From assembly GCA_947650365.1 (NCBI GenBank), contig OX393555.1:78125995-78189994 (forward strand): DNA of 64,000 bases. Reading direction: 5' to 3'. Below the pieces are notes generated by a model. The model saw only the letters and a program-made list of their open reading frames with translations, had not been told where the DNA came from and searched no databases. How positions within the stretch are numbered: position 1 is the stretch's first letter; the number at the start of each line of letters is the position of its first letter. Shown in pieces: positions 1 through 64,000 of this stretch. A program made the translations under genes and the position numbers. The DNA is from Chamaelirium japonicum. Taxonomy: Eukaryota; Streptophyta; Magnoliopsida; Liliales; Melanthiaceae.

Positions 1-146
1 TGACATTCAAAGAAATTCAACTCAAGAGATTCAATTTTCAAACATCAAAAAGATCTTTTGATTATCAAAATTTGTCAAATACAATGATGAGCTGCTACAT
101 GTCAAGAGTTTACAAGTGAAAACAACAAAGAAAAGGTAGAAATACA

Positions 147-2961
147 TCAGGGCTTGGCTACACTTGGAACACGTGACTTCTCTCCTTCAGATCCGCCACG
201 AGGTTTGCTCGCAACCGAAGCTTTAGAAGATCGGACACTGCTGACATGTGCCCTGAGTGCCTCTGCCGCTTTCTCGGTCGTCTCTTTGTAACTCTTGCAT
301 TCAGACAATGCATGCTCCAATGCCTTCTTGGAAGTCTCCTCCCTGACAGTAAAAGCAGCATGTTGAGCAGCAAGTCGTTCTTTCAGCTCCTTGATCTCGT
401 TGGTACGACCACAGGACACGTCCTCAACCTTGGAGAGTCGATTCTTCAAGGATTCAAGTTCGTGACCCTGCGCTTCGCAACGGTCCTGCAGCCCCTTGAT
501 CTCCAGCTTCCCCTTGCGAAGATCCTCGATTTTGGCCTTGAGAGAGGTTTTCTTCGAAGTCAAGAGCTCCCTCAGCCTATCTCTCTCCTCGCTCACAGCC
601 TTCAGTTCGGCTGTCAAACGGCTTACCTCGGAGGCGGCCTCCCGCTCTCCTGCTTTCCTAGAGAGGGAGCTTGTGATTCTCAAAACTGCTGAGCTCTGTA
701 GGAGAATAGAGAGTTAGAATTATTCCGAAAGTACAACTCGAATGAAAGATCAAGCAGATGCACATACCACTACATCTAGCCGATCGAAGGCTTCTTCAAA
801 ATTCGCTTCCGGAATATTGCAAAGCTTCCGGATCACGCTGGTCGGGTGGTTGATGTCAACATCACCCAAGCTCTTCATCTTCGGAGTCGAGCCAACAGGC
901 GCACCTGCAAACAACACAAGAGATCAAAGTGTTAGAAAATTTTCAAATATTTTCAAGCTTCAAAGACAAGACAGCCAATCAAAACAAGTTAGTACAGATA
1001 CCTGAAGCCTCGACTTGAGGAGCCTTTCCCTTCCCACGGTCGGAGCTCTTACCCTTGGGGGTCGATTTCTCCTTGATAGGGGTTGGCTCTGGCAAGGGTT
1101 GGGGGGTAGCATCACCCACCCGGCTTCCTCTCTCCATGTGAGCAGGAGAGGGAACATCCCGAGGAGGTGAGGCTCCCCCTTCGTCTTCTCGCCCGCTCGA
1201 ATTATCGAGCCCTGCTACCATGGCTGCTACCTCCTCAGCCAGAGATCGTGAAGGGCGTGGGGGTTGTTCAACCTCCATACCCCCGCTTGTAGTTGCCATT
1301 TCGATACGAGGAACCTCTGGAGGTATCTGATCGAGGGGTGTGGGGTTGCTTCCAACCCCACCACTCCCCGATAACTTGATCTTGAAGCGTAGAGGGTTCT
1401 TTTTCAATTCCCCAAAGTGATAAGCAGGAATCACTTTGGGACCATCGCCCGTTGCGTCCATAACTTCCTCCATCTTGCGAGCCTTACCCTCGTCTATGAG
1501 GATAGGCTGCGAGTCTTCGTCAGCACCACCAGTGGGGGTGGGAGGAATTTCTTCCTCGCCACCCCCATGTCTTTGACCACCATCAATGGGGGTGGGAGGA
1601 ATCTCTTCCTCACCACCCCCATCTTCTTCATCTTCATCTTCATCATCACCATCTCCATTTCCTTCGCCGTTGCCGCTGCTGTCGTCGGAATCATTCTCAT
1701 CACCATCATCTCCACCTTCCTCCTCTCTCTCTACTTCCTCTTCTTCTTCCCCCTTTGTCTCTTCCTTTTTCTTCTCCTCCTTAACTAACACTTTCCTTTT
1801 CTTCTTTGCTGGGCCCTTCGGAATCACCAGTTTCTCCTCCGAAGGCAAGCTGCGCCTAGCTCCGTAAGCCTTCTTCTCGAAACGAAGCTTTCTAACAATC
1901 TTTCCTGACTGAGGGTCCTCCTCGTAATCCGAGTAGATAACCTCATTATCTTCATAACGAAGCTTCGATCGGTGGAGGAGGTTGGCATTGCCATATCGAA
2001 CTGGGCAGTTCGAGAACTGCTTCCAAGACCGAGTCCCACAGGTCAACTCGAGAAAGAGGTTATCAACGGCCCCCACCTGCTCCGGAGGCCACGCAAGAGC
2101 TCCTCCTGCACAGAACATATATGTCTCTTCATGCACCTTGTATCGGGGAACCTCGGGAACAGACATTGGAGTCCAGGCACCCGACACCGACAGCGGCCAG
2201 TCAGTATAGAGTTTGTCAGAGCCAATGGTATCGATGATCGGGCGCAGGGCAGAGACACCCGTCAGATAGTAGAATGGGCTATCTTTCCTCCAGGCCCATC
2301 GGTTGTGATAGAAGAAATATCCAAACTCTATCCGAGCTTCTTCACCTTCGGGAAGGCTGGAATAGCATTCCCTCAGCTTCTTCTGGAAGTCCGACTCTAC
2401 GCGATAGAAAGCGTAGATGATCCTCCAGGAGTTTCCAGTCACCTGCCCGGGACAGAGACCAGAGATGTTCAGTAACCTCGCAGCGAAGGGAGGCAGTGGA
2501 AGGCGCAGTCCGCAGTTGAGCTGGCCGATCGTGACGATAGTTCCCATTACTTGCTCCTTGCTCGCGTACGAGACAAAGATTGTCCGCCTGTCAATGCCAA
2601 AAGCTGACAGAACTCCCGGAAGCGCTGGCCGGGCCTTCCCCTCAGTAAAGCATGCTAGCAGCTTCTGCAGTTTCTCCCTCTTCACGTCTGTGAGTTTGCC
2701 ACCCATGTTGTACCCGAATTCTGGTTCCACCGACAGAGGTAGCTGAGGGCGGAGGACAAACTTTGCCATGGGTATCTGCTCTGGCCTTGACGGTGCAGAA
2801 GCGAATCCCACTCCTTGGTGCCTCTTGCCCAACTGGCCAAGTTCGATTAATTCAGCCTTGCCTTTGCCTCGACCCTTCGGAGTGGAAGAAACTTCGACAA
2901 CTTCCTTGCCCTTCATCTTGGAAGGAACTGCACTCTTCTTCGAACTACCCGAAGACGCCAT
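147..2961 (-). CDS. Antisense additional gene (aORF) of Tat element, copy 1; Transposase_28-like protein with acidic region and coiled coil
   Basis: Function unknown. The main exon runs from an ATG at 2961 (protein begins MASSGSSKK) to about 1002. Two short introns with GT-AG ends lie at about 1001-905 and 767-696, and the last exon ends at 147. Order in the protein: a basic low-complexity N-terminus; a conserved region with MGTIVTIGQLNCGLRLPLPP and a SWRIIYAFYRVES block that resembles PF04195 (Transposase_28, 'putative gypsy type transposon'); a long Glu/Asp stretch near residues 410-480 following Lys-rich segments that could act in nuclear import; and a C-terminal exon that reads as a heptad-rich coiled coil. 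It is antisense to its host element and has its own TATA box. The copy looks whole by eye. Family assignment is by remembered pattern, not by search. Confidence 0.7.
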
Positions 2962-3077
2962 TCGATCGATCAAAAAAAGACAAAGAACAAGAGAACAGAG
3001 AAAGAAAGATCAGAAGCTCAGGCTCAGGACTTCGAAAAATTTCTGAAAGCGTGAGGCGAAAATGACAGCGAGAAAAA

Positions 3078-3086
3078 GCTTATAAA
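3078..3086 (-). promoter_or_regulatory. TATA box of aORF copy 1
   Basis: On the - strand the sequence reads TTTATAAGC, about 118 bases before the ATG at 2961. The same spacing (105-120 bases) and a similar C/G-rich then TTTATA context precede copies 2 and 3, which supports a real promoter independent of the LTR. Confidence 0.6.
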
Positions 3087-3419
3087 CCCGGGGTAAAACA
3101 GGCACGCAAATCGAGAAGACACTTGTCTTCACTATATCAAATCGCGTGTTTTTGTAGGTACACGTGGCATCCATCCGTAGCAAGCGCAAAACCAGGCGAA
3201 CAGTCGCGACCAGGCGAAACGTCAGACCACAGGTCCAAGCAAACCACCGGTCCAAGTAGACCGAACCGCCGGTTCATAGAAACCATCCAAGACAAACCAA
3301 AGATGCCAAAACAGAAAAATTGAACTCCATCGATATTTCAAGACTCTACCAAAGATCAAAGGATGAGAACGAGCTATACTACTTCCTCAAAAATACAGGT
3401 TCAAGACTTCAAACCTTGA
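3087..3419. other. Upstream region of aORF copy 1 promoter; no gene seen
   Basis: About 330 bases between the antisense gene's TATA box and the tandem array. It holds short dispersed CGGT/GGTC repeats (3180-3290) but no coding sequence I can support. Confidence 0.4.
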
Positions 3420-4755
3420 CCGGCTGATTTTAGCCAATCGGTCAAACTTGACCGATCGGCCAAAATCAACCGATCGGTCGATTTTCTACTGGATCTGGCA
3501 AAAAACGAGGTTTTTTGTCGATCACCCAAACCTTGACCGGCTGATTTTAGCCGATCGGTCAAACTTGACCGATCAGCCAAAATCAACCGATCAGTCGATT
3601 TTCTACTGGATCTGGCAAAAAACTAAGGTTTTTTGCCGATCACCCAAACCTTGACCGGCTGATTTTAGCCGATCGGTCAAACTTGACCGATCGGCCAAAA
3701 TCAACCGATCGGTCGATTTTCTACTGGATCTGGCAAAAAATGAGGTTTTTTGCCGATCACCCAAACCTTGACCGGCTGATTTTAGCCGATCGGTCAAACT
3801 TGACCGATCAGCCAAAATCAACTGACCAGTCGATTTTCTACTGGATCTGGCAAAAAACTAAGGTTTTTTGCCGATCACCCAAACCTTGACCGGCTGATTT
3901 TAGCCGATCGGTCAAACTTGACCGATCGGCCAAAATCAACCGATCGGTCGATTTTCTACTGGATCTGGCAAAAAACGAGGTTTTTTGCCGATCGCCCAAA
4001 CCTTGACCGGCTGATTTTAGCCGATCGGTCAAACTTGACCGATCAGCCAAAATCAACCGATCAGTCGATTTTCTACTGGATCTGGCAAAAAACCGAGGTT
4101 TTTTGCCGATCACCCAAACATTGACCGGCTAATTTTAGCTGATCGGTCAAACTTGACCGATCGGCCAAAATCAACCGATCGGTCGATTTTCTACTGGATC
4201 TGGCAAAAAACGAGGTTTTTTGTCGATCACCCAAACCTTGACCGGCTGATTTTAGCCGATCAGTCAAACTTGACCGATCGGCCAAAATCAACCGATCGGT
4301 CGATTTTCTACTGGATCTGGCAAAAAACGAGGTTTTTTGCCGATCACCCAAACCTTGACCGGCTGATTTTAGCCGATCGGTCAAACTTGACCGATCAGCC
4401 AAAATCAACCGATCAGTCGATTTTCTACTGGATCCGGCAAAAAACTAAGGTTTTTTGCCGATCACCCAAACCTTAACCGGCTGATTTTAGCCGATCGGTC
4501 AAACTTTACCGATCGGCCAAAATCAACCGATCGGTCGATTTTCTACTGGATCTGGCAAAAAACAAGGTTTTTTGCCGATCACCCAAACCTTGACCGGCTG
4601 ATTTTAGCCGATCGGTCAAACCTGACCGATCGGCCAAAATCAACCGATCGGTCGATTTTCTTCTGGATCGGTCAAAAAACCATGATTTTTGACCGATCAC
4701 CCAATCCTTGACCTGTTGAAATTGACCGATCAGTCAAAATTGACCGATCAGTCTT
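3420..4755. repeat. 117/118-bp tandem array with paired TTGACC palindromes, about 11 units
   Basis: The anchor CTGGATCTGG recurs at 3489, 3606, 3724, 3841, 3959, 4076, 4194 and 4311, so the period alternates 117 and 118. Units also mostly alternate between a CCGATCGGTCGA and a CCGATCAGTCGA version, which makes a dimeric higher-order repeat of about 235 bp. Each unit contains CCGATCGGTCAA, two bases, then TTGACCGATCGG (12-base inverted arms), plus a further CCTTGACCGG. The last unit decays near 4680-4755. It lies just before, or forms the start of, the 3' LTR. Confidence 0.9.
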
Positions 4756-4789
4756 TTTTATATACTAATATTTCGACGAGCTTCTTCGT

Positions 4790-5550
4790 GCCTTTTGAGA
4801 CAGGGGGTTGCTGTTTTTGCACCAAATCCAAGCCAGCCAGAACGAACTCTAGCTAACTTGGAGGGGGTAACTATGGGTGCAAATTTTGGTAAGAAGGTTG
4901 CCAACCACGGGACCCACCGGCCCTGCCTGGTGGGCCCCCGGAGACTACCACGGGACCCACCGGCCCTGCCTGGTGGGCCCCCGGAGACTACCACAGGACC
5001 CACCGGCCCTGCCTGGTGGGCCCCCGGAGACCGCAGCGGGACCCACCGGCCCTGCCTGGTGGGCCCCCGAAGGCTTTCAAGGGATCCATCGACCCTGCCT
5101 GTAGGATCCCCAGATACGGCAGCAGAAACCGCCATTTACCACCAGAGAATCCTATAAATAGCAGAGCCTTCGAATGTAAAAGGATCGAACTCTCAGTTCT
5201 AAAAACCAGAGCTCTGGGATTTCCAACTTCCCATCTACCATTTCTCTTTGATCTTCTTCTCTCCTTCGAAGAGATCAGAGTGTTTCTAGTGATACTCGGC
5301 CTGTCGAGATCACTTCGACATAAGTGTTAGTGAATTCGGGTTGCTCCCTATAGCACGGAGACGTAGGCTTCGGCTGAACTCCGAGATCACCTCTCGTGTC
5401 TACTCTCTGATTGCATATCTCTTTCTATTGACATATCAAAAGGCTTCAACTTCAATCAACAGATCGACCAACGATCTCCGACGTCAACTTCCACTTCAAT
5501 TGACTGGTGCTGCGAAAGTCTTTGGGTCAGCACGGAGATTTTCCCCCACA
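4790..5550 (+). mobile_element. Tat element 1 LTR (3' LTR), approximate left end
   Basis: The right end is CCCCCACA at 5550. It contains a GC-rich 43-bp minisatellite (about 4905-5105, unit with GACCCACCGGCCCTGCCTGG), a TATA box at 5153, and the R/U5 block shared by all Tat LTRs in the window. The true left end is not clear; the LTR may include the 117-bp array. The 43-bp units lie in U3 just upstream of the TATA box. Confidence 0.7.
5153..5160 (+). promoter_or_regulatory. LTR TATA box
   Basis: TATAAATA followed by GCAGAGCC. The same CTATAAATAGCAGA context is found in LTR A (15380-15387, - strand), LTR B (16341-16348, - strand) and the element 3 LTR (46179-46186, +), marking the retrotransposon promoter. 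Confidence 0.7.
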
Positions 5551-5603
5551 AGTCTGGTGGTGCCAGGTGTTGCATAGAGTTTCCCGCCAAAACTTTTCGG
5601 AAT

Positions 5604-5611
5604 TTATAAGT
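5604..5611 (+). promoter_or_regulatory. TATA box of aORF copy 2
   Basis: TTTATAAG, 118 bases before the ATG at 5722, the same spacing as in copy 1. It is preceded by TTTCCCGCCAAAA, which matches the TTTTCCCGCCATG that precedes the TATA of copy 3 on the - strand near 19505. Confidence 0.6.
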
Positions 5612-5721
5612 ATCGTCTCACAGTTCATTTTTCGCTGACGCTATCAAAAAATTTTCAGAGTAATCTTCTTTTGCACCTGAGTCCTTTACTCTCTGCTTCT
5701 TTCATTTCCCGTTCGGTTGCA

Positions 5722-8464
5722 ATGGCATCTGCTAGCTAGCTGCACCAAGAACATTGTCCCCTTGAAGATGAGGCAGTCCAAGGACAAGGCTACTACTGAG
5801 CCGTCTCCGCCGAAGGTTGCTGGCAAGGGCAAGGGCAAAGACAACCTTGGTGTCTTGGGAAAAAGGCACGTTGGCATGGGGTTCGCTTCCGCACCCTCTA
5901 AGCCAGAGGTTATCACCAAAGCTGGATTTGTCTTGGGGCCTATAAGGCCATTGGCTGAGGAGATCGTCTTCGACTACGGCATCGGTAAGAAGGTCACCAA
6001 TGTGAAGAGGGAAAAATGGGAAAAGCTGCTCTCATTCTTCACCGAAGGTATCCATCGTCCTGCCTTCGCCGGAGTGCAAGCGGCCTTCGGCATCGACAAC
6101 CGATCTGTCTATACCGAGGTGGCCAGCAAGGAGAAGATCATGGGCACCATAGTGACGATCGGAAAACTCAACTGCGGGTTGCATCTACCACTTTTGTTGT
6201 TCGCGGAAAGACTGCTGAACACGTTTGTGCTTTGCCCCGGACAGTTGACTGGAAATGCATGGAGAATCATCTATGCCTTTTGCCGGGTAGAGTCCAACCA
6301 TCAGGAGAAGCTGAGAGCCTGCTACTCCAGCATTCCGGAGTGTGAGCAAGCCCGGATCGAGCTGGGATACTTCTTCTTCCACTACAAGTGGGTATCGAGG
6401 AAGGATAGCCCTTTTTTCAATCTGCTTGGTGTTTATGCCTTCCGCCCCATCATCGACACAGTCCCATCGGACAAGCTCTACACCGATTGGCCCATCTCTG
6501 TGTCAGGAACATGGACTCCTTTTCCTATGCTAGAGACTCCTCGAACCCAGGTGCATAAGGAGGTGGGGAGATATGCCCCAAGGGGTGAGCTTTGTTGGCC
6601 TTCCGATCGGGTGGGGGCGATCGACAACTTGTTCTTGGAGTTGACCTGCGGGACAAGGTCATGGAAGCAGTTCTCAGACTGCCCGGTCCGCCACGACATT
6701 GCCAACCTGATGCATCGTCTGCCAGTGAGGTACGAAGACAACGACACTCTATACTCCGATTATGAGGAGGACCTCGACACCGGTAGGATCGTACGATATG
6801 TCCGGATCGAGAAGAAGGTGTACGATAAGAGAAAGCACACCGTGCCAGGCGAGGAAAGGCTGGTTGTGCCCATGAGGGGTCAAGTTAAAAGGAGAAAGGT
6901 GGAGAAGGTAGTGAAGGAGGAGAAGACAAAAAAGGAGAAGAAAGAAAAAGAAGATGAGGAAGAAGAAGAAGAAGAAGAAGGCGAAGGAGGAGGGGAGGAG
7001 AGTGGAGAAGAGGAAGAGGAAGAGGAAGAGGAAGAAGAGGAGGAAGAGGAAGAGAGCGAGGAGATAGAGGGAGGTGGAAGTGAAGGGGAGGGGGCACAGG
7101 GTCGAGATGATGTGCCCCCAACTTCACTTGGAGCTGACAAAGTACCTCCAATCGATGAGGCTAAGTCCCGTCGAATGGAGGATGATATTCATACGATAGA
7201 CGACGGCACAAAGGCGCTGATCGTCTATCGCTTTGACACTATAAAGCGCCACACACACATCAAAGTCAAATACTATGGAAGTGACGTTGTCTACGACGCA
7301 GTGCCGATCACTCAGGTGCCGCCTGAAAGTCTTCACTAAGGTGAAGCATCTGAGAGTGGGATAGTTGAGGCCGAGAGGCGGAGGCTGGCTCCTCGGGATG
7401 ATGCTGCCAAGGTGGCAGCTGAAGTCATGGCCCTGATATTGACGTTGCGGTCGATAGAAGATGTTCACGGTGAGGGGAGAGATTTGTCTCCCCCCGAAGT
7501 CCCCAAAGTCGCTCCTTCTGAGCCCAAGGGAGATGAGGGGCGGGAGAAGGTGCCTGAACAAGGCTCTATTCCTGTCCCGGCTATCAAAGTCCTTACTCCC
7601 AAGGGGAAAGGAGCCGATCGGCGGAAGGTATCTGCCCAACCCCGACATGATGTCTCTGCTGGCTGGAGTAAGTTTCTCCTCTTAGCTTTCTTCTGTCTTG
7701 ATTGAATGTTGGATATGTCTTGACTTTGAACTTCTTGCTTGCAGGTACTCTAGGTGCTCCTGGTGGTACGCAGTCAACGATGAGAGAGTTGGGTGCGGTT
7801 GATATCAATCACCCAAAGGGCGTGTTGAGGAAGCTTTGCAACCTTCCTGATGGGACCCTCGAGGAAGCCTCTGACAGGCTCGATGTGATAGTGAGTAGCC
7901 TCTAGCATTATCTTGAGTTGTAGTATCTTTCTCTGATTTGTCTAACTTGTTTTTGTTTCCATGCAGGTGTCTGTTGTGCTGAAGATAAACAGCCAGCTAT
8001 ACAAGAAAGCCAGGGAGAAGGAAGCTTCCGCAGAAATAATGCGCCCGAATGCCCTCTTGGAGGAGGCTAATGGCGAGAGGGAGAAGTTGGCAGCAGCTTT
8101 GTCTTCAAGTCAAGAGCTTGCCCGCAATGAGGAGTACATGAGGAAGAATTTGGAGGCCTCTTATGCGAGCTTGGATAAGGAACACCACGACCTCAAGAAT
8201 AGATTCTTCAAAGTGGAGACTCTTACCGTCCAGCGAATTGAAGAAAATAAGAAGTTGAAGGCAGATCTTGCGGCCAAGGAGGAGGCCCACATGCTAGAAG
8301 TTGAACAGCTCAACGTTGATTTGGAAAGTTACAAATCAACAGCGGAAAAAGCCATGGAAGCCCTCAGAATGGTTTCAGGCAGAGGTGCTCAGTCTTCTAA
8401 GGCGTCGGTCGCCAGCAAGACTCGTGGAGATAGATCTAGGGCATCTAGTGTCGAGAAGCCTTGA
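5722..8464 (+). pseudogene. Antisense additional gene (aORF) of Tat element, copy 2
   Basis: Homologue of copy 1, antisense to the gag-pol of element 2. The conserved core (MGTIVTIGKLNCGLHLPLLL, then AWRIIYAFCRVES) and the segment ending TDWPISVSGTWTP are about 70% identical to copy 1 by eye. A very long Glu-rich run lies at about 6890-7070. Two GT-AG introns are visible: 7668-7744 (opens GTAAGTTTC, closes TTGCTTGCAG) and 7891-7966 (opens GTGAGTAGCC, closes CCATGCAG). The middle exon encodes a well-conserved LGAVDINHPKGVLRKLCNLP segment. The last exon (7967-8464) is a coiled coil. The copy looks broken, with about two or three breaks. Function unknown; Transposase_28-like by pattern. Confidence 0.7.
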
Positions 8465-8599
8465 TGTATCTTGACGTTGTACTTGCATTTTGTATGGAAT
8501 GAAATACTTCTTGTTTTGAATGTCATCCCTATCTTTTTGCTGAATGTAATCTTTATCTTTCTGCTGAATGTTGTGAATGGGATGTTTACTAGCTTGCAT
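8465..8599 (+). other. 3' flank of aORF copy 2
   Basis: T-rich sequence after the stop, with several TTGTTTTGAATGT-like stretches and a GAATGAAATA that could serve as a poor polyadenylation signal. No gene. Confidence 0.3.
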
Positions 8600-9095
8600 C
8601 GAGTGATTGAGAGTGTAAGGGGTTGTGTCGCAACACAAACACCCAAACATTAGTCGATAAGTCAATTAAGTATTGTGCTGTCTCACAATACTTGAATTAT
8701 ATTTTTCTACCTGTAAGGGGTTGCGTCGCAACGCAAACACCCAAACATTATTTGATAAGTCAGTTAAGTATTGTGCTGTCTCACAACACTCAAACTATAT
8801 GTTTCTGCCTGTTTAGGGTTGTGTCGCAACACAAACACCCAAACATTACTCGATTAGCCAGTTTAAGCGTTATGATGTCTCACAACGCTTGAACCATATA
8901 TTTCTGCCTGTTAGGGGTTGTGTTGAAACACAAACACCCAACATTATTCGATTATTCAGTTTAAGTGTTGTGCTGTCCCACAACACTTGAACTATATGTT
9001 CTTGCCAGTCAGGGGTTGTGTCGCAACACAAACACCCCAAACTATTAGTTGAATAGTCAGTTTAAGCATTGTGCTATCTCATAATGCTTGAACTA
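8600..9095. repeat. 98-bp tandem repeat with palindromic core, 5 units, between convergent genes
   Basis: The core GGGGTTGTGTCGCAACACAA recurs at about 8619, 8717, 8815, 8914 and 9012. TTGTGTCGCAACACAA can fold on itself, and each unit has a second pair of GTTGTGCTGTCTCACAAC type. The block lies exactly between the 3' end of the aORF (+) and the 3' end of pol (-, 9171). A related block follows aORF copy 3 at 16930-17110. Confidence 0.85.
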
Positions 9096-9170
9096 TAGGT
9101 TATTGAGTTAGTTCATTGAATTGAAATAGACAAGATTGAGATCAATACATACATTCATTCAAAACATGAT

Positions 9171-10683
9171 TTACATCAAGGGTAGAATATTTTGAGATAC
9201 TTGGCATTCCAAGCTCTTGGTAGCCTATCTCCTTCAGGCGAAATTAGGCGATAGGACCCTTTGCCTCCAACTGATTCAATGATATAAGATCCTTCCCAGT
9301 TGGGAGCTAGTTTTCCACTATCGCACTCCCTTGTGTTTGAAAATACAGCTCTAAGGACTAGATCACTAATTTGGAACTGTCTTCTTCTAACTTTCTGATC
9401 GTAGGCTCACTTGATCTTCTGATGGTAATTAGCAAAGTGGAGGATTACCTGATCGCATATTTCTTTAGAGAAATCGAGGTCATCAGTCCGAAGTTCATCA
9501 TTAACCCCTTCTTCAATGGCTCTAGTCTTCGGAGTGTTGGAGATGGCCTCCGTTGGGAGAACTGCTTACGATCCGTAGGTTAGGCGAAAAGGAGAGAATC
9601 CAGTCGATCGTCTTGGAGTAGTTCGATAGCCCCACAAGACCTCTGGTAGGACCTTCTCCCACAATCCTTTCCTGTCACCTAGTTTCTTCTTGAGTAGACC
9701 AAGGATAGCTCTGTTAGAGGCTTCCGCTTGACCATTGTATTGAGGGTATCTTGGTTTTAAGTAGAACAGTTTGATACCGTGGTTTAGACAGAATCTCAGA
9801 ATTTATCGGAATCGAATTGAGCTCCATTGTCAGCAATTAGGACTTGGGGTGTGCCAAATCTTGAGAAGATGTTATGTCTAACGAACTTGATGACTTCATC
9901 GTCGGTTTCTCGAAAGAGTGGCACCGCTTCCACCCATTTGGTGAAGTAATATGTGTCCAGCAACAGATACTTCTTATTGCTTGGTGATGGTGAGAAATGA
10001 CCCAAGAAGTCCAACCCCCATTGGTGGAAGGGCTAGGGACTTGTTAATGGATGGAGTTTATCTGCAGTGAGATGGATAGCTCTAGCGTGTCGTTGACAAG
10101 GCTCGCACCTTTGAATGACCAGGTGGGCATCCTTTGTTATGGTTGGCCAGTAATAACCTTGAAGTTTCATCTTGGCTTCCAGAGATCTTCCACCTGAATG
10201 ATTTCCACAAGCCCCGGATTGAATGTTAGTTAGGATCGCCTTTGCTTGCCGGGGACCAACACATTTGAGCAGTATCTCACTGTGTGATCTGAAATAGAGA
10301 TCTATTTCTTGGAGACTATAGCATGGAAGTTTCCTTTGGAGTTTTCTGCCATGGATTGGATCTTCTGGCATTTTGCCTTCTTTGAAGAAGTCGAAGATTG
10401 GCTGTCTCCAATCTTTGAGTTCGTGTGCCATAGTGAGATTGAAGGTTGGCCGTCTCCAACCCTCATATCCTTCAATCATGACAACGATCTGTTGCTCGAT
10501 GGTAGCCTTGGACGAATCTTGATAGTCGATTTGAATTCGCCTTTCTCCGAGCGAGTCTCCGAGCACCAAAGCAGCATTAGCTAGGGTATCTGCCTCTCGA
10601 TTTTCTACTCTTAGGATTTGGATGAATTCAGTGCCAGCGAAACGTTGTTGGTGATGTCGCACCAGAGCTAGATAATGCTGCAT
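9171..10683 (-). mobile_element. Tat element 2 integrase region and C-terminus of pol
   Basis: Recognisable parts in - strand order: a zinc-binding segment with CEPCQRHA (about 10105), the core with YYFTKWVEAVPLF and FGTPQVLIADNGAQFD (about 9800-9960), and the typical Tat pol tail ending WNAKYLKIFYP before a stop at 9171-9173. It would insert the DNA copy into the host genome. Fossil; the reading frame is interrupted. Confidence 0.8.
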
Positions 10684-10739
10684 CTTTTTTTCTCACGCTG
10701 TGTACTCTCCATTAATCTGTCTAACTATTAGTTGGGAGT

Positions 10740-11562
10740 CGCTGTAGATGGTGAGTTAATCTACCCCCAGGGATTCAGCAATCAATAATTCGGTAATGAG
10801 CGCCTCATACTCGACTTCGTTGTTGGTGGCATTAAACCCAAGGAGAATAACATTTTGAAGATGTTCAATCTCGGGAGATATTAAAACTATCCCAATTCCC
10901 GAACCGATAGCACCTGAAGCCCCATCAGTGTAGAGCTTCCATCGAGTTGACGAAGTAGTGGGAGTTTCAAGGCTTGGATTGAGGGTCTTTGGAATAAGAT
11001 TAAATAGAGGCTCGTCACCGTCTTCTAGACGTATTTCAATGTCTTCCTCCCAAGTGATGAGATCCTCCACAGGGAAGTCGGCAAGGAAATCAGCAACTGC
11101 CTGCCCTTTGAGAGAAGTGTGAGGTACGAACTGAATACCAAGAGTACTCATCTCAATTACCCATTTTGTCATCCGACCCGCTCGACCTGCCTTATCGAGG
11201 ATGTCATTGAGTGGGAGCTCTGAGACAATCGTTATCGGGTGAGGGACGAAGTAGGGTCGAAGACGTCGTGATGCCGTAAGCAAGGCCAGTGTAACCTTCT
11301 CGATCTTCGAATAATGAGTCTCTACTGGAAGAAGGGTATGGCTGATGTAGCAGACTGGACATTCTGTGCCTTCTCTTCTGCTGGCCAAGACTACACTGAT
11401 AGCTTGATCGATAACGGCGAAATAGAGCCAAAGATCTTCCTTTGCAAGTAGAGCTACCAAGATAGGAGCTTGCATGAGATAGTTCTTGATGCCCTGGAAG
11501 GCTTGTTCGCAAGTTGGACTCCATCCGGAGGTGTCTGCCTTCCGTAATTTGTCGAAGAGCAA
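10740..11562 (-). mobile_element. Tat element 2 RNase H and second (archaeal-type) RNase H
   Basis: The first RNase H/connection part contains CEQAFQGIKNYLMQAPIL and YISHTLLPVETHYSKIEK. It is followed by a second RNase H with YTDGASGAIGSGIGIVLISP and ATNNEVEYEALI. The tandem arrangement of the usual RH plus aRH is the diagnostic feature of the Tat lineage among plant Ty3/gypsy elements. Confidence 0.85.
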
Positions 11563-11599
11563 CTATTGAAAGATTTGGAGATGAACCGGTTGAGAGCAA

Positions 11600-12450
11600 C
11601 TAATCTTCCAATGAGGCATTGTACTTCCTTTCAATTGGTAGGTGAGGGCATATCGAGGATTGCTCGAATTTGGTCGGGGTTGGCTTCGATGCCTCTCTTG
11701 ATCACAAGATGACCTAGGAATTTGCCCGATTGAACTCCGAAGGCACACTTGGCTGGGTTGAGCTTCATGCGGTACTTTTGGAGGATTTGAAATGTTTCAG
11801 CCAGGTCGGAGAGATGGCTCTCATGACTGGAGCTCTTGGTGAGGAGATCGTCGACGTAGACTTCGACGTTGCGCCCGATTTGTTCTTCGAACATCGTCGT
11901 GACTAGCCTTTGATAGGTTGATCCAGCATTCTTGAGGCCGAATGGCATTACGTTGTAGCAGTAGAGACCTCTATGTGTCACGAAGCATGTCTTCTCTCGA
12001 TCATCCGGATGTAGGGGGGTTTGGTTATACCCGAAGTACCCATCCATGAAGGATAGGAGCTCGTGGCCAGCAGTGGCGTCAACGAGTTTGTCTACCCTTG
12101 GCATGGGGAATAAGTCTTTGGGGTAGGCCTTGTTGAGGTTGGTAAAATTGATGCAACCCTGATCTTTCCATTCTTCTTAGGTACTGCGACGATATTGGAG
12201 ATCCAAGTAGGGTACTCTACTTCACGAATGAAACCTGCCGCGAGTAGTTTAGTGATCTCCTCTTGAACTGCAGCTTGACGTTCTGGTCGGATTGTCCGAG
12301 GTTTTTGCTTGATGGGTTTCGTTCCTTCTTTGATAGCGAGTCGATGACGTGCGTCATCCGGATTAATCCCGGGCATATTTTCGAAGCACCAAGCGAAGAC
12401 ATCAATATTGGATTGAAGGAAAGATACCACGTCTCGCACTTCTGCGTCAC
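11600..12450 (-). mobile_element. Tat element 2 reverse transcriptase
   Basis: RT palm motifs are readable: a YFGYNQTPLHPDDREKTCFV segment, MPFGLKNAGSTYQRLV, and the catalytic YVDDLLTKS (about 11848). The N-terminal part (PEIRD-like fingers) is at about 12190-12440. It copies genomic RNA into DNA. Fossil, several breaks. Confidence 0.85.
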
Positions 12451-12583
12451 TGAGACCGATACCAGTGAATGTCTCTCGTGGGAGATCGCCACTGCTGATG
12501 TTTACTCAAATGATTTCTTCGATTGAAGGTGAAGCCTCCCACTCGATTGATGGAGGTTCAGACAGTGGGAGCTCCTTTAGTTG

Positions 12584-13204
12584 CTAACTTAATGAAGGTC
12601 CACCTTCATCCCTCGGACGCTTTGGTGGTGCTAGATCTATTCGATGATCTGTCTTTGCCATAGCTGCTTCACAAGAACGCCCTACCTGTTGGTCGCCTCG
12701 AATGCAGATAATGCCATCTTCCATTGCAAACTTAAGAAGTTGATGATAGGAGGAGGAGATGGCATTGATCTGGTGAAGGAATGGCCGCCCGAGGATGATG
12801 TTGTAGTTGGACATCCCTTCAATTATGGCAAACCTCACGGAGACTCGAGTCTCTCGACTTAGGTCCAGGGTGAATTTCGATTCGCCCATGGTCATGCTTT
12901 GCTCACCATTGAAGCCCGTGATCACTGTTGGGACAACTTCGAGGCTTGAGTACTTATGTCCCAGACACTTGAAACAATCTGAGAACATGATATCGATTGA
13001 ACTTCCAGTGTCGATGAGAATGCGATTGACGGTGCTCCCATCGATGATGAGCTGCAGGACCAAGGGATCTCGATGCGGAGTATGGACTCCTTGGAGGTTG
13101 AAGTCATTGAAAATAATCGATGGCCAAGCCAGGCCTTTTACGGGTTTCTCAACCCACGTATCTTCTTTATTCGCTGTGGGACGGATATTGAAGATGTGCC
13201 GCAC
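12584..13204 (-). mobile_element. Tat element 2 aspartic protease region
   Basis: The pepsin-like retroviral protease signature DTGSS lies in RILIDTGSSIDIMFSDCF (about 12990-13040), with the downstream NYNIILGRPFL flap-like motif typical of Tat and Athila protease. It matures the Gag-Pol polyprotein. Confidence 0.8.
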
Positions 13205-13399
13205 TTACCGGTCGACCTCTTTCCCGGTCAGAGTTATGCAATGCTTCGTGAATGCCGAAAATGTCTACTTGTACAACAACTGGCGATGGATTGGTCGAGA
13301 TGCAGTGGACCCAACAAGCTTCCTTCCCTTTTGATGAGGAAGGTGGGCGCCGGTCGCGTCCGTTATTGACGAACTCCCATAGATAACATTCTCGTAGGA

Positions 13400-14900
13400 G
13401 ATCCTCCAAGTAATAGTTTAGTCGGTGGCTGCGATGGAAATTGCAGTAAACGGATTTGTCGATGGTGAGTTTGGTATCGGGATGCAATGGATTCGACTGT
13501 CGGAGGAATTCTTCGTGCTGGATCTGATCAAGAATCTACTCGATTGGAAGAGTCCAATCAATGAACACAATTTTCTTCGGCGGTGATCTGCGTCCGTCTT
13601 CTCTTCGTCGCTTGGATGGTGAAGGTGCCGGTGCCTCTGCATTATGGGCCCTGGCAGTATGCTTCGGTGCTTCTCTCTCGACGGGTCGCCGTTTGATTTC
13701 ACATCCCTTCCGAGCGATCTGATCATCTTCGACCTCGATCTCCCTCTGGATTCGGTCAAACATCGAACCCAATGAAGGTAGGGGATTGCGGATAAAGTTG
13801 TTGTAGATGTGCAGATCGAATCGGAGTGCATTTTGGAAGACCAACATGATGGCCTCATCATCCAGATGTCGTCCGGAGAGAGCAGCGTGTTCATTGCGGA
13901 ATCATCGTGTGAAGTTATGAAGACTCTCCTCGGCTCCCATTCTCAGCCGATAGAGGGAATCGAGTTTCTTCTCCGGCTTTAGGTTGAGTTGATAGTGCTA
14001 CACGAAATGGTTCACAAGTACTCCAAATTGGGTGATAGACCTAGCACGAAGGTTGTGATACCAATCAAGAGATGGTTCGTCAAGGCTTCCGGTGAAGGAT
14101 CGGTAGAGCACGTTGTTCTCTTCTTCATGCGGAGTTAGAGCTTGTTTGAATGCTAGGATGTGGAGGGTTGGATCCCCTTTGAGACAGTTGCACTTTGGGA
14201 GAGTCAGAGTCCTCCAGCCTCTCGGGAAGGATGATTGAAATAAGCTCCGATGGAGGGGTCCAGTGGAAGAATATCCTTCTCTACTATCATGCCCCCGACC
14301 TGGATGCAGATCGAGGGGTAAGATCGAGAGGTTTTGTCCACGCCCCTGAGTATTTGCCGGATTAATTTGATGACGAAGATCGATCTCAGCTTCATATTGG
14401 AGTGGGAGGGATGGAGAAGCTCTGCTCTTCGATGGAGCTTCTTTCGTCTGATGCCTCACCCGTAGATTGGGTTTCAACTGTGCCTGTCTAACACAGTTGC
14501 GACCCGAGGATGATTGAGATGATTGGTCGTTAATACGATCCCAAAGACTTTGCTTCCACGAAGCTGTAGAGGGAGTGGGGTTGCGACGACCTCTCTTGGG
14601 GACTGCAGTGCCCATAGACCTTCGTAGGTCAGAGTGAACCGATTGTCGAGGTAGATCGACTCTCTTTTTGAATGAAGGGATGGGGAGGGCAACTTCGGCC
14701 TCAGAATGTGCCTTCTTGAGGGCGTCTCTCTCAGCTGTGAGCGTGGCATTCTGCTTAGCTAGCTATAGCAGCTGGAAGTCGAGCGCCGAGATCTGGTAGG
14801 TGGATGGAGGGTTCTCCGTAGGAGTGGGGGCAGTTTGCCCGATTGACTGTTGAAAAGGCGGAGGAATTGGTCGATCGACCGATCTTCCACTTCCTGAACG
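13400..14900 (-). mobile_element. Tat element 2 gag region
   Basis: Contains the retrotransposon gag core, with HILAFKQAL and the SLDWYHNLRARSITQFGVLV block (about 14010-14160). The N-terminal part is at 14620-14900, including TYQISALDFQLL, which recurs in the gag remnant at 49430-50060. Gag packages the RNA in the virus-like particle. Fossil with several breaks. Confidence 0.75.
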
Positions 14901-14906
14901 AGCTGC

Positions 14907-15697
14907 TGTAGGGGAAAATCTTCGTGCCGACCCGAAGACTTCGCCACACCAGTCAATTGAGGTTCGAGTCGAAGATCGTTGTTCGATCAGTTGATTGGAG
15001 TCGCCGTTCTCAATACACAAACAGAGAGAGATGCAATCAGAGAGGAGGTTGACACAATGTGTGATCTCGAAGTTCAGCCGAAGCCTACGTCTCCGTGCTA
15101 TAGGGAGCAACCCGAATTCACTAATACTTTGGTCAAAGTAACCTCGACAAGCCGAGTGTCACTGATCTCTTTGACTTCTTCAAAGACAAGAAGAAGATCG
15201 AAGAGAGTTGAAGGATTGAAAGCGGGCTATCTCACAACTCTGGTTTTGAAATGGATATCAACTGATGGCACTGATCTATTTTCAGAATTATGTTTCTGGT
15301 TCTGGGTTCTGGAATTTGGGTTTTTGCTCTGGATTTTGGAACTTGAGATTTTCCATCCTTTTACATTCGAGGAGTCTGCTATTTATAGAGAAATACTGGG
15401 GGTAAAAGGCGATTTCTGCTGTCGAATTTGGGGATCCTCCAGGTAAAGCTGGTGGGCCCTGCTACTGTCTCCTGGGGGATGCCACAGGCTCTTGGGCCCA
15501 CCAGGCAGAGCCGGTGGGTCCCGCGGTAGTCTTCGTGGGCCCACCAGGCAGGGCCAATGGGTCCCGCGACAGTTTTTATGGGCCCACCAGGCAGGGCCAG
15601 TGGGTCTTGTATGTTTGCAGACTTCTTGCCAAAATTTGCACCCACAGCTGTCATCTCGGTGACAGTGAGAGGCTGTCCGAAGTTGAGTCGTTGACTC
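14907..15697 (-). mobile_element. Tat LTR A (- orientation)
   Basis: On the - strand it carries the 43-bp GC-rich units (about 15440-15620), the TATA box at 15387-15380, the R/U5 block with GCACGGAGACGTAGGCTTCG (about 15100-15081), and an end TTTTCCCCTACA at 14907. The sequence just inside is gag-like, not a primer binding site. The outer end is approximate. Confidence 0.7.
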
Positions 15698-15920
15698 ATT
15701 AACGAGTTTCAGGACGAGGTTGATTTTGATGTATGTTGCTTCCCTCTGGATGATCCTGATGCCTTGTCTTTGCTATTTAGAGAAAGCGAAGGATGCAACT
15801 AGATTGCCGGTGTCCTAAAGGTTGTATGCTCAACCGAGGGGGCTGGGAAGTTTGGTTATCTAGATTGGTTGTTTGCTTAACCGATCTGATACTTGTTGTA
15901 GATCGGAATGAGCTTCTTGA
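15698..15920 (-). other. Leader between primer binding site and LTR A
   Basis: About 220 bases without coding content. It lies downstream of the primer binding site of LTR B and upstream of LTR A, so LTR A sits where the 5' leader or gag start is expected. Confidence 0.5.
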
Positions 15921-15941
15921 TCGATCCCACAGACGGCGCCA
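15921..15941 (-). promoter_or_regulatory. Primer binding site of LTR B
   Basis: On the - strand TGGCGCCGTCTGTGGGAT follows the LTR end (…CCCCCA at 15947) after a five-base spacer. TGGCGCC is the usual complement of a tRNA 3' end in Ty3/gypsy elements. I did not identify the tRNA. Confidence 0.8.
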
Positions 15942-15946
15942 AACTA

Positions 15947-16905
15947 TGGGGGATGATCTTCGTGCTGACCTGAAGACTCCGCCCAACCAGTCAATCGAGT
16001 TGAGTTGAAGATCTGGTCGAGTGTTTGTCTAGGTTGTTGATTCGAATATCATTCATAGAAGCCTTTGAGCTTAGATTTTGAATAAGAATAAAAATAGTAG
16101 ATTGACACAAGGTATGATCTCGGAGTTCAGCCGAAGCCTACGTCTCCATGCTTTAGGGAGCAACCCGAATTCACTGACACTTTGCTTGAAGTGACCTCGA
16201 CAGGCCAAGTGTCACTGATCTTTTCGAAAAGAAGATTAAAGGAAATGGAATATCAAAGGGTAAGGATATCAGAGCTCTGGGTTTTTGAAAGTCTGACCTC
16301 TTCTCGAATGTTTCGATCCTTTTACATTTGAAGAGTCTGCTATTTATAGACTTTCTTGGGAAGTAAGCCATGGTAAAAGGCGGTGTATGTTGTCATCTCT
16401 GTGGATCCTCCAGGCTGGGCTGGTGGGTCCCCGCTGTCGTCTTTGTGGACCCCCCAGGCAGGGCTGGTGGGTCCTGCTGTTGTCTCTGTGGACCCCCAGG
16501 CAGGGCTGGTGGGTTCCGCTGTCGTCTCTATGGACCCCGCAGGCAGGGCTGGTGGGTCCTGCTGTTGTCTCTGTGGACCCCGCAGGCAGGGCTGGTGGGT
16601 CCCTTTGTCGTCTTTGTAGACCCCCCAGGCAAGGCTGGTTGTTCTCGCTGTCGTCTCTGTGGACCCCCCAGGCTGGGCCGGTGGGTCCCGCTATCGTCTA
16701 TGTAGACCCCCCAGGCAGGACTGGTGGGTCCCGCTGTCGTCTCTAGGATCCCCCAAGCAGGGCTGGTGGGTCCCGCTGTCGTCTCTGTGGACCCCCCAGG
16801 CAGGGCTAGTGGGTCCCGTTGTTGTCTCTGTGGACCCCCCAGGCAGGGCTGGTGGGTCCTGCTGTTTGTGGGGCTTTTGGTCAAAATTTGCACCCATAGG
16901 CAAAA
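15947..16905 (-). mobile_element. Tat LTR B (5' LTR, - orientation)
   Basis: The inner end is fixed by the primer binding site. It has the R/U5 block (about 16127-16160), a TATA box at 16348-16341, and about 11 units of the 43-bp GC-rich minisatellite (16400-16870, unit with CCCCCCAGGCAGGGCTGGTG on the + strand). The outer end is approximate; it abuts the 3' repeat block of aORF copy 3. Confidence 0.75.
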
Positions 16906-17211
16906 ATATATAGTTTTGATGTTGTGATGCTGTGCAACTCTTAACTAGCAGATCGACTAATAGTTTGGGTATTCGTGTTGCGACATGACCCCTTATAGGC
17001 AGAAATAACTAGTTAGGGTGTTGCGATACGGGACAACCCCTAATCAACAAATAGTTGGGGTGCTTGTGTTGCGACACAACCCCTAGCTGGCAGAAATATT
17101 CAATACAAGTTAGCAACCCTTCCTTTCAAAACATTCAATATCGAAGAAACATTGTTATTCAAAACATCCAAAAATTTGTATTGTTCAAATTACAGGTACA
17201 AGAGGTAGATA
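16906..17211 (-). repeat. 3' flank of aORF copy 3 with the palindromic repeat
   Basis: Reverse-complement relatives of the 98-bp units: GTGTTGCGACATGACCCC (about 16975), GTTGCGATACGGGACAACCC (about 17020) and GTGTTGCGACACAACCCC (about 17066). This shows the palindromic block is a fixed 3' companion of the aORF. Confidence 0.7.
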
Positions 17212-19376
17212 CATCAGGGCTTAGCCACGCTAGGCGCCCTAGCCTATCTCCATCAGAACTGCCGCGGGCCTTGCTTGCCACGGAAGCCTTTGAAGATTGG
17301 GCATCGTTGCTGTGAGCTTGCCTGAGGGCTTCCACGGCTTTCTTAGCTGTCGACTTGTAGCTAGCCAAGTCGATGTTCAACTGTTCGATTTCCAGCTCGT
17401 GGGCCTCCTCTTTTGCAGCAGCCTCAGCCTTCAACTGCTTGATCTCCTCGTTGCATTTGAAGGTGAGGTCCTCTATCTTAAAGAATCTATTCTTCAAGTT
17501 CTGGAGTTCTTTATTGGCGGCTACAAACACGGCCTCTATCTTTTTTTCTCATGTGCGCTTCACTGCGATCAGACTGATGACTCGAGGATAGTATCGTCGA
17601 TAGCTTCATCCTCTCGTAATTAGCCTCCTCCAGGAGGGCATTCAATCAGGTTATTTTAGTCGAAGCCTCTCTCTCACCAGCCTTCTTAAAGACCCTGCTG
17701 TTTAGCTTCAGTAAGGCAGACATCTGCATATCAACAAAGACAAGTCAGAGAGAAATCAGATTGAAGTACAACTACCTGAGACGAAGTCAAACTACTCACC
17801 ATAACTTCGAGCCTGTTAGATGTCTCTTTGAGGGTCGCGTCAGGCAAGTTGCAGAGCTTCCTCAACACCCTAGTAGGACGGTTGATGTCCACCTCGCCCA
17901 AGTCCCACAGCATAGGCTGCGGGATGCCAGGTGCACCTACATGCAAAATATTCAAAGTGCTCAGACATGTTCAACTTTCAATTCAATCAAAATGAAATAA
18001 AGAGTTAAAATTTACTCATGTCGATAGAGCCTCCGTGCGAGGGTTGAGCCGGTCCCTTCCCTCGATCAGATCCCTTCCCCTTGGGGGTGGGAGTCTTCTT
18101 CGCTGGGACAACAATCGGGCTAGACTGCTCCTGCTCCTTCCCCTGTTCCTTCATCTCAGGGGTCAGGACCGGCTCGGCCATCTCCTTCTCCCCTTGACCC
18201 TCATCCCCCTTCGGTTCGGGGGGAGGGACATCAGGAGGCAATGAAGCTCCTCCTTCATCATGCATCTCGTCTGCCCCCTAGAAAAGGGCAAACATCAGAG
18301 CGGCGACCTCTACTGCAACCTTGGTCACATCGCTCTGAGGGGCCAGCCTTGGTTTATCAATCTCCAGGCCTCCGCTCGCTAAGGCTTGCCCCGTCGAAGC
18401 CTCGCCCTGGCGGTGACCTTCGGGCGACACCTAGGAGATGAGCGTCGGGTCGTAGATTACATCACTACCCGAGTAGTTCACCCTGATGCATGTAGGACGC
18501 TTCAAGGTCTCGAAATGGTAGATGATGGACACTTTCTTGCCGTCATCTACCGTGTCGAGATCATCCTCCATTCGACAGGCCTTAGCCTCATCGATCGGAG
18601 GCACTTGGCCCGCATCTGGAGGGGTGGGGGGCATATCCTCCCGATCCCTCGCCCCCTCCTCTTCGCCTTCTTCTTCCTCTTTATCCTTGAAACCCACTGA
18701 TAGTGGTAGAAGAAGTAACCCAGCTCGATCCTGGCTTGCTCGCCGTCAGGAATGCTGGAGTAGTAGGCCCTCAGCTTCTCCTGATGATCGGATTCCATCC
18801 TGTAGAAAGCATAGATGATCCTCCATGCATTTCCTATCAACTGTCCAGGCAAAGACTGGACGTATTCAGCAACTTGGCCGTGAACGGGAGCAGGGGTGGA
18901 CGCAGCCCGTAGTTGAGTTGCCCGATCATCACGATCGTGCCCATGATCTTCTCCTTGCTGGCTACCTCCGTGAAGACCGATCGCTTGTCGATCCCGAAGG
19001 CAGCCTGTACCCCGGCGAGCACAGGGCGGTGGGCACCTTTAGTAAAGAAGCTCAGGAACCTCTCCCACTTCTCCCTTTTGGCGTCAGTGGGCATCCTGCC
19101 GATCCCATACTAAAAAATAGGCTCCTCGGGCAGAGGCTTCAACGGCCTCAACATGAACTCAGCCTTAGGGATGTGTTCCGGCTTGGTGGGAGCAGAAGTG
19201 AATCCAACGCCTAGGTGGCTCTTGCCGAGGACGCCGAGGCTACCCTTGGCCCTGCCCTTCCTCGCGATCTTTGGCTATAAGGGCTCAGTAGTGGCCTTCC
19301 CCTTCTTCAAACCATCGCGCCGAGACGACTTCACCTTGGGAGGAACGATGTTCTTGGTGCACCTTGTAAAGGCCAT
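17212..19376 (-). pseudogene. Antisense additional gene (aORF) of Tat element, copy 3
   Basis: Starts at an ATG at 19376 (MAFTRCTKNIVPP, matching the N-terminus implied by copy 2). The conserved core with EKIMGTIVMIGQLNYGLRPP and NAWRIIYAFYRMES is near 18800-18970. The middle exon (17800-17936) encodes LGEVDINRPTRVLRKLCNLP, and the C-terminal coiled coil with KNRFFKIEDLTFKCNEEIK lies at 17240-17530. GT-AG introns are seen at about 18015-17937 and 17799-17724, matching those of copies 1 and 2. Clearly broken, with roughly six or more breaks and an internal loss. It is the only remaining coding part of element 3. Confidence 0.7.
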
Positions 19377-19480
19377 CGCAACCGAACGAAAGAACAAAAA
19401 GCAAGAGCAAGAGTTGAGGGCAAAAGCAGAGAAGTCAGAAATTTTCTAACAGCGTGGGGAAAAATGAACTCCGGAACAAG

Positions 19481-19490
19481 ATTTATATGC
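19481..19490 (-). promoter_or_regulatory. TATA box of aORF copy 3
   Basis: GCATATAAAT on the - strand, about 105-115 bases before the ATG at 19376, preceded by TTTTCCCGCCATG. The position parallels copies 1 and 2. Confidence 0.55.
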
Positions 19491-19659
19491 CCCGAAAAAC
19501 ATGGCGGGAAAATGTATGTGACACATGGCGCCACCAAACTGGCGGATGACGAAGCAACAGGCCAGACGAAGCGCTAGGAGGTCAAACGAAGGGATAGGAC
19601 AGACGAAGCGTTAGGCTAGACGAAGCGATAGGCCAGAAGAAACGATGGGAAAGATGAAA

Positions 19660-21700
19660 CGCCAACTCCACCTGACCCGATTGACAGGTAGACGATCGGA
19701 TGACTTTCCAAAGGATCGGGCAAAAAACATAGTTTTTTACCTGATCGCCACAAGCTCCACCTGTTGAAATCATCCGATCGGTCAAATTTATCCAATCGGA
19801 CAAATTTGACTGATCGGTCAAAAAGACTTTGCCCAATCGACAGGCAAACGATCGGGTGATTTTCCAAAGGATTAGGAAAAAACATAGTTTTTACCCGATC
19901 TCCCCAAGCTCCACCGGTAGAAATCATCCGATCGGATAAATATGACCGATCGATCAAAAAGACTTTGCTCAATCGACAGGCAGATGATCGGGTGATTTTT
20001 CTAAAGGATCGTGGAAAAACCATAGTTTTTTACCCGATCGCCCCAAGCTCCACTGGTTGAAATCATCCGATCGGTCAAATTTATCCGATCGGACAAATTT
20101 GACTGATCGACCAAAAAGACTTCGCCCAATCGATAGACAGACGATCGGGTGATTTTCCAAATGATCAGACAAAAAACATAGTTTTTTACCCGATCGCCCC
20201 AATGTCCACCGGTTGAAATCATCCGATCGGTCAAATTTATCCGATCGGACAAATTTGACAATTGGCCAAAAAGACTTCGCCGAATCGACAGGCAGACGAT
20301 CAGGTGATTTTTCAAAGGATCGGGCAAAAAATATAGTTTTTTACCCAATCGTCCCAAGCTCTACTGGTTGAAATCATCCGATCGGTCAAATTTATCCGAT
20401 CGGACAAATTTGATCGCTCGGCCAAAAAGACTTTGCCCAATCGACAGGCAGACGATCGGGTGATTTTCTAAAGGATCGAGCAAAAAATATAGTTTTTTAC
20501 CCGATCGCCCCAAGCTCTACTGGTTGAAATCATCCGATCGGTCAAATTTATTCGATCGGACAAATTTGATCGATCGGCCACAAAGACTTCGCCCAATCGA
20601 TAGGCAGACGATCGGGTGATTTTACAAAGGATCAGGCAAAAAACATAGTTTTTTACCCGATCACCCCAAGCTCCACCGGTTGAAATCATCTGATCAGTCA
20701 AATTTATCCGATCGGACAAATTTGACCGATCGGCCAAAAAGACTTTTCCCAATCGACAGACAGACGATCGGGTGATTTTTCAAAGGATCAGGCAAAACAC
20801 ATAGTTTTTTACCCGATCGCCCCAAGCTCCACCGGTTGAAATCATCCGATCGGTCAAATTTATCTGATCGGACAAATTTGACCGATCGGCCAAAAAGACT
20901 TCGCCCAATCGCCAGGTTGACGATTGGGAGAATTTCCTAAGGATCGGGCAAAAGCTTGGTTTTTTACCCGATCGTCCCGAGTTCCACCGATTGAAAACAC
21001 CCGATTGGTCAACTTTGACCGATTGGTTGAAAACACCCGATCGGTCAACTTTGACCGATCGGTCCAAAGCTTCGCCCGATCGACAGGCAGATGATCAGAA
21101 GAATTTCCAAATGATTGGGAAAAAAACTTGGTTTTTTACCCAATCGCTTCGAGTTCCACCGGTAGAAAACACCCGATTGGTCAACTTTGACCGATCAGTA
21201 AAAGACACCCGATCGGTCAAATTTGATCGATCAATCCAAAGCTTCACCTGATCGACAGGCACACGACCGGGAGAATTTCCAAAGAATCGGGTAAAAAATT
21301 TGGTTTTTTACCCGATCGTCCCTAGTTCCACCGGTTGAAAACACCCGATCGGTCAACTTTGACCGATCGGTAGAAGACACCCGATTGATCAAATTTGACT
21401 GATCGCTCTAAAGCTTCGCCCGATCGACAAGCAGACGATCGAGAGAATTTCCAAAGGATCGGGTAAAAACCTTGGTGTTTTACCAAATCGCCCCGAGTTC
21501 CACCAGTTGAAAATACCCGATCAGTCAACTTTGACCGATCGGCAGAAGACATCCGATCGGTCAGCTTTGACAGAATGGTCGAAGGCTTCATCCGATCGAC
21601 AAGCAGACAATCGAGTGAATTTTTCCAAATGATCGATAAAACAACTTGAGTTTTTACCTGATGGCCCCAGGTTCCACTGGTTGTCGACACCCGATCGGTC
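19660..21700. repeat. Approximately 155-bp tandem array with paired TTGACC motifs (Tat element 3)
   Basis: The anchor CCGATCGGTCAAATTTATCC recurs near 19774, 20067, 20221, 20376 and 20532, and in variant form at 20689 and 20846, so the period is about 155. From about 20990 the unit changes to one with GAAAACACCCGAT and a period near 170. CCGATCGGTCAA facing TTGACCGATCGG is kept although the rest of the unit is unlike the 117-bp array of element 1. Interrupted at 21700 by the copia insertion and resumed at 45732. Confidence 0.85.
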
Positions 21701-24019
21701 TGTTGGAAATAAATCCATGGTAGAGGCCCGCAGCGGAAGTAGAGTGAAGGTCCGAAGACCGAGAGCGGTGTGCGTTACACATCAAAATTTTCATTGAAAT
21801 GATCTACATGTGCATGTATGAATCTAGCATGGCAACTACGCGAACCCCTAACATCGATCTAACGCGAAAGAACAATCTAGCATGTATGCATGTTCTATCT
21901 ATGCTAGATCTACATGTTAGAGATCATACCTGCGTGCGGATTCTTTCACTGCGACAAGTTTCTTCTTTGTCAATGGAGACGGGCTCGGATCTGCTCGACA
22001 TACGTTCGGTGCAACAGCCATAACTTTCTGCTCCGAACTCCGATTGGGCTGAATTTTGGACTGCAAGTAGATAACCTCAAGATGCAACTTTTGCAACAGT
22101 TTCACCTCGTTTGGACTTTAGTAGCTCCCGAAATCGTAGAAACATCACTGATTTTATGTGTAGATTCTAGACAACAAAAGCTTGCGGGAGATACCTTCTA
22201 GTTCACCCGATCTCGCATGATGCACGACACCTCGTCGATGGATATATGAGTGCCTCCATTTGACGAGCCTTCTCCTTCTATGAAACCCTATGTGAGGAAG
22301 ATGATTCGCCATTTAATGGAACAAGCGAGGGAGAGAGAGATGAGAGAGGAGAAGAGAAGAGAGGAGAGGGAGCGCCTAGGGTTTCCCCATGGCATGGCCG
22401 GCCCTAAGGCTTGTCATCACCGACCCCCCCTCTCCCCCATTACTCTTATATAGGGCTGCCCTATCCTTATGGATGAGGCTAGTACGGATAAGGTTCAACT
22501 AATTCAAACCTCTCCCTATATATCTCTCCTTTATCTCTATCTTTTTCTTGGTTTTGAAAACGGTCAAAATTAGCCCATTTTCTGTGCCTCATGATTGGCC
22601 CTATCATTAGGGGCAACAACCTCCTGAAACCAATAGTGCCAGACTTGACCAGTCTCCTAACACTTAGGGTCGGCCCCCTAGTGCATAGTGGTGCATGGTA
22701 TGACCAAAACGCCCTTATATCACTAGTTAGTCATTCCTTGTGTATGAGACTTTGCAAGGCACACATAAGTGAAGTGCACCAGTGATTTCACTATTCTCTG
22801 AGGTTCCCGTAGGGTGCCCCTAGTGAAGTCAACTAGTCAACTCGCAACATATCCCGATGCATCGCACCCATGTGGCAAAGTCCACTTATGGCAAGGAATT
22901 GCTACATGCGTCTCTGCACTAACCTAGGGTTTCCCCTTAGTGCACACACGTAGCTATGCATCTACCGTGCACTAGTGCGAAGCACTTATGGAGCGTAGGT
23001 TTGGACTTCTCGCTTCCTCTAACTGTGTTCTGTGTTTCAAGGCGATGGTACAAGGACCGTACATAATATGGATAAGGTGGAGCCTTCAGGGACCAGGGTT
23101 CATGGCTTCCAACTTAGACTCGATCAACACACTACCCGAGTGTACCATCGATCCTCTGAGTCCGAGTTAACCTACGTGGCCACCCAGAGTGCGACGCAGG
23201 CTGCACTCCAATTCCCCTGGACTTACTATGTTCTCCCGCATACCCCTGCTTTCCGCTTAGTATGGTAAACCCGCTGTCCCTCCACTATGTGCCATGATAC
23301 AACTCGAGCGGTGGAGAATATCGTCAGACTCGAGTGCTCATATGACTAGGTTCCTTCCAAGTTGACCACATACATCGTACCTCTGATTACTCTACCGAGT
23401 AACCGGATTCGTCACCAGTCCAACTGATAACTACTTGTCTAGGGTTTAATACGATGTAGGTCAGACCAAGGAACGCACCTCCCGTTAAGGGTGTGGATGG
23501 CCTGCAGGAGTGACACACTGATACAACGCCAGCCGAGTAACCCAGTACACCATGGTTTTGGATCACTGCATCCGGATCCTCACACATTGGTGCGCCAAAG
23601 TACCACACAACTGGTTAGTCCACCAGACATGGTTCCTCAGGGTTTAGGACCGTTTTACCCTAAGTAGAAACACGGTTTAGTCCACCGGTGTTTGCTCACC
23701 GATCTGTGCACCGTGTTGGTTCTGTTCGATCACAGACACTGTGCCTGGTAATGACCATGGTGGAGACACCCATGCTCTGTCATCCCAACAGCTTATTCTG
23801 ATAGGACGACCAACCCTAATCAGAGTTGCGAACGTATTTAGGTTACATGGGACCGGTCCCTTGAGTCTCCCACTCAAGTGGATTACCATGTAGCCATGGC
23901 TCTTTGTTCTGTAATCAGAATACATACTAAGGTACGTACCAAGATGCAATCTTATACTATCAACCATATATAGCTAAACTATAGGTTTTTACAAGCTGTA
24001 GACCTCACCAATTCTAACA
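21701..24019 (-). repeat. Copia 3' LTR (left copy)
   Basis: Begins TGTTGGAAATAAATCC and ends CCAATTCTAACA. Aligned by eye to 43412-45731 over its whole length with scattered substitutions. Open frames within it have no recognisable product. Confidence 0.95.
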
Positions 24020-24032
24020 ATTTCCCTCTAGG
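24020..24032 (-). promoter_or_regulatory. Polypurine tract of the copia element
   Basis: On the - strand CCTAGAGGGAAAT lies immediately before the 3' LTR, in the place where plus-strand DNA synthesis is primed. Confidence 0.7.
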
Positions 24033-25621
24033 TCTAACGAGGAAAAACGGTGTTGAGCTCCGTAGTTTCTACATGTTGCCCAAAAGCCTTTGCAGGAATT
24101 TCCTAAAGGAATTGGCAATATTTTCTGCAGATGCCACCTCAGTACCGCTACTTGTATTTCCTCCTATAAACTGTCAGATCAAGTGAAGTTTGTACTTGAT
24201 GGGTTTCTCCTCATTGTGGTGCCTAGTCTTCTTGGACCTTGCTTACTGCTCTTCTATTGCAACAATAGATAACTGAGCCTCTGGTGCACATCCCAAGTTC
24301 TCTAAGAACTTCCTAAGCCATACCACCTGGTAGACTACCTCGTACGCAACATCGTGCTTAGTCTTTATAGTGGAGTCTGTGATGCACTTGCTTCACACTC
24401 TACCACTACCGTTTCTAATCCCAAGATAAAAACAATTCCTGAAATCGATTCTCTGGGACGCACATCTGACACCAAAGTCAGACCCTGTACATCCAATCGA
24501 TATCAGGACCTATGAAGTGCAAGCTAACTCACAATCCTCACTTGATGAGGACTTCTAAGTATACCCTTCACTTTAGTCCAGTGATCTAGATCCAGGTTCG
24601 ACTGAAACCGACCCATCATTCCTGCTGCGAAATAGATATCTAGCATTGTGTAACGAATCTGGCTAGAATCTTATCTTTATGCATAGGCTGTGACAGCAAG
24701 AGAATCTTGCTCTGGTAATCTCGAGTTACCTTGATTCTCAAAACATAACGCGCCTCACTAGTGTCTTTCATATCGAATTGTGATGACTACAAACCTTTAC
24801 CATAAATAATATTCTTACATTATTTTCAATCAGTAGAATATCATTAACGTAAAGTATCACCCTTGTAGCTCTTTCACCTTTCTTGTACCTACTTGGTTTA
24901 TCATCATTCTGATCAAATCCGTGTGAGCGGATTTCCTTGATCAAAATAGATATTCCAACCTGGATGCTTGCATTAGTCCATAAATGGACCTTTGCAACTT
25001 GTATTCCATATCTTCCTGACCTACTGACACAAACCCTGGGGCTGCATCATCCATATGTCCCTTCCAAATTCCTGTTAGGGAATAGCTGTCTTGACATCCA
25101 TCAACCAGATCTCCCAACTATAATGGGCTGCGATGGATTATGAGGATCTGAAATAGACTTAGGCATAGCTACCAGTGAGATGGTTTCAACATAGTCAATC
25201 CCTTCTCCTTTGGCAACTAATCTAGCTACTTAATTCTAAACCAGGTGCTCTTCTTATACACCTCCTACACCCCGAAGGGTGATAGTGCTATAAGTGTCAA
25301 GACTGTTCCAAGGGACATTGATGCAAATTTGCCTTCACGGTCTTTTGTCAGTCAGAGTTGTTGGAAGCTCCCACTACTTCTTCGTAGCTCTAGGGATCAT
25401 CCTCCTGAAACTCTAGATTAACTATCAAAGTTTCTCCATAGTATCTTTTATGAGCTCTGATGGTCCTACAACGATTAGGTGGTGGTGGTACAAAAGTGAA
25501 TCGTTTTTACAGCATCTGGTATACTAATTTTTTGTATCATCTACTCCTATTATATTTTTAGATGCGCACTCTCTACCAGTACCCAGTAGTTCACCTAGAA
25601 CTATCTTACTGATAAACTTAT
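24033..25621 (-). mobile_element. Copia pol fossil: reverse transcriptase and RNase H part
   Basis: Short readable blocks on the - strand: EIWLMDVKTA (about 25080-25125, the copia RT start), VILYVNDILLIENN (about 24820-24860, the RT active-site block), and the C-terminal ASAENIANPF-like end of RNase H near 24100. Heavily decayed, with many breaks. Confidence 0.75.
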
Positions 25622-26285
25622 CGCTACAAGAAATAGATTTTTTACCGACGAAAATTTATAATTCCGTCGGTAATAATATAAATTTTACCGACGGGAACAA
25701 TATTTTCCGTCGGTAATATAACTTAGATTTTTTTTAATTTTTTTTGCATATTTATTATCGACGGTTATATATTATCCGTCAGTAATATATAATGTTACTT
25801 TTTACCGACGGAACATATAAGTTCCGTTGGTAAAAATCAACGACAAATCGCAGGGTTTTTACCGGGTCTCTAGAAAAAATCAAACCCTACGATTTGTCGT
25901 TAATTTTTACCGACGGAACTTATATTTTCGTCGATATAATAACTTTTTACCAACGGAAATATATATTCCATCGGTAAAAATCAACGACAAATCGTAGGGT
26001 TTTTACCAGGTCTCTAGAAAAAATCAAACCCTACGATTTGTCGTTGATTTTTACCGACGGAACTTATATTTTCGTTGGTATAATGACATTTTACCGACGG
26101 AAATATAAATTCTGTCGGTAAAAATCAATGACAAATCGCAGGGTTTTTACCGGGTCTCTGGAAAAAATCAAACCCTGCGATTTGTCGTTGATTTTTACCG
26201 ACGGAACTTATATTTTCGTCGGTAAAAAGTCATTATACCGACGGAAATATAAGTTCCGTCGGTAAAAACCCTGCGATAAATCAGC
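25622..26285. repeat. CACTA left terminal inverted repeat and subterminal hairpin repeats
   Basis: The terminal repeat of about 13-16 bases is followed by many TTTTACCGACGGAA motifs in both orientations, the usual binding sites of the TNPA-class protein. Three long hairpins lie in tandem at about 25829-25912, 25971-26055 and 26116-26203. Each has arms AACGACAAATCG and CGATTTGTCGTT extending outward into the TACCGACGG motifs, and a loop with GGGTCTCT. Confidence 0.9.
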
Positions 26286-26299
26286 TCCAACAATCCCTT

Positions 26300-26567
26300 T
26301 TTGTTTCTGTTTCGATCTAAAACCTATCTCCGCCCCCTCTCTCTTTCTCTCTCTAAATCCTCCCCCTCTCCCCGGCCTCCCTCCCTTCTCTCTCTTTCTC
26401 TAATTCCTCCCCCCTCTCCGGCCTCCCTCGCGTCCCTCCGACCGGCCACCCCTTCCCTCTCTCATGTCACCGATCGACCGGCGAGCTCCTCCTCCTCATG
26501 GCCTCTGGTGAGCTCCTCCTCCTCCTCCTCCTCCCTCTCCCCCTTAGTTTTTCTGTTCCAAATTGCA
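26300..26567 (+). other. CT-rich leader, possible transposase promoter/5' UTR
   Basis: Strongly pyrimidine-rich (TCTCTCTTTCTCTCTC and CTCCTCCTCCTC) with no coding signal beyond low complexity. The position upstream of TNP2 suggests a 5' leader region. Confidence 0.35.
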
Positions 26568-26840
26568 TCCTAAAGTTTGAAATATTAGCACAATACCCCT
26601 TTTGTCATCTACTTAATTCCCTCATTTGGTAATTTTTATCTTAACAAAACTGAATTGAATGGGGGGAATGGGGGGCAAAATTTAGTTTTTAGGCTAGGGT
26701 TAAGTAATCCTAAAGTTTGAAATGTTAGCACAATACCCTTTTTGTCATCTACTTAATTTCCCTCATTTGGTAATTTTTATCCTATCAAAACTGAATTGAA
26801 TGGGGGAATGGGGGGCAAACTGTAGTTTTTAGACTAGGGT
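26568..26840. repeat. Tandem duplication of about 133 bp
   Basis: The block starting TCCTAAAGTTTGAAAT and ending TTTTTAGGCTAGGGT (26568-26700) is repeated almost exactly at about 26708-26840. The small number of differences points to a recent local duplication. Confidence 0.85.
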
Positions 26841-26982
26841 GAGCGTTGGTTTTGTCGATCAGTTTTGTCGGTCGGTTTCGGTGTCGGTTTTGTTAGTTTT
26901 ATTTTTTTCGGTTTATGAAAAGTCAAAATCGAAACCAAAACCGAAATGGTCGGTTTTTGTCGGTTCGGTGTGATATGAGGTA

Positions 26983-27220
26983 TGCTAAAGCCATAAATCG
27001 ACTCGAGCGATAGAGAGAACCGTCAGACCCCAAGTGCTTACTTGATGAGGCTCCCTGACTTGTTGACTTACTGTCGCATAACTTCGGTGCTATGCCTAGC
27101 ATTCGGACTATCAGCAGTTCAAATACTGGCCACCAACCCTACGTTTACTATGTGACTAGTCTACTCATCATAATACACCCATCCATTAGGGATGTGGATG
27201 GCCTGTAGAAGTTTCTGTTC
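26983..27220. repeat. Fragment resembling the copia LTR, inside the CACTA element
   Basis: ACTCGAGCGATAGAGAGAAC…GTCAGACC and GGGATGTGGATGGCCTG parallel ACTCGAGCGGTGGAGAATAT…GTCAGACT and GGGTGTGGATGGCCTG at 23292-23505 of the copia LTR, in the same order and at similar spacing, with many differences. It is a piece of a related, not identical, LTR family. Confidence 0.6.
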
Positions 27221-27315
27221 GGTGTTCCATACCTGGGAACCAAAACCGAAATTATGCGGAGTCTTATAGCATTGTTTGAAATTACTTCAAGTGTTGTATA
27301 GCCAGATAGACGAAG

Positions 27316-30300
27316 ATGTCTTCGATCGATAAGAGTTGGATGCGTAATTCGAATCGCATGAGCCAAGATACAGAGAAGGAGTAAGAAAATTTCTGGATTT
27401 TGTATTTGAGCGTCTTGCACCGCTTGATGGAAAAATTGTGTGTCCCTGTATAGACTGTGGAAGGGTGACTAGGAAGGTTCGAGAGGAATGTGAGGTTGAT
27501 CTGGTAATGTATGGTATTGACATTAGCTATACCTGTTGGTTCTCACACGGTAAGGAGCTAGATGCAGTTCCCATGGCAGCTCATGGTGAAACTGCAAACA
27601 CAGTGATCGATGATGATAATATTAATACAGACGATGACGATGACATGCAGGGTATGATACATGATTTGCAAGCTGGCATAAGCACGAAAACATCGTCAGG
27701 TGATCAACCCAATATTGAAGCGGACAAGTTCTACAGATTGCTTAAGGATACCGAACAACCTCTATACCCGGGGTGTGAGAAGTTTTCAAAACTCTCTTTC
27801 ACTGTAAAGCTTCTTTATTTGAAGTACCTCAATGGTTGGAGTAATAAGTCATTTAATATATTAGTAGAGTTGCTGAAAGAGGCTTTTCCTATAGGTTAGA
27901 CAGTACCGAAATCATTCTACGAAGTGAAGAAGACAATTAAAGATCTCGGTCTGGGTTATGAGAAAATTGATATATGCTTAAACGATTGTATGTTGTACCG
28001 GAAAGAGTACGAACATGCACGGTCATGCCACATATGCGGAGCAACGAGATATAAAGAGACGGATGCTGAGTCTAGTACCAATCGAAGGAAAAAAAATGTA
28101 TCTGCAAAGGTTATCCTATACTTCCCACTTAGGGACAGGCTTCAAAGATTGTTTACATCATCGAAGACTGTTGAGCACATAAGGTGGCATGCATGAGAAC
28201 GTACAAATGACGGGGTTATGAGACATCCGGCCGACTCTCTGACGTGGAAAGATTTTGATTATACCTATCCTGAATTCGCATGTGAAGTTCGCAACGTCAG
28301 GTTAGGGCTTGCTAGTGATGGCTTCAATCCCTTTGGGAATATGAGTGTGTCGTACAGCATTTGGCCAGTTGTCCTAGTTCCATACAATTTGCCTCCGTGA
28401 ATATGCTTAAAAAAGCCATACACAATGCTTTCCTTGCTTATTCTCGGACCCAGGTCGCCTGGTAATGATATTGACATTTACTTACAGCCGTTGATTGAGG
28501 AGTTGAACGAGTTATGGGAAGTTGGGGCCGATACGTATGATACCTCATTGCGTCAGAATTTTCGGATGCATGTGGCACTTCTATGGACCATCAACGATTT
28601 CCCGGCATATGCCAACTTATCCGGGTGGAGTACTAAAGGAAAATTGGCGTGCCCTACATGCAATAAGGAGACAGATTTATTACGGTTGAAGAACGGAGGC
28701 AAGTTCTGTTATATAGGCCATCGAAGATTCCTTGTTGACGGCTATAAGTGGAGGCAGAACAAAAGAGCGTTCAACGGCAAGAAGGAACTTGCAAAGCCCC
28801 CGGAGCAGCTTTCGGGGGTAGAAGTCTTGTGTGAATTGGATCAGCTTGATGCGGTGGCACTTGGGAAAGGCAAAATGAAGAGAACGTATGAAGATTCTAT
28901 GCGTGAGCATAACTGGAAGAAGAAGAGTAATTTCTTTAAACTACCTTACTGGAGCAGCCTACTCTTGCGGCATAACTTGGATGTCATGCATATCGAGAAA
29001 AATGTATGTGACAACTTTATAGGAACACTGCTGAATCTCGACGGTAAGACGAAGGATAATCTTAAATCTCGTCTCGATCTTAAGGAGTTGGGCATCCGAA
29101 AATCACTTCATCCCCAAGAGATTGGGGATAAGTATGTGTTGCCAGTTGCATGCTACACCATGAGCTCACAGCAGAAGGCAGCCTTATGTGCATTCCTACG
29201 ATCTGTGAAAACGCCAGACGGTTATTCTCCGAATATCGCATGATGCATGCAAGAGAACGGCCGGAAGTTGTCTGGATTAAAGAGCCACGATTGTCATATT
29301 TTTATGCAGCGATTGTTATCTTTTGCTATACGTGGGAATTTAACCGAACAGGTGTCCGGTCCGTTAATTGAGCTCAGCATTTTTTTCAGACAGTTGTGCT
29401 CAAAAGTACTTAGACTGGACCAACTTGATCAGATGGAGAGGGATATTGTGATCACATTGTGTAAGCTAGAGATGATATTTCCACCTTTCTTCTTTGATGT
29501 CATGGTGCATTTGACCATTCACTTGGCAAATGAGGCTAAACTCGGTGGCCCAGTTCATTACCGCTGATGTATTTTATCGAGAGGTAATCATCTCGTCTCA
29601 TTTTTTAATGTATTTGATCGTTCTTGATGTATTTATCCATAATTTTTTTCTCAAATTAGGTACTTGCGAACATTAAAATCATATGTTCGTAATAAAAGTT
29701 GTCCGAAGGGATCAATTACTGAAGGATACCTAGCAGAAGAATGTCTGAAATTCTGCTCAAGATACCTACATGGTATAGACATGCGATTCAATCAACTTGA
29801 GCGGAACTATGACGGTGGTCCAATAAACTTCGATGGGGGTCTATCTATATTTGTCGAAATGGATAGACCTGTAGGAGGAGGCAAAACCCGTCGATTGTTT
29901 ATAGATGAGATTCAACAGGCACATATGTATGTGTTGCGCCAATGTGATGAAGTGTGGCCATTCATTGAGTAAGCATTTTACAATCATTTACTCATTCTTT
30001 CAGTCCATTCATTAAGTATATATGCTAATTATAATCTAATTCATAACCTATAAAACAGGAAGTATAAAGCCATCATTAATAATCGGGATACTCGAAATAC
30101 TCTACAAATTCATGATCATCAATTCCCATCGTGGTTTGAGAAACACGTAAGTATTCACATCATTACTGAATTTTATTGACATCCATTACCGAACAATAAT
30201 TATGTGTTCATATCATGAATGTCATGTGGTTATTATAGGCACAAGAGCTGCACGACAACCACGATCTGCTGATGAATGAGGATCTCTGGCGCTTATCTTG

Positions 30301-30913
30301 TAGTCCTTTGCAAGATACAATATTGTACGATGGTTATATCGTGAACGGTTATAGATTTCGGACGAAAGATAGTGAAAAATCATGAAGAACACAAAATAGT
30401 GGGGTTGTCGTCAACGGTCAGCAAGAAGAATTAGGAAATATCGACTTCTACGGCATCCTCAACGAGATTCTCGAGATTAAATTCCTTAAACAAAATCGGA
30501 TCGTATTATTCAAATACGATTGGTATGATGTTAATAATCGCGGGACTGGTTATATTGTCGACAAATACAGTTTTATCAGCATCAACACTGGCAAGAGATT
30601 GAATACCCAATATCAAGATCCATTCATTCATGCCTCTCAAGCGGAACAGATATTTTATGCACCGGATAATACCTCTCCAGGTTGGCAAATTATAGTCAGG
30701 TCACCACCCAGAGATTTTTATGACATGGGAGACAAGGATGTGGGGGTCGTCGATGATGATTTGGATGCATACCAGAATAATGAGATAATCATTGTCGATG
30801 CAGTGCATAACGAAAATGAAGAGGTCGACAATATAAACTGGACAGCGAATACAGATCAAATGATAGAAGAGGGATGCGATGAGAGTGACAGAGATGAGAC
30901 ACAAAATGACTAG
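27316..30913 (+). pseudogene. TNP2-type CACTA transposase, broken
   Basis: Domains in order: Transpos_assoc (MSSIDKSWM start, CPCIDCG…WFSHGKE, 27316-27570); Transposase_21 catalytic part (LGLASDGFNPFGNMSVSYSIWP at 28320-28380; GPRSPGNDIDIYLQPLIEEL; HNLDVMHIEKNVCDN); DUF4218 (29247-29750, GLKSHDCHIFMQRL); DUF4216 (30460-30720, NRGTGYIVDKY). Three introns with GT-AG ends are at about 29584-29659, 29970-30058 and 30148-30239. In-frame stops are at 27897, 28194, 28398 (a Trp codon turned TGA), 29241 and 30383. Frame changes lie near 27370 and 29570. The gene is dead, although the element's ends are intact, so movement would need transposase from another copy. Assignment is firm from several family motifs. 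Confidence 0.9.
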
Positions 30914-30914
30914 A

Positions 30915-31177
30915 CCGTATGTAAATCAAATTGCTTCATATTTAAATCAAATTGTTTCATATATAAATCATATTGTTTTATATATAAATCATATTGTTTC
31001 ATATGTATATCATATTATTTTATACTGTTTCATATGTAAATCAAACTGTTTTATATTGTTTCATATGTAAATCATACTGTTTCATATGTAAATCAAACTG
31101 TTTCATATGTAAATCAAACTGTTTCATATTGTTTCATATGTAAATCATACTGTTTCATATGTAAATTAAACTGTTAC
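30915..31177. repeat. AT-rich short tandem repeat between the two CACTA genes
   Basis: Units of TGTTTCATATGTAAATCAAA type, about 20-23 bases, repeated roughly ten times with variants. It separates TNP2 from the second gene. Confidence 0.8.
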
Positions 31178-32916
31178 AGATAGCATCACGGTCGAGGGTT
31201 CGTAGAGGCAGGGGTGGGCTAGCTCGGAGCGCTCCGACTGCCACCCCAGGGTCCGAGGCCGAGCCCTCTGGATCTGGTAGTGTTGTTCCTCTCTCCACAC
31301 CAGCTCCTGATGAGGTCGCAGCCTCCGGAGCTTCGAACAGTGCTCAGTACTCGGCTACAGCGTCTACGCCCACAGGTAATATTTAGATCTAAAGTTTTAT
31401 ACATGTTGTAAATACTTATTCAGTACTGATGTATATTTTATTTGCAGGGTCGAGGATCACCAGGCACGTAGGCGACTGGGGCGTGACGACGGCCCGACGC
31501 TTGTCGACCTTACGCGAGCCGCTTTTCCTACAGTAGAGCGGTAGGACCTTTGTGGGCGAGCACTCTTCTAACGCCGCCACGTGGGTCGGTATGATAGTAC
31601 GGGAGGAAAGGAATGCCCTGATTGTGGGGATAAAGGGGTGGAAGAACATTGATGCATCCTATAAGGAGAGGATGTATCAGGTCTTTTTGGTACGTTAGTT
31701 TTATTAAAGCATTTTAGAATAATATTGTACTTCTTTATAATTTGATTTGATAAAATGACTTGTTTCTAAATTGATTTTACAAGAGAAATTTAAATGGGAG
31801 AATATGGAAACCGACACCCATCGGGAGGACTTGTGGAAGACGATGAGTGAGCGGTACAGGGATTACCATTTCGAGCTCTACCAGCTCTACGGTTACTTGG
31901 TCGGCCAGCCGGCTGAGGAGTTACAGGCTGCAACCGTGACGATAGATGCATCACCGCTATACGTTCTACAGTTTTTGGTCGCTCACTGGGCCACCCCTCA
32001 TTTTCAGGTATAATTATTATTTTATTGATTCGTACTTGTTTTAATGTTATACTAAAAATTTGTATTGATGTTTCAAAATTTAATCGATTGACATAGGCGA
32101 GTTCTGCTAAAGGCAAGCAGAATAGAAATGCCTCGACGATACCTGCTCCAGTGAAGGGGAGGACCTCAATGACCCAGCTTGCCCAGCAGCTGGTAAATGA
32201 CACAAACATTTTATTATTTAAAGCTCTATACATGTTATATTAACTCATCTATTTTTTTATATGTAAAACAGACACAGTCCTTGGGCCACGAGCCTAATCG
32301 GATTGACCTTTTTGAGGCCTCTAGGAGGCGGCGTACCGATGGGGCATTTATGGACGACAGGGTTGCCTTGCAAGTGGTAAGTAATTAAATTACTGTTAAT
32401 ATATTCGTATATGTATGCCATAAAATATCATTAAATATCATTGGTTGTTTTCATATAGGAGAGAATGCGACTTATGGTGACCTGTCGGGCGAGGCCGGCT
32501 CCTTCTCCAGCTCAGTATCTATCGACTCATGGATGGATACTGTGCTCAGACCTGCCACGTACGGCCGTGTCCTTTGTACGGACCTTGGAGTCATGCCCTC
32601 CTCCTACTTTGGACGAGAGGGTATGCGCTCGAGGGCACGGGACACCCAGACCGGTGCTATCACTCAGTTGCAATCTGTGCTAGACGTGGAGCACAAGCAG
32701 AGGCAGGCCCTCGAGCACATGGTTGAAGTGGAGCGAGAGCAGAGGCAGGACCTCAAACGGAGACTTGAGGTGGAGAGGCAGGCCCTTGAGCAGAGGGTTA
32801 AGGCGGAGAGGCAGGCCCTCGAGCAAAGGGTTGAGGCGGAAAGAAAAGCTTGTCGGGAACTGGAGCAGAGGATTAATGACTTCATAAGCCGGTCTAGCGG
32901 TGGCTCATGCATATGA
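31178..32916 (+). pseudogene. CACTA accessory gene, Transposase_24 (plant Ptta/En/Spm) type
   Basis: Exons by splice signals: about 31178-31374, 31448-31680, 31784-32007, 32097-32192, 32272-32376 and 32459-32916, all with GT…AG boundaries. Exon 1 encodes a Ser/Thr/Pro-rich, basic start (ASRSRVRRGRGGLA); where an ATG would be expected the codon reads ATA. The middle exons carry the family block (NRIDLFEASRRRRTDGAFMD). The last exon encodes a coiled coil of repeated ERQALEQRV-type heptads (32680-32880). In En/Spm systems the accessory protein binds subterminal repeats; that role is inferred here. Whether the gene still works is unclear, hence the cautious pseudogene label. Confidence 0.75.
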
Positions 32917-32924
32917 TCAGGTAC

Positions 32925-35900
32925 TTACTAATCTTTATAATATTAGTAAAAAATATGAATCTTACTAATTTGATTTTAGATCATATTATCACGCTAACAT
33001 GCTCACTTATGACGATCCAAGACACGCTAACTTATGACTATCCGATCGAATCAAAACCTATTTCAAATCCGAAACACGCTAACTTAAGATTTTCCAACAC
33101 TTAGAATCTAAATCGGTCAATCGAATCGTAAATTGTTAAAATATCCAATTAGAACTTGCTCGCAAGTCCGAAAAATAGAATAATTCCAAGTACGAATTAT
33201 CGGATTCCGATCCGATGACTATGCCCTCGAATCCAAACCTATTTCAAATCCGAAACACGCTAACTTATGATTTTCCGACACTTAGACTCTAAATTGGTCA
33301 ATCGGATCGTAAATTGTTAAAATTTCTAATTAGAACACGCTCGCAAGTCCGAAATATGGAATAATTCCAAGTAGGAATTATCGGATGCCGATCCGATGAC
33401 TATCCGATCGAATCCAAACCTATTTCAAATCCGAAACATCCTAACATATGATTTTTTAATGCTTAGACTCTAAATCGGGCAATCGGATCGTAAATTGTTA
33501 AAATTTCTAATTAGAACACGCTCGCAAGTCTGAAATACGGAATAATTCCAAGTAGGAATTATCGGATGCCGATCCGATGATGATCCGATCGAATCTAAAC
33601 CTATTTCAAATCCGAAACACGCTAAATTATGATTTTCCAACGCTTAAACTCTAAATCGGTCAATCGGATCGTAAATTATTAAAATTTCCAATTAGAACTC
33701 GCTCGCAAGTCCAAAAAATGGAATAATTCCAAGTACGAATTATCGGATGCCGATCCGATGACGATTTGATCGAATCAAAACCTATTTCAAATCCGAAACA
33801 CGCGAACTTATGATTTTCAAACGCTTAGACTCTAAATCGGTCAATCGGATTGTAAATTGTTAAAATTTCTAATTAGAACACGCTCACAAGTCCGAAATAC
33901 GTAATAATTCCAAGAACAAATTATCGGATACCGATCCGATGACTATCCAATCGAATCCAAACCTATTTCAAATCCGAAACACACTAATTTATGATTTTCC
34001 AACACTTAGACTCTAAATCGGTCAATCGGATCATAAATTGTTAAAATATCCAATTATAACACGATCGTAAGTCCGAAATACGGAATAATTCCAAGTAGGA
34101 ATTATCGGATGCCGATCCGATGATGATTCGATTGAATCCAAACCTATTTCAAATCCGAAACACGCTAACTTATGATTTTCCAACCCTTAGACTCTAAATC
34201 GGTCAATCGGATCATAAATTGTTAAAATTTCTAATTAGAACACTCTAGCAAGTCCGAAATACGGAATAATTCTAAGTATGAATTATTGGATGCCGATCCG
34301 ATGATGATCCAATCGAATCCAAACTTATTTCAAATCCGAAACACCCTAACTTATGATTTTCCATCACTTAGACTCTAAATCGGTCAATCGGATCGTAAAT
34401 TGTTAAAATCTCTAATTAGAACACGCTCACAAGTTCAAAATATAGAATAATTCTAAGTACGAATTATCGGCTGCCGATCCGACGATGATCCGATCAAATC
34501 CAAACCTATTTCAAATCCGAAATACGCTAATTTATGATTTTCCAACACTTAGACTCTAAATCTGTCAATCGGATCGTAAATTGTTAAAAAATCTAATTAG
34601 AACTCGCTCGTAAGTCCGAAATACGGAATAATTCCAAGTACGAATTATCGGATGTCTATACGATGATGATCCGATCAAATCTAAACCTATTTCAAATCCG
34701 AAACACGCTAACTTATGATTTTCCAATGCTTAAACTCTAAATTGGTCAATCGGATCGTAAATTATTAAAATTTACAATTAGAACTCGCTCGCAAGTCTGA
34801 AATATGAAATAATTCCAAGTACGAATTATCGGATGCCGATTTGATGACGATCCGATCGAATCAAAACCTATTTCAAATCCGAAACACACTAACTTATGAT
34901 TTTCCAATGCTTAGACTCTAATTCGGTCAATCGGATCGTAAATTGTTAAAATCTCTAATTAGAACACACTCGCAAGTCCGAAATATGGAATAATTCTAAG
35001 TAAGAATTATCGGATGCCGATCCGATGACGATCCGATAGAATCCAAACTTATTTCAAATCTGAAACACGCTAACTTATGCTTTTTCAACACTTAGACTCT
35101 AAATCGGTCAATCGGATCGTAAATTGTTAAAATATCCAATTAGAACTCGCTCACAAGTCCGAAATACAGAATAATTCTAAGTACAAATTATCGGATACCG
35201 ATCCGATGACGATCCGATCGAATCCAAACCAATTTTAAATCCGAAACACGCAAACTTATGATTTTCCAACACTTAGACTCTAAATCGGTCAATCGGATCG
35301 TAAATTGTTAAAATTTCTAATTAGAACACGCTCGCAAGTCCGAAATACAGAATAATTCTAATTATGAATTATCCAATGACGATCCGATCGAATCCAAACT
35401 TATTTCAAATCCGAAACATGCTAACTTATGATTTTCCAACACTTAGACTCTAAATCGGTCAATCGGATCGTAAATTGTTAAAATATCCAATTAGACTCGC
35501 TTCCAAGTCCGAAATATGGAATAATTCCAAGTACAAATTAACGGACGCCGATCCGATGACTATCCGATCGAATCCAAACCTATTTCAAATCCGAAACATA
35601 CTAACTTATAATTTTCCAACGCTTAGACTCTAAATTGGTCAATCTGATCGTACATTGTTAAAATTTCCAATTATAGCTCGCTCACAAGTCCGAAATACGA
35701 AATAATTCCAAGTACGAATTATCGGATGCCGATCCGATGACGATCTGATCGAATCAAAACCTATTTCAAATCTGAAACATGCTAACTTATGATTTTCCAA
35801 TGCTTAGACTCTAAATCGGTCTATCGGATCATAAATTGTTAAAATTTCCAATTAGAACTCGCTCGCAAGTCCAAAATACGAAATAATTCTATGAACGAAT

Positions 35901-38900
35901 TATCGAATGCTGATCCGATGACGATCCGATCGAATCCAAACCTATTTCATATCCGAAACACGCTAACTTATGATTTTCCAACACTTAGACTCTAAATCGG
36001 TCAATCGGATCGTAAATTGTTAAAATTTCTAATTAGAACACGCTCGCAAGTTCGAAATACGGAATAATTCCAAGTACGAATTATCGGATGCCGATCCGAT
36101 GACTATCCAATCGAATCCAAACCTATTTCAAATCCAAAACACGCTAACTTTTGATTTTCCAACACGTAGAATCTAAATCGGTCAATCGGATCGTAAATTA
36201 TTAAAATATCCAATTATAACACGCTCGCAAGTCTGAAATATGGAATAATTCCAAGTAGGAATTATCGGATGCCGATCCGATTGAATACAAACCTATTTCA
36301 AATCTGAAACATGCTAACTTATGATTTTCAAACCCTTAGACTCTAAATCGATCAATCGGATCGTAAATTATTAAAGTTTCTAATTAGAACACGCTCGCAA
36401 GTCCGAAATACGAAATAATTCTAAGTATGAATTATCGAATGCCGATCTGATGACGATCCGATCGAATCCAAACTTATTTCAAATCCGAAACACGCTAACT
36501 TATGATTTTTCAATACGACTCTAAATCGGTTAATCGGATCGTAAATTGTTAAAATATCCAATTAGAACTCGCTCGCAATTCCGAAATACAGAATAATTCC
36601 AAGTACGAATTATCGGATGCCGATCCGATGACGATCGGATCGACTCAAAGCCTATTTCAAATCCAAAACACGCTAACTTATGATTTTCCAACGCTTAGAC
36701 TCTAAATCGGTCAATCGGATCGTAAATTGTTCAAATTTGAAATTAGAACTCGCTTGCAAGTCTGAAATACAGAATAATTCCAGGTACGAATTATCGGATG
36801 CCGATCCGATGACGATCTGATCGAATCCAAACCTATTTCAAATCCGAAACACGCTAACATATGATTATTCAACGCTTAGACTCTAAATCGGTCAATCGGA
36901 TCGTAAATTGCTAGAATTTCTAATTCGAACATGCTCGCAAGTCCAAAATACAGAATAATTCTAAGTATGAATTATCGGATGCCGATCCGATGACTATCCG
37001 ATCGAATCCAAACCTATTTGAAATCCGAAACACGCTAACTTATGATTTTCCAACACTTGACTCTAAATTGATCAATCAGATCGTAAATTGTTAAAATATC
37101 AAATTAGAACTCACTCGCAAGTCCGAAATACGGAATAATTCCAAGTACAAATTATCGGATGCCGATCCGATGACTATCCGATCGAATCCAAACCTATTTC
37201 AAATCCGAAACACGCTAACTTATGATTTTCCAACGCTTACACTCTAAATCGGCCAATCGGATCGTAAATTGTTAAAATATCCAATTAGAACTTGCTCGCA
37301 AGTCTGAAATACGAAATAATTCCAAGTACAAATTATCGAATGCCGATCCGATGACGATCCGATCGAATCAAAACCTATTTCAAATCTGACTTAGACTCTA
37401 AATCGGTCAATCGGATCGTAAATTGTTAAAATTTCTAATTAGAACACGCTCGCAAGTCCGAAATACGGAGTAATTCTAAGTACAAATTATTGGATGACGA
37501 TCCAATGACGATCCGATCTAATCCAAACCTATTTCAAATCCGAAACACGCTAACTTATGATTTTCCAACACTTAGACTCTAAATCGGTCAATCGGATTGT
37601 AAATTATTAAAATATCCAATTAGAACTCACTCGCAAGTCCGAAATACGAAATAATTCCAAGTACGAATTATCGGATGCCGATCCGATGATGATCTGATCG
37701 AATCCAAACCTATTTCAAATCCGAAACACACTGACTTATGATTTTCTAACGCTTAGCCTCTAAATCGGTCAATCGGATCGTAAATTGTTAAAATTTCCAA
37801 TAAGAACTCACTCGTAAGTCCGAAATATGGAATAATTCCAAGTACAAATTATCGGATGCCGATCCAATGACGATCCGATCGAATCCAAACCTATTTCAAA
37901 TCCGAAACACGCTAACTTATGATTTTCCAACGCTTAGACTCTAAATCGGCCAATCGGATCATTAATTGTTAAAATTTCTAATTAGAACACACTCGCAAGT
38001 CCGAAATATGGAATAATTCTAAGTACGAATTATCGAATGCCGATCCAATCGAATCTAAAACTATTTCAAATCCGAAACACGCTAACTTATGATTTTCCAA
38101 CACTTAGACTCTAAATCGGTCAATCGGATCGTAAATTGTTAAAATATCTAATTAGAACTCGCTCGCAAGTACGAAATACGGAATAATTCCAAGTACGAAT
38201 TATCGGATGCCGACCCGATGACAATCCGATCAAATCCAAACCTATTTTAAATCCAAAACACGCTAACTTATGATTTTCCAACCCTTAGACTCTAAATCGG
38301 TCAATCGGATCGTAAAATGTTAAAATTTCTAATTAGAACACGCTCGCAAGTCCGAAATACGGAATAATTCTAAGTACGAATTATCGGATGACGATCCGAT
38401 CGAATCCTAACCTTTTTCAAATCCGAAACACGCTAACTTATTATTTTCCAACCCTTAGACTCTAAATCGATCAATCGGATCGTAAATTGTTAAAATTTCT
38501 AATTAGAAGTCTCGCAAGTCCGAAATATGGAATAATTTTAAGTACGAATTATCGGATGCCGATCCGATGATGATCCGATCGAATCCAAACCTATTTCAAA
38601 TCCGAAACATGCTAACTTATGATTTTCCAATGCTTAGACTCTAAATCGGTCAATCGGATCGTAAATTGTTAAAATTTCCAATTAGAACTCGCTCACAAGT
38701 CCAAAATACAGAATAATTCCAAGTATGAATTATCGGATGCCGATCCGATGATGATCCGATCAAATCAAAACCTATTTCAAATCCGAAACACGCTAACTTA
38801 TGATTTTCGAACGCTTAGACTCTAAATCGATCAATCGGATCGTAAATTGTTAAAATTTCCAATTAGAACTCACTCGCAAGTCCGAAATACGGAATAATTC

Positions 38901-39195
38901 CAAGTACTAATTATCGGATGCCGATCCAATGACGATCCGATCGAATCCAAACCTATTTCAAATCCGAAACACGCTAACTTATGATTTTCCAACGCTTAGA
39001 CTCTAAATCGGTCAATCGAATCGTAAATTGTTAAAATTTCTAATTAAAACACGCTCGTAAGTCCAAAATATAGAATAATTTTAAGTACGAAATATCGGAT
39101 GCCGATCCAATGACTATCCGATCGAATCCAAACCTATTTCAAATCCAAAACACGCTAACTTATGATTTTTCAGCGCTTAGACTCTCAATTATAGA
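32925..39195. repeat. 181-bp satellite array inside the CACTA element, about 34 units
   Basis: The anchor ATTTCAAATCCGAAACACGC recurs every 181-182 bases (for example at 33241, 33422 and 33603). Units share CTCTAAATCGGTCAATCGGA, TTAGAACACGCTCGCAAGTC and GGATGCCGATCCGATGA. Units differ by scattered substitutions and a few have internal deletions (for example near 35370, 36280, 37385 and 38040). No coding content. It lies between the accessory gene and a downstream acceptor-like site at 39233. Confidence 0.95.
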
Positions 39196-39232
39196 TATAT
39201 CTTATTTTTTTTAACAAATACATGTTAATTAC

Positions 39233-39330
39233 AGGAGCCGGGCGGTGTCAAGGGATGAGAGCACCAGCGTTGGTGTCGGACGGCATGGCGTGATTGAGAT
39301 AGGGCACGTATATTTCCTCAGTTTTGGATT
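39233..39330 (+). other. Possible terminal exon of the accessory gene beyond the satellite
   Basis: TTAATTACAG at 39233 is a good splice acceptor, and the GC-richer sequence that follows (GAGCCGGGCGGTGTCAAGGG) is unlike the satellite. A donor-like CAG|GTACTTACT stands at about 32920 just before the array. This would place the array in an intron of the gene or its 3' UTR. Confidence 0.4.
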
Positions 39331-39570
39331 ATGTAAAATAATTTTGTAATAAATATGTGGTTATTTTTTGGTCTTGTCTATAATTGTCTGGTATTGTGGT
39401 AGTATTTGGTAATATTTGATAATTTGCGGTAATATTTGATAAATATTGTGGTATTGTTGAATTGTGGTATTGTTGATTTAGTCAATTATGATAATATTTG
39501 AATATATTGTTGTATTGTTGTAAATCACAGGAATTAAATAACATTATTTCTGTAATTTTTTTTTAAAAAA
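39331..39570. other. AT-rich spacer with TGGTATTGT-type repeats
   Basis: T/G-rich low-complexity sequence with repeated GGTAATATTTGATAA and TATTGTGGTATTGTTG stretches. No gene seen. Confidence 0.4.
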
Positions 39571-39574
39571 TCAT

Positions 39575-40058
39575 ATTTTTTTACCGACGGAACATATTAA
39601 TTCCGTCGGCAATAATATTTTTAATCTTTTTTAATTATTTATATATTGTCGACGGAAGGTATGTTTCTGTCGGTAATACTCTATTTATTTTTTTTAAATT
39701 ATTAATAAATTTTCGACGGACAATACAGATCCGTCGGTAATATATATATAATTACCGACGGTAATACTATTGCCCGTCGGTAATAAGCTTATATATTACC
39801 GACGGATGGTGATATCCGTCGGTAATAATATATTATATTTTTAATTAAGTATTTATATATTACCGACGGCCAACAAATGATCATCGGTATTAAGTCTTAT
39901 TACCGACGAAAATATTTAGTCTATCGCCTCTTTTTTCTGACGCCTTTTTTCCCGACAGACTAGCGACGGAAATCTCTTCCGTCGCTATAAATTACCGACG
40001 GAAAACTAATATTACCGACGGATATGTTCCGTCGATAAAAACTAATTTTTTTGTAGTG
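39575..40058. repeat. CACTA right subterminal repeats and terminal inverted repeat
   Basis: At least ten TACCGACGG/CCGTCGGTA motifs in both orientations, spaced 15-60 bases apart, end in TTTTTTTGTAGTG at 40058. Confidence 0.9.
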
Positions 40059-40061
40059 TAT

Positions 40062-42000
40062 GGTCTATAATATAATCCTGATATAGCTAGATGGTATTTG
40101 TAGAAACGATGACCTTCCAAACCTCAAGATCATAGAATAGTCCACCTTATGCCTCCCTAGGGTAACCTATACATAGATATAACTGGAACTTCATCTCTAT
40201 CTCATTCCTCTTATCCTTTTGCATAAGTGCAGGACAACCCTATATCTCGAGACACTATAGTGTCAGCTTTCGCTTAGACTATAGCTCTCTTATAGGTCTG
40301 AGACACTGATCTAGATGAGAGATAGTTTCAGATATAAGCTACTGTTTTAACGTACAATCCCACCAAAAGGTAGGTAGTACACTTGGCAAAATTCATCATA
40401 CTACGGACCATGTCAAACAGGGTCCGACTTCTTTTCTCGGAGATTTTATTCTGACGTGTCATCCTTGGAGCATTTAACTGGGAGATAATCCCATGCTCCC
40501 TCAGGATCCTATGGAACTCGTCCGATAGTGACTCATTCCTTCGATTAAATCGAAGAGTCTTCTATTGTCTGGACGCTCTTGGAACCAAAGACGTCAAAAT
40601 TAGCTAACACCAATACCATAGTGGCCCTTTTAGTTATTCTGCCTTCCAGATTACACTCATAGGTTAGATGGATCTCCGATGAATCTGTGAATAAAAACTC
40701 GGCCTTCTGTCACCTCTAAATTTATCTAAGATAAAATATCTAAATCAGAGGGGTCACAAATGGGATAGATTCTTCGAAGGATTTAGATGAATTTAAATTA
40801 GACGTTGCAGCTGTCATGAAATCTATTTCCGAATTAAGATTAAAAACAAAGAGATTATTCTGAACTATTCCTCTAGTAATGAAGCAATCTATTCGGTTTA
40901 AGATACACACCTATGGTGCTGTCTAAAACTAAACACTTCATTGACCAAGGAGGAAACATAACTAAATCTTTAAAGATCAAAATCAGTGTTTCGGAAAAAC
41001 TAAGACAATCATATCTAACTGCTTTCGCAGCGGCTTATGGCATCAGTACCTATATTAGGATTACTTCACTATAAAGTAGCCTTCTGCTTTCTTTGAATCT
41101 CTGTAGACCCGAAGTCTACATTCCAAGAAGTATAAGAACTGCTACTAGATCGTGACTCAACTCCTAACACCCTGAGGCCATAATCAATCTTCAAATACCC
41201 CCTATACTTGCCAAAGCGAAAACACTTTCGTCCTTGGCGTCACAAGACTTAGGAGTCCACACCAGTTTTTGCACTAGAATAGTTTTCTATCTCTGATAAG
41301 TTACTCCCTTAGGTTCTTCTAAAGAAGACCTAGGTTAAGCACTAAAGGCATTGCCTTTAATCTTGATCCCATCCTTTGTCTCTTGGAAATCTCCTTAGAA
41401 GTTCTGCGTTTGTCATCTCTAACTTGTTAAAGCTAAAGTCTCTAATAACGCCTTCGAAGGTTCCAGACAAGGATGCAAGACAAACGTCTTCCACCACCTC
41501 GTTATCTAGCACCATGTCTTTAGAATCTAGTTCGATCTAGAACTCAAGTATGTGTTCTCGAACAAGCATACCCTCAGACATCTCAGTACCGACAAATATC
41601 TTGGTAGAAAAGCGATGAGTCTACCAACTTCGCCTTCCAGACATCTAATGCAAGTAAAATTTTATTTGAGAAGAGCCGACATATTTCTGACTTGCTTCTA
41701 AAGACTTATTCATAAGTCTGCTATAACATAGCACTTGCACAATCTCCTTAGACTCTTGCTAGTCGTCATATACCCTAGTTAGTGTCCTAGTGATATCTGG
41801 ACCCATTAGGTCTAGTACAGGGATATTTAGATTGAAAGCCAATGTACATTTACTACCCTAAGCATAAGATAAAGATAGCACTTCCGCTCTACATAGTTAG
41901 AGATCCGATAACTAGTTCTCTTATGGGATAACGGATAGGGGAACTATATGGTTGAATGAAAAAGAATACAGGAAAACATATTTTATGGATTTTTAAAACA
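40062..42000 (-). mobile_element. Copia pol/gag fossil: integrase part and upstream
   Basis: A readable integrase block on the - strand, near 40400-40480, resembles the copia RTLLDMVRSMM motif, preceded by a GIISQ-type segment. The rest is decayed beyond confident reading, with many breaks. Confidence 0.65.
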
Positions 42001-43397
42001 AGCTAATTATATCCAAATGTCAGTGCTACCCTCAAGCGAAGACATCTCTATGGATTAATTTAACCATGTATGTAAGATCTTGGAATCGGCTACACCTGTT
42101 CGAGGGGGCAGTATGCAGGTCTTCGGCTTACACGGGTCTTTCCCTTGACCCTATCCAAATCTGCCAACTAAGGGCTTTGATGAACCATGGTCCAGTACCA
42201 CGTGATCACCATTGTCTTCGTAACGAATACCTCACGTGTACTTCGGATACTTACCCACGAGCCTAGGTAATTACGGAACGGAAGTTCAAATGGCCCCCAC
42301 AAGAGTGAGTAAAGCCCTGAACCCTTGGTGCCGTAATCGCCATATCCCGAGGGAGATCACTAAGTTATTTGGCATGGAAAAACATAGCTCTCACCCGAGG
42401 GGGTTGTTGAGTTATGCCCTCCCACCCGAGCACGAAGTGATTGGCCATGGAGGCCAGACGATCTCTAAAAGTCCTCTCTTGCATCCCTTATTAAATTTGA
42501 GGGTTATTTTATACAAGTATGAGTGTACACTAAGGTCACGACAACCTATACACTAGACCCTAGTCATACTGTGCTCCCACTAGCCAATAGGCACACCCGA
42601 CTAATCGGGTGTTAACCTAATGGTGGCATAACCAAATATGAGGAATTTATGCTATCATCAAGGATCAATTAAATATTAGGTGTCACTAGTGGGATCCTAT
42701 CCTAATAAGGTCGCTAGGACCAGAGGGGAAAGGGCATCCCTGTAATACAGATAATTAAATTATCGCATCGGGGTTCTCTATAGAAATATAAAGAACAGTA
42801 GAAAGAAACAACTACACAACTGAATCAATTTCAGGGTCCGACCCCTGAACCTGACTTGCACAGAACAGACTCTCTGTCTCCTTCGCAAGGTTTCTCGATC
42901 CGGTGCAAACCACTGTATACGATCTTGAACACTTCGTCGGATCACCATCATTCTCCAAGGTTCTGCTTGTCCTTCGGTAGTGGATCTCTGTGGCAGGTCC
43001 TCATCTTTAATCTGTAACCAAAATAATCTAGTACGCTTCAAGCAAGTGCTCACTCGTACACAATTTCCTAGAATGAAAAGGAAAACTAGCCTAGCAAAAA
43101 GCCTGGGAATCAAGGGTGGTTAACCCGCACCACTTGCCCAACTATGGCTCTAAAACCTATCCATACATAGAAGAAAAACACATCCAGATATATTCAATGA
43201 CACGGGGTCCGACCCCCTGTAGCAAGCAATCACATATCCAGATTAATTTCAGAAGTGGCGCCCTGCAAGAACGATTCATAGAACATACCATATATACTAT
43301 ATGCATGATCTACTCGTAGAACCCCGATGGCGGCACATACTATTCATGCGTCCATATGACGGTTTCATGAAAAATATGAAATGCACACCACTAGCGT
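42001..43397 (-). other. Copia 5' leader region; no gene seen
   Basis: About 1.4 kb between the gag remnant and the primer binding site. Open frames here are short and unrecognisable. This is long for a copia leader and may include a further decayed insertion. Confidence 0.4.
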
Positions 43398-43409
43398 GCT
43401 CTGATACCA
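43398..43409 (-). promoter_or_regulatory. Primer binding site, initiator-Met tRNA type
   Basis: TGGTATCAGAGC on the - strand, two to three bases inside the 5' LTR. This is the standard copia primer site complementary to initiator methionine tRNA. Confidence 0.95.
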
Positions 43410-43411
43410 AT

Positions 43412-45731
43412 TTTTGGAAATAAATCCATGGTAGAGGCCCGCAGCGAAAGCAAAGTGAAGGTCCGAAGACTGAGAGCGGTGTGCGTTACATATCAAAATT
43501 TTCATTGAAACGATCTATATGTGCGTGTATGAATCTAGCATGGCAACTACGCGAACCCCTAATGTCGATCTAATACGAAAGAAAAATCTAGCATGTATGC
43601 ATGTTCTATCTATGCTAGACCTATATGTTAGAGATCATACATGCGTGCAGATTCTTTCACTGCGACAAGTTTCTTCTTTGTCGATGGAGACGGGCTCGGA
43701 TCTGCTCGATATATGTTCGGTGAAACGGCCATAACTTTCTGCTCCGAACTCCGATTGGGCTGAATTTTGGACTGCAAGTAGATAACTTCGAGACGCAACC
43801 TTTATAATAAGTTTCACCTCGTTTGGATTTCAGTAGATCTCAGAATCGTAGAAACATTGCTGATGTTCTATGCAAATTCTGGATAATAAAAACTTGCGGG
43901 AGATGCCTTCTAGTTCACCCGATCTCGTATGATGCATGGCACCTTGTCGATAGATCTATGAGTGCTTCTATCCAACGAGCCTTCTCCTTCTACGAAACCT
44001 TACGCGAGGAAGACAAGTCACCATCCAATGGCGCAAGAGAGGGAGAGAGAGAGACAAGAGAGGAAAAGAGAAGAGAGGAGAGGGGGCGGCTAGGGTTTTC
44101 CCATGGCATGGCCGGCCCTAAAGCTTGTCATCACCGACCCCCCCTCTTCCCCATTACTCTTATATAGGGCTGCCCTATCCTTATGGATGAGGCTAGTACG
44201 AATAAGGTTCAACTAATTCAAACCTCTCACTATATATCTCTCCTTTATCTCTTTCTTTTCTTTGGTTTTGAAAACGGTCAAAATCAACCCATTTTCTGTG
44301 CCTCATGACCAGCCCCATCATTAGAGGCAACAACTTCCTGAAACCAAAGGAGCCGGTCTTGACCAGTCTCCCAATACTTAAGACCGGCCCCCCTAGTGCA
44401 TAGTGGCGTATGGTATGACCAAAACGCCCTTATGTCACTAGTTGGTCGTTCCTCGTGTACGAGACTTTGCAAGGCACACATAAGTAAAGTACACCAGTGA
44501 TTTTACTATTCTCTGAGGTTCGCGTAGGGTGCCCCTAGTGAACTCAACTAGTCAACTTGCAACATATCCCAGTGCATCGCACCCATGTGGCAAAGTCCAC
44601 TTATGGCAAGATATTGCTACATGCGTCTTTGCACTAACCTAGGGTTTCCCCTTAGTACATACACGTAGCTACGCATCTACCATGCACTAGTGCGAAGCAC
44701 TCACAGAGCGTAGGTTTGGACTTCTCGCTTCCTCTAACTGTGTTCTGTGTTTCAAGGAGATGGTACAAGGACTACATAATATGGATAAGGTGGAACCTTC
44801 AGGGACCAGGGTTCATGGCTTCCAACTTAGACTCGATCGACACACTACTCGAGTGTACCATCGATCCTTTGAGTCCGAGTTAACCTGCGTAGCCACCCAG
44901 AGTGCGATGCAGGCTGTGCTCCAATTCTCCCAGACTTACTATGTTCTTTCGCATACCCCTACTCTCCGCTTAGTATAGAAACTCGTTGTCCCTCCACTTG
45001 GTGCAATGAGACAACTCGAGCAGTGGAGAATACCGTCAGACTTGAGTGCTCATATGACTCGATTCCTTCCAGGTTGACCACGTACATCGTACCTCCGATT
45101 ACTCTGCCGAGTAACCGGATCCATTACTAGTCCAACTGATAACCACCTAGCCAGGGTTTAATACAATATAGGTCAGACCAAGGAATGCACCTCCCATTAG
45201 GGGTATGGATGGCTTGCAGGAGTGACACGCTGATGCAATGCCAGCTGGGTAACCCAGTACACCATGGTTTTGGATCACTGCATCCGGATCCTCACACATT
45301 GGTGCGCCAAAGTATCACACAACTGGTTAGTCCACCAGATATAGTTCCTTAGGGTTTATGATCGTTTTACCCTAAGCAGAAATACAGTTTAGTGTACCGG
45401 TGTCTACTCACCGATCTGTGCACCGTGTTGGTTCCGTTCGGCCACAGACGCTGTGCCTGGTAATGACCGTGGTGGAGACACCCATACTTTGTCATCCCAA
45501 CAGCTTATCCTGATAGGGCGATCAACCCTAATCAGAGCTGTGAATGTATTTAGGTTACATGGGACTAGTCCCTTGAGTCTCCTACTCAAGTGGATTACCA
45601 TGTAGCCATAGCTCTCTGTTCTATAATCAGAACATATACTAAGGTACGTACCAAGATGCAATCTTATACTATCAACCATATATAGCTAAACTATAGGTTT
45701 TTATGAGCTGTAGACCTTACCAATTCTAACA
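43412..45731 (-). repeat. Copia 5' LTR (right copy)
   Basis: Direct repeat of 21701-24019. The outer end is TTCTAACA at 45731, followed by the CGGTC target duplication. The inner end has drifted from TGTTGG to TTTTGG. Confidence 0.95.
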
Positions 45732-46555
45732 CGGTCAACCTTGATCGATCGATCGCCGACACCCGATCGATCAATCTTGACTGATCGATCAATAATAACC
45801 GATCGGCAGGTCGTGACCAATTTGTTGCCAGAATCCTATCAGCCAGCAATGCTTGACGAGAACTCGATGATACTAACCCTTGGCAGGGGGTTTGGATTTT
45901 GCACCTGGATTCCAAGTCAGCCAGATCGCCCCCTAGCTAACTTGCAAATTTTGGCCAAATACCCCATGACGGGATCCACCAGCCGTGCCTGGGGGGTCCA
46001 CTGGGATGACGACGGGACCCACCAGCTCAGCCTGGGGTTCCTTTGAGGCAATGATGGGACCCACCAGCCCTACCTAGGGGGTCCATAGAGACGACGGCAG
46101 GACCCACCAAGCCCCCTCCTCGATCCGGACGACAGCTGTAGAAAACCGCCCTCTACCCTGGTTTTCGTCCAAAAACTCTATAAATAGCAGACCCAACGAG
46201 TGTAATAGATCGAATATCTAATTTCTGAATCGGACTTTCAAAAATCCAGAGCTTTGGCATCCAAATCTTTCGATCTTCTTTTCGAAGAGAAACCAGTGAC
46301 ACTTGGCCTGTCGAGGTCACTTCAGTTCAAGTGTTAGTAAATTTTAGGTTGCTCCTTATAGCACGGAGACGTAGGCTTCGGCTGAACTCCGAGATCACAT
46401 CTCTTGTCAACAACCTTTTGACTACTCAAAAGTTTAACTCAAAGACATTAACATCCGAACCAATAAACTAGACAAACATTTGATCAGACCTTCGACTCGA
46501 TTCGATTGACTGGTTGGGTGGAGTCTTCAGGTCAGCACGGAGATCATCCCCCACA
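45732..46555 (+). mobile_element. Tat element 3: end of array and 3' LTR (+ orientation)
   Basis: The array resumes with GATCGATCGATCG and ACCGATCGG motifs (to about 45815). The LTR then shows TTTTGCACCTGGATTCCAAG, the GC-rich units (about 45965-46120), a TATA box at 46179-46186, the shared R/U5 block (GCACGGAGACGTAGGCTTCG, 46361-46380) and the end CCCCCACA at 46555. Before the copia insertion this LTR was directly continuous with the array at 21700. Confidence 0.8.
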
Positions 46556-46862
46556 ATAGCGACGGTAAAAGTATTAATCGTCGGTAAAGAAATAGATATA
46601 AATAAGAATTTAAAAAATATATTACCAAAAGCAAATATATAACCCGTCGGTAATATAATATTTTATTGACTATAATTAATAATTTTGTCAATATATTATT
46701 TATACCGATGGGTATTAATTAGCCATCGGTATAAAATATCCAAAAAAATAGTAAAATATTAAAAATTTTATACCGACGTCTACATTCATATCCATAAGCA
46801 TTAATCCTATTTTTACCAACGGTAAATAATATTACGTCGGCAATAAACCTCTGTCTTGTAGT
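46556..46862. mobile_element. CACTA-type end fragment or small non-autonomous CACTA derivative
   Basis: About 300 bases with GCGACGGTAAAAG, CGTCGGTAAAG, CCGTCGGTAAT, TACCGACGTC and ACGTCGGCAATAA, the same motif family as the large CACTA, ending in CTTGTAG near 46862. It starts exactly at the LTR end. I see no clear target duplication. Confidence 0.55.
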
Positions 46863-48470
46863 TGAATACCGAGGTGGCAACGGCGGCCTCAGACTTTGTC
46901 TTCGAGTGTCAAGGATAGGTCCTTGGACTTTGTCTTTGGTCCTTGGACTTGGTGCATACTGAGGCGGTGACGTCTGCCTCGGACTTGTCTTCAAATGCCA
47001 AGGCTATTTTCTTGGACTAGTTGAATACTGAGACGGTGATGACGGCCTCGAACTTTGTCTCCGAGTGCCAAGGATAGGTTTTTAGACTTGTTGTATACCG
47101 AAGCAGCAACGGCTGCCTCAGACTTTTTCTTCAAGTGCCAAGGCTATCTCCTTGGACTTGTTGAATACCGAGGTGGTAACGGTGGCCTCTGACTTTGTCT
47201 TCGAGTGCCAAGGATAGGTCCTTGAACTTTGTCTTCAGCGCCAAGGATGGATCTTTGCACTTGGTGCATTCCGAGGCAATGATGCCTGCCTCGGACTTTA
47301 TCTTCGAATGTCAAGGCTATCTCCATGGACTTGTTGAATATTGAGGCGGCAATGATAACCTTGAACTTTGTCTTTGAGTGCTAAGGATAGGTCCTTGGAC
47401 TTATTGAATGTCGAGGTGGCGACAACGGCCTCAGACTTTGTCTTCAAGTGCCAAGGCTCTCCTCTTGGACTTGTTGAATACTGAGGCTACGGCCTCGGAC
47501 TTTATCTTTAAGTGACAAGGATAGATCCTTGGACTTTATCTTTGAGTGCCAGGGATAGATCCTTGGACCTTGTCTTCGAGTGCCAAGGCTATCTCCTTGG
47601 ACATGCCGAGGCAGTCTCAAACTTTATCTTCGAATGTTAAGGTTGTCTCTTAGGATTTGTTGAATACTGAGGCAGTGACGGCAGCCTCAGACTTTATCTT
47701 TGAGTGCCAAGGTTGTCTCCTTGGACTTGTCGAATACCGAGGTGACAATGGTAGCCTCGGACTTTGTCCTTGAGTGCCAAGGATAGATCCTTGGACTTTC
47801 TCTTCGAGTACCAAGGATAGATCTTTGGACTTTGCCTTTGAGTACCAAGGCTGTCTCTTTGGACTTGTTGCATACCGAGGCAGCAAAGCCTGCCTTGGAT
47901 TTTGTCTTCGAATGCCAAGTTTGTCTTAATGGATTTGTTGAATATCGAGACAACGACGGCGACCTCACACTTTGTCTTCGAGTGCCAAGGATAGGTTATT
48001 GGACTTTTGTCTTTGAGTGCCAAGGATAGGTCCTTGGACTTTGTCTTGAAGTGCCAAGGATAGGTCCATGGACTTTGTCTTCGAGTGTCAAGGATAGGTC
48101 CTTGGACTTGGAGCATGCCAAGGTAGCAACACCTGCCTCGAACTTTGTATTTGAATGCCAAGCCTGTCTCTTTGGTCTGGTTGAATATCAAGGTGGCGAT
48201 GGCATCCTTGGACTTTATCTTTGTTGCCAAGGATAGGTCATTGGACTTATTGAATGCCGAAGCGGCGACGCCTGACTCGAACTTTGTCTTCGAATGCCAA
48301 GCCTGTCTCTTTGGACTTGTTGAATGTCAAGGCAGCGACGACATCCTCAGACTTTGTCTTTGATTACCAAGGATAGGTCATTGGACTTGTTGAATGCCAG
48401 GCGGCGACGGCGGCCTTGGACTTTGTCTTCGAGTACCAAGGATAGGACTTTGGACTTGTTGGTATCCATG
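46858..48470. repeat. Composite minisatellite of about 34- and 36-bp subunits
   Basis: Two alternating modules: GACTTTGTCTTCGAGTGCCA (continuing AGGATAGGTCCTTG) and GACTTGTTGAATACCGAGGC (continuing GGCGACGGCGGCCTCG). Order and copy number vary along 1.6 kb. Open frames in it are by-products of the repeat. Confidence 0.85.
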
Positions 48471-49425
48471 AGCAATCTGTAATGCCCAAAGATATATGAG
48501 GGTTTGTTGTCTTCAATCTCTCGGTTGACGGAGTCTTCAGTTAATCTGCAATAAACGAAGGTATGTGAGGGTTGGTTGTCTCCAATCCCTCTGTTAATGG
48601 AGTCTTCGGGCAATCTACAATGCCCAAAGGTATGTGAGGTTTAGTTGTCTCGAATCCCTTGGTTGACGGAGTCTTCGGGTAATCTGCAATGCCCGAAGGT
48701 ATGTGAGGGTTGGATGTCTCCAATCCTTAGTTGACGGAGTCTTTGGGCAACCTGCAATGCCCAAAGATATGTGAGGGTTGGCTATCTCCAATCTCCCGGT
48801 TGATGGAGTCTTCGGGCAATCTACAATGCCCGAAGTATATAAGGGTTAGTTGTCTCTAATCCCTTAGTTTACAGAGTCTTCGGACAATCTGCATTGCCCG
48901 AAGGTAAGTGAGGGTTGGCTATCTTCAATCCCTTAGTTGATAGAGTCTTCGGGCAATCTGTAATGCCCGAAGGTATGTGAGGGTTGGTTGTGCCCAATCC
49001 CTCGGTTCACGGAGTCTTCGGGCAATCTTTAATGCCCGAAGGTATGTGAGAATTGGCTGTCTCCAATCCCTTAGTTGACGGAATCTTCAGGCAATCTGCA
49101 ATGCCCGAAGGTATGCGAGGGTTGGATGTCTCCAATTCCTTGATTGATAGAGTCTTCAAACAATCTGGAATGCTTGAAGATATATGAGGGTTGGCTGTCT
49201 CTAATCCCTCGGTTGACGGAGTCTTGGGGCAATCTGCAACACCCGAAGGTATATGAGGGTTAGTTATCTGCAATCCCTCAGTTAACAGAGTTTTTGAGCA
49301 ATCTGCAATGCCTGAAGGTATGTGAGGATTGGCTGTCTCCAATCCCTCAGTTGATGGAGTCTTCGAGCAATATATAATGCCTGAATATTTGCAAGGGTTG
49401 GTTGTTTTTAATTCCTCGGTTGACG
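48471..49425. repeat. 68-69-bp minisatellite, about 14 units
   Basis: Unit: AATCTGCAATGCCCGAAGGT, then ATGTGAGGGTTGGCTGTCTC, then CAATCCCTCGGTTGACGGAG and TCTTCGGGC. On the - strand, 69-bp units read as 23-residue repeats of ANPHIPSGIADCPKTPSTEG type (open from 49342 to 49007). It directly follows a Tat gag remnant on that strand. Confidence 0.85.
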
Positions 49426-49429
49426 CGTG

Positions 49430-50060
49430 TGCTTTCGAATATCCATTCCTGATATAAGGATCGAAGGATAATTCGGAATTGAGATGTTCGAGATATCGAG
49501 CCGACTAGTTAATACGCTCCTAGACCATCCGTCGAGGAGGGATGAGCAATAGTCCCCTCGAAGGAGGTTCGAGAGGTTGTCAAGAAGTGTCAACGACGGA
49601 TCTTCTGGAAGGAGCAGGAGATGGATCAAATGACCGGCAGATGTTTGCTCCGTCATTGATACCAGCAGCTGATATCGGGCGATTAACCCCCGCTTCGACG
49701 GTGATATGCCGAATGGAGTCTCTTTCCTCCATGAGAGTCGTATTCTGCTTCATGAGGGTGAGGAGCTGGAAGTTCTTCATCGAAATATAGTACGTCGCAG
49801 GAGGGTCTGCGACTGGAGAGACGTGCGCTTTCCCCAAACGTTGAGGAGTAGCTTTGGCATGTTGAGACTGTCGAGGTTGAACCTGAGCGGCTCGGTCAGT
49901 TGACCGAGGACTCCTTGATCCACAATAGGTTGCTGCTCAGGACATTGACTCGTTGTATACTTATGACTCATTGAATGAGGTATAGGATGTTGAGCGTCTT
50001 GAGGTAGATAACTTCCCTCTGGCTAATTCACGGGTCGTGTTTTCACCATTCAGGTATAGC
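49430..50060 (-). mobile_element. Tat element 4 gag N-terminal remnant
   Basis: The - strand peptide with ADPPATYYISMKNFQLL and MKQNTTLMEERDSI parallels TENPPSTYQISALDFQLL and the following residues in the gag of element 2. The rest of gag-pol is missing and the minisatellites follow instead. Broken remnant. Confidence 0.6.
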
Positions 50061-50146
50061 GATAGAGATAGACAGGTTGCTCAAGCTAGTCGGTAATTGC
50101 AGCACCACCAACAGAAGCTGGGAAGCTCGGAGGTCTCAGTTCGATT

Positions 50147-50170
50147 GGGAAGATCCCATAGACGATACCA
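50147..50170 (-). promoter_or_regulatory. Primer binding site of Tat element 4 (degenerate)
   Basis: On the - strand TGGTATCGTCTATGGGATC sits just inside the LTR end at 50175 and matches the site of LTR B with a few changes. Confidence 0.6.
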
Positions 50171-50174
50171 AACT

Positions 50175-50760
50175 GTGGGGAATTACGGTGTCGTGTGGTT
50201 TTCCTCTAACAGTCGATTAATTGTTAACTTCAAGTGCGATGCAGTGTAGAGTGCTGAGCTGTCGTCTGATAAGATGTCACGCATAAATTATTAAGTAGAG
50301 AGAGATAGAGAAAGAGAGAGAATTGACATAGGATGTGATGACGAAGTTCGGCTGAAGCCTACATCTCCGTGTGGTAAGACGCAATATTTGAATTCACTAA
50401 CTCTGAAAAAGTAGAGCCACTTTCGATAAACCGAGTAGTACTTATACAAGTAAACAGAGGGTAGAGTAGGCTTGAATAGAGTCTGATTACCAGATGACTC
50501 AAGGAGCTCTGGAAAACAAAAAGTAGAATTGAGAATATCTGATGCTTTGGTAAATATCCGGGGAAGGATTTACAAGGCCCAGACAGCCTCGGTGGGCCCC
50601 AGGCAAGACTAGCGGGTCCCACCGCCATCTCCGTGGACTCTAAAAATGACTGATGGGTTTTACCGTCATCTCTGTGGACCCCAGGCATAGTTGGCGGATC
50701 ACACTATGAGGTGTTAATCAGATTTTGGGATTTTGCATCCACAGAACACATGAGAGAGAG
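50175..50760 (-). mobile_element. Tat LTR C (5' LTR of element 4)
   Basis: The inner end TGTGGGGAATTACGG faces the primer site. It carries the R/U5 block (CGGCTGAAGCCTACATCTCC, 50350-50369) and diverged GC-rich units at 50580-50700. The outer end is approximate. Confidence 0.6.
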
Positions 50761-51152
50761 AGGTTGTAACAAAATCGTTCTCGTGGGATATGGTCTGCGT
50801 TGGATGGATAGACACATCAAACAGTTGTTGGATTAATTAAAGGTGGGGCGTTGGCAGTTGGGACGTGCCACCGGTGCTCTCTTTTAAATAAACTGAATTA
50901 AGTAGTAGATTTTTTATTTTTTATTTTTAAAGGATTTAAGTAGTAGATTTTTGTAGGGGAAAAATAATAGAGGGGGGACAGGCTATCCCGTTACCGTTAC
51001 CCATTGCATTATGGGCAACGGCGTCATAACAGATAGATAGCGGGAATTAGCAGGGCAGCATTGGGCGGTCCTCTTCCTTCATCCACACCGCAACCGCAGG
51101 ATTGAAAAACTTTGGTACTACGTATAACCGTGGTAGCATTTAATCATCACGG
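50761..51152 (+). other. Intergenic/upstream region of the host gene
   Basis: About 390 bases with no coding signal. It contains A/T-rich stretches (50880-50970) and a TTTTAAATAAAC that is a weak TATA candidate. It should hold the promoter of the hydrolase gene. Confidence 0.4.
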
Positions 51153-51239
51153 TTGGTTATACCAATAATCCAACCGTCCTCGGCTCCATCAAAGCAATCG
51201 ATCATCCCAAGTCCCAACCTCGATCCTCCCACAATTCAT

Positions 51240-51263
51240 CCCCCCCCCCCCCCCCCCCCCCCC
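51240..51263 (+). repeat. Poly-C tract of 24 bases in the 5' leader
   Basis: An uninterrupted run of C just seven bases before the ATG at 51270. It can be read in frame as poly-proline, which is why an upstream ATG at 51153 also gives an open frame. Confidence 0.9.
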
Positions 51264-51269
51264 ACCAAA

Positions 51270-52268
51270 ATGATGGCGCACCCGGTGGCCGAGGCAGACG
51301 ACCGGAGCCCCTTCGGGTCACTGACCGCGCCGGAGTTCTACTTGCGCCACTCCATCTCCCACTCCTCTGCGTCCTTCCTCAACCCCCGGGGCCTCCGGAT
51401 CTTCACCCAGTCCTGGGCCCCGCTCCCCCCGGCCCAGATCATCGGTACCATCTGCATCGTCCACGGCTTCACCGGCGAGTCCAGTTGGTTAGTCCAGCTC
51501 ACAGCCGTCTACTTCGCCAAGGCCGGCTTCGCCGTCGCGGCCCTTGACCACCAGGGCCACGGCTTCTCTGACGGCCTTTCTGCCCATATCCCCGACATCG
51601 AGCCCGTCGTTGACGACTGCATCGCCTTCTTCGACTCCTTCCGCGCCCGCTACCTACCTTCACTCCCCTGCTTCCTCTACTCTGAGTCCCTGGGTGGAGC
51701 CATCGCACTCCTGATCCACCTCCGCGGCGGCGGCGGGCGGCCCTGGGACGGCCTGGTGCTCAACGGGGCCATGTGCGGCATCAGCGCCAAGTTCAAGCCC
51801 CCGTGGCCCCTGGAGCACTTCCTCTCCCTGGCGGCCGCCCTGGTGCCCACCTGGCAGGTGGTGCCCACGCGCGGCTCCATCCCGGAGGTGTCGTTCAGGG
51901 TCGAGTGGAAGCGGAAGCTGGCGCTGGCGAGCCCGAGGCGGAGGGTGGCTAGGCCCCGGGCGGCCACCGCCCAGGAGCTGCTCCGGGTGTGCCGCGAGGT
52001 GCAGGGGAGGTTCGAGGAGGTGACAGTGCCGATGATGATTGTGCACGGTGGGGAGGACGTGGTGTGCGACCCGGCCTGCGTGGAGGACCTGCACTGCCGG
52101 GCATCGAGTACGGACAAGACGCTCCGGATATACCCAGGCATGTGGCATCAGCTCATCGGGGAGCCAGAGGAGAACGTGGAGCTTGTCTTCGGCGATATTC
52201 TCCACTGGCTTCAGGCTAGGGCGGAGGTGGAGGAGCGGCCTAAATTGTCAGCCGCCGGTTCCTCCTGA
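51270..52268 (+). CDS. Alpha/beta hydrolase, monoacylglycerol lipase / caffeoylshikimate esterase-like (Hydrolase_4 family)
   Basis: Intronless gene for 332 residues, the usual family length. Members hydrolyse lipid or phenylpropanoid esters (monoacylglycerols, lysophospholipids, caffeoylshikimate); the substrate here is not known. Visible motifs: oxyanion-hole HGFTGESSW (H65-G66), DHQGHGFSDGL (93-103), nucleophile elbow YSESLGGA with Ser140, VHGGEDVVCDP with Asp263, and GMWHQLIGEPEENV with His293, which complete a Ser-Asp-His triad. The first Gly of the common GxSxG is Ser (S-E-S-L-G). I chose the ATG at 51270 (MMAHP) because the longer frame from 51153 runs through a poly-C leader and gives a low-complexity extension; 51273 is an equal alternative. 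No signal peptide is visible. Very GC-rich compared with its surroundings. It looks intact and is the only convincing host gene in the window. Confidence 0.92.
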   Translation: MMAHPVAEADDRSPFGSLTAPEFYLRHSISHSSASFLNPRGLRIFTQSWAPLPPAQIIGTICIVHGFTGESSWLVQLTAVYFAKAGFAVAALDHQGHGFSDGLSAHIPDIEPVVDDCIAFFDSFRARYLPSLPCFLYSESLGGAIALLIHLRGGGGRPWDGLVLNGAMCGISAKFKPPWPLEHFLSLAAALVPTWQVVPTRGSIPEVSFRVEWKRKLALASPRRRVARPRAATAQELLRVCREVQGRFEEVTVPMMIVHGGEDVVCDPACVEDLHCRASSTDKTLRIYPGMWHQLIGEPEENVELVFGDILHWLQARAEVEERPKLSAAGSS

Positions 52269-52282
52269 TTAATAATCCAGCA

Positions 52283-52288
52283 AATAAA
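52283..52288 (+). terminator. Possible polyadenylation signal of the hydrolase gene
   Basis: AATAAA 15 bases after the stop, with further AATAAT motifs at 52271 and 52291. It is close to the stop, so a later site is also possible. Confidence 0.35.
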
Positions 52289-52289
52289 A

Positions 52290-53931
52290 AAATAATGCTT
52301 GCGGACGCCATGGTCTTCTTACACAGATCATCATGAGCTTGCTTGGTTTGTGGTTTATGCTACCTAGCTATTATTATTGTACCTATTAATAATTTGTTTC
52401 ATCCTCACATTGATCGTCCGTCAATTCGCACCCATGGAATTTAGGCCCCCAACCTGTTTTTAACTCTTGTCAAGGTAAACTTTGAAATGGTCTTCTTCCT
52501 CCTTCCTACTTCTTCTTCCTCCATTTCTCTCGTGCTAGAATTCTAAGCCGCCAGCCCTTCCCTTCCTTCTTCCTCCATCTTCGATGGGCATGAAACCCTA
52601 GCCGCTCGCCGATGTCAATGGCAGCTCGCTGACACTATATCGGTGGCTGCCCACCGATCGATGTTGCCACGATGAAAATCTACTGACATCTCATGGAGAT
52701 ATCGATCGGTACATACCCATGCCACATCGGCAACATCATCGGACTGCCATCGATATTAGTCAACGGCTAGGGTTTAGTCGTGGAGAAGATGGGGGGAAAA
52801 AGGAAGAGGAAGAAGAAGAAGAAGGAAGGGGGATGATGGAGGAGGAAGAAAGAAGAAAGGAGGAGTGAGGAGGAGGGAGAGGAGATCGAGCTGACAGTGG
52901 GTGTCGTCGGAAAAAGAGGCGGAGGGCGATCTACTAGAGGTTGGGGATGAGGCCGGGTAAACATGAAAAAATAATTTTAGTTCTCTTTGGTGATGGAAAA
53001 ATCGTACCGGCTCAACCACGAAACCGACGATCTTCTCCCTGTGAGATGAACCAAAGATAGCAAGCAACAATCTAATCACAAATACAAAATAAAACAATCA
53101 CAAGCAAAGAACACGACTCGGGGATTTACGAGGAAACCCTTGCGGAAAAAATCACGGTGAGCAAATGCTCGGGGGAGGACTTCACTATCAAAGGCGGCAA
53201 GCAAGACGAGAGTACAACCCGACTTATTCTTCTCCCTCCTTCTAGATCTACACATTTCCTCCTTCTAGGGTTCAACAAGTAGTGACCCTAGCAAGCCTCA
53301 AAGAACATACCTCCTTGCAAGCTTAGATTCGATTTATTCGTTGAAGATCGATCCCCAAGAAATCTCCTCCTCCCTAGAAGAAGACGCTCTTCCTCTCCCT
53401 TAGAAAATCAGCCATCAAAGCCCTCTCCAAATGTCTCTCAAAGTCAACACAAGTCACATACCAAAAGCCCCTTCAAAGAGCCTTAAAACATCCCAAAACG
53501 GGTTTGCAGAAAAACAGATCTGATCCGACTTCGCCCAAGCGGGTTTGCTGAATTTTCTGCCCGTTTGTGGCTAAGGAACTCGCCCAATCGAGTCGTATTT
53601 CGCCCGAGCAACTCGGCTGCAAGTCCGATTGGGAGGGAGCTATGCTCCCCTCCCTTTTGGGTCTCCTCCATGGGGATGGAACCCCAACATTGAGTGCTAT
53701 CACTAAGTTTATATTTTTTTAATAAAAAATATATTTTATATTAAATTGGTGGTGTCAATAGAAAGGATTAATACTCTTAATTTATGAGGGATCAGATGGT
53801 TACAGCTTGCCCATGATCTTTGATTGCAAAAAAAAAAAACAACAAAAACTTTCCCATGATCTCTCTAGGTTAGTCTTTTATTGTAGTTAAATGATTAAAT
53901 GTTGTGAGCGTTACGACCCATAAATCTCTAA
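52290..53931. other. Intergenic sequence with probable decayed retrotransposon pieces
   Basis: No supported gene. A purine-rich GAAGAAG/GAGGAGG run (52780-52880) and a segment at 52975-53700 with CACGACTCGGGGATTTACGA and GAGGAAACCC resemble parts of plant LTRs, but no ends or target duplication were found. Open frames on the - strand (53473-53703) are unrecognised. Confidence 0.35.
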
Positions 53932-55080
53932 TGTTGAGGATTTTTAGGATCGATTAAGTAGTCATTAAGAGAGAGAGGTCCTATATGAGCAATGATATAT
54001 AGCCAACTCATTTGCCAACTTTTGTGGCCAACTCCATATGATGTGGAGTGCTGGCAAGTTCTTATTGCTGAGAATATTTTTATATGGGCTATAGGATGAG
54101 CCCTAAGCGGATGCCACGTAAAATTAGCAATCCAAAAATTTCCTAACATTTCCCATCCTGTATATAAGAAAACTCATAACAAAACAAAACAAAAGTTTTT
54201 TGATTTGAAGTGCTATTAATGCCTTGAGGTGCTGTTGCTTCTTTTGAGGTGCTGTGTTGGTGGGCTGTTTAGCTCTTGGAGTTTGCTACTCCACCTCTTG
54301 GAGTAGAGGTGATGTTTTAACTCTCTGAAGTTGACGAGTGCCGCCGCACCAACAAAGTCCCGGTCCTTTTCCTGTAGCCCGAGCACCACCGCTAAGAGGC
54401 CCGGTTCCTCTTCTGTGAGTCCGAGCTCCACCGCACCGAGGTCCGAGCATAACCTCTCTGCTGTGCCAAGTGAAGCTCTGTTGCTCCAAGTGCTTGAGTT
54501 CTTCTAAAACATAGCTTGAGCACACCACCTCCTTCAATTCGAGCTTATTCCATGAGAGAACCCATGTCACTGACCCTTGATCTCCTCTTTGATCTACCTG
54601 CAAGGTGATCCGATTGGAGGATCTACCTACAAGGTGATCCGATTGGAGAAGTGAAGACTAGCATATTCCGATCGATATTGTTTTCAGGGCATCGTGTCCA
54701 ACACGAGCCTTGGTAAACTTCTATTCCGATAGGTCTTGCTCTAAACCTTTGCATATAGCCATACCTATAGGTTTCCATAAACCTTTCACTAGTATAGATT
54801 GCTATCAAACAAGTATATTCCCCAACAATCTGAAACTATATTTAACTTTTCTGCATACCTTGATAGTTTCTATCATTTCTAATGACTTGGGTAAAACCTT
54901 TTTCTAGAACTTATTTCTATTCCGAGAGAATTAGTTCTATTAGATTTCTGTGAGACTAATTCTATCGTGTTAAAATTAGTTACCCCCTTGTCTTTTTAGA
55001 TTTTCTTGAGAGTTTATCTCGTGTTAATTGTTAGAATTTCCCTGAATTTTACTCTCTTTGACGGTGTTTTAGAAATGCTT
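53932..55080 (+). mobile_element. Possible LTR of a copia element (left of the gag remnant)
   Basis: Begins TGTTGAGGATTTTTAGG, has a TATATAAG promoter-like box at 54161, and lies directly before a copia gag remnant in the same direction, as a 5' LTR would. No second copy is present in the window, so this rests on position and style only. Confidence 0.35.
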
Positions 55081-55159
55081 GTCAAACTGGCATTAAATTG
55101 TCCAAGAAATGATAGTATTTAAGCATGTCAAGTGCTCCACCACCGATATGGAGCCGATC

Positions 55160-56060
55160 TTGTCATTAAATTTTGAAAAATTCAATTAGGAATTACATTA
55201 AAATGACTACCGAGATGGAGAGAAAACCTAGCAAGTCTAGCAAGAAACCTGAGTCATTCGATGGGAAGATTTTTAAGAGGTGGCAGATGAAGCTCCACTT
55301 CTATCTGACCATGCTCAAGGTCGTAGACTTGATCAGCTCTAAAATACCCATCCTGACCAAAGCCTCAGATGGTTCTTCGAACCATCTGATATCGACAACT
55401 GGAAGAAACCGGATAACATGTATAAAATTACATCCCGGACTATCTTATTTCAGCGTTGTATGATGTTTACTTTACCTGCGAGTCCTCTAAGGAGTTGTGG
55501 CAAACTTTATTGAAGAAGTATGCCATGGAGAACGCGAGATCAAAGAAGTACGTGGTGGGAAAGCTCCTGGAATACAAGATGGAAGATTAGATACTGTAGT
55601 ATCCCAATTAAACAACTACAAATCATCATTCATGAAATCCTCATAGAGGGCTAATTCATTTGTGAGGATTTATAGGTGGCTTGGATTATTAAGAAACACC
55701 TTCCCCCCTAGAAGGAATACAAGAACACACTAAAGCACAAACACAAGGAGATATCCTTAGAGGATCTAATCGTCCGAATCCACATAGAGGAGGATAACCG
55801 GGTGTCAGAGGAAAGGAGCAAGTCTCCAAAATGAAGAATAAGATGAATCTCGTAGAAGGTAAATCTTTCAAGAGGAATACTCGAGCTCCTAATCCCGTTG
55901 AGAAGAACAATCAGTCAAAGCTTATCTTCAAGAAACTACTATGTATGCGGTAGGCCAGGCCCTATTGCCAAGAATTATCATTTGAACGCACCCAGTGGCT
56001 AGAAGAGGGACGAGGCAAATACTGGAGAGATTGGTTACTTCTCAGCATGAGGGATGGGGA
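55160..56060 (+). mobile_element. Ty1/copia gag remnant
   Basis: The peptide with KPESFDGKIFKRWQMKLHFY (55240-55300) is the start of a copia Gag. Further pieces resemble SSKELWQTLLKKYAMENARS and a zinc-knuckle-like region near 55930-55990. Broken, with several breaks; no pol follows. Confidence 0.7.
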
Positions 56061-56715
56061 CTATTGTGGGAAGGATTACTAAAATTAATGTAAAACTTTT
56101 GTAACCGCTTTCAAAGTATTAATGAAATGCTATTTATCTGAGTCTGTGGATCTCTGGCATATTATACTAGAATTCATTAACTCTTAAAGGCTTACTAACA
56201 TAGATAGCGTACCTAAGTGTTATCTATCCTCGGATGGAAAGTTTAGTGTTGGTGTATGCCAAGAAGTCTTACAAAAGTGTGAATAGCTTAGAAACCCTAG
56301 GCGTGATTTCTATCATATAGGGAAAATGATCTAGTCCTTAAGTCAATCTGAATTAGGTGAATGTAAGTCCGAAGACTTCACTAAGTGTTGTGAAGACAAT
56401 GGTTTAATTCACCATATCTCAGTCTAGTAGGGAAGCTATTTGGACCTTAAAGGATATGGTCACTGCTATAATAATCAACCAAATTATATTACTAAATTGT
56501 GGGTGAAGCAGTGTTCTTTGATGTACGTACATGTCTACCTTTTGAAATCTTAGGATGTAGAAATTTTTTTTATAGACACCTTTAAATATGGGGGTGAATA
56601 AGGATACTGAGTTTCTTTGGAACTAGCTTCTTTTTAGAGAGAGGTATGAGAGGCCTCATCTATTTAGTACACATGAGAGGCCTACTCCTAGGCATAGAGA
56701 CTACTCTTCAGACGT
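56061..56715. other. Non-coding sequence after the copia gag remnant
   Basis: No open frame or motif I can name. It may be the remaining internal part or LTR of the same copia element. Confidence 0.3.
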
Positions 56716-58100
56716 GGGGTGTCACGCCCCAAATTTCGGGCTAATAAGAGGGTCCAAAATGTGGAGGTGATTAAAGGTAAATAGAAACCTCAAAGAATAT
56801 CAATTATCGTCATCTACAAAACACGACTCATATCCATTCCACTAATAATGATAATCCACTATCCCAAATCCAAAATAGATTAATACAAATCTTATATTAC
56901 ATAAATGCTGAAAGAGAAAACTACTAACTAATAATAAAATACCTGACTATCGCCGCTTCAAGACAACACATGTCTCTAATCATCAGTTATTGCTGACCTG
57001 AAACTGGATCTGCCCGTGGGAATGGGCAGCCCCAATAGAAATAGGAGATTAGTCTACGTAAAGACTAGTAAGACTACTAATACTAAGCTACTACCCTATC
57101 ATACAATTTAGTATATCTATGCATGCATTCTAACATATAATGCTGATGATATAAAATATGCCACAATTGCTAATTCCATGCTCATATAGTAATTTAGTTT
57201 TGCAAAAAAGATATCCATATATTTATTTTAACATTTATGAACCGTCAGTTTTCTACCAGTTCCGACAACAGAAACCTACTGGACATATATCAATCATAAT
57301 TCAGCTGTATCTGTCATATATATATTCATGCGGTGATCAACTGCTTAATATAATGCATCTATAATTACACATATAATTGTTCATGTTTAGAGAGACTAGA
57401 CGGTAATCATAGTTGTATGTAATGATATGCCCACCTCCCACATGCGATAGAACACATGCATTGAATACATCATTCCATATAAAATTTAGAATACCACCAG
57501 CTACACTAAATAGTCTACTATTGTAGATAGCATAGTAAAAGTAACTTACCTTGGTCGAGGTAGTGAGCTCCTGTACTGGGTGTCCTAGGCTGCATGCCCT
57601 GATATTCAAGTGCACGGCCACCCCTAGAAGGATCCAAAGCTAAATATACCACAAACAAAAAGGGATTACTACTAAGACAATTAAACGACGCTAGGTTGAT
57701 AGGTTAGATCGCATATGTGCGTTTGATAGAGTGAAGGCTCATAGGGGAGTCAAACCGATGTGATGCGACTGTTAGACCTACCCTCAATATGGACACGCAT
57801 GCACGGGGGTGATAACTAACCATCAACGTATATACCCTAAAGGATCATCATAAAAGTATGGCATAAGGAGGCAAGCCAGGTCACCCTCAATAAGGGATCG
57901 GCCCTCGGTCGGGACACAAAAACTCGTGCAACCGAACATCCCTAATATTGATTCTATTCTTTGATGATGGAATCTGGGCATAAGACCATACCATCAGGTT
58001 TGTTTTGGAAAAATAATTTCGACACCGTCAGTTTCACCTAAATCTGAGTTCGGATAGAAAAATGATGACCAAACCACGAAAACCGACTAGATCGGTTCCA
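56716..58100 (+). mobile_element. Possible gypsy LTR or LTR fragment starting TGTCACGCCCC
   Basis: TGTCACGCCCCAAATTTCGG at about 56719 is the classic start of Tekay/Del-type gypsy LTRs. The orientation (+) is opposite to the pol at 58104-59370, so it is probably a different insertion. The right boundary is not visible; pol sequence begins abruptly near 58104. Confidence 0.4.
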
Positions 58101-58103
58101 TGG

Positions 58104-60600
58104 CTAGAAACTACGAATCTCAAAGACATTCTTTGGTTGCTCCCAATCCAGAACTACTTCTACTTTTGTCGGGTCCACTGAAATGCCTTTCTTCGAGACC
58201 ATATGCCCCAAGAACTTCACCTCTTTCATCCAAAAATCACACACTGAGCTTGGCATAAAGGTGATGATCATGCAATAGTTGTCGGGCAATCCTCAGGTGT
58301 TCCTCATGCTCTTCCTCAGACTACGAGTAGATAAGAACATCATCAACAAAAACCAACACGAACCGGTCTAGATGTGGCCTGAAGACTTGGTTCATGAGGT
58401 CCATAAAGGCGGTTGGAGCATTGGTCAAACCAAATGGCATCACCAAGAACTCATAATGACTATACCGTATCCGAAAGGCCATCTTCGAAACATCCTCTGC
58501 TTTCACCAGCAACTGATGATATCCCGTCCTCAGATCAATTTTGGAGAAACACTTCGCTACCCTCAACTGGTCAAAGAGATCATCGATCCTTGGCAATGGG
58601 TAAAGTTGTTTCGTCCCATCCTTCTTCTGGGCAAAGAGAACTAGGGCACCCCATGGAGAAACACTAGGGTGGATGAACCCAAGGTCCAAAAGCTCCTCTA
58701 ATTGTACCTTTAATTCCTTAAGCTCCGCTGGGGCAATACGGTATTGAGTTATGGAAATAGGTGTAGTCCCAGGAAGCAACTCAATACAGAACTCTACCTC
58801 CCTAGTTGGAGGAAGACTTGTAAGACAATCTGGAAAAACATCTATGAAATCTCGCACGACAGGGGAGGCCTCTGGAGGGATGGCTTCGTCGATCTCGATC
58901 ATTAACTGTGCTAAGGGACTAAGATTGGGCTTTCTCTGAGGAGTAGGGTATAGAAAAACCATCTTATTCCCAATGAAGACAAAGTGCTCACTATCTGGGG
59001 GTGTGAAGGAAATCTTCTTGGAATAGCAATCCAACGATGCATGGTAGGATGCTAACCAATCCATACCGAGACGAGCATCCATACCTCCGAGGTGAAGGAT
59101 AATTTGGTCTGCCAAGAGTTCCTTATCTCCAATATGGATTACGCAACCTCGACAGACTCTATCCATATCAGTGTATGCTCTGAGTGGTGAGATCACCGAT
59201 AGGACATGCCCCAAGGGTTCTGACTTTAGTCCTAAGACAGCCACAAAACTTGGTACTATATAGGAGTATGTGGACCTAGAGTCAAAAACCACGTGTGCTA
59301 TGGTAGAGAAAATAGGAAGTGCACCTGGTTGTAGAAATGCAATATGTAAGGAAGACATAATCCTTCTCAATCAACCAATGGAAGCTAATTATTAGTTAGA
59401 AGGGTGCCTTCTATTATTGCACTAGAAGCTCCTGGTCCTGGCCGACCAACATATATGCTCTTCCTTGGTTCTGCTGACCTCCATCGCCCTGACGAGGGGG
59501 AGGCAACCACTGTTGCTGCTGGGGAGGGCGATACTACTGAGACCCCTGGTGTTGTGGCTGGGGAACTGGTGGAGGTAGGAGGGCTGGTCAAACTGGGGGT
59601 GCTGGAAGTGCGTCTCGTGGGGCCGATGTGGACAGTCCCGCTTTATATGGTCTGGGGCACCACAAGTAAAGCAGCCCGCTCTCAGGCGGAAGGCTTGAAA
59701 ACCACCAGAAGGTCTGAACTGAAACTGTCATTGCTGTTGGGGTCGAGGCTCTAAGATTTTTGGCTTCGTATGAAAGGATGGCCCACCACGACTGCTGCCA
59801 CTTCGCTTCTCGAGTATCTTACGAGACTCAACCACTTCTTGCTCCACAGTAAGTAATCGAGTGACCACCTCCTCATAAGACTGGCCCATGAATGCTACAA
59901 CCTTTCCTCTAATTGGTGGATTCAGACCAATCTCGAAACGTTTAGCCCTCCGAGCATCAGTAGCCACTAGATGTGGCACATATCTGGCAAGCTTGGAAAA
60001 CTTAGCCTCATATTGTGCCACCGTACGGGACCCTTAGTAGAGGGCCAAGAACTCCACTTCTATCTTGTCCTATATCGGTACTTGGAAGAACTTTCTATGA
60101 AAGATCTTCTCAAATTCTTCCAACTCGATGGTTCCTCGGTCTGCAGACCTCGAACTCAAAACTGACTGCCACCAGAACTCTGCCTCCGCCTCAAACTAGT
60201 AAGAGGCGAGGGAAACTCGCCTATCTCTAGTCACTTCTAAGACGTTCAACACTTTCTAGATCTGTTGCAGCCATCGATCCGCCTCCAAGGGGTCAGGTTC
60301 ACCCTTGAAGATTGGGGGATACATCGCACGGAACTCCTTCATAATCTTCCCCATGCGATCTCCCTTGGCTCGAGGTGCGCCCTGCTGCTGAGCCTGAGCA
60401 GCTTGAGCTAGGGCTGCATTTCCTGCACTAGTTTGTTCCTGGGCATCCTGCTACTGCCCCTCTACTACCTCCTGTTGACGCAGCATCATGGCATGTTGTT
60501 GACGCATCATGCTTGCCATGCTTTGCAACATCTCTGTAGGAGTTTGATTATTTGCCTCCACTTCCGAAGAGGAGGTTCGTGCCCTAGTACCAGCCATCTG
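58104..60600 (-). mobile_element. Tekay-type (chromovirus) Ty3/gypsy element, gag-protease-RT part
   Basis: On the - strand: gag pieces (59700-60600, including PPIRGKVVAFMGQSYEEVV and AQYEAKFSKLARYVPHL), a protease with [18 protein letters not shown], and RT with [42 protein letters not shown] and the catalytic FVDDVLIYS (58321-58350). The chromovirus-type sequence [18 protein letters not shown] is present. RNase H and integrase are missing on the left. Fossil with several breaks. Confidence 0.85.
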
Positions 60601-60688
60601 CAACAAATAACTCTAATCACAACTCTATATGGACTACTTCCAAATCCTTAGAACCTTATCATTACTCCTATTTCTAAACCCCAACTTC

Positions 60689-63600
60689 ATTCGTACGAAT
60701 GTATCCATTCTAATTCATTCGTACAATCCATTCTAATTCTTTCGCATGATCCATTCTAATTCATTCGTATGATCCATTCTAATTCATTCGTACGATCCAT
60801 TCTAAATCATTCGCACGAAAGTATCCAATCTAATTCTTTCGTATGATCCATTCTAATTCATTCGCACGAATGTATCTATTCTAATTCATTCGTACGATCC
60901 ATTCTAATTCATTCGCATAATCCATTCTAATTCATTCGTACGATCCATTCTAATTCATTCATACGATCCATTCTAATTCATTCGCACGAATGCATCCATT
61001 CTAATTCATTCGCACGATCCATTCTAATTCATTCATACGATCCATTCTAATTCATTCGTACGATCCAATCTAATTCATTCGTACGATCCATTCAAATTCA
61101 TTCGTACGATCCATTCTAATTCATTTGCACGAATGTATCCATTCTAATTCATTCGTACGATCCATTCTAATTCATTCACACGATCCAATCTAATTCATTC
61201 GTACGATCCATTCTAATTCATTCGTACGATCCATTCTATTTCATTCGTATGATCCATTCTAAATCATTTGTATGATCCATTCTAATTCATTTATATGATC
61301 CATTCTAATTCATTCGCACGAATGTATCCATTCTAATTCAGTCGTACGATCCATTCTAATTTATTCGCACGATCCATTCTAATTCATTCGTACGATCCAT
61401 TCTAATTCATTCGTACGATCCATTCTAATTCATTAGCATAAATGTATCCATTCTAATTTATTCGTACGATCCATTCTAATTCATTCGCACGATCCATTCT
61501 AATTCATTCGCACGATCCATTCTAATTCATTCGTATGATCCATTCTAATTCATTCGCACGAATGTATCCATTCTAATTCATTCGTATGATCCAATCAAAT
61601 TCATTCGCACAATCCATTCTAATTCATTCATACGATCCATTCTAATTTATTCGTACGATCCATTCTAACACATTCGTATGATCCATTATAATTCATTCGC
61701 ACGAATGTATCCATTCTAATTAATTTGTACAATCCATTCTAATTCATTCGCACGATTTATTCTAACTCATTCGTACGATCAATTCTAATTCATTCATACA
61801 ATCCATTTTAATTTATTCACACGAATGTATCCATTTTAATTCATTCGTACGATCCATTCTAATACATTCGTACGATCCATTATAATTCATTCGTATAATC
61901 CATTCAAATTCATTCGCAAGAATATATCCATTCTAATTCATTCGTACGATCCATTCTAATTCATTCGCACGATCTATTCTAATTCATTCGTACGATCCAT
62001 TCTAATACATTCGTACGATCCAATCTAATACATTCGTACGATCCATAGTAATTCATTCTAATATATTCGTTCGATCCATTCTAATACATTCGTACGATCC
62101 ATTGTAATTCATTCGTACGATCCATTCTAATTCATTCGTACGATCCATTCAAATTCATTCGCAAGAATGTATCTATTCTAATTCATCTGTACGATCCATT
62201 CTAATTCATTCGCACGATCCATTCTAATTCATTCGTACGATACATTGTAATTCATTAGTACGATCCATTCTAATTCATTCGCACGAATGTATCCATTCTA
62301 ATTTATTCGTACGATCCATTCTAATTAATTCGCATGATCCATTCTAATCCATTCGTACGGTCCATTCTAATTCATTCGTACGAATCATTCTAATTCATTC
62401 GTACGATCCATTCTAATTCATTCGTACGATACAATCTAATTCATTCACATGAATGTATCCATTCTAATTCATTTGTACAATCCATTCTAATTCATTCGCA
62501 CGATCTAGAGTAATTCATTCATACGATCTATTCTAATTCATTCGTATGAACCATTCTAATTCATTCGTACGATCCATTCTAATTCATTCGCACGAATGTA
62601 TCCATTCTAATTTATTCATACGATCCATTCTAATTCCTTCGCACGAATTTATCCATTCTAATTCATTCGTATGATCCATTCTAATTCATTCATACGATCC
62701 ATTCTAATTCATTCGAACGAATATATCCATTCTAATTCATTCGTACGATCCATTCTAATTTATTCGCACGATCCATTCTAATTCATTTGTATGATCCATT
62801 CTAATTCATTCGTACGATCCATTCTAAATCATTCACACGAATGTATCGATTCAAGTTAATTCGTACGATCCATTCTAATTCATTAGTACGATCCATTCTA
62901 ATTCATTGATACAATCCGTTCTAATTCATTCATACTATCCATTCGAATTCTTTCATACGATCCATTCTAATTCATTCATACGATCCATTCGAATTCATTC
63001 ATACGATCCATTCTAATTCATTCGCACAAATGGATCCATTCTAATTCATTCGTACGATCCATTCTAATTCATTCGCACGATCTATTCTAATTCATTCGCA
63101 CAAATGTATCCATTCTAATTCATTCATACGATCCATTCTAATTCATTCGCACGATCCATTCTAATTCATTTGCACGATCCATTCTAATTCATTCGCACGA
63201 TCCATTCGTATTCATTCGCACGAATGTATCCATTCTAATTCATTCGTACGATCCATTCTAGTTCATTCGCACGATCCATTCTAATTTATTCATAATATCC
63301 ATTCTAATTCATTCGTACGATCCGTTCTAATTTATTCGCATGAATGTATCCATTCTAATTTATTCGTATGATCCATTCTATTTGATTCGTACAATCCATT
63401 CTAGCTCATTCGTACGATCCATTCTAATTCATTCGCACGAATATATCCATTGTAATTCATTCGTACGATCTATTCTAATTTATTCGTACGATCCATTTTA
63501 ATTCATTCGTTTGATCCATTCTAATTCATTCGTACGATCTATTGTAATTCATTCGTAAGATCCATTCTATTTCATTCGTACGATCCATTCTAATTCATTC

Positions 63601-64000
63601 GCACGATCCATTCTAATTCATTCGTACGATACATTGTAATTCATTCGTACGATCCATTATAATTCATTCGTACGATCCGTTCTAATTCATTCGCACGAAT
63701 GTATCCATTCTAATTCATTCGTACGATCCATTCTAATTCATTGGCACAATCCATTCTAATCCATTCGTATGAACCATTCTAATTCATTCGTACGATCCAT
63801 TTTAATTCGTTCGTACGATCCATTCTACTTCATTCATATGACCCATTCTGATTCATTCGCACGAATGTATCCATTCTAATTCATTTGTACAATCCATTCT
63901 AATTCATTCGCACGATCCAGTGTAATCCATTTGTACGATCCATTCTAATTCATTCGTATGATCCATTCTAATTTATTCGTATTATCCATTCTAATTCATT
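60689..64000. repeat. 23-bp minisatellite array, more than 130 units, continues past the window
   Basis: The basic unit CATTCTAATTCATTCGTACGATC has a longer variant in which GCACGAATGTATC replaces GTACGATC (28 bp). The long variant appears at irregular intervals of several units, giving a loose higher-order pattern. CGTACG in the unit is a palindrome. The array lies upstream of the Tekay gag on its strand, in the leader position. No coding content. Confidence 0.95.

Follow-up and report, generated by a model that had tools for sequence, protein, structure and literature searches.

A split antisense gene in Retand-like LTR retrotransposons of Chamaelirium japonicum, a candidate regulator of its own element

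Gene copies and host elements in the window

The window, i.e. the whole stretch of DNA analysed here, comprises 64,000 nt of the Chamaelirium japonicum genome (assembly GCA_947650365.1, contig OX393555.1, positions 78,125,995-78,189,994 of the forward strand). It contains three homologous copies of one gene, at 2961-147 (minus strand), 5722-8464 (plus strand) and 19376-17212 (minus strand), about where the original prediction, made from the sequence of the window, had placed them. The accompanying statement that the gene is kept in three elements was too strong, because copies 2 and 3 are decayed; copy 1 is open. A TATA-type box precedes each ATG, as had been proposed: TATAAG at 3079-3084 (minus strand), 123 nt before the ATG of copy 1, and the boxes at 5605-5610 (plus strand, 117 nt) and 19482-19487 (minus strand, 111 nt) of copies 2 and 3, the TATAA-type sequences being at 3084, 5605 and 19487.

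Exon 1 of copy 1 (1002-2961, minus strand, as are all parts of this copy) contains 653 complete codons without a stop, plus a single base of a codon split by intron 1. It encodes, in this order, a basic start, a core with a match to Transposase_28, an NLS-like motif, an acidic stretch and a linker. The motif, KKKRKV (1789-1806), follows directly after the core, and we take it to be of the nuclear-import (NLS) type. Intron 1 (905-1001, 97 nt, GT-AG, phase 1) is followed by exon 2 (768-904, 137 nt), which carries a conserved DVDINHP...IRKLCN block, then come intron 2 (696-767, 72 nt, GT-AG, phase 0) and exon 3 (147-695, stop at 147-149), encoding a coiled coil and a conserved tail, SSKASVASK.RG. 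The coiled coil is clear in this copy, its heptad pattern was equalled in none of 500 shuffles. The layout proposed originally was thus right in its acidic middle and coiled-coil end, but not in its division into one frame plus a coiled-coil piece, since there are three exons; the conserved segment, predicted as D(I)N(H/R)P...LRKLCN, is present as a D(I)NHP...(L/I)RKLCN block on an exon of its own.

Copy 2 (plus strand) has two GT-AG introns at the same positions and in the same phases as copy 1, so that intron length in the two copies is 72-97 nt. Its exon 1 (5722-7667) is broken by stops and a register change: there is a stop five codons past the ATG, the long frame starts in another register, and a further in-frame stop lies at 7337. 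Intron 1 (7668-7744, 77 nt), exon 2 (7745-7890) and intron 2 (7891-7966, 76 nt) are followed by exon 3 (7967-8464), which is open to its stop; its heptad pattern is within chance (equalled in 72 of 500 shuffles). Copy 3 (17212-19376, minus strand) is reduced to two core pieces (19247-18849 and 18849-18685), a remnant of exon 2 (17940-17800) and matches to exon 3 (17723-17243). The reading frame shifts at 18849 and about 17545 and is interrupted by in-frame stops, and the core beyond 18685 is mostly missing. The cores of copies 1 and 2 are 64-65% identical, not about 70% as first estimated; at the DNA level the best match between them reaches 67% over 1.16 kb. The Transposase_28 matches of copy 1 (E 2.1e-5, 25.1 bits) and copy 2 (E 0.004, 17.8 bits) are under the Pfam cut-off for this family, 26.2 bits.

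The gene is antisense to the genes of its host elements. Element 1 shows an LTR, a PBS-like sequence and the antisense gene between pol and the 3' LTR, and its gag-pol sits just outside the window (locus L069). The 3' LTR occupies 4741-5550 on the plus strand, with an approximate left end and a right end mapped to 5550 from the truncated 5' LTR at L069:2881-3078 (98.5% over 198 nt). This LTR family is young: the 39 copies scored outside the window are 97-99% alike (40 scored of 3,555 candidates). Element 2 has pol pieces (integrase zinc domain, RNase H, RT and protease) at 10033-13204 on the minus strand, opposite to copy 2, which confirms the predicted antisense orientation. Its own 3' LTR is missing; the segment 5202-5550 was considered for this part and rejected, as it is the end of the 3' LTR of element 1. 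Pairing by coordinates of the 351 gene and 264 RT places listed gave 16 pairs within 6 kb. In all of them the two were on opposite strands, with the gene 5.2-5.8 kb away on the 3' side of the RT. Extending the distance to 10 kb added just two pairs, both of them cross-pairs between the neighbouring elements 1 and 2 of the window.

Introns and selection across the family

Confinement of the copies to this locus by segmental duplication, which the original prediction had named as a possible refutation, is rejected: copies are found genome-wide, with 5,979-9,806 first-look candidates per search across the 1.52 Gb genome, out of which 122-150 places were scored. PF04195 (Transposase_28) matched 137 of 150 scored places at E<=1e-3, and the listed genome places matching it are all above the Pfam cut-off. 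Among four relatives scanned against this cut-off, L001, L007 and L049 passed and L061 failed. A scan of viral contigs found no relative.

Splice signals were kept in most loci. Of 61 loci examined, 57 had an exon 2 match; in 53 of these the exon was immediately followed by GT, and in 54 it was preceded by an in-frame YAG. An in-frame YAG stood before exon 3 in 47 of 56 loci, and intron 2 of those 47 was 71-81 nt long. In 18 lineages under 85% alike the frequency of GT at the two donors was 1.00 and 0.94 (the acceptors were chosen by their YAG end, hence AG is 1.00 there by construction). The introns have the marks of spliceosomal ones: they begin with GT and end with AG, fit the donor consensus, keep their place and phase, and leave the frame intact across the junction. 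Start codon and splice sites are kept across loci. The introns may have survived because reverse transcription acts on the sense RNA, in which they would not be read as introns.

Selection on the protein, suggested originally by the likeness of the cores, is supported by dN/dS far below 1 in all three exons, and the refutation by a dN/dS near 1 that the original prediction had named thus fails. The values were 0.11-0.16 for the core, pulled down because the loci were chosen for resembling the window's core or PF04195, and 0.35-0.41 and 0.29-0.32 for exons 2 and 3, which played no part in this choice. A codon model of 66 cores gave omega 0.201 and kappa 4.8. Wrong frames on the gene strand had dN/dS of 0.85-1.9. 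On the gag-pol strand, the two frames that share no third positions with the gene gave 0.95-3.3; the low third frame (0.16-0.42) is the one with coinciding third positions, and its constraint was weaker than that of the gene's frame in all four tests. Sense-strand coding is rejected as the source of the constraint.

Between elements 1 and 2 the constraint on the gene (core 0.13, exon 2 0.20, exon 3 0.19) was near that on pol (AP 0.08, RT 0.09, RH 0.13, IN 0.15). The dS of the gene (1.4-2.5) exceeded that of pol (0.8-1.2), thus gene and pol may have separate histories; dS is near saturation. That the copies are neutral relics is rejected for the family, and is true of copies 2 and 3. We have hardly any doubt that the gene is real, selected and split.

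Promoter region, palindrome array and protein

In 49 of 62 loci a TATA-type box, recognised by sequence only, lies 105-125 nt before the ATG, and the claim that the gene has its own promoter is supported to the extent of promoter-like sequence. In subfamily 2, 11 of 30 loci had an E2F-like site ahead of the TATA box (shuffles: mean 1.5, at most 5), in subfamily 1 none of 30 did; we regard this as a lead only.

Further upstream in element 1, with the antisense promoter on one side and the 3' LTR on the other, is a tandem array (3383-4740) with a unit of about 117 bp and 22 exact CCGATCGG palindromes. The array upstream of copy 3 (19657-21700) has a unit going from about 156 bp to 172 bp and 21 exact CCGATCGG palindromes. 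TRF found a tandem array upstream of the gene in 67 of 68 loci. The counts were 561 copies for CCGATCGG and 313 for GGCAAAAA, and conservation of the palindrome is not clearly above that of the remaining repeat unit. The motif TTGACY, presumably the W-box of WRKY factors, occurs 1,304 times on the two strands of 70.2 kb of upstream DNA, where first-order Markov controls average 89. The array sites overlap these W-boxes, therefore a host factor could be the binder. CACGTG, which we take to be a G-box, is found upstream in 30/30 loci of subfamily 1 and 17/30 of subfamily 2.

In the protein the core is followed by a KKKRKV/VKKRRV motif, then by the acidic stretch and the coiled-coil exon; in 65 of 68 loci three consecutive basic residues come after the core. 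A structure model of the core, made from two sequences, had a pLDDT of 30 and no fold, and a PDB profile search with the core returned nothing credible (best E 0.11). No DNA-binding domain was among the Pfam matches listed for the gene (copies 1 and 2 and four relatives), and bZIP was absent from those listed for exons 1 and 3 of copy 1 (25 of 34 weak matches for exon 3). The product is probably a nuclear protein.

Possible roles and relation to known systems

At the level of sequence the gene is defined by its antisense place, conserved introns, selection on a three-exon protein, NLS-like motif, acidic stretch and coiled coil. The best explanation, which we hold with moderate confidence, is that it is an antisense TRP28-type accessory gene of Retand-like LTR retrotransposons, regulating its own element from the nucleus. 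Located between pol and the 3' LTR, with three exons and its own TATA-type promoter, the gene would give rise to an antisense transcript and, after splicing, to an mRNA encoding a nuclear protein about 880 residues long. This protein may dimerise through exon 3, and the dimer may regulate the transcription or chromatin of the element, most plausibly at the palindrome array between the gene's promoter and the 3' LTR. That the protein regulates its own element we propose tentatively.

It is possible, though on the unlikely side, that the array serves host WRKY factors as an enhancer, through W-box pairs, and that the protein is not its binder; the gene would then be stress-responsive. The excess of TTGACY and the upstream G-boxes agree with this reading, but the unit common to the arrays is the whole dyad around CCGATCGG, which extends beyond TTGACC alone. 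A role unrelated to the array, in which the protein enters the nucleus with the cDNA complex and aids integration or targeting, would suit the NLS-like motif and a constraint near that of pol, and a part in the pre-integration complex is raised in the available portion of PMC7264820. An own antisense promoter, apart from gag-pol, would be an odd route to a particle component, however, and no integrase-linked domain is among the Pfam matches listed for the gene. We consider such a role unlikely.

We find it quite improbable that the protein is a repressor damping the sense transcription of its element, like the HBZ/APH proteins of HTLV. HBZ of HTLV-1, an antisense, spliced, nuclear product that dimerises and has a coiled coil, as far as described in the available part of PMC10186651, resembles the protein predicted here, a likeness in working only; here no bZIP domain is among the Pfam matches listed, the TATA promoter is outside the LTR, and steady self-repression would presumably bring the element little gain. 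Still less can be said for the antisense RNA as the working product, pairing with the sense RNA to feed or dampen silencing, with the protein incidental. Such control of Ty1 is known (PMC12786077, as available in part), and the antisense position would allow it, but the constraint tracks the gene's codons in all three exons and is lacking in the other frames of the gene strand and in the two gag-pol-strand frames with non-coinciding third positions, and splice sites and start codon are kept. The frame-specific constraint refutes antisense RNA as the sole function, and we regard this reading as very improbable.

The split-gene anatomy and the palindrome array beside the promoter lead to a testable idea of the gene's role. 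A gene model that specifies the three exons, the last with the coiled coil, along with promoter and NLS-like motif allows RNA-seq pipelines to seek spliced transcripts and tells experimenters which protein to express, and the array is a candidate target for a direct binding test. Annotation ORF by ORF may break a single gene up into parts called TRP28 and Smc.

The gene is of a type already published, as the antisense TRP28 gene of Retand elements and gene23 of Grande, and we agree with the original prediction that the function of this type is not established. The reference kind for comparison is the Retand TRP28 gene (aORF-3R; ORF4 of Silene Retand, PRARE clusters; PMC11963269 and PMC7264820, both available in part). 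According to the former, antisense TRP28 genes occur in 97% of recently active Retand clusters and TRP28 is predicted to bind DNA. The present gene shares with it, as far as these portions describe it, the Transposase_28 match, the antisense orientation, the position between pol and 3' LTR and the tandem arrays there, and from gene and layout the elements presumably belong to the Retand lineage. It differs in that three exons are resolved and the coiled coil is on an exon of its own, whereas PMC11963269 counts ORFs singly; the word 'intron' is absent from the main texts of both papers, and the palindrome array is not described in their available portions. Maize Grande gene23 is also antisense, is transcribed from its own promoter and has a nuclear protein, according to the accessible part of PMC7264820.

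A dimeric nuclear protein with its own palindromic sites by the 3' LTR could, by analogy, form a self-contained, co-evolving anti-silencing or activation system, a doubtful proposal that we make as speculation; it would work like VANC and its tandem-repeat targets, yet be unrelated to VANC. In that case the antisense ORFs of Smc type that the Retand survey lists separately would be the final exon of this one spliced gene. The VANDALs are another class of element. In Arabidopsis VANDAL an element-encoded anti-silencing protein, VANC, is combined with fast-changing non-coding tandem repeats, according to the available parts of PMC5735166 and PMC10398659. The likeness is one of the way of working only, and what the present elements share with that system is the co-occurrence of gene and array.

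Anatomy of the gene and its place in the element

The window (C7:78125995-78189994, in a plant genome of 1.52 Gb and 3,253 contigs) holds one gene in three copies. In copy 1, on the minus strand, all three exons are open: exon 1 (2961-1002), exon 2 (904-768) and exon 3 (695-147), separated by introns of 97 nt (1001-905) and 72 nt (767-696). The five-part layout recurs on the plus strand in copy 2, though its exon 1 (5722-7667) is broken; intron 1 (7668-7744), exon 2 (7745-7890), intron 2 (7891-7966) and exon 3 (7967-8464) follow, and the introns sit at identical places and in identical phases, 1 and 0, in the two copies. Copy 3 is decayed.

The protein opens with a basic start and a core of some 315 residues that bears the Transposase_28 match. 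A basic patch, an acidic stretch and a linker follow, and then come the exon 2 block and the coiled-coil exon. The patch reads KKKRKV, or in the other subfamily VKKRRV, VKRRKV and variants, and triple basic residues occur within 45 residues past the core at 65 of 68 loci. The acidic stretch of copy 1 is 49% D/E over 71 residues, and the C-terminal tail SSKASVASK.RG is invariant in the three window copies. Exon 3 heptads scored above 500 of 500 shuffles in copy 1 and were not beyond chance in copy 2 (72 of 500 shuffles as good). Neither structure prediction nor a PDB profile search yielded a fold for the core.

The original observation that the gene is antisense to gag-pol in element 2, the retrotransposon carrying copy 2, was borne out: the two lie on opposite strands, pol (10033-13204) on minus and copy 2 on plus. 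Because the 3' LTR of element 1 abuts element 2, the latter's own 3' LTR is missing. The gag-pol of element 1, which carries copy 1, lies on the plus strand in the 10 kb left of the window (L069), with gag frames within 3243-5711, RT at 6191-6661 and integrase frames reaching 9116. Copy 1 (minus) lies 526 nt past the last pol frame. Beyond it are its promoter, a tandem array with a 117-bp unit (3383-4740) and the 3' LTR. The right end of this LTR, at 5550, aligns with L069:3078, the start of PBS-like sequence. The 5' LTR is truncated, its remaining 198 nt matching the 3' LTR at 98.5%. It is cut at L069:2881, and the stretch before it (L069:1-2880) has an inverted array resembling that upstream of copy 3, perhaps the upstream region of another element's antisense gene.

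A scripted comparison of listed coordinates (351 distinct gene places, 264 distinct RT places) gave 18 gene-RT pairs at most 10 kb apart among the listed places. In 16 of these, including the window's two, the gene was on the opposite strand and 3' of the RT by 5.2-5.8 kb; two of them lie on C12 with identical spacing and could represent a single stretch that was duplicated. The remaining two of the 18 are cross-pairs of the adjacent elements 1 and 2.

The window contains further repeats. Stretches at 45884-46555 and 50296-50404 are related to the LTR region of these elements and represent additional Retand-like remains, and a GC-rich 43-bp tandem repeat in or beside LTRs (4904-5123, 15435-15607, 16387-16859) is common to several elements. 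A 1.3-kb direct repeat (21703-23000 and 43414-44715), its copies 90% identical and separated by about 21.7 kb, may represent the two LTRs of one large or nested element. A distant second RT (58128-58596, minus), with 31-42% identity to that of element 2, belongs to a different kind of element. Nested inverted repeats spaced 144 nt (25815-26268) resemble a tandemly repeated small foldback element, and 60001-64000 differs from the remaining window by strong C-over-G skew (-0.37 and -0.45).

Codon-level constraint and introns

The sample L001-L068 comprises 67 places (L003 and L022 coincide). Two are the window's own, L009 being copy 1 and L039 copy 2, which leaves 65 others. Subfamily 1 (L009-L038) and subfamily 2 (L039-L068) were selected with the cores of copies 1 and 2, respectively, as queries. 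The loci are the top scorers among thousands of candidates, which biases the sample towards well-kept copies.

It had been proposed that dN/dS well below 1, together with mapped 5' ends, would support a working gene; dN/dS values of this kind were found in the core, exon 2 and exon 3, refuting a neutral value near 1. For 66 cores (two shorter than 300 codons were left out) pooled dN/dS was 0.14-0.29 in each dS bin above 0.02 and 1.14 in the bin below 0.02 (three pairs); of the 2,145 pairs, 1,990 fall in these bins, and 155 had no dS below 3 that could be used. With a codon model, omega was 0.201 and kappa 4.8. The loci were chosen by core likeness, therefore the non-core parts are a fairer test: dN/dS was 0.41 and 0.35 in exon 2 and 0.29 and 0.32 in the first 106 codons of exon 3 (subfamilies 1 and 2, respectively), and 0.32 in the acidic part of exon 1 plus linker (subfamily 1). 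Wrong frames on the gene strand of exons 2 and 3 gave 0.85-1.83 and introns treated as codons 0.38-1.22; in a six-frame test of the core and exon 3 the gene's own frame was lowest every time. For a single element pair the gene values (core 0.13, exon 2 0.20, exon 3 0.19) were near those of pol (0.08-0.15 for protease, RT, RNase H and integrase), ratios that are soft because dS in this pair is high. The gene's dS exceeds that of pol; parts may have been exchanged between elements. Given this codon-level constraint, an RNA function of the antisense transcript cannot be the gene's sole role.

Exon 2 was matched in 57 of 61 loci (L009-L068 plus copy 3) and was immediately followed by GT in 53 of the 57. 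In-frame YAG ends, the condition of the acceptor search, lie before exon 2 (54 of 57 loci) and before exon 3 (47 of 56). The intron 2 donor is GTRAGT (G 1.00, T 0.94, fifth base G 1.00; 18 lineages less than 85% alike), and intron 2 measures 71-81 nt in 47 loci. In the subfamily 1 alignment, each of the four GT and AG sites is retained by 27 or 28 of the 29 loci; in subfamily 2, intron 2 keeps GT in 24 and AG in 23 of 29. The ATG is retained by all 29 subfamily 1 loci and by 26 of the 29 in subfamily 2. We infer that the introns would outlast transposition, because the RNA copied into new elements is sense RNA, in which the splice signals are backwards.

Promoter region and upstream array

Among the 68 loci, 62 had a recognisable start, and 49 of these carry TATAWR 60-160 nt upstream of the ATG, the boxes sitting at 105-125 nt; it is present in 10 of 15 distinct lineages. 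Control windows had far fewer: 0 or 1 of 62 in three upstream 100-nt windows, 0 and 2 of 62 in two within the gene. All 30 subfamily 1 loci have a G-box upstream, as do 17 of the 30 in subfamily 2. At 5580-5588, some 25 nt ahead of the TATA box of copy 2, there is an E2F-like TTTCCCGCC. In subfamily 2, E2F-like sites occur at homologous places upstream of 11 of the 30 loci; they could tie expression to S phase.

TRF detected a tandem array upstream at 67 of 68 loci, and at 65 of 68 the upstream stretch matches units from the copy 1, copy 3 or L069 arrays. For the longest array, 22 of the 30 subfamily 1 loci have a unit of 117-119 bp or twice that; in subfamily 2 the unit is 153-157 bp at 13 of the 30 loci and close to double that at four more. 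Copy 2's upstream array belongs to the adjacent element 1. The commonest upstream 8-mer is the palindrome CCGATCGG, with 561 copies in 69 stretches (Markov controls, mean 2.9), a count inflated by tandem copying, the identity of L003 and L022 and the array common to L009 and L039. At least two copies occur in 62 of the 69 stretches and, counted by lineage, in 16 of 18; the density is 7.8 per kb upstream vs. 0.1 per kb inside the gene. In the copy 1 and copy 3 arrays, the most frequent spacing of sites with at most one mismatch is 18 bp. A second piece of the array unit, GGCAAAAA, is also retained (313 copies), and arrays of different loci may share descent; with the inflated count, this means that the abundance of CCGATCGG is no proof of selection on the palindrome. 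A different, second dyad-rich array within element 2, a 98-bp repeat with TTGTGTCGCAACACAA-type dyads, lies at 8614-9105, between pol and copy 2's last exon.

A possible protein-array pair

The gene type is already known. According to PMC11963269, 97% of Retand clusters have antisense TRP28 genes, about half of the elements have arrays, other antisense ORFs have Smc-like domains, and a regulatory role is proposed; in PMC6317226 the share of Retand elements with Transposase_28 is 23%. The antisense gene of maize Grande, gene23, has its own promoter and a nuclear protein, as told in PMC7264820, which also calls for examining spliced antisense transcripts. The word "intron" is absent from the main texts of PMC11963269 and PMC7264820, and among the matches listed in a literature search that covered few subscription papers, none described introns in this gene or its three-exon anatomy.

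We propose that the gene's own promoter would yield a spliced antisense mRNA encoding a nuclear, probably dimeric, protein, whose candidate target is the palindrome array adjoining the promoter and the 3' LTR. The array might instead serve host control by WRKY proteins; W-boxes overlap the CCGATCGG palindrome, and we regard this as possible, if tentatively so. That the protein is an integration helper is rather doubtful. A repressor like HBZ, the antisense protein of HTLV-1, seems unlikely to us.

The proposed pair of protein and array would allow the element to control or unlock its own chromatin. In this it may be likened to VANC, the anti-silencing proteins of Arabidopsis VANDAL elements, which, according to PMC5735166 and PMC10398659, act with tandem repeats that vary among related elements.
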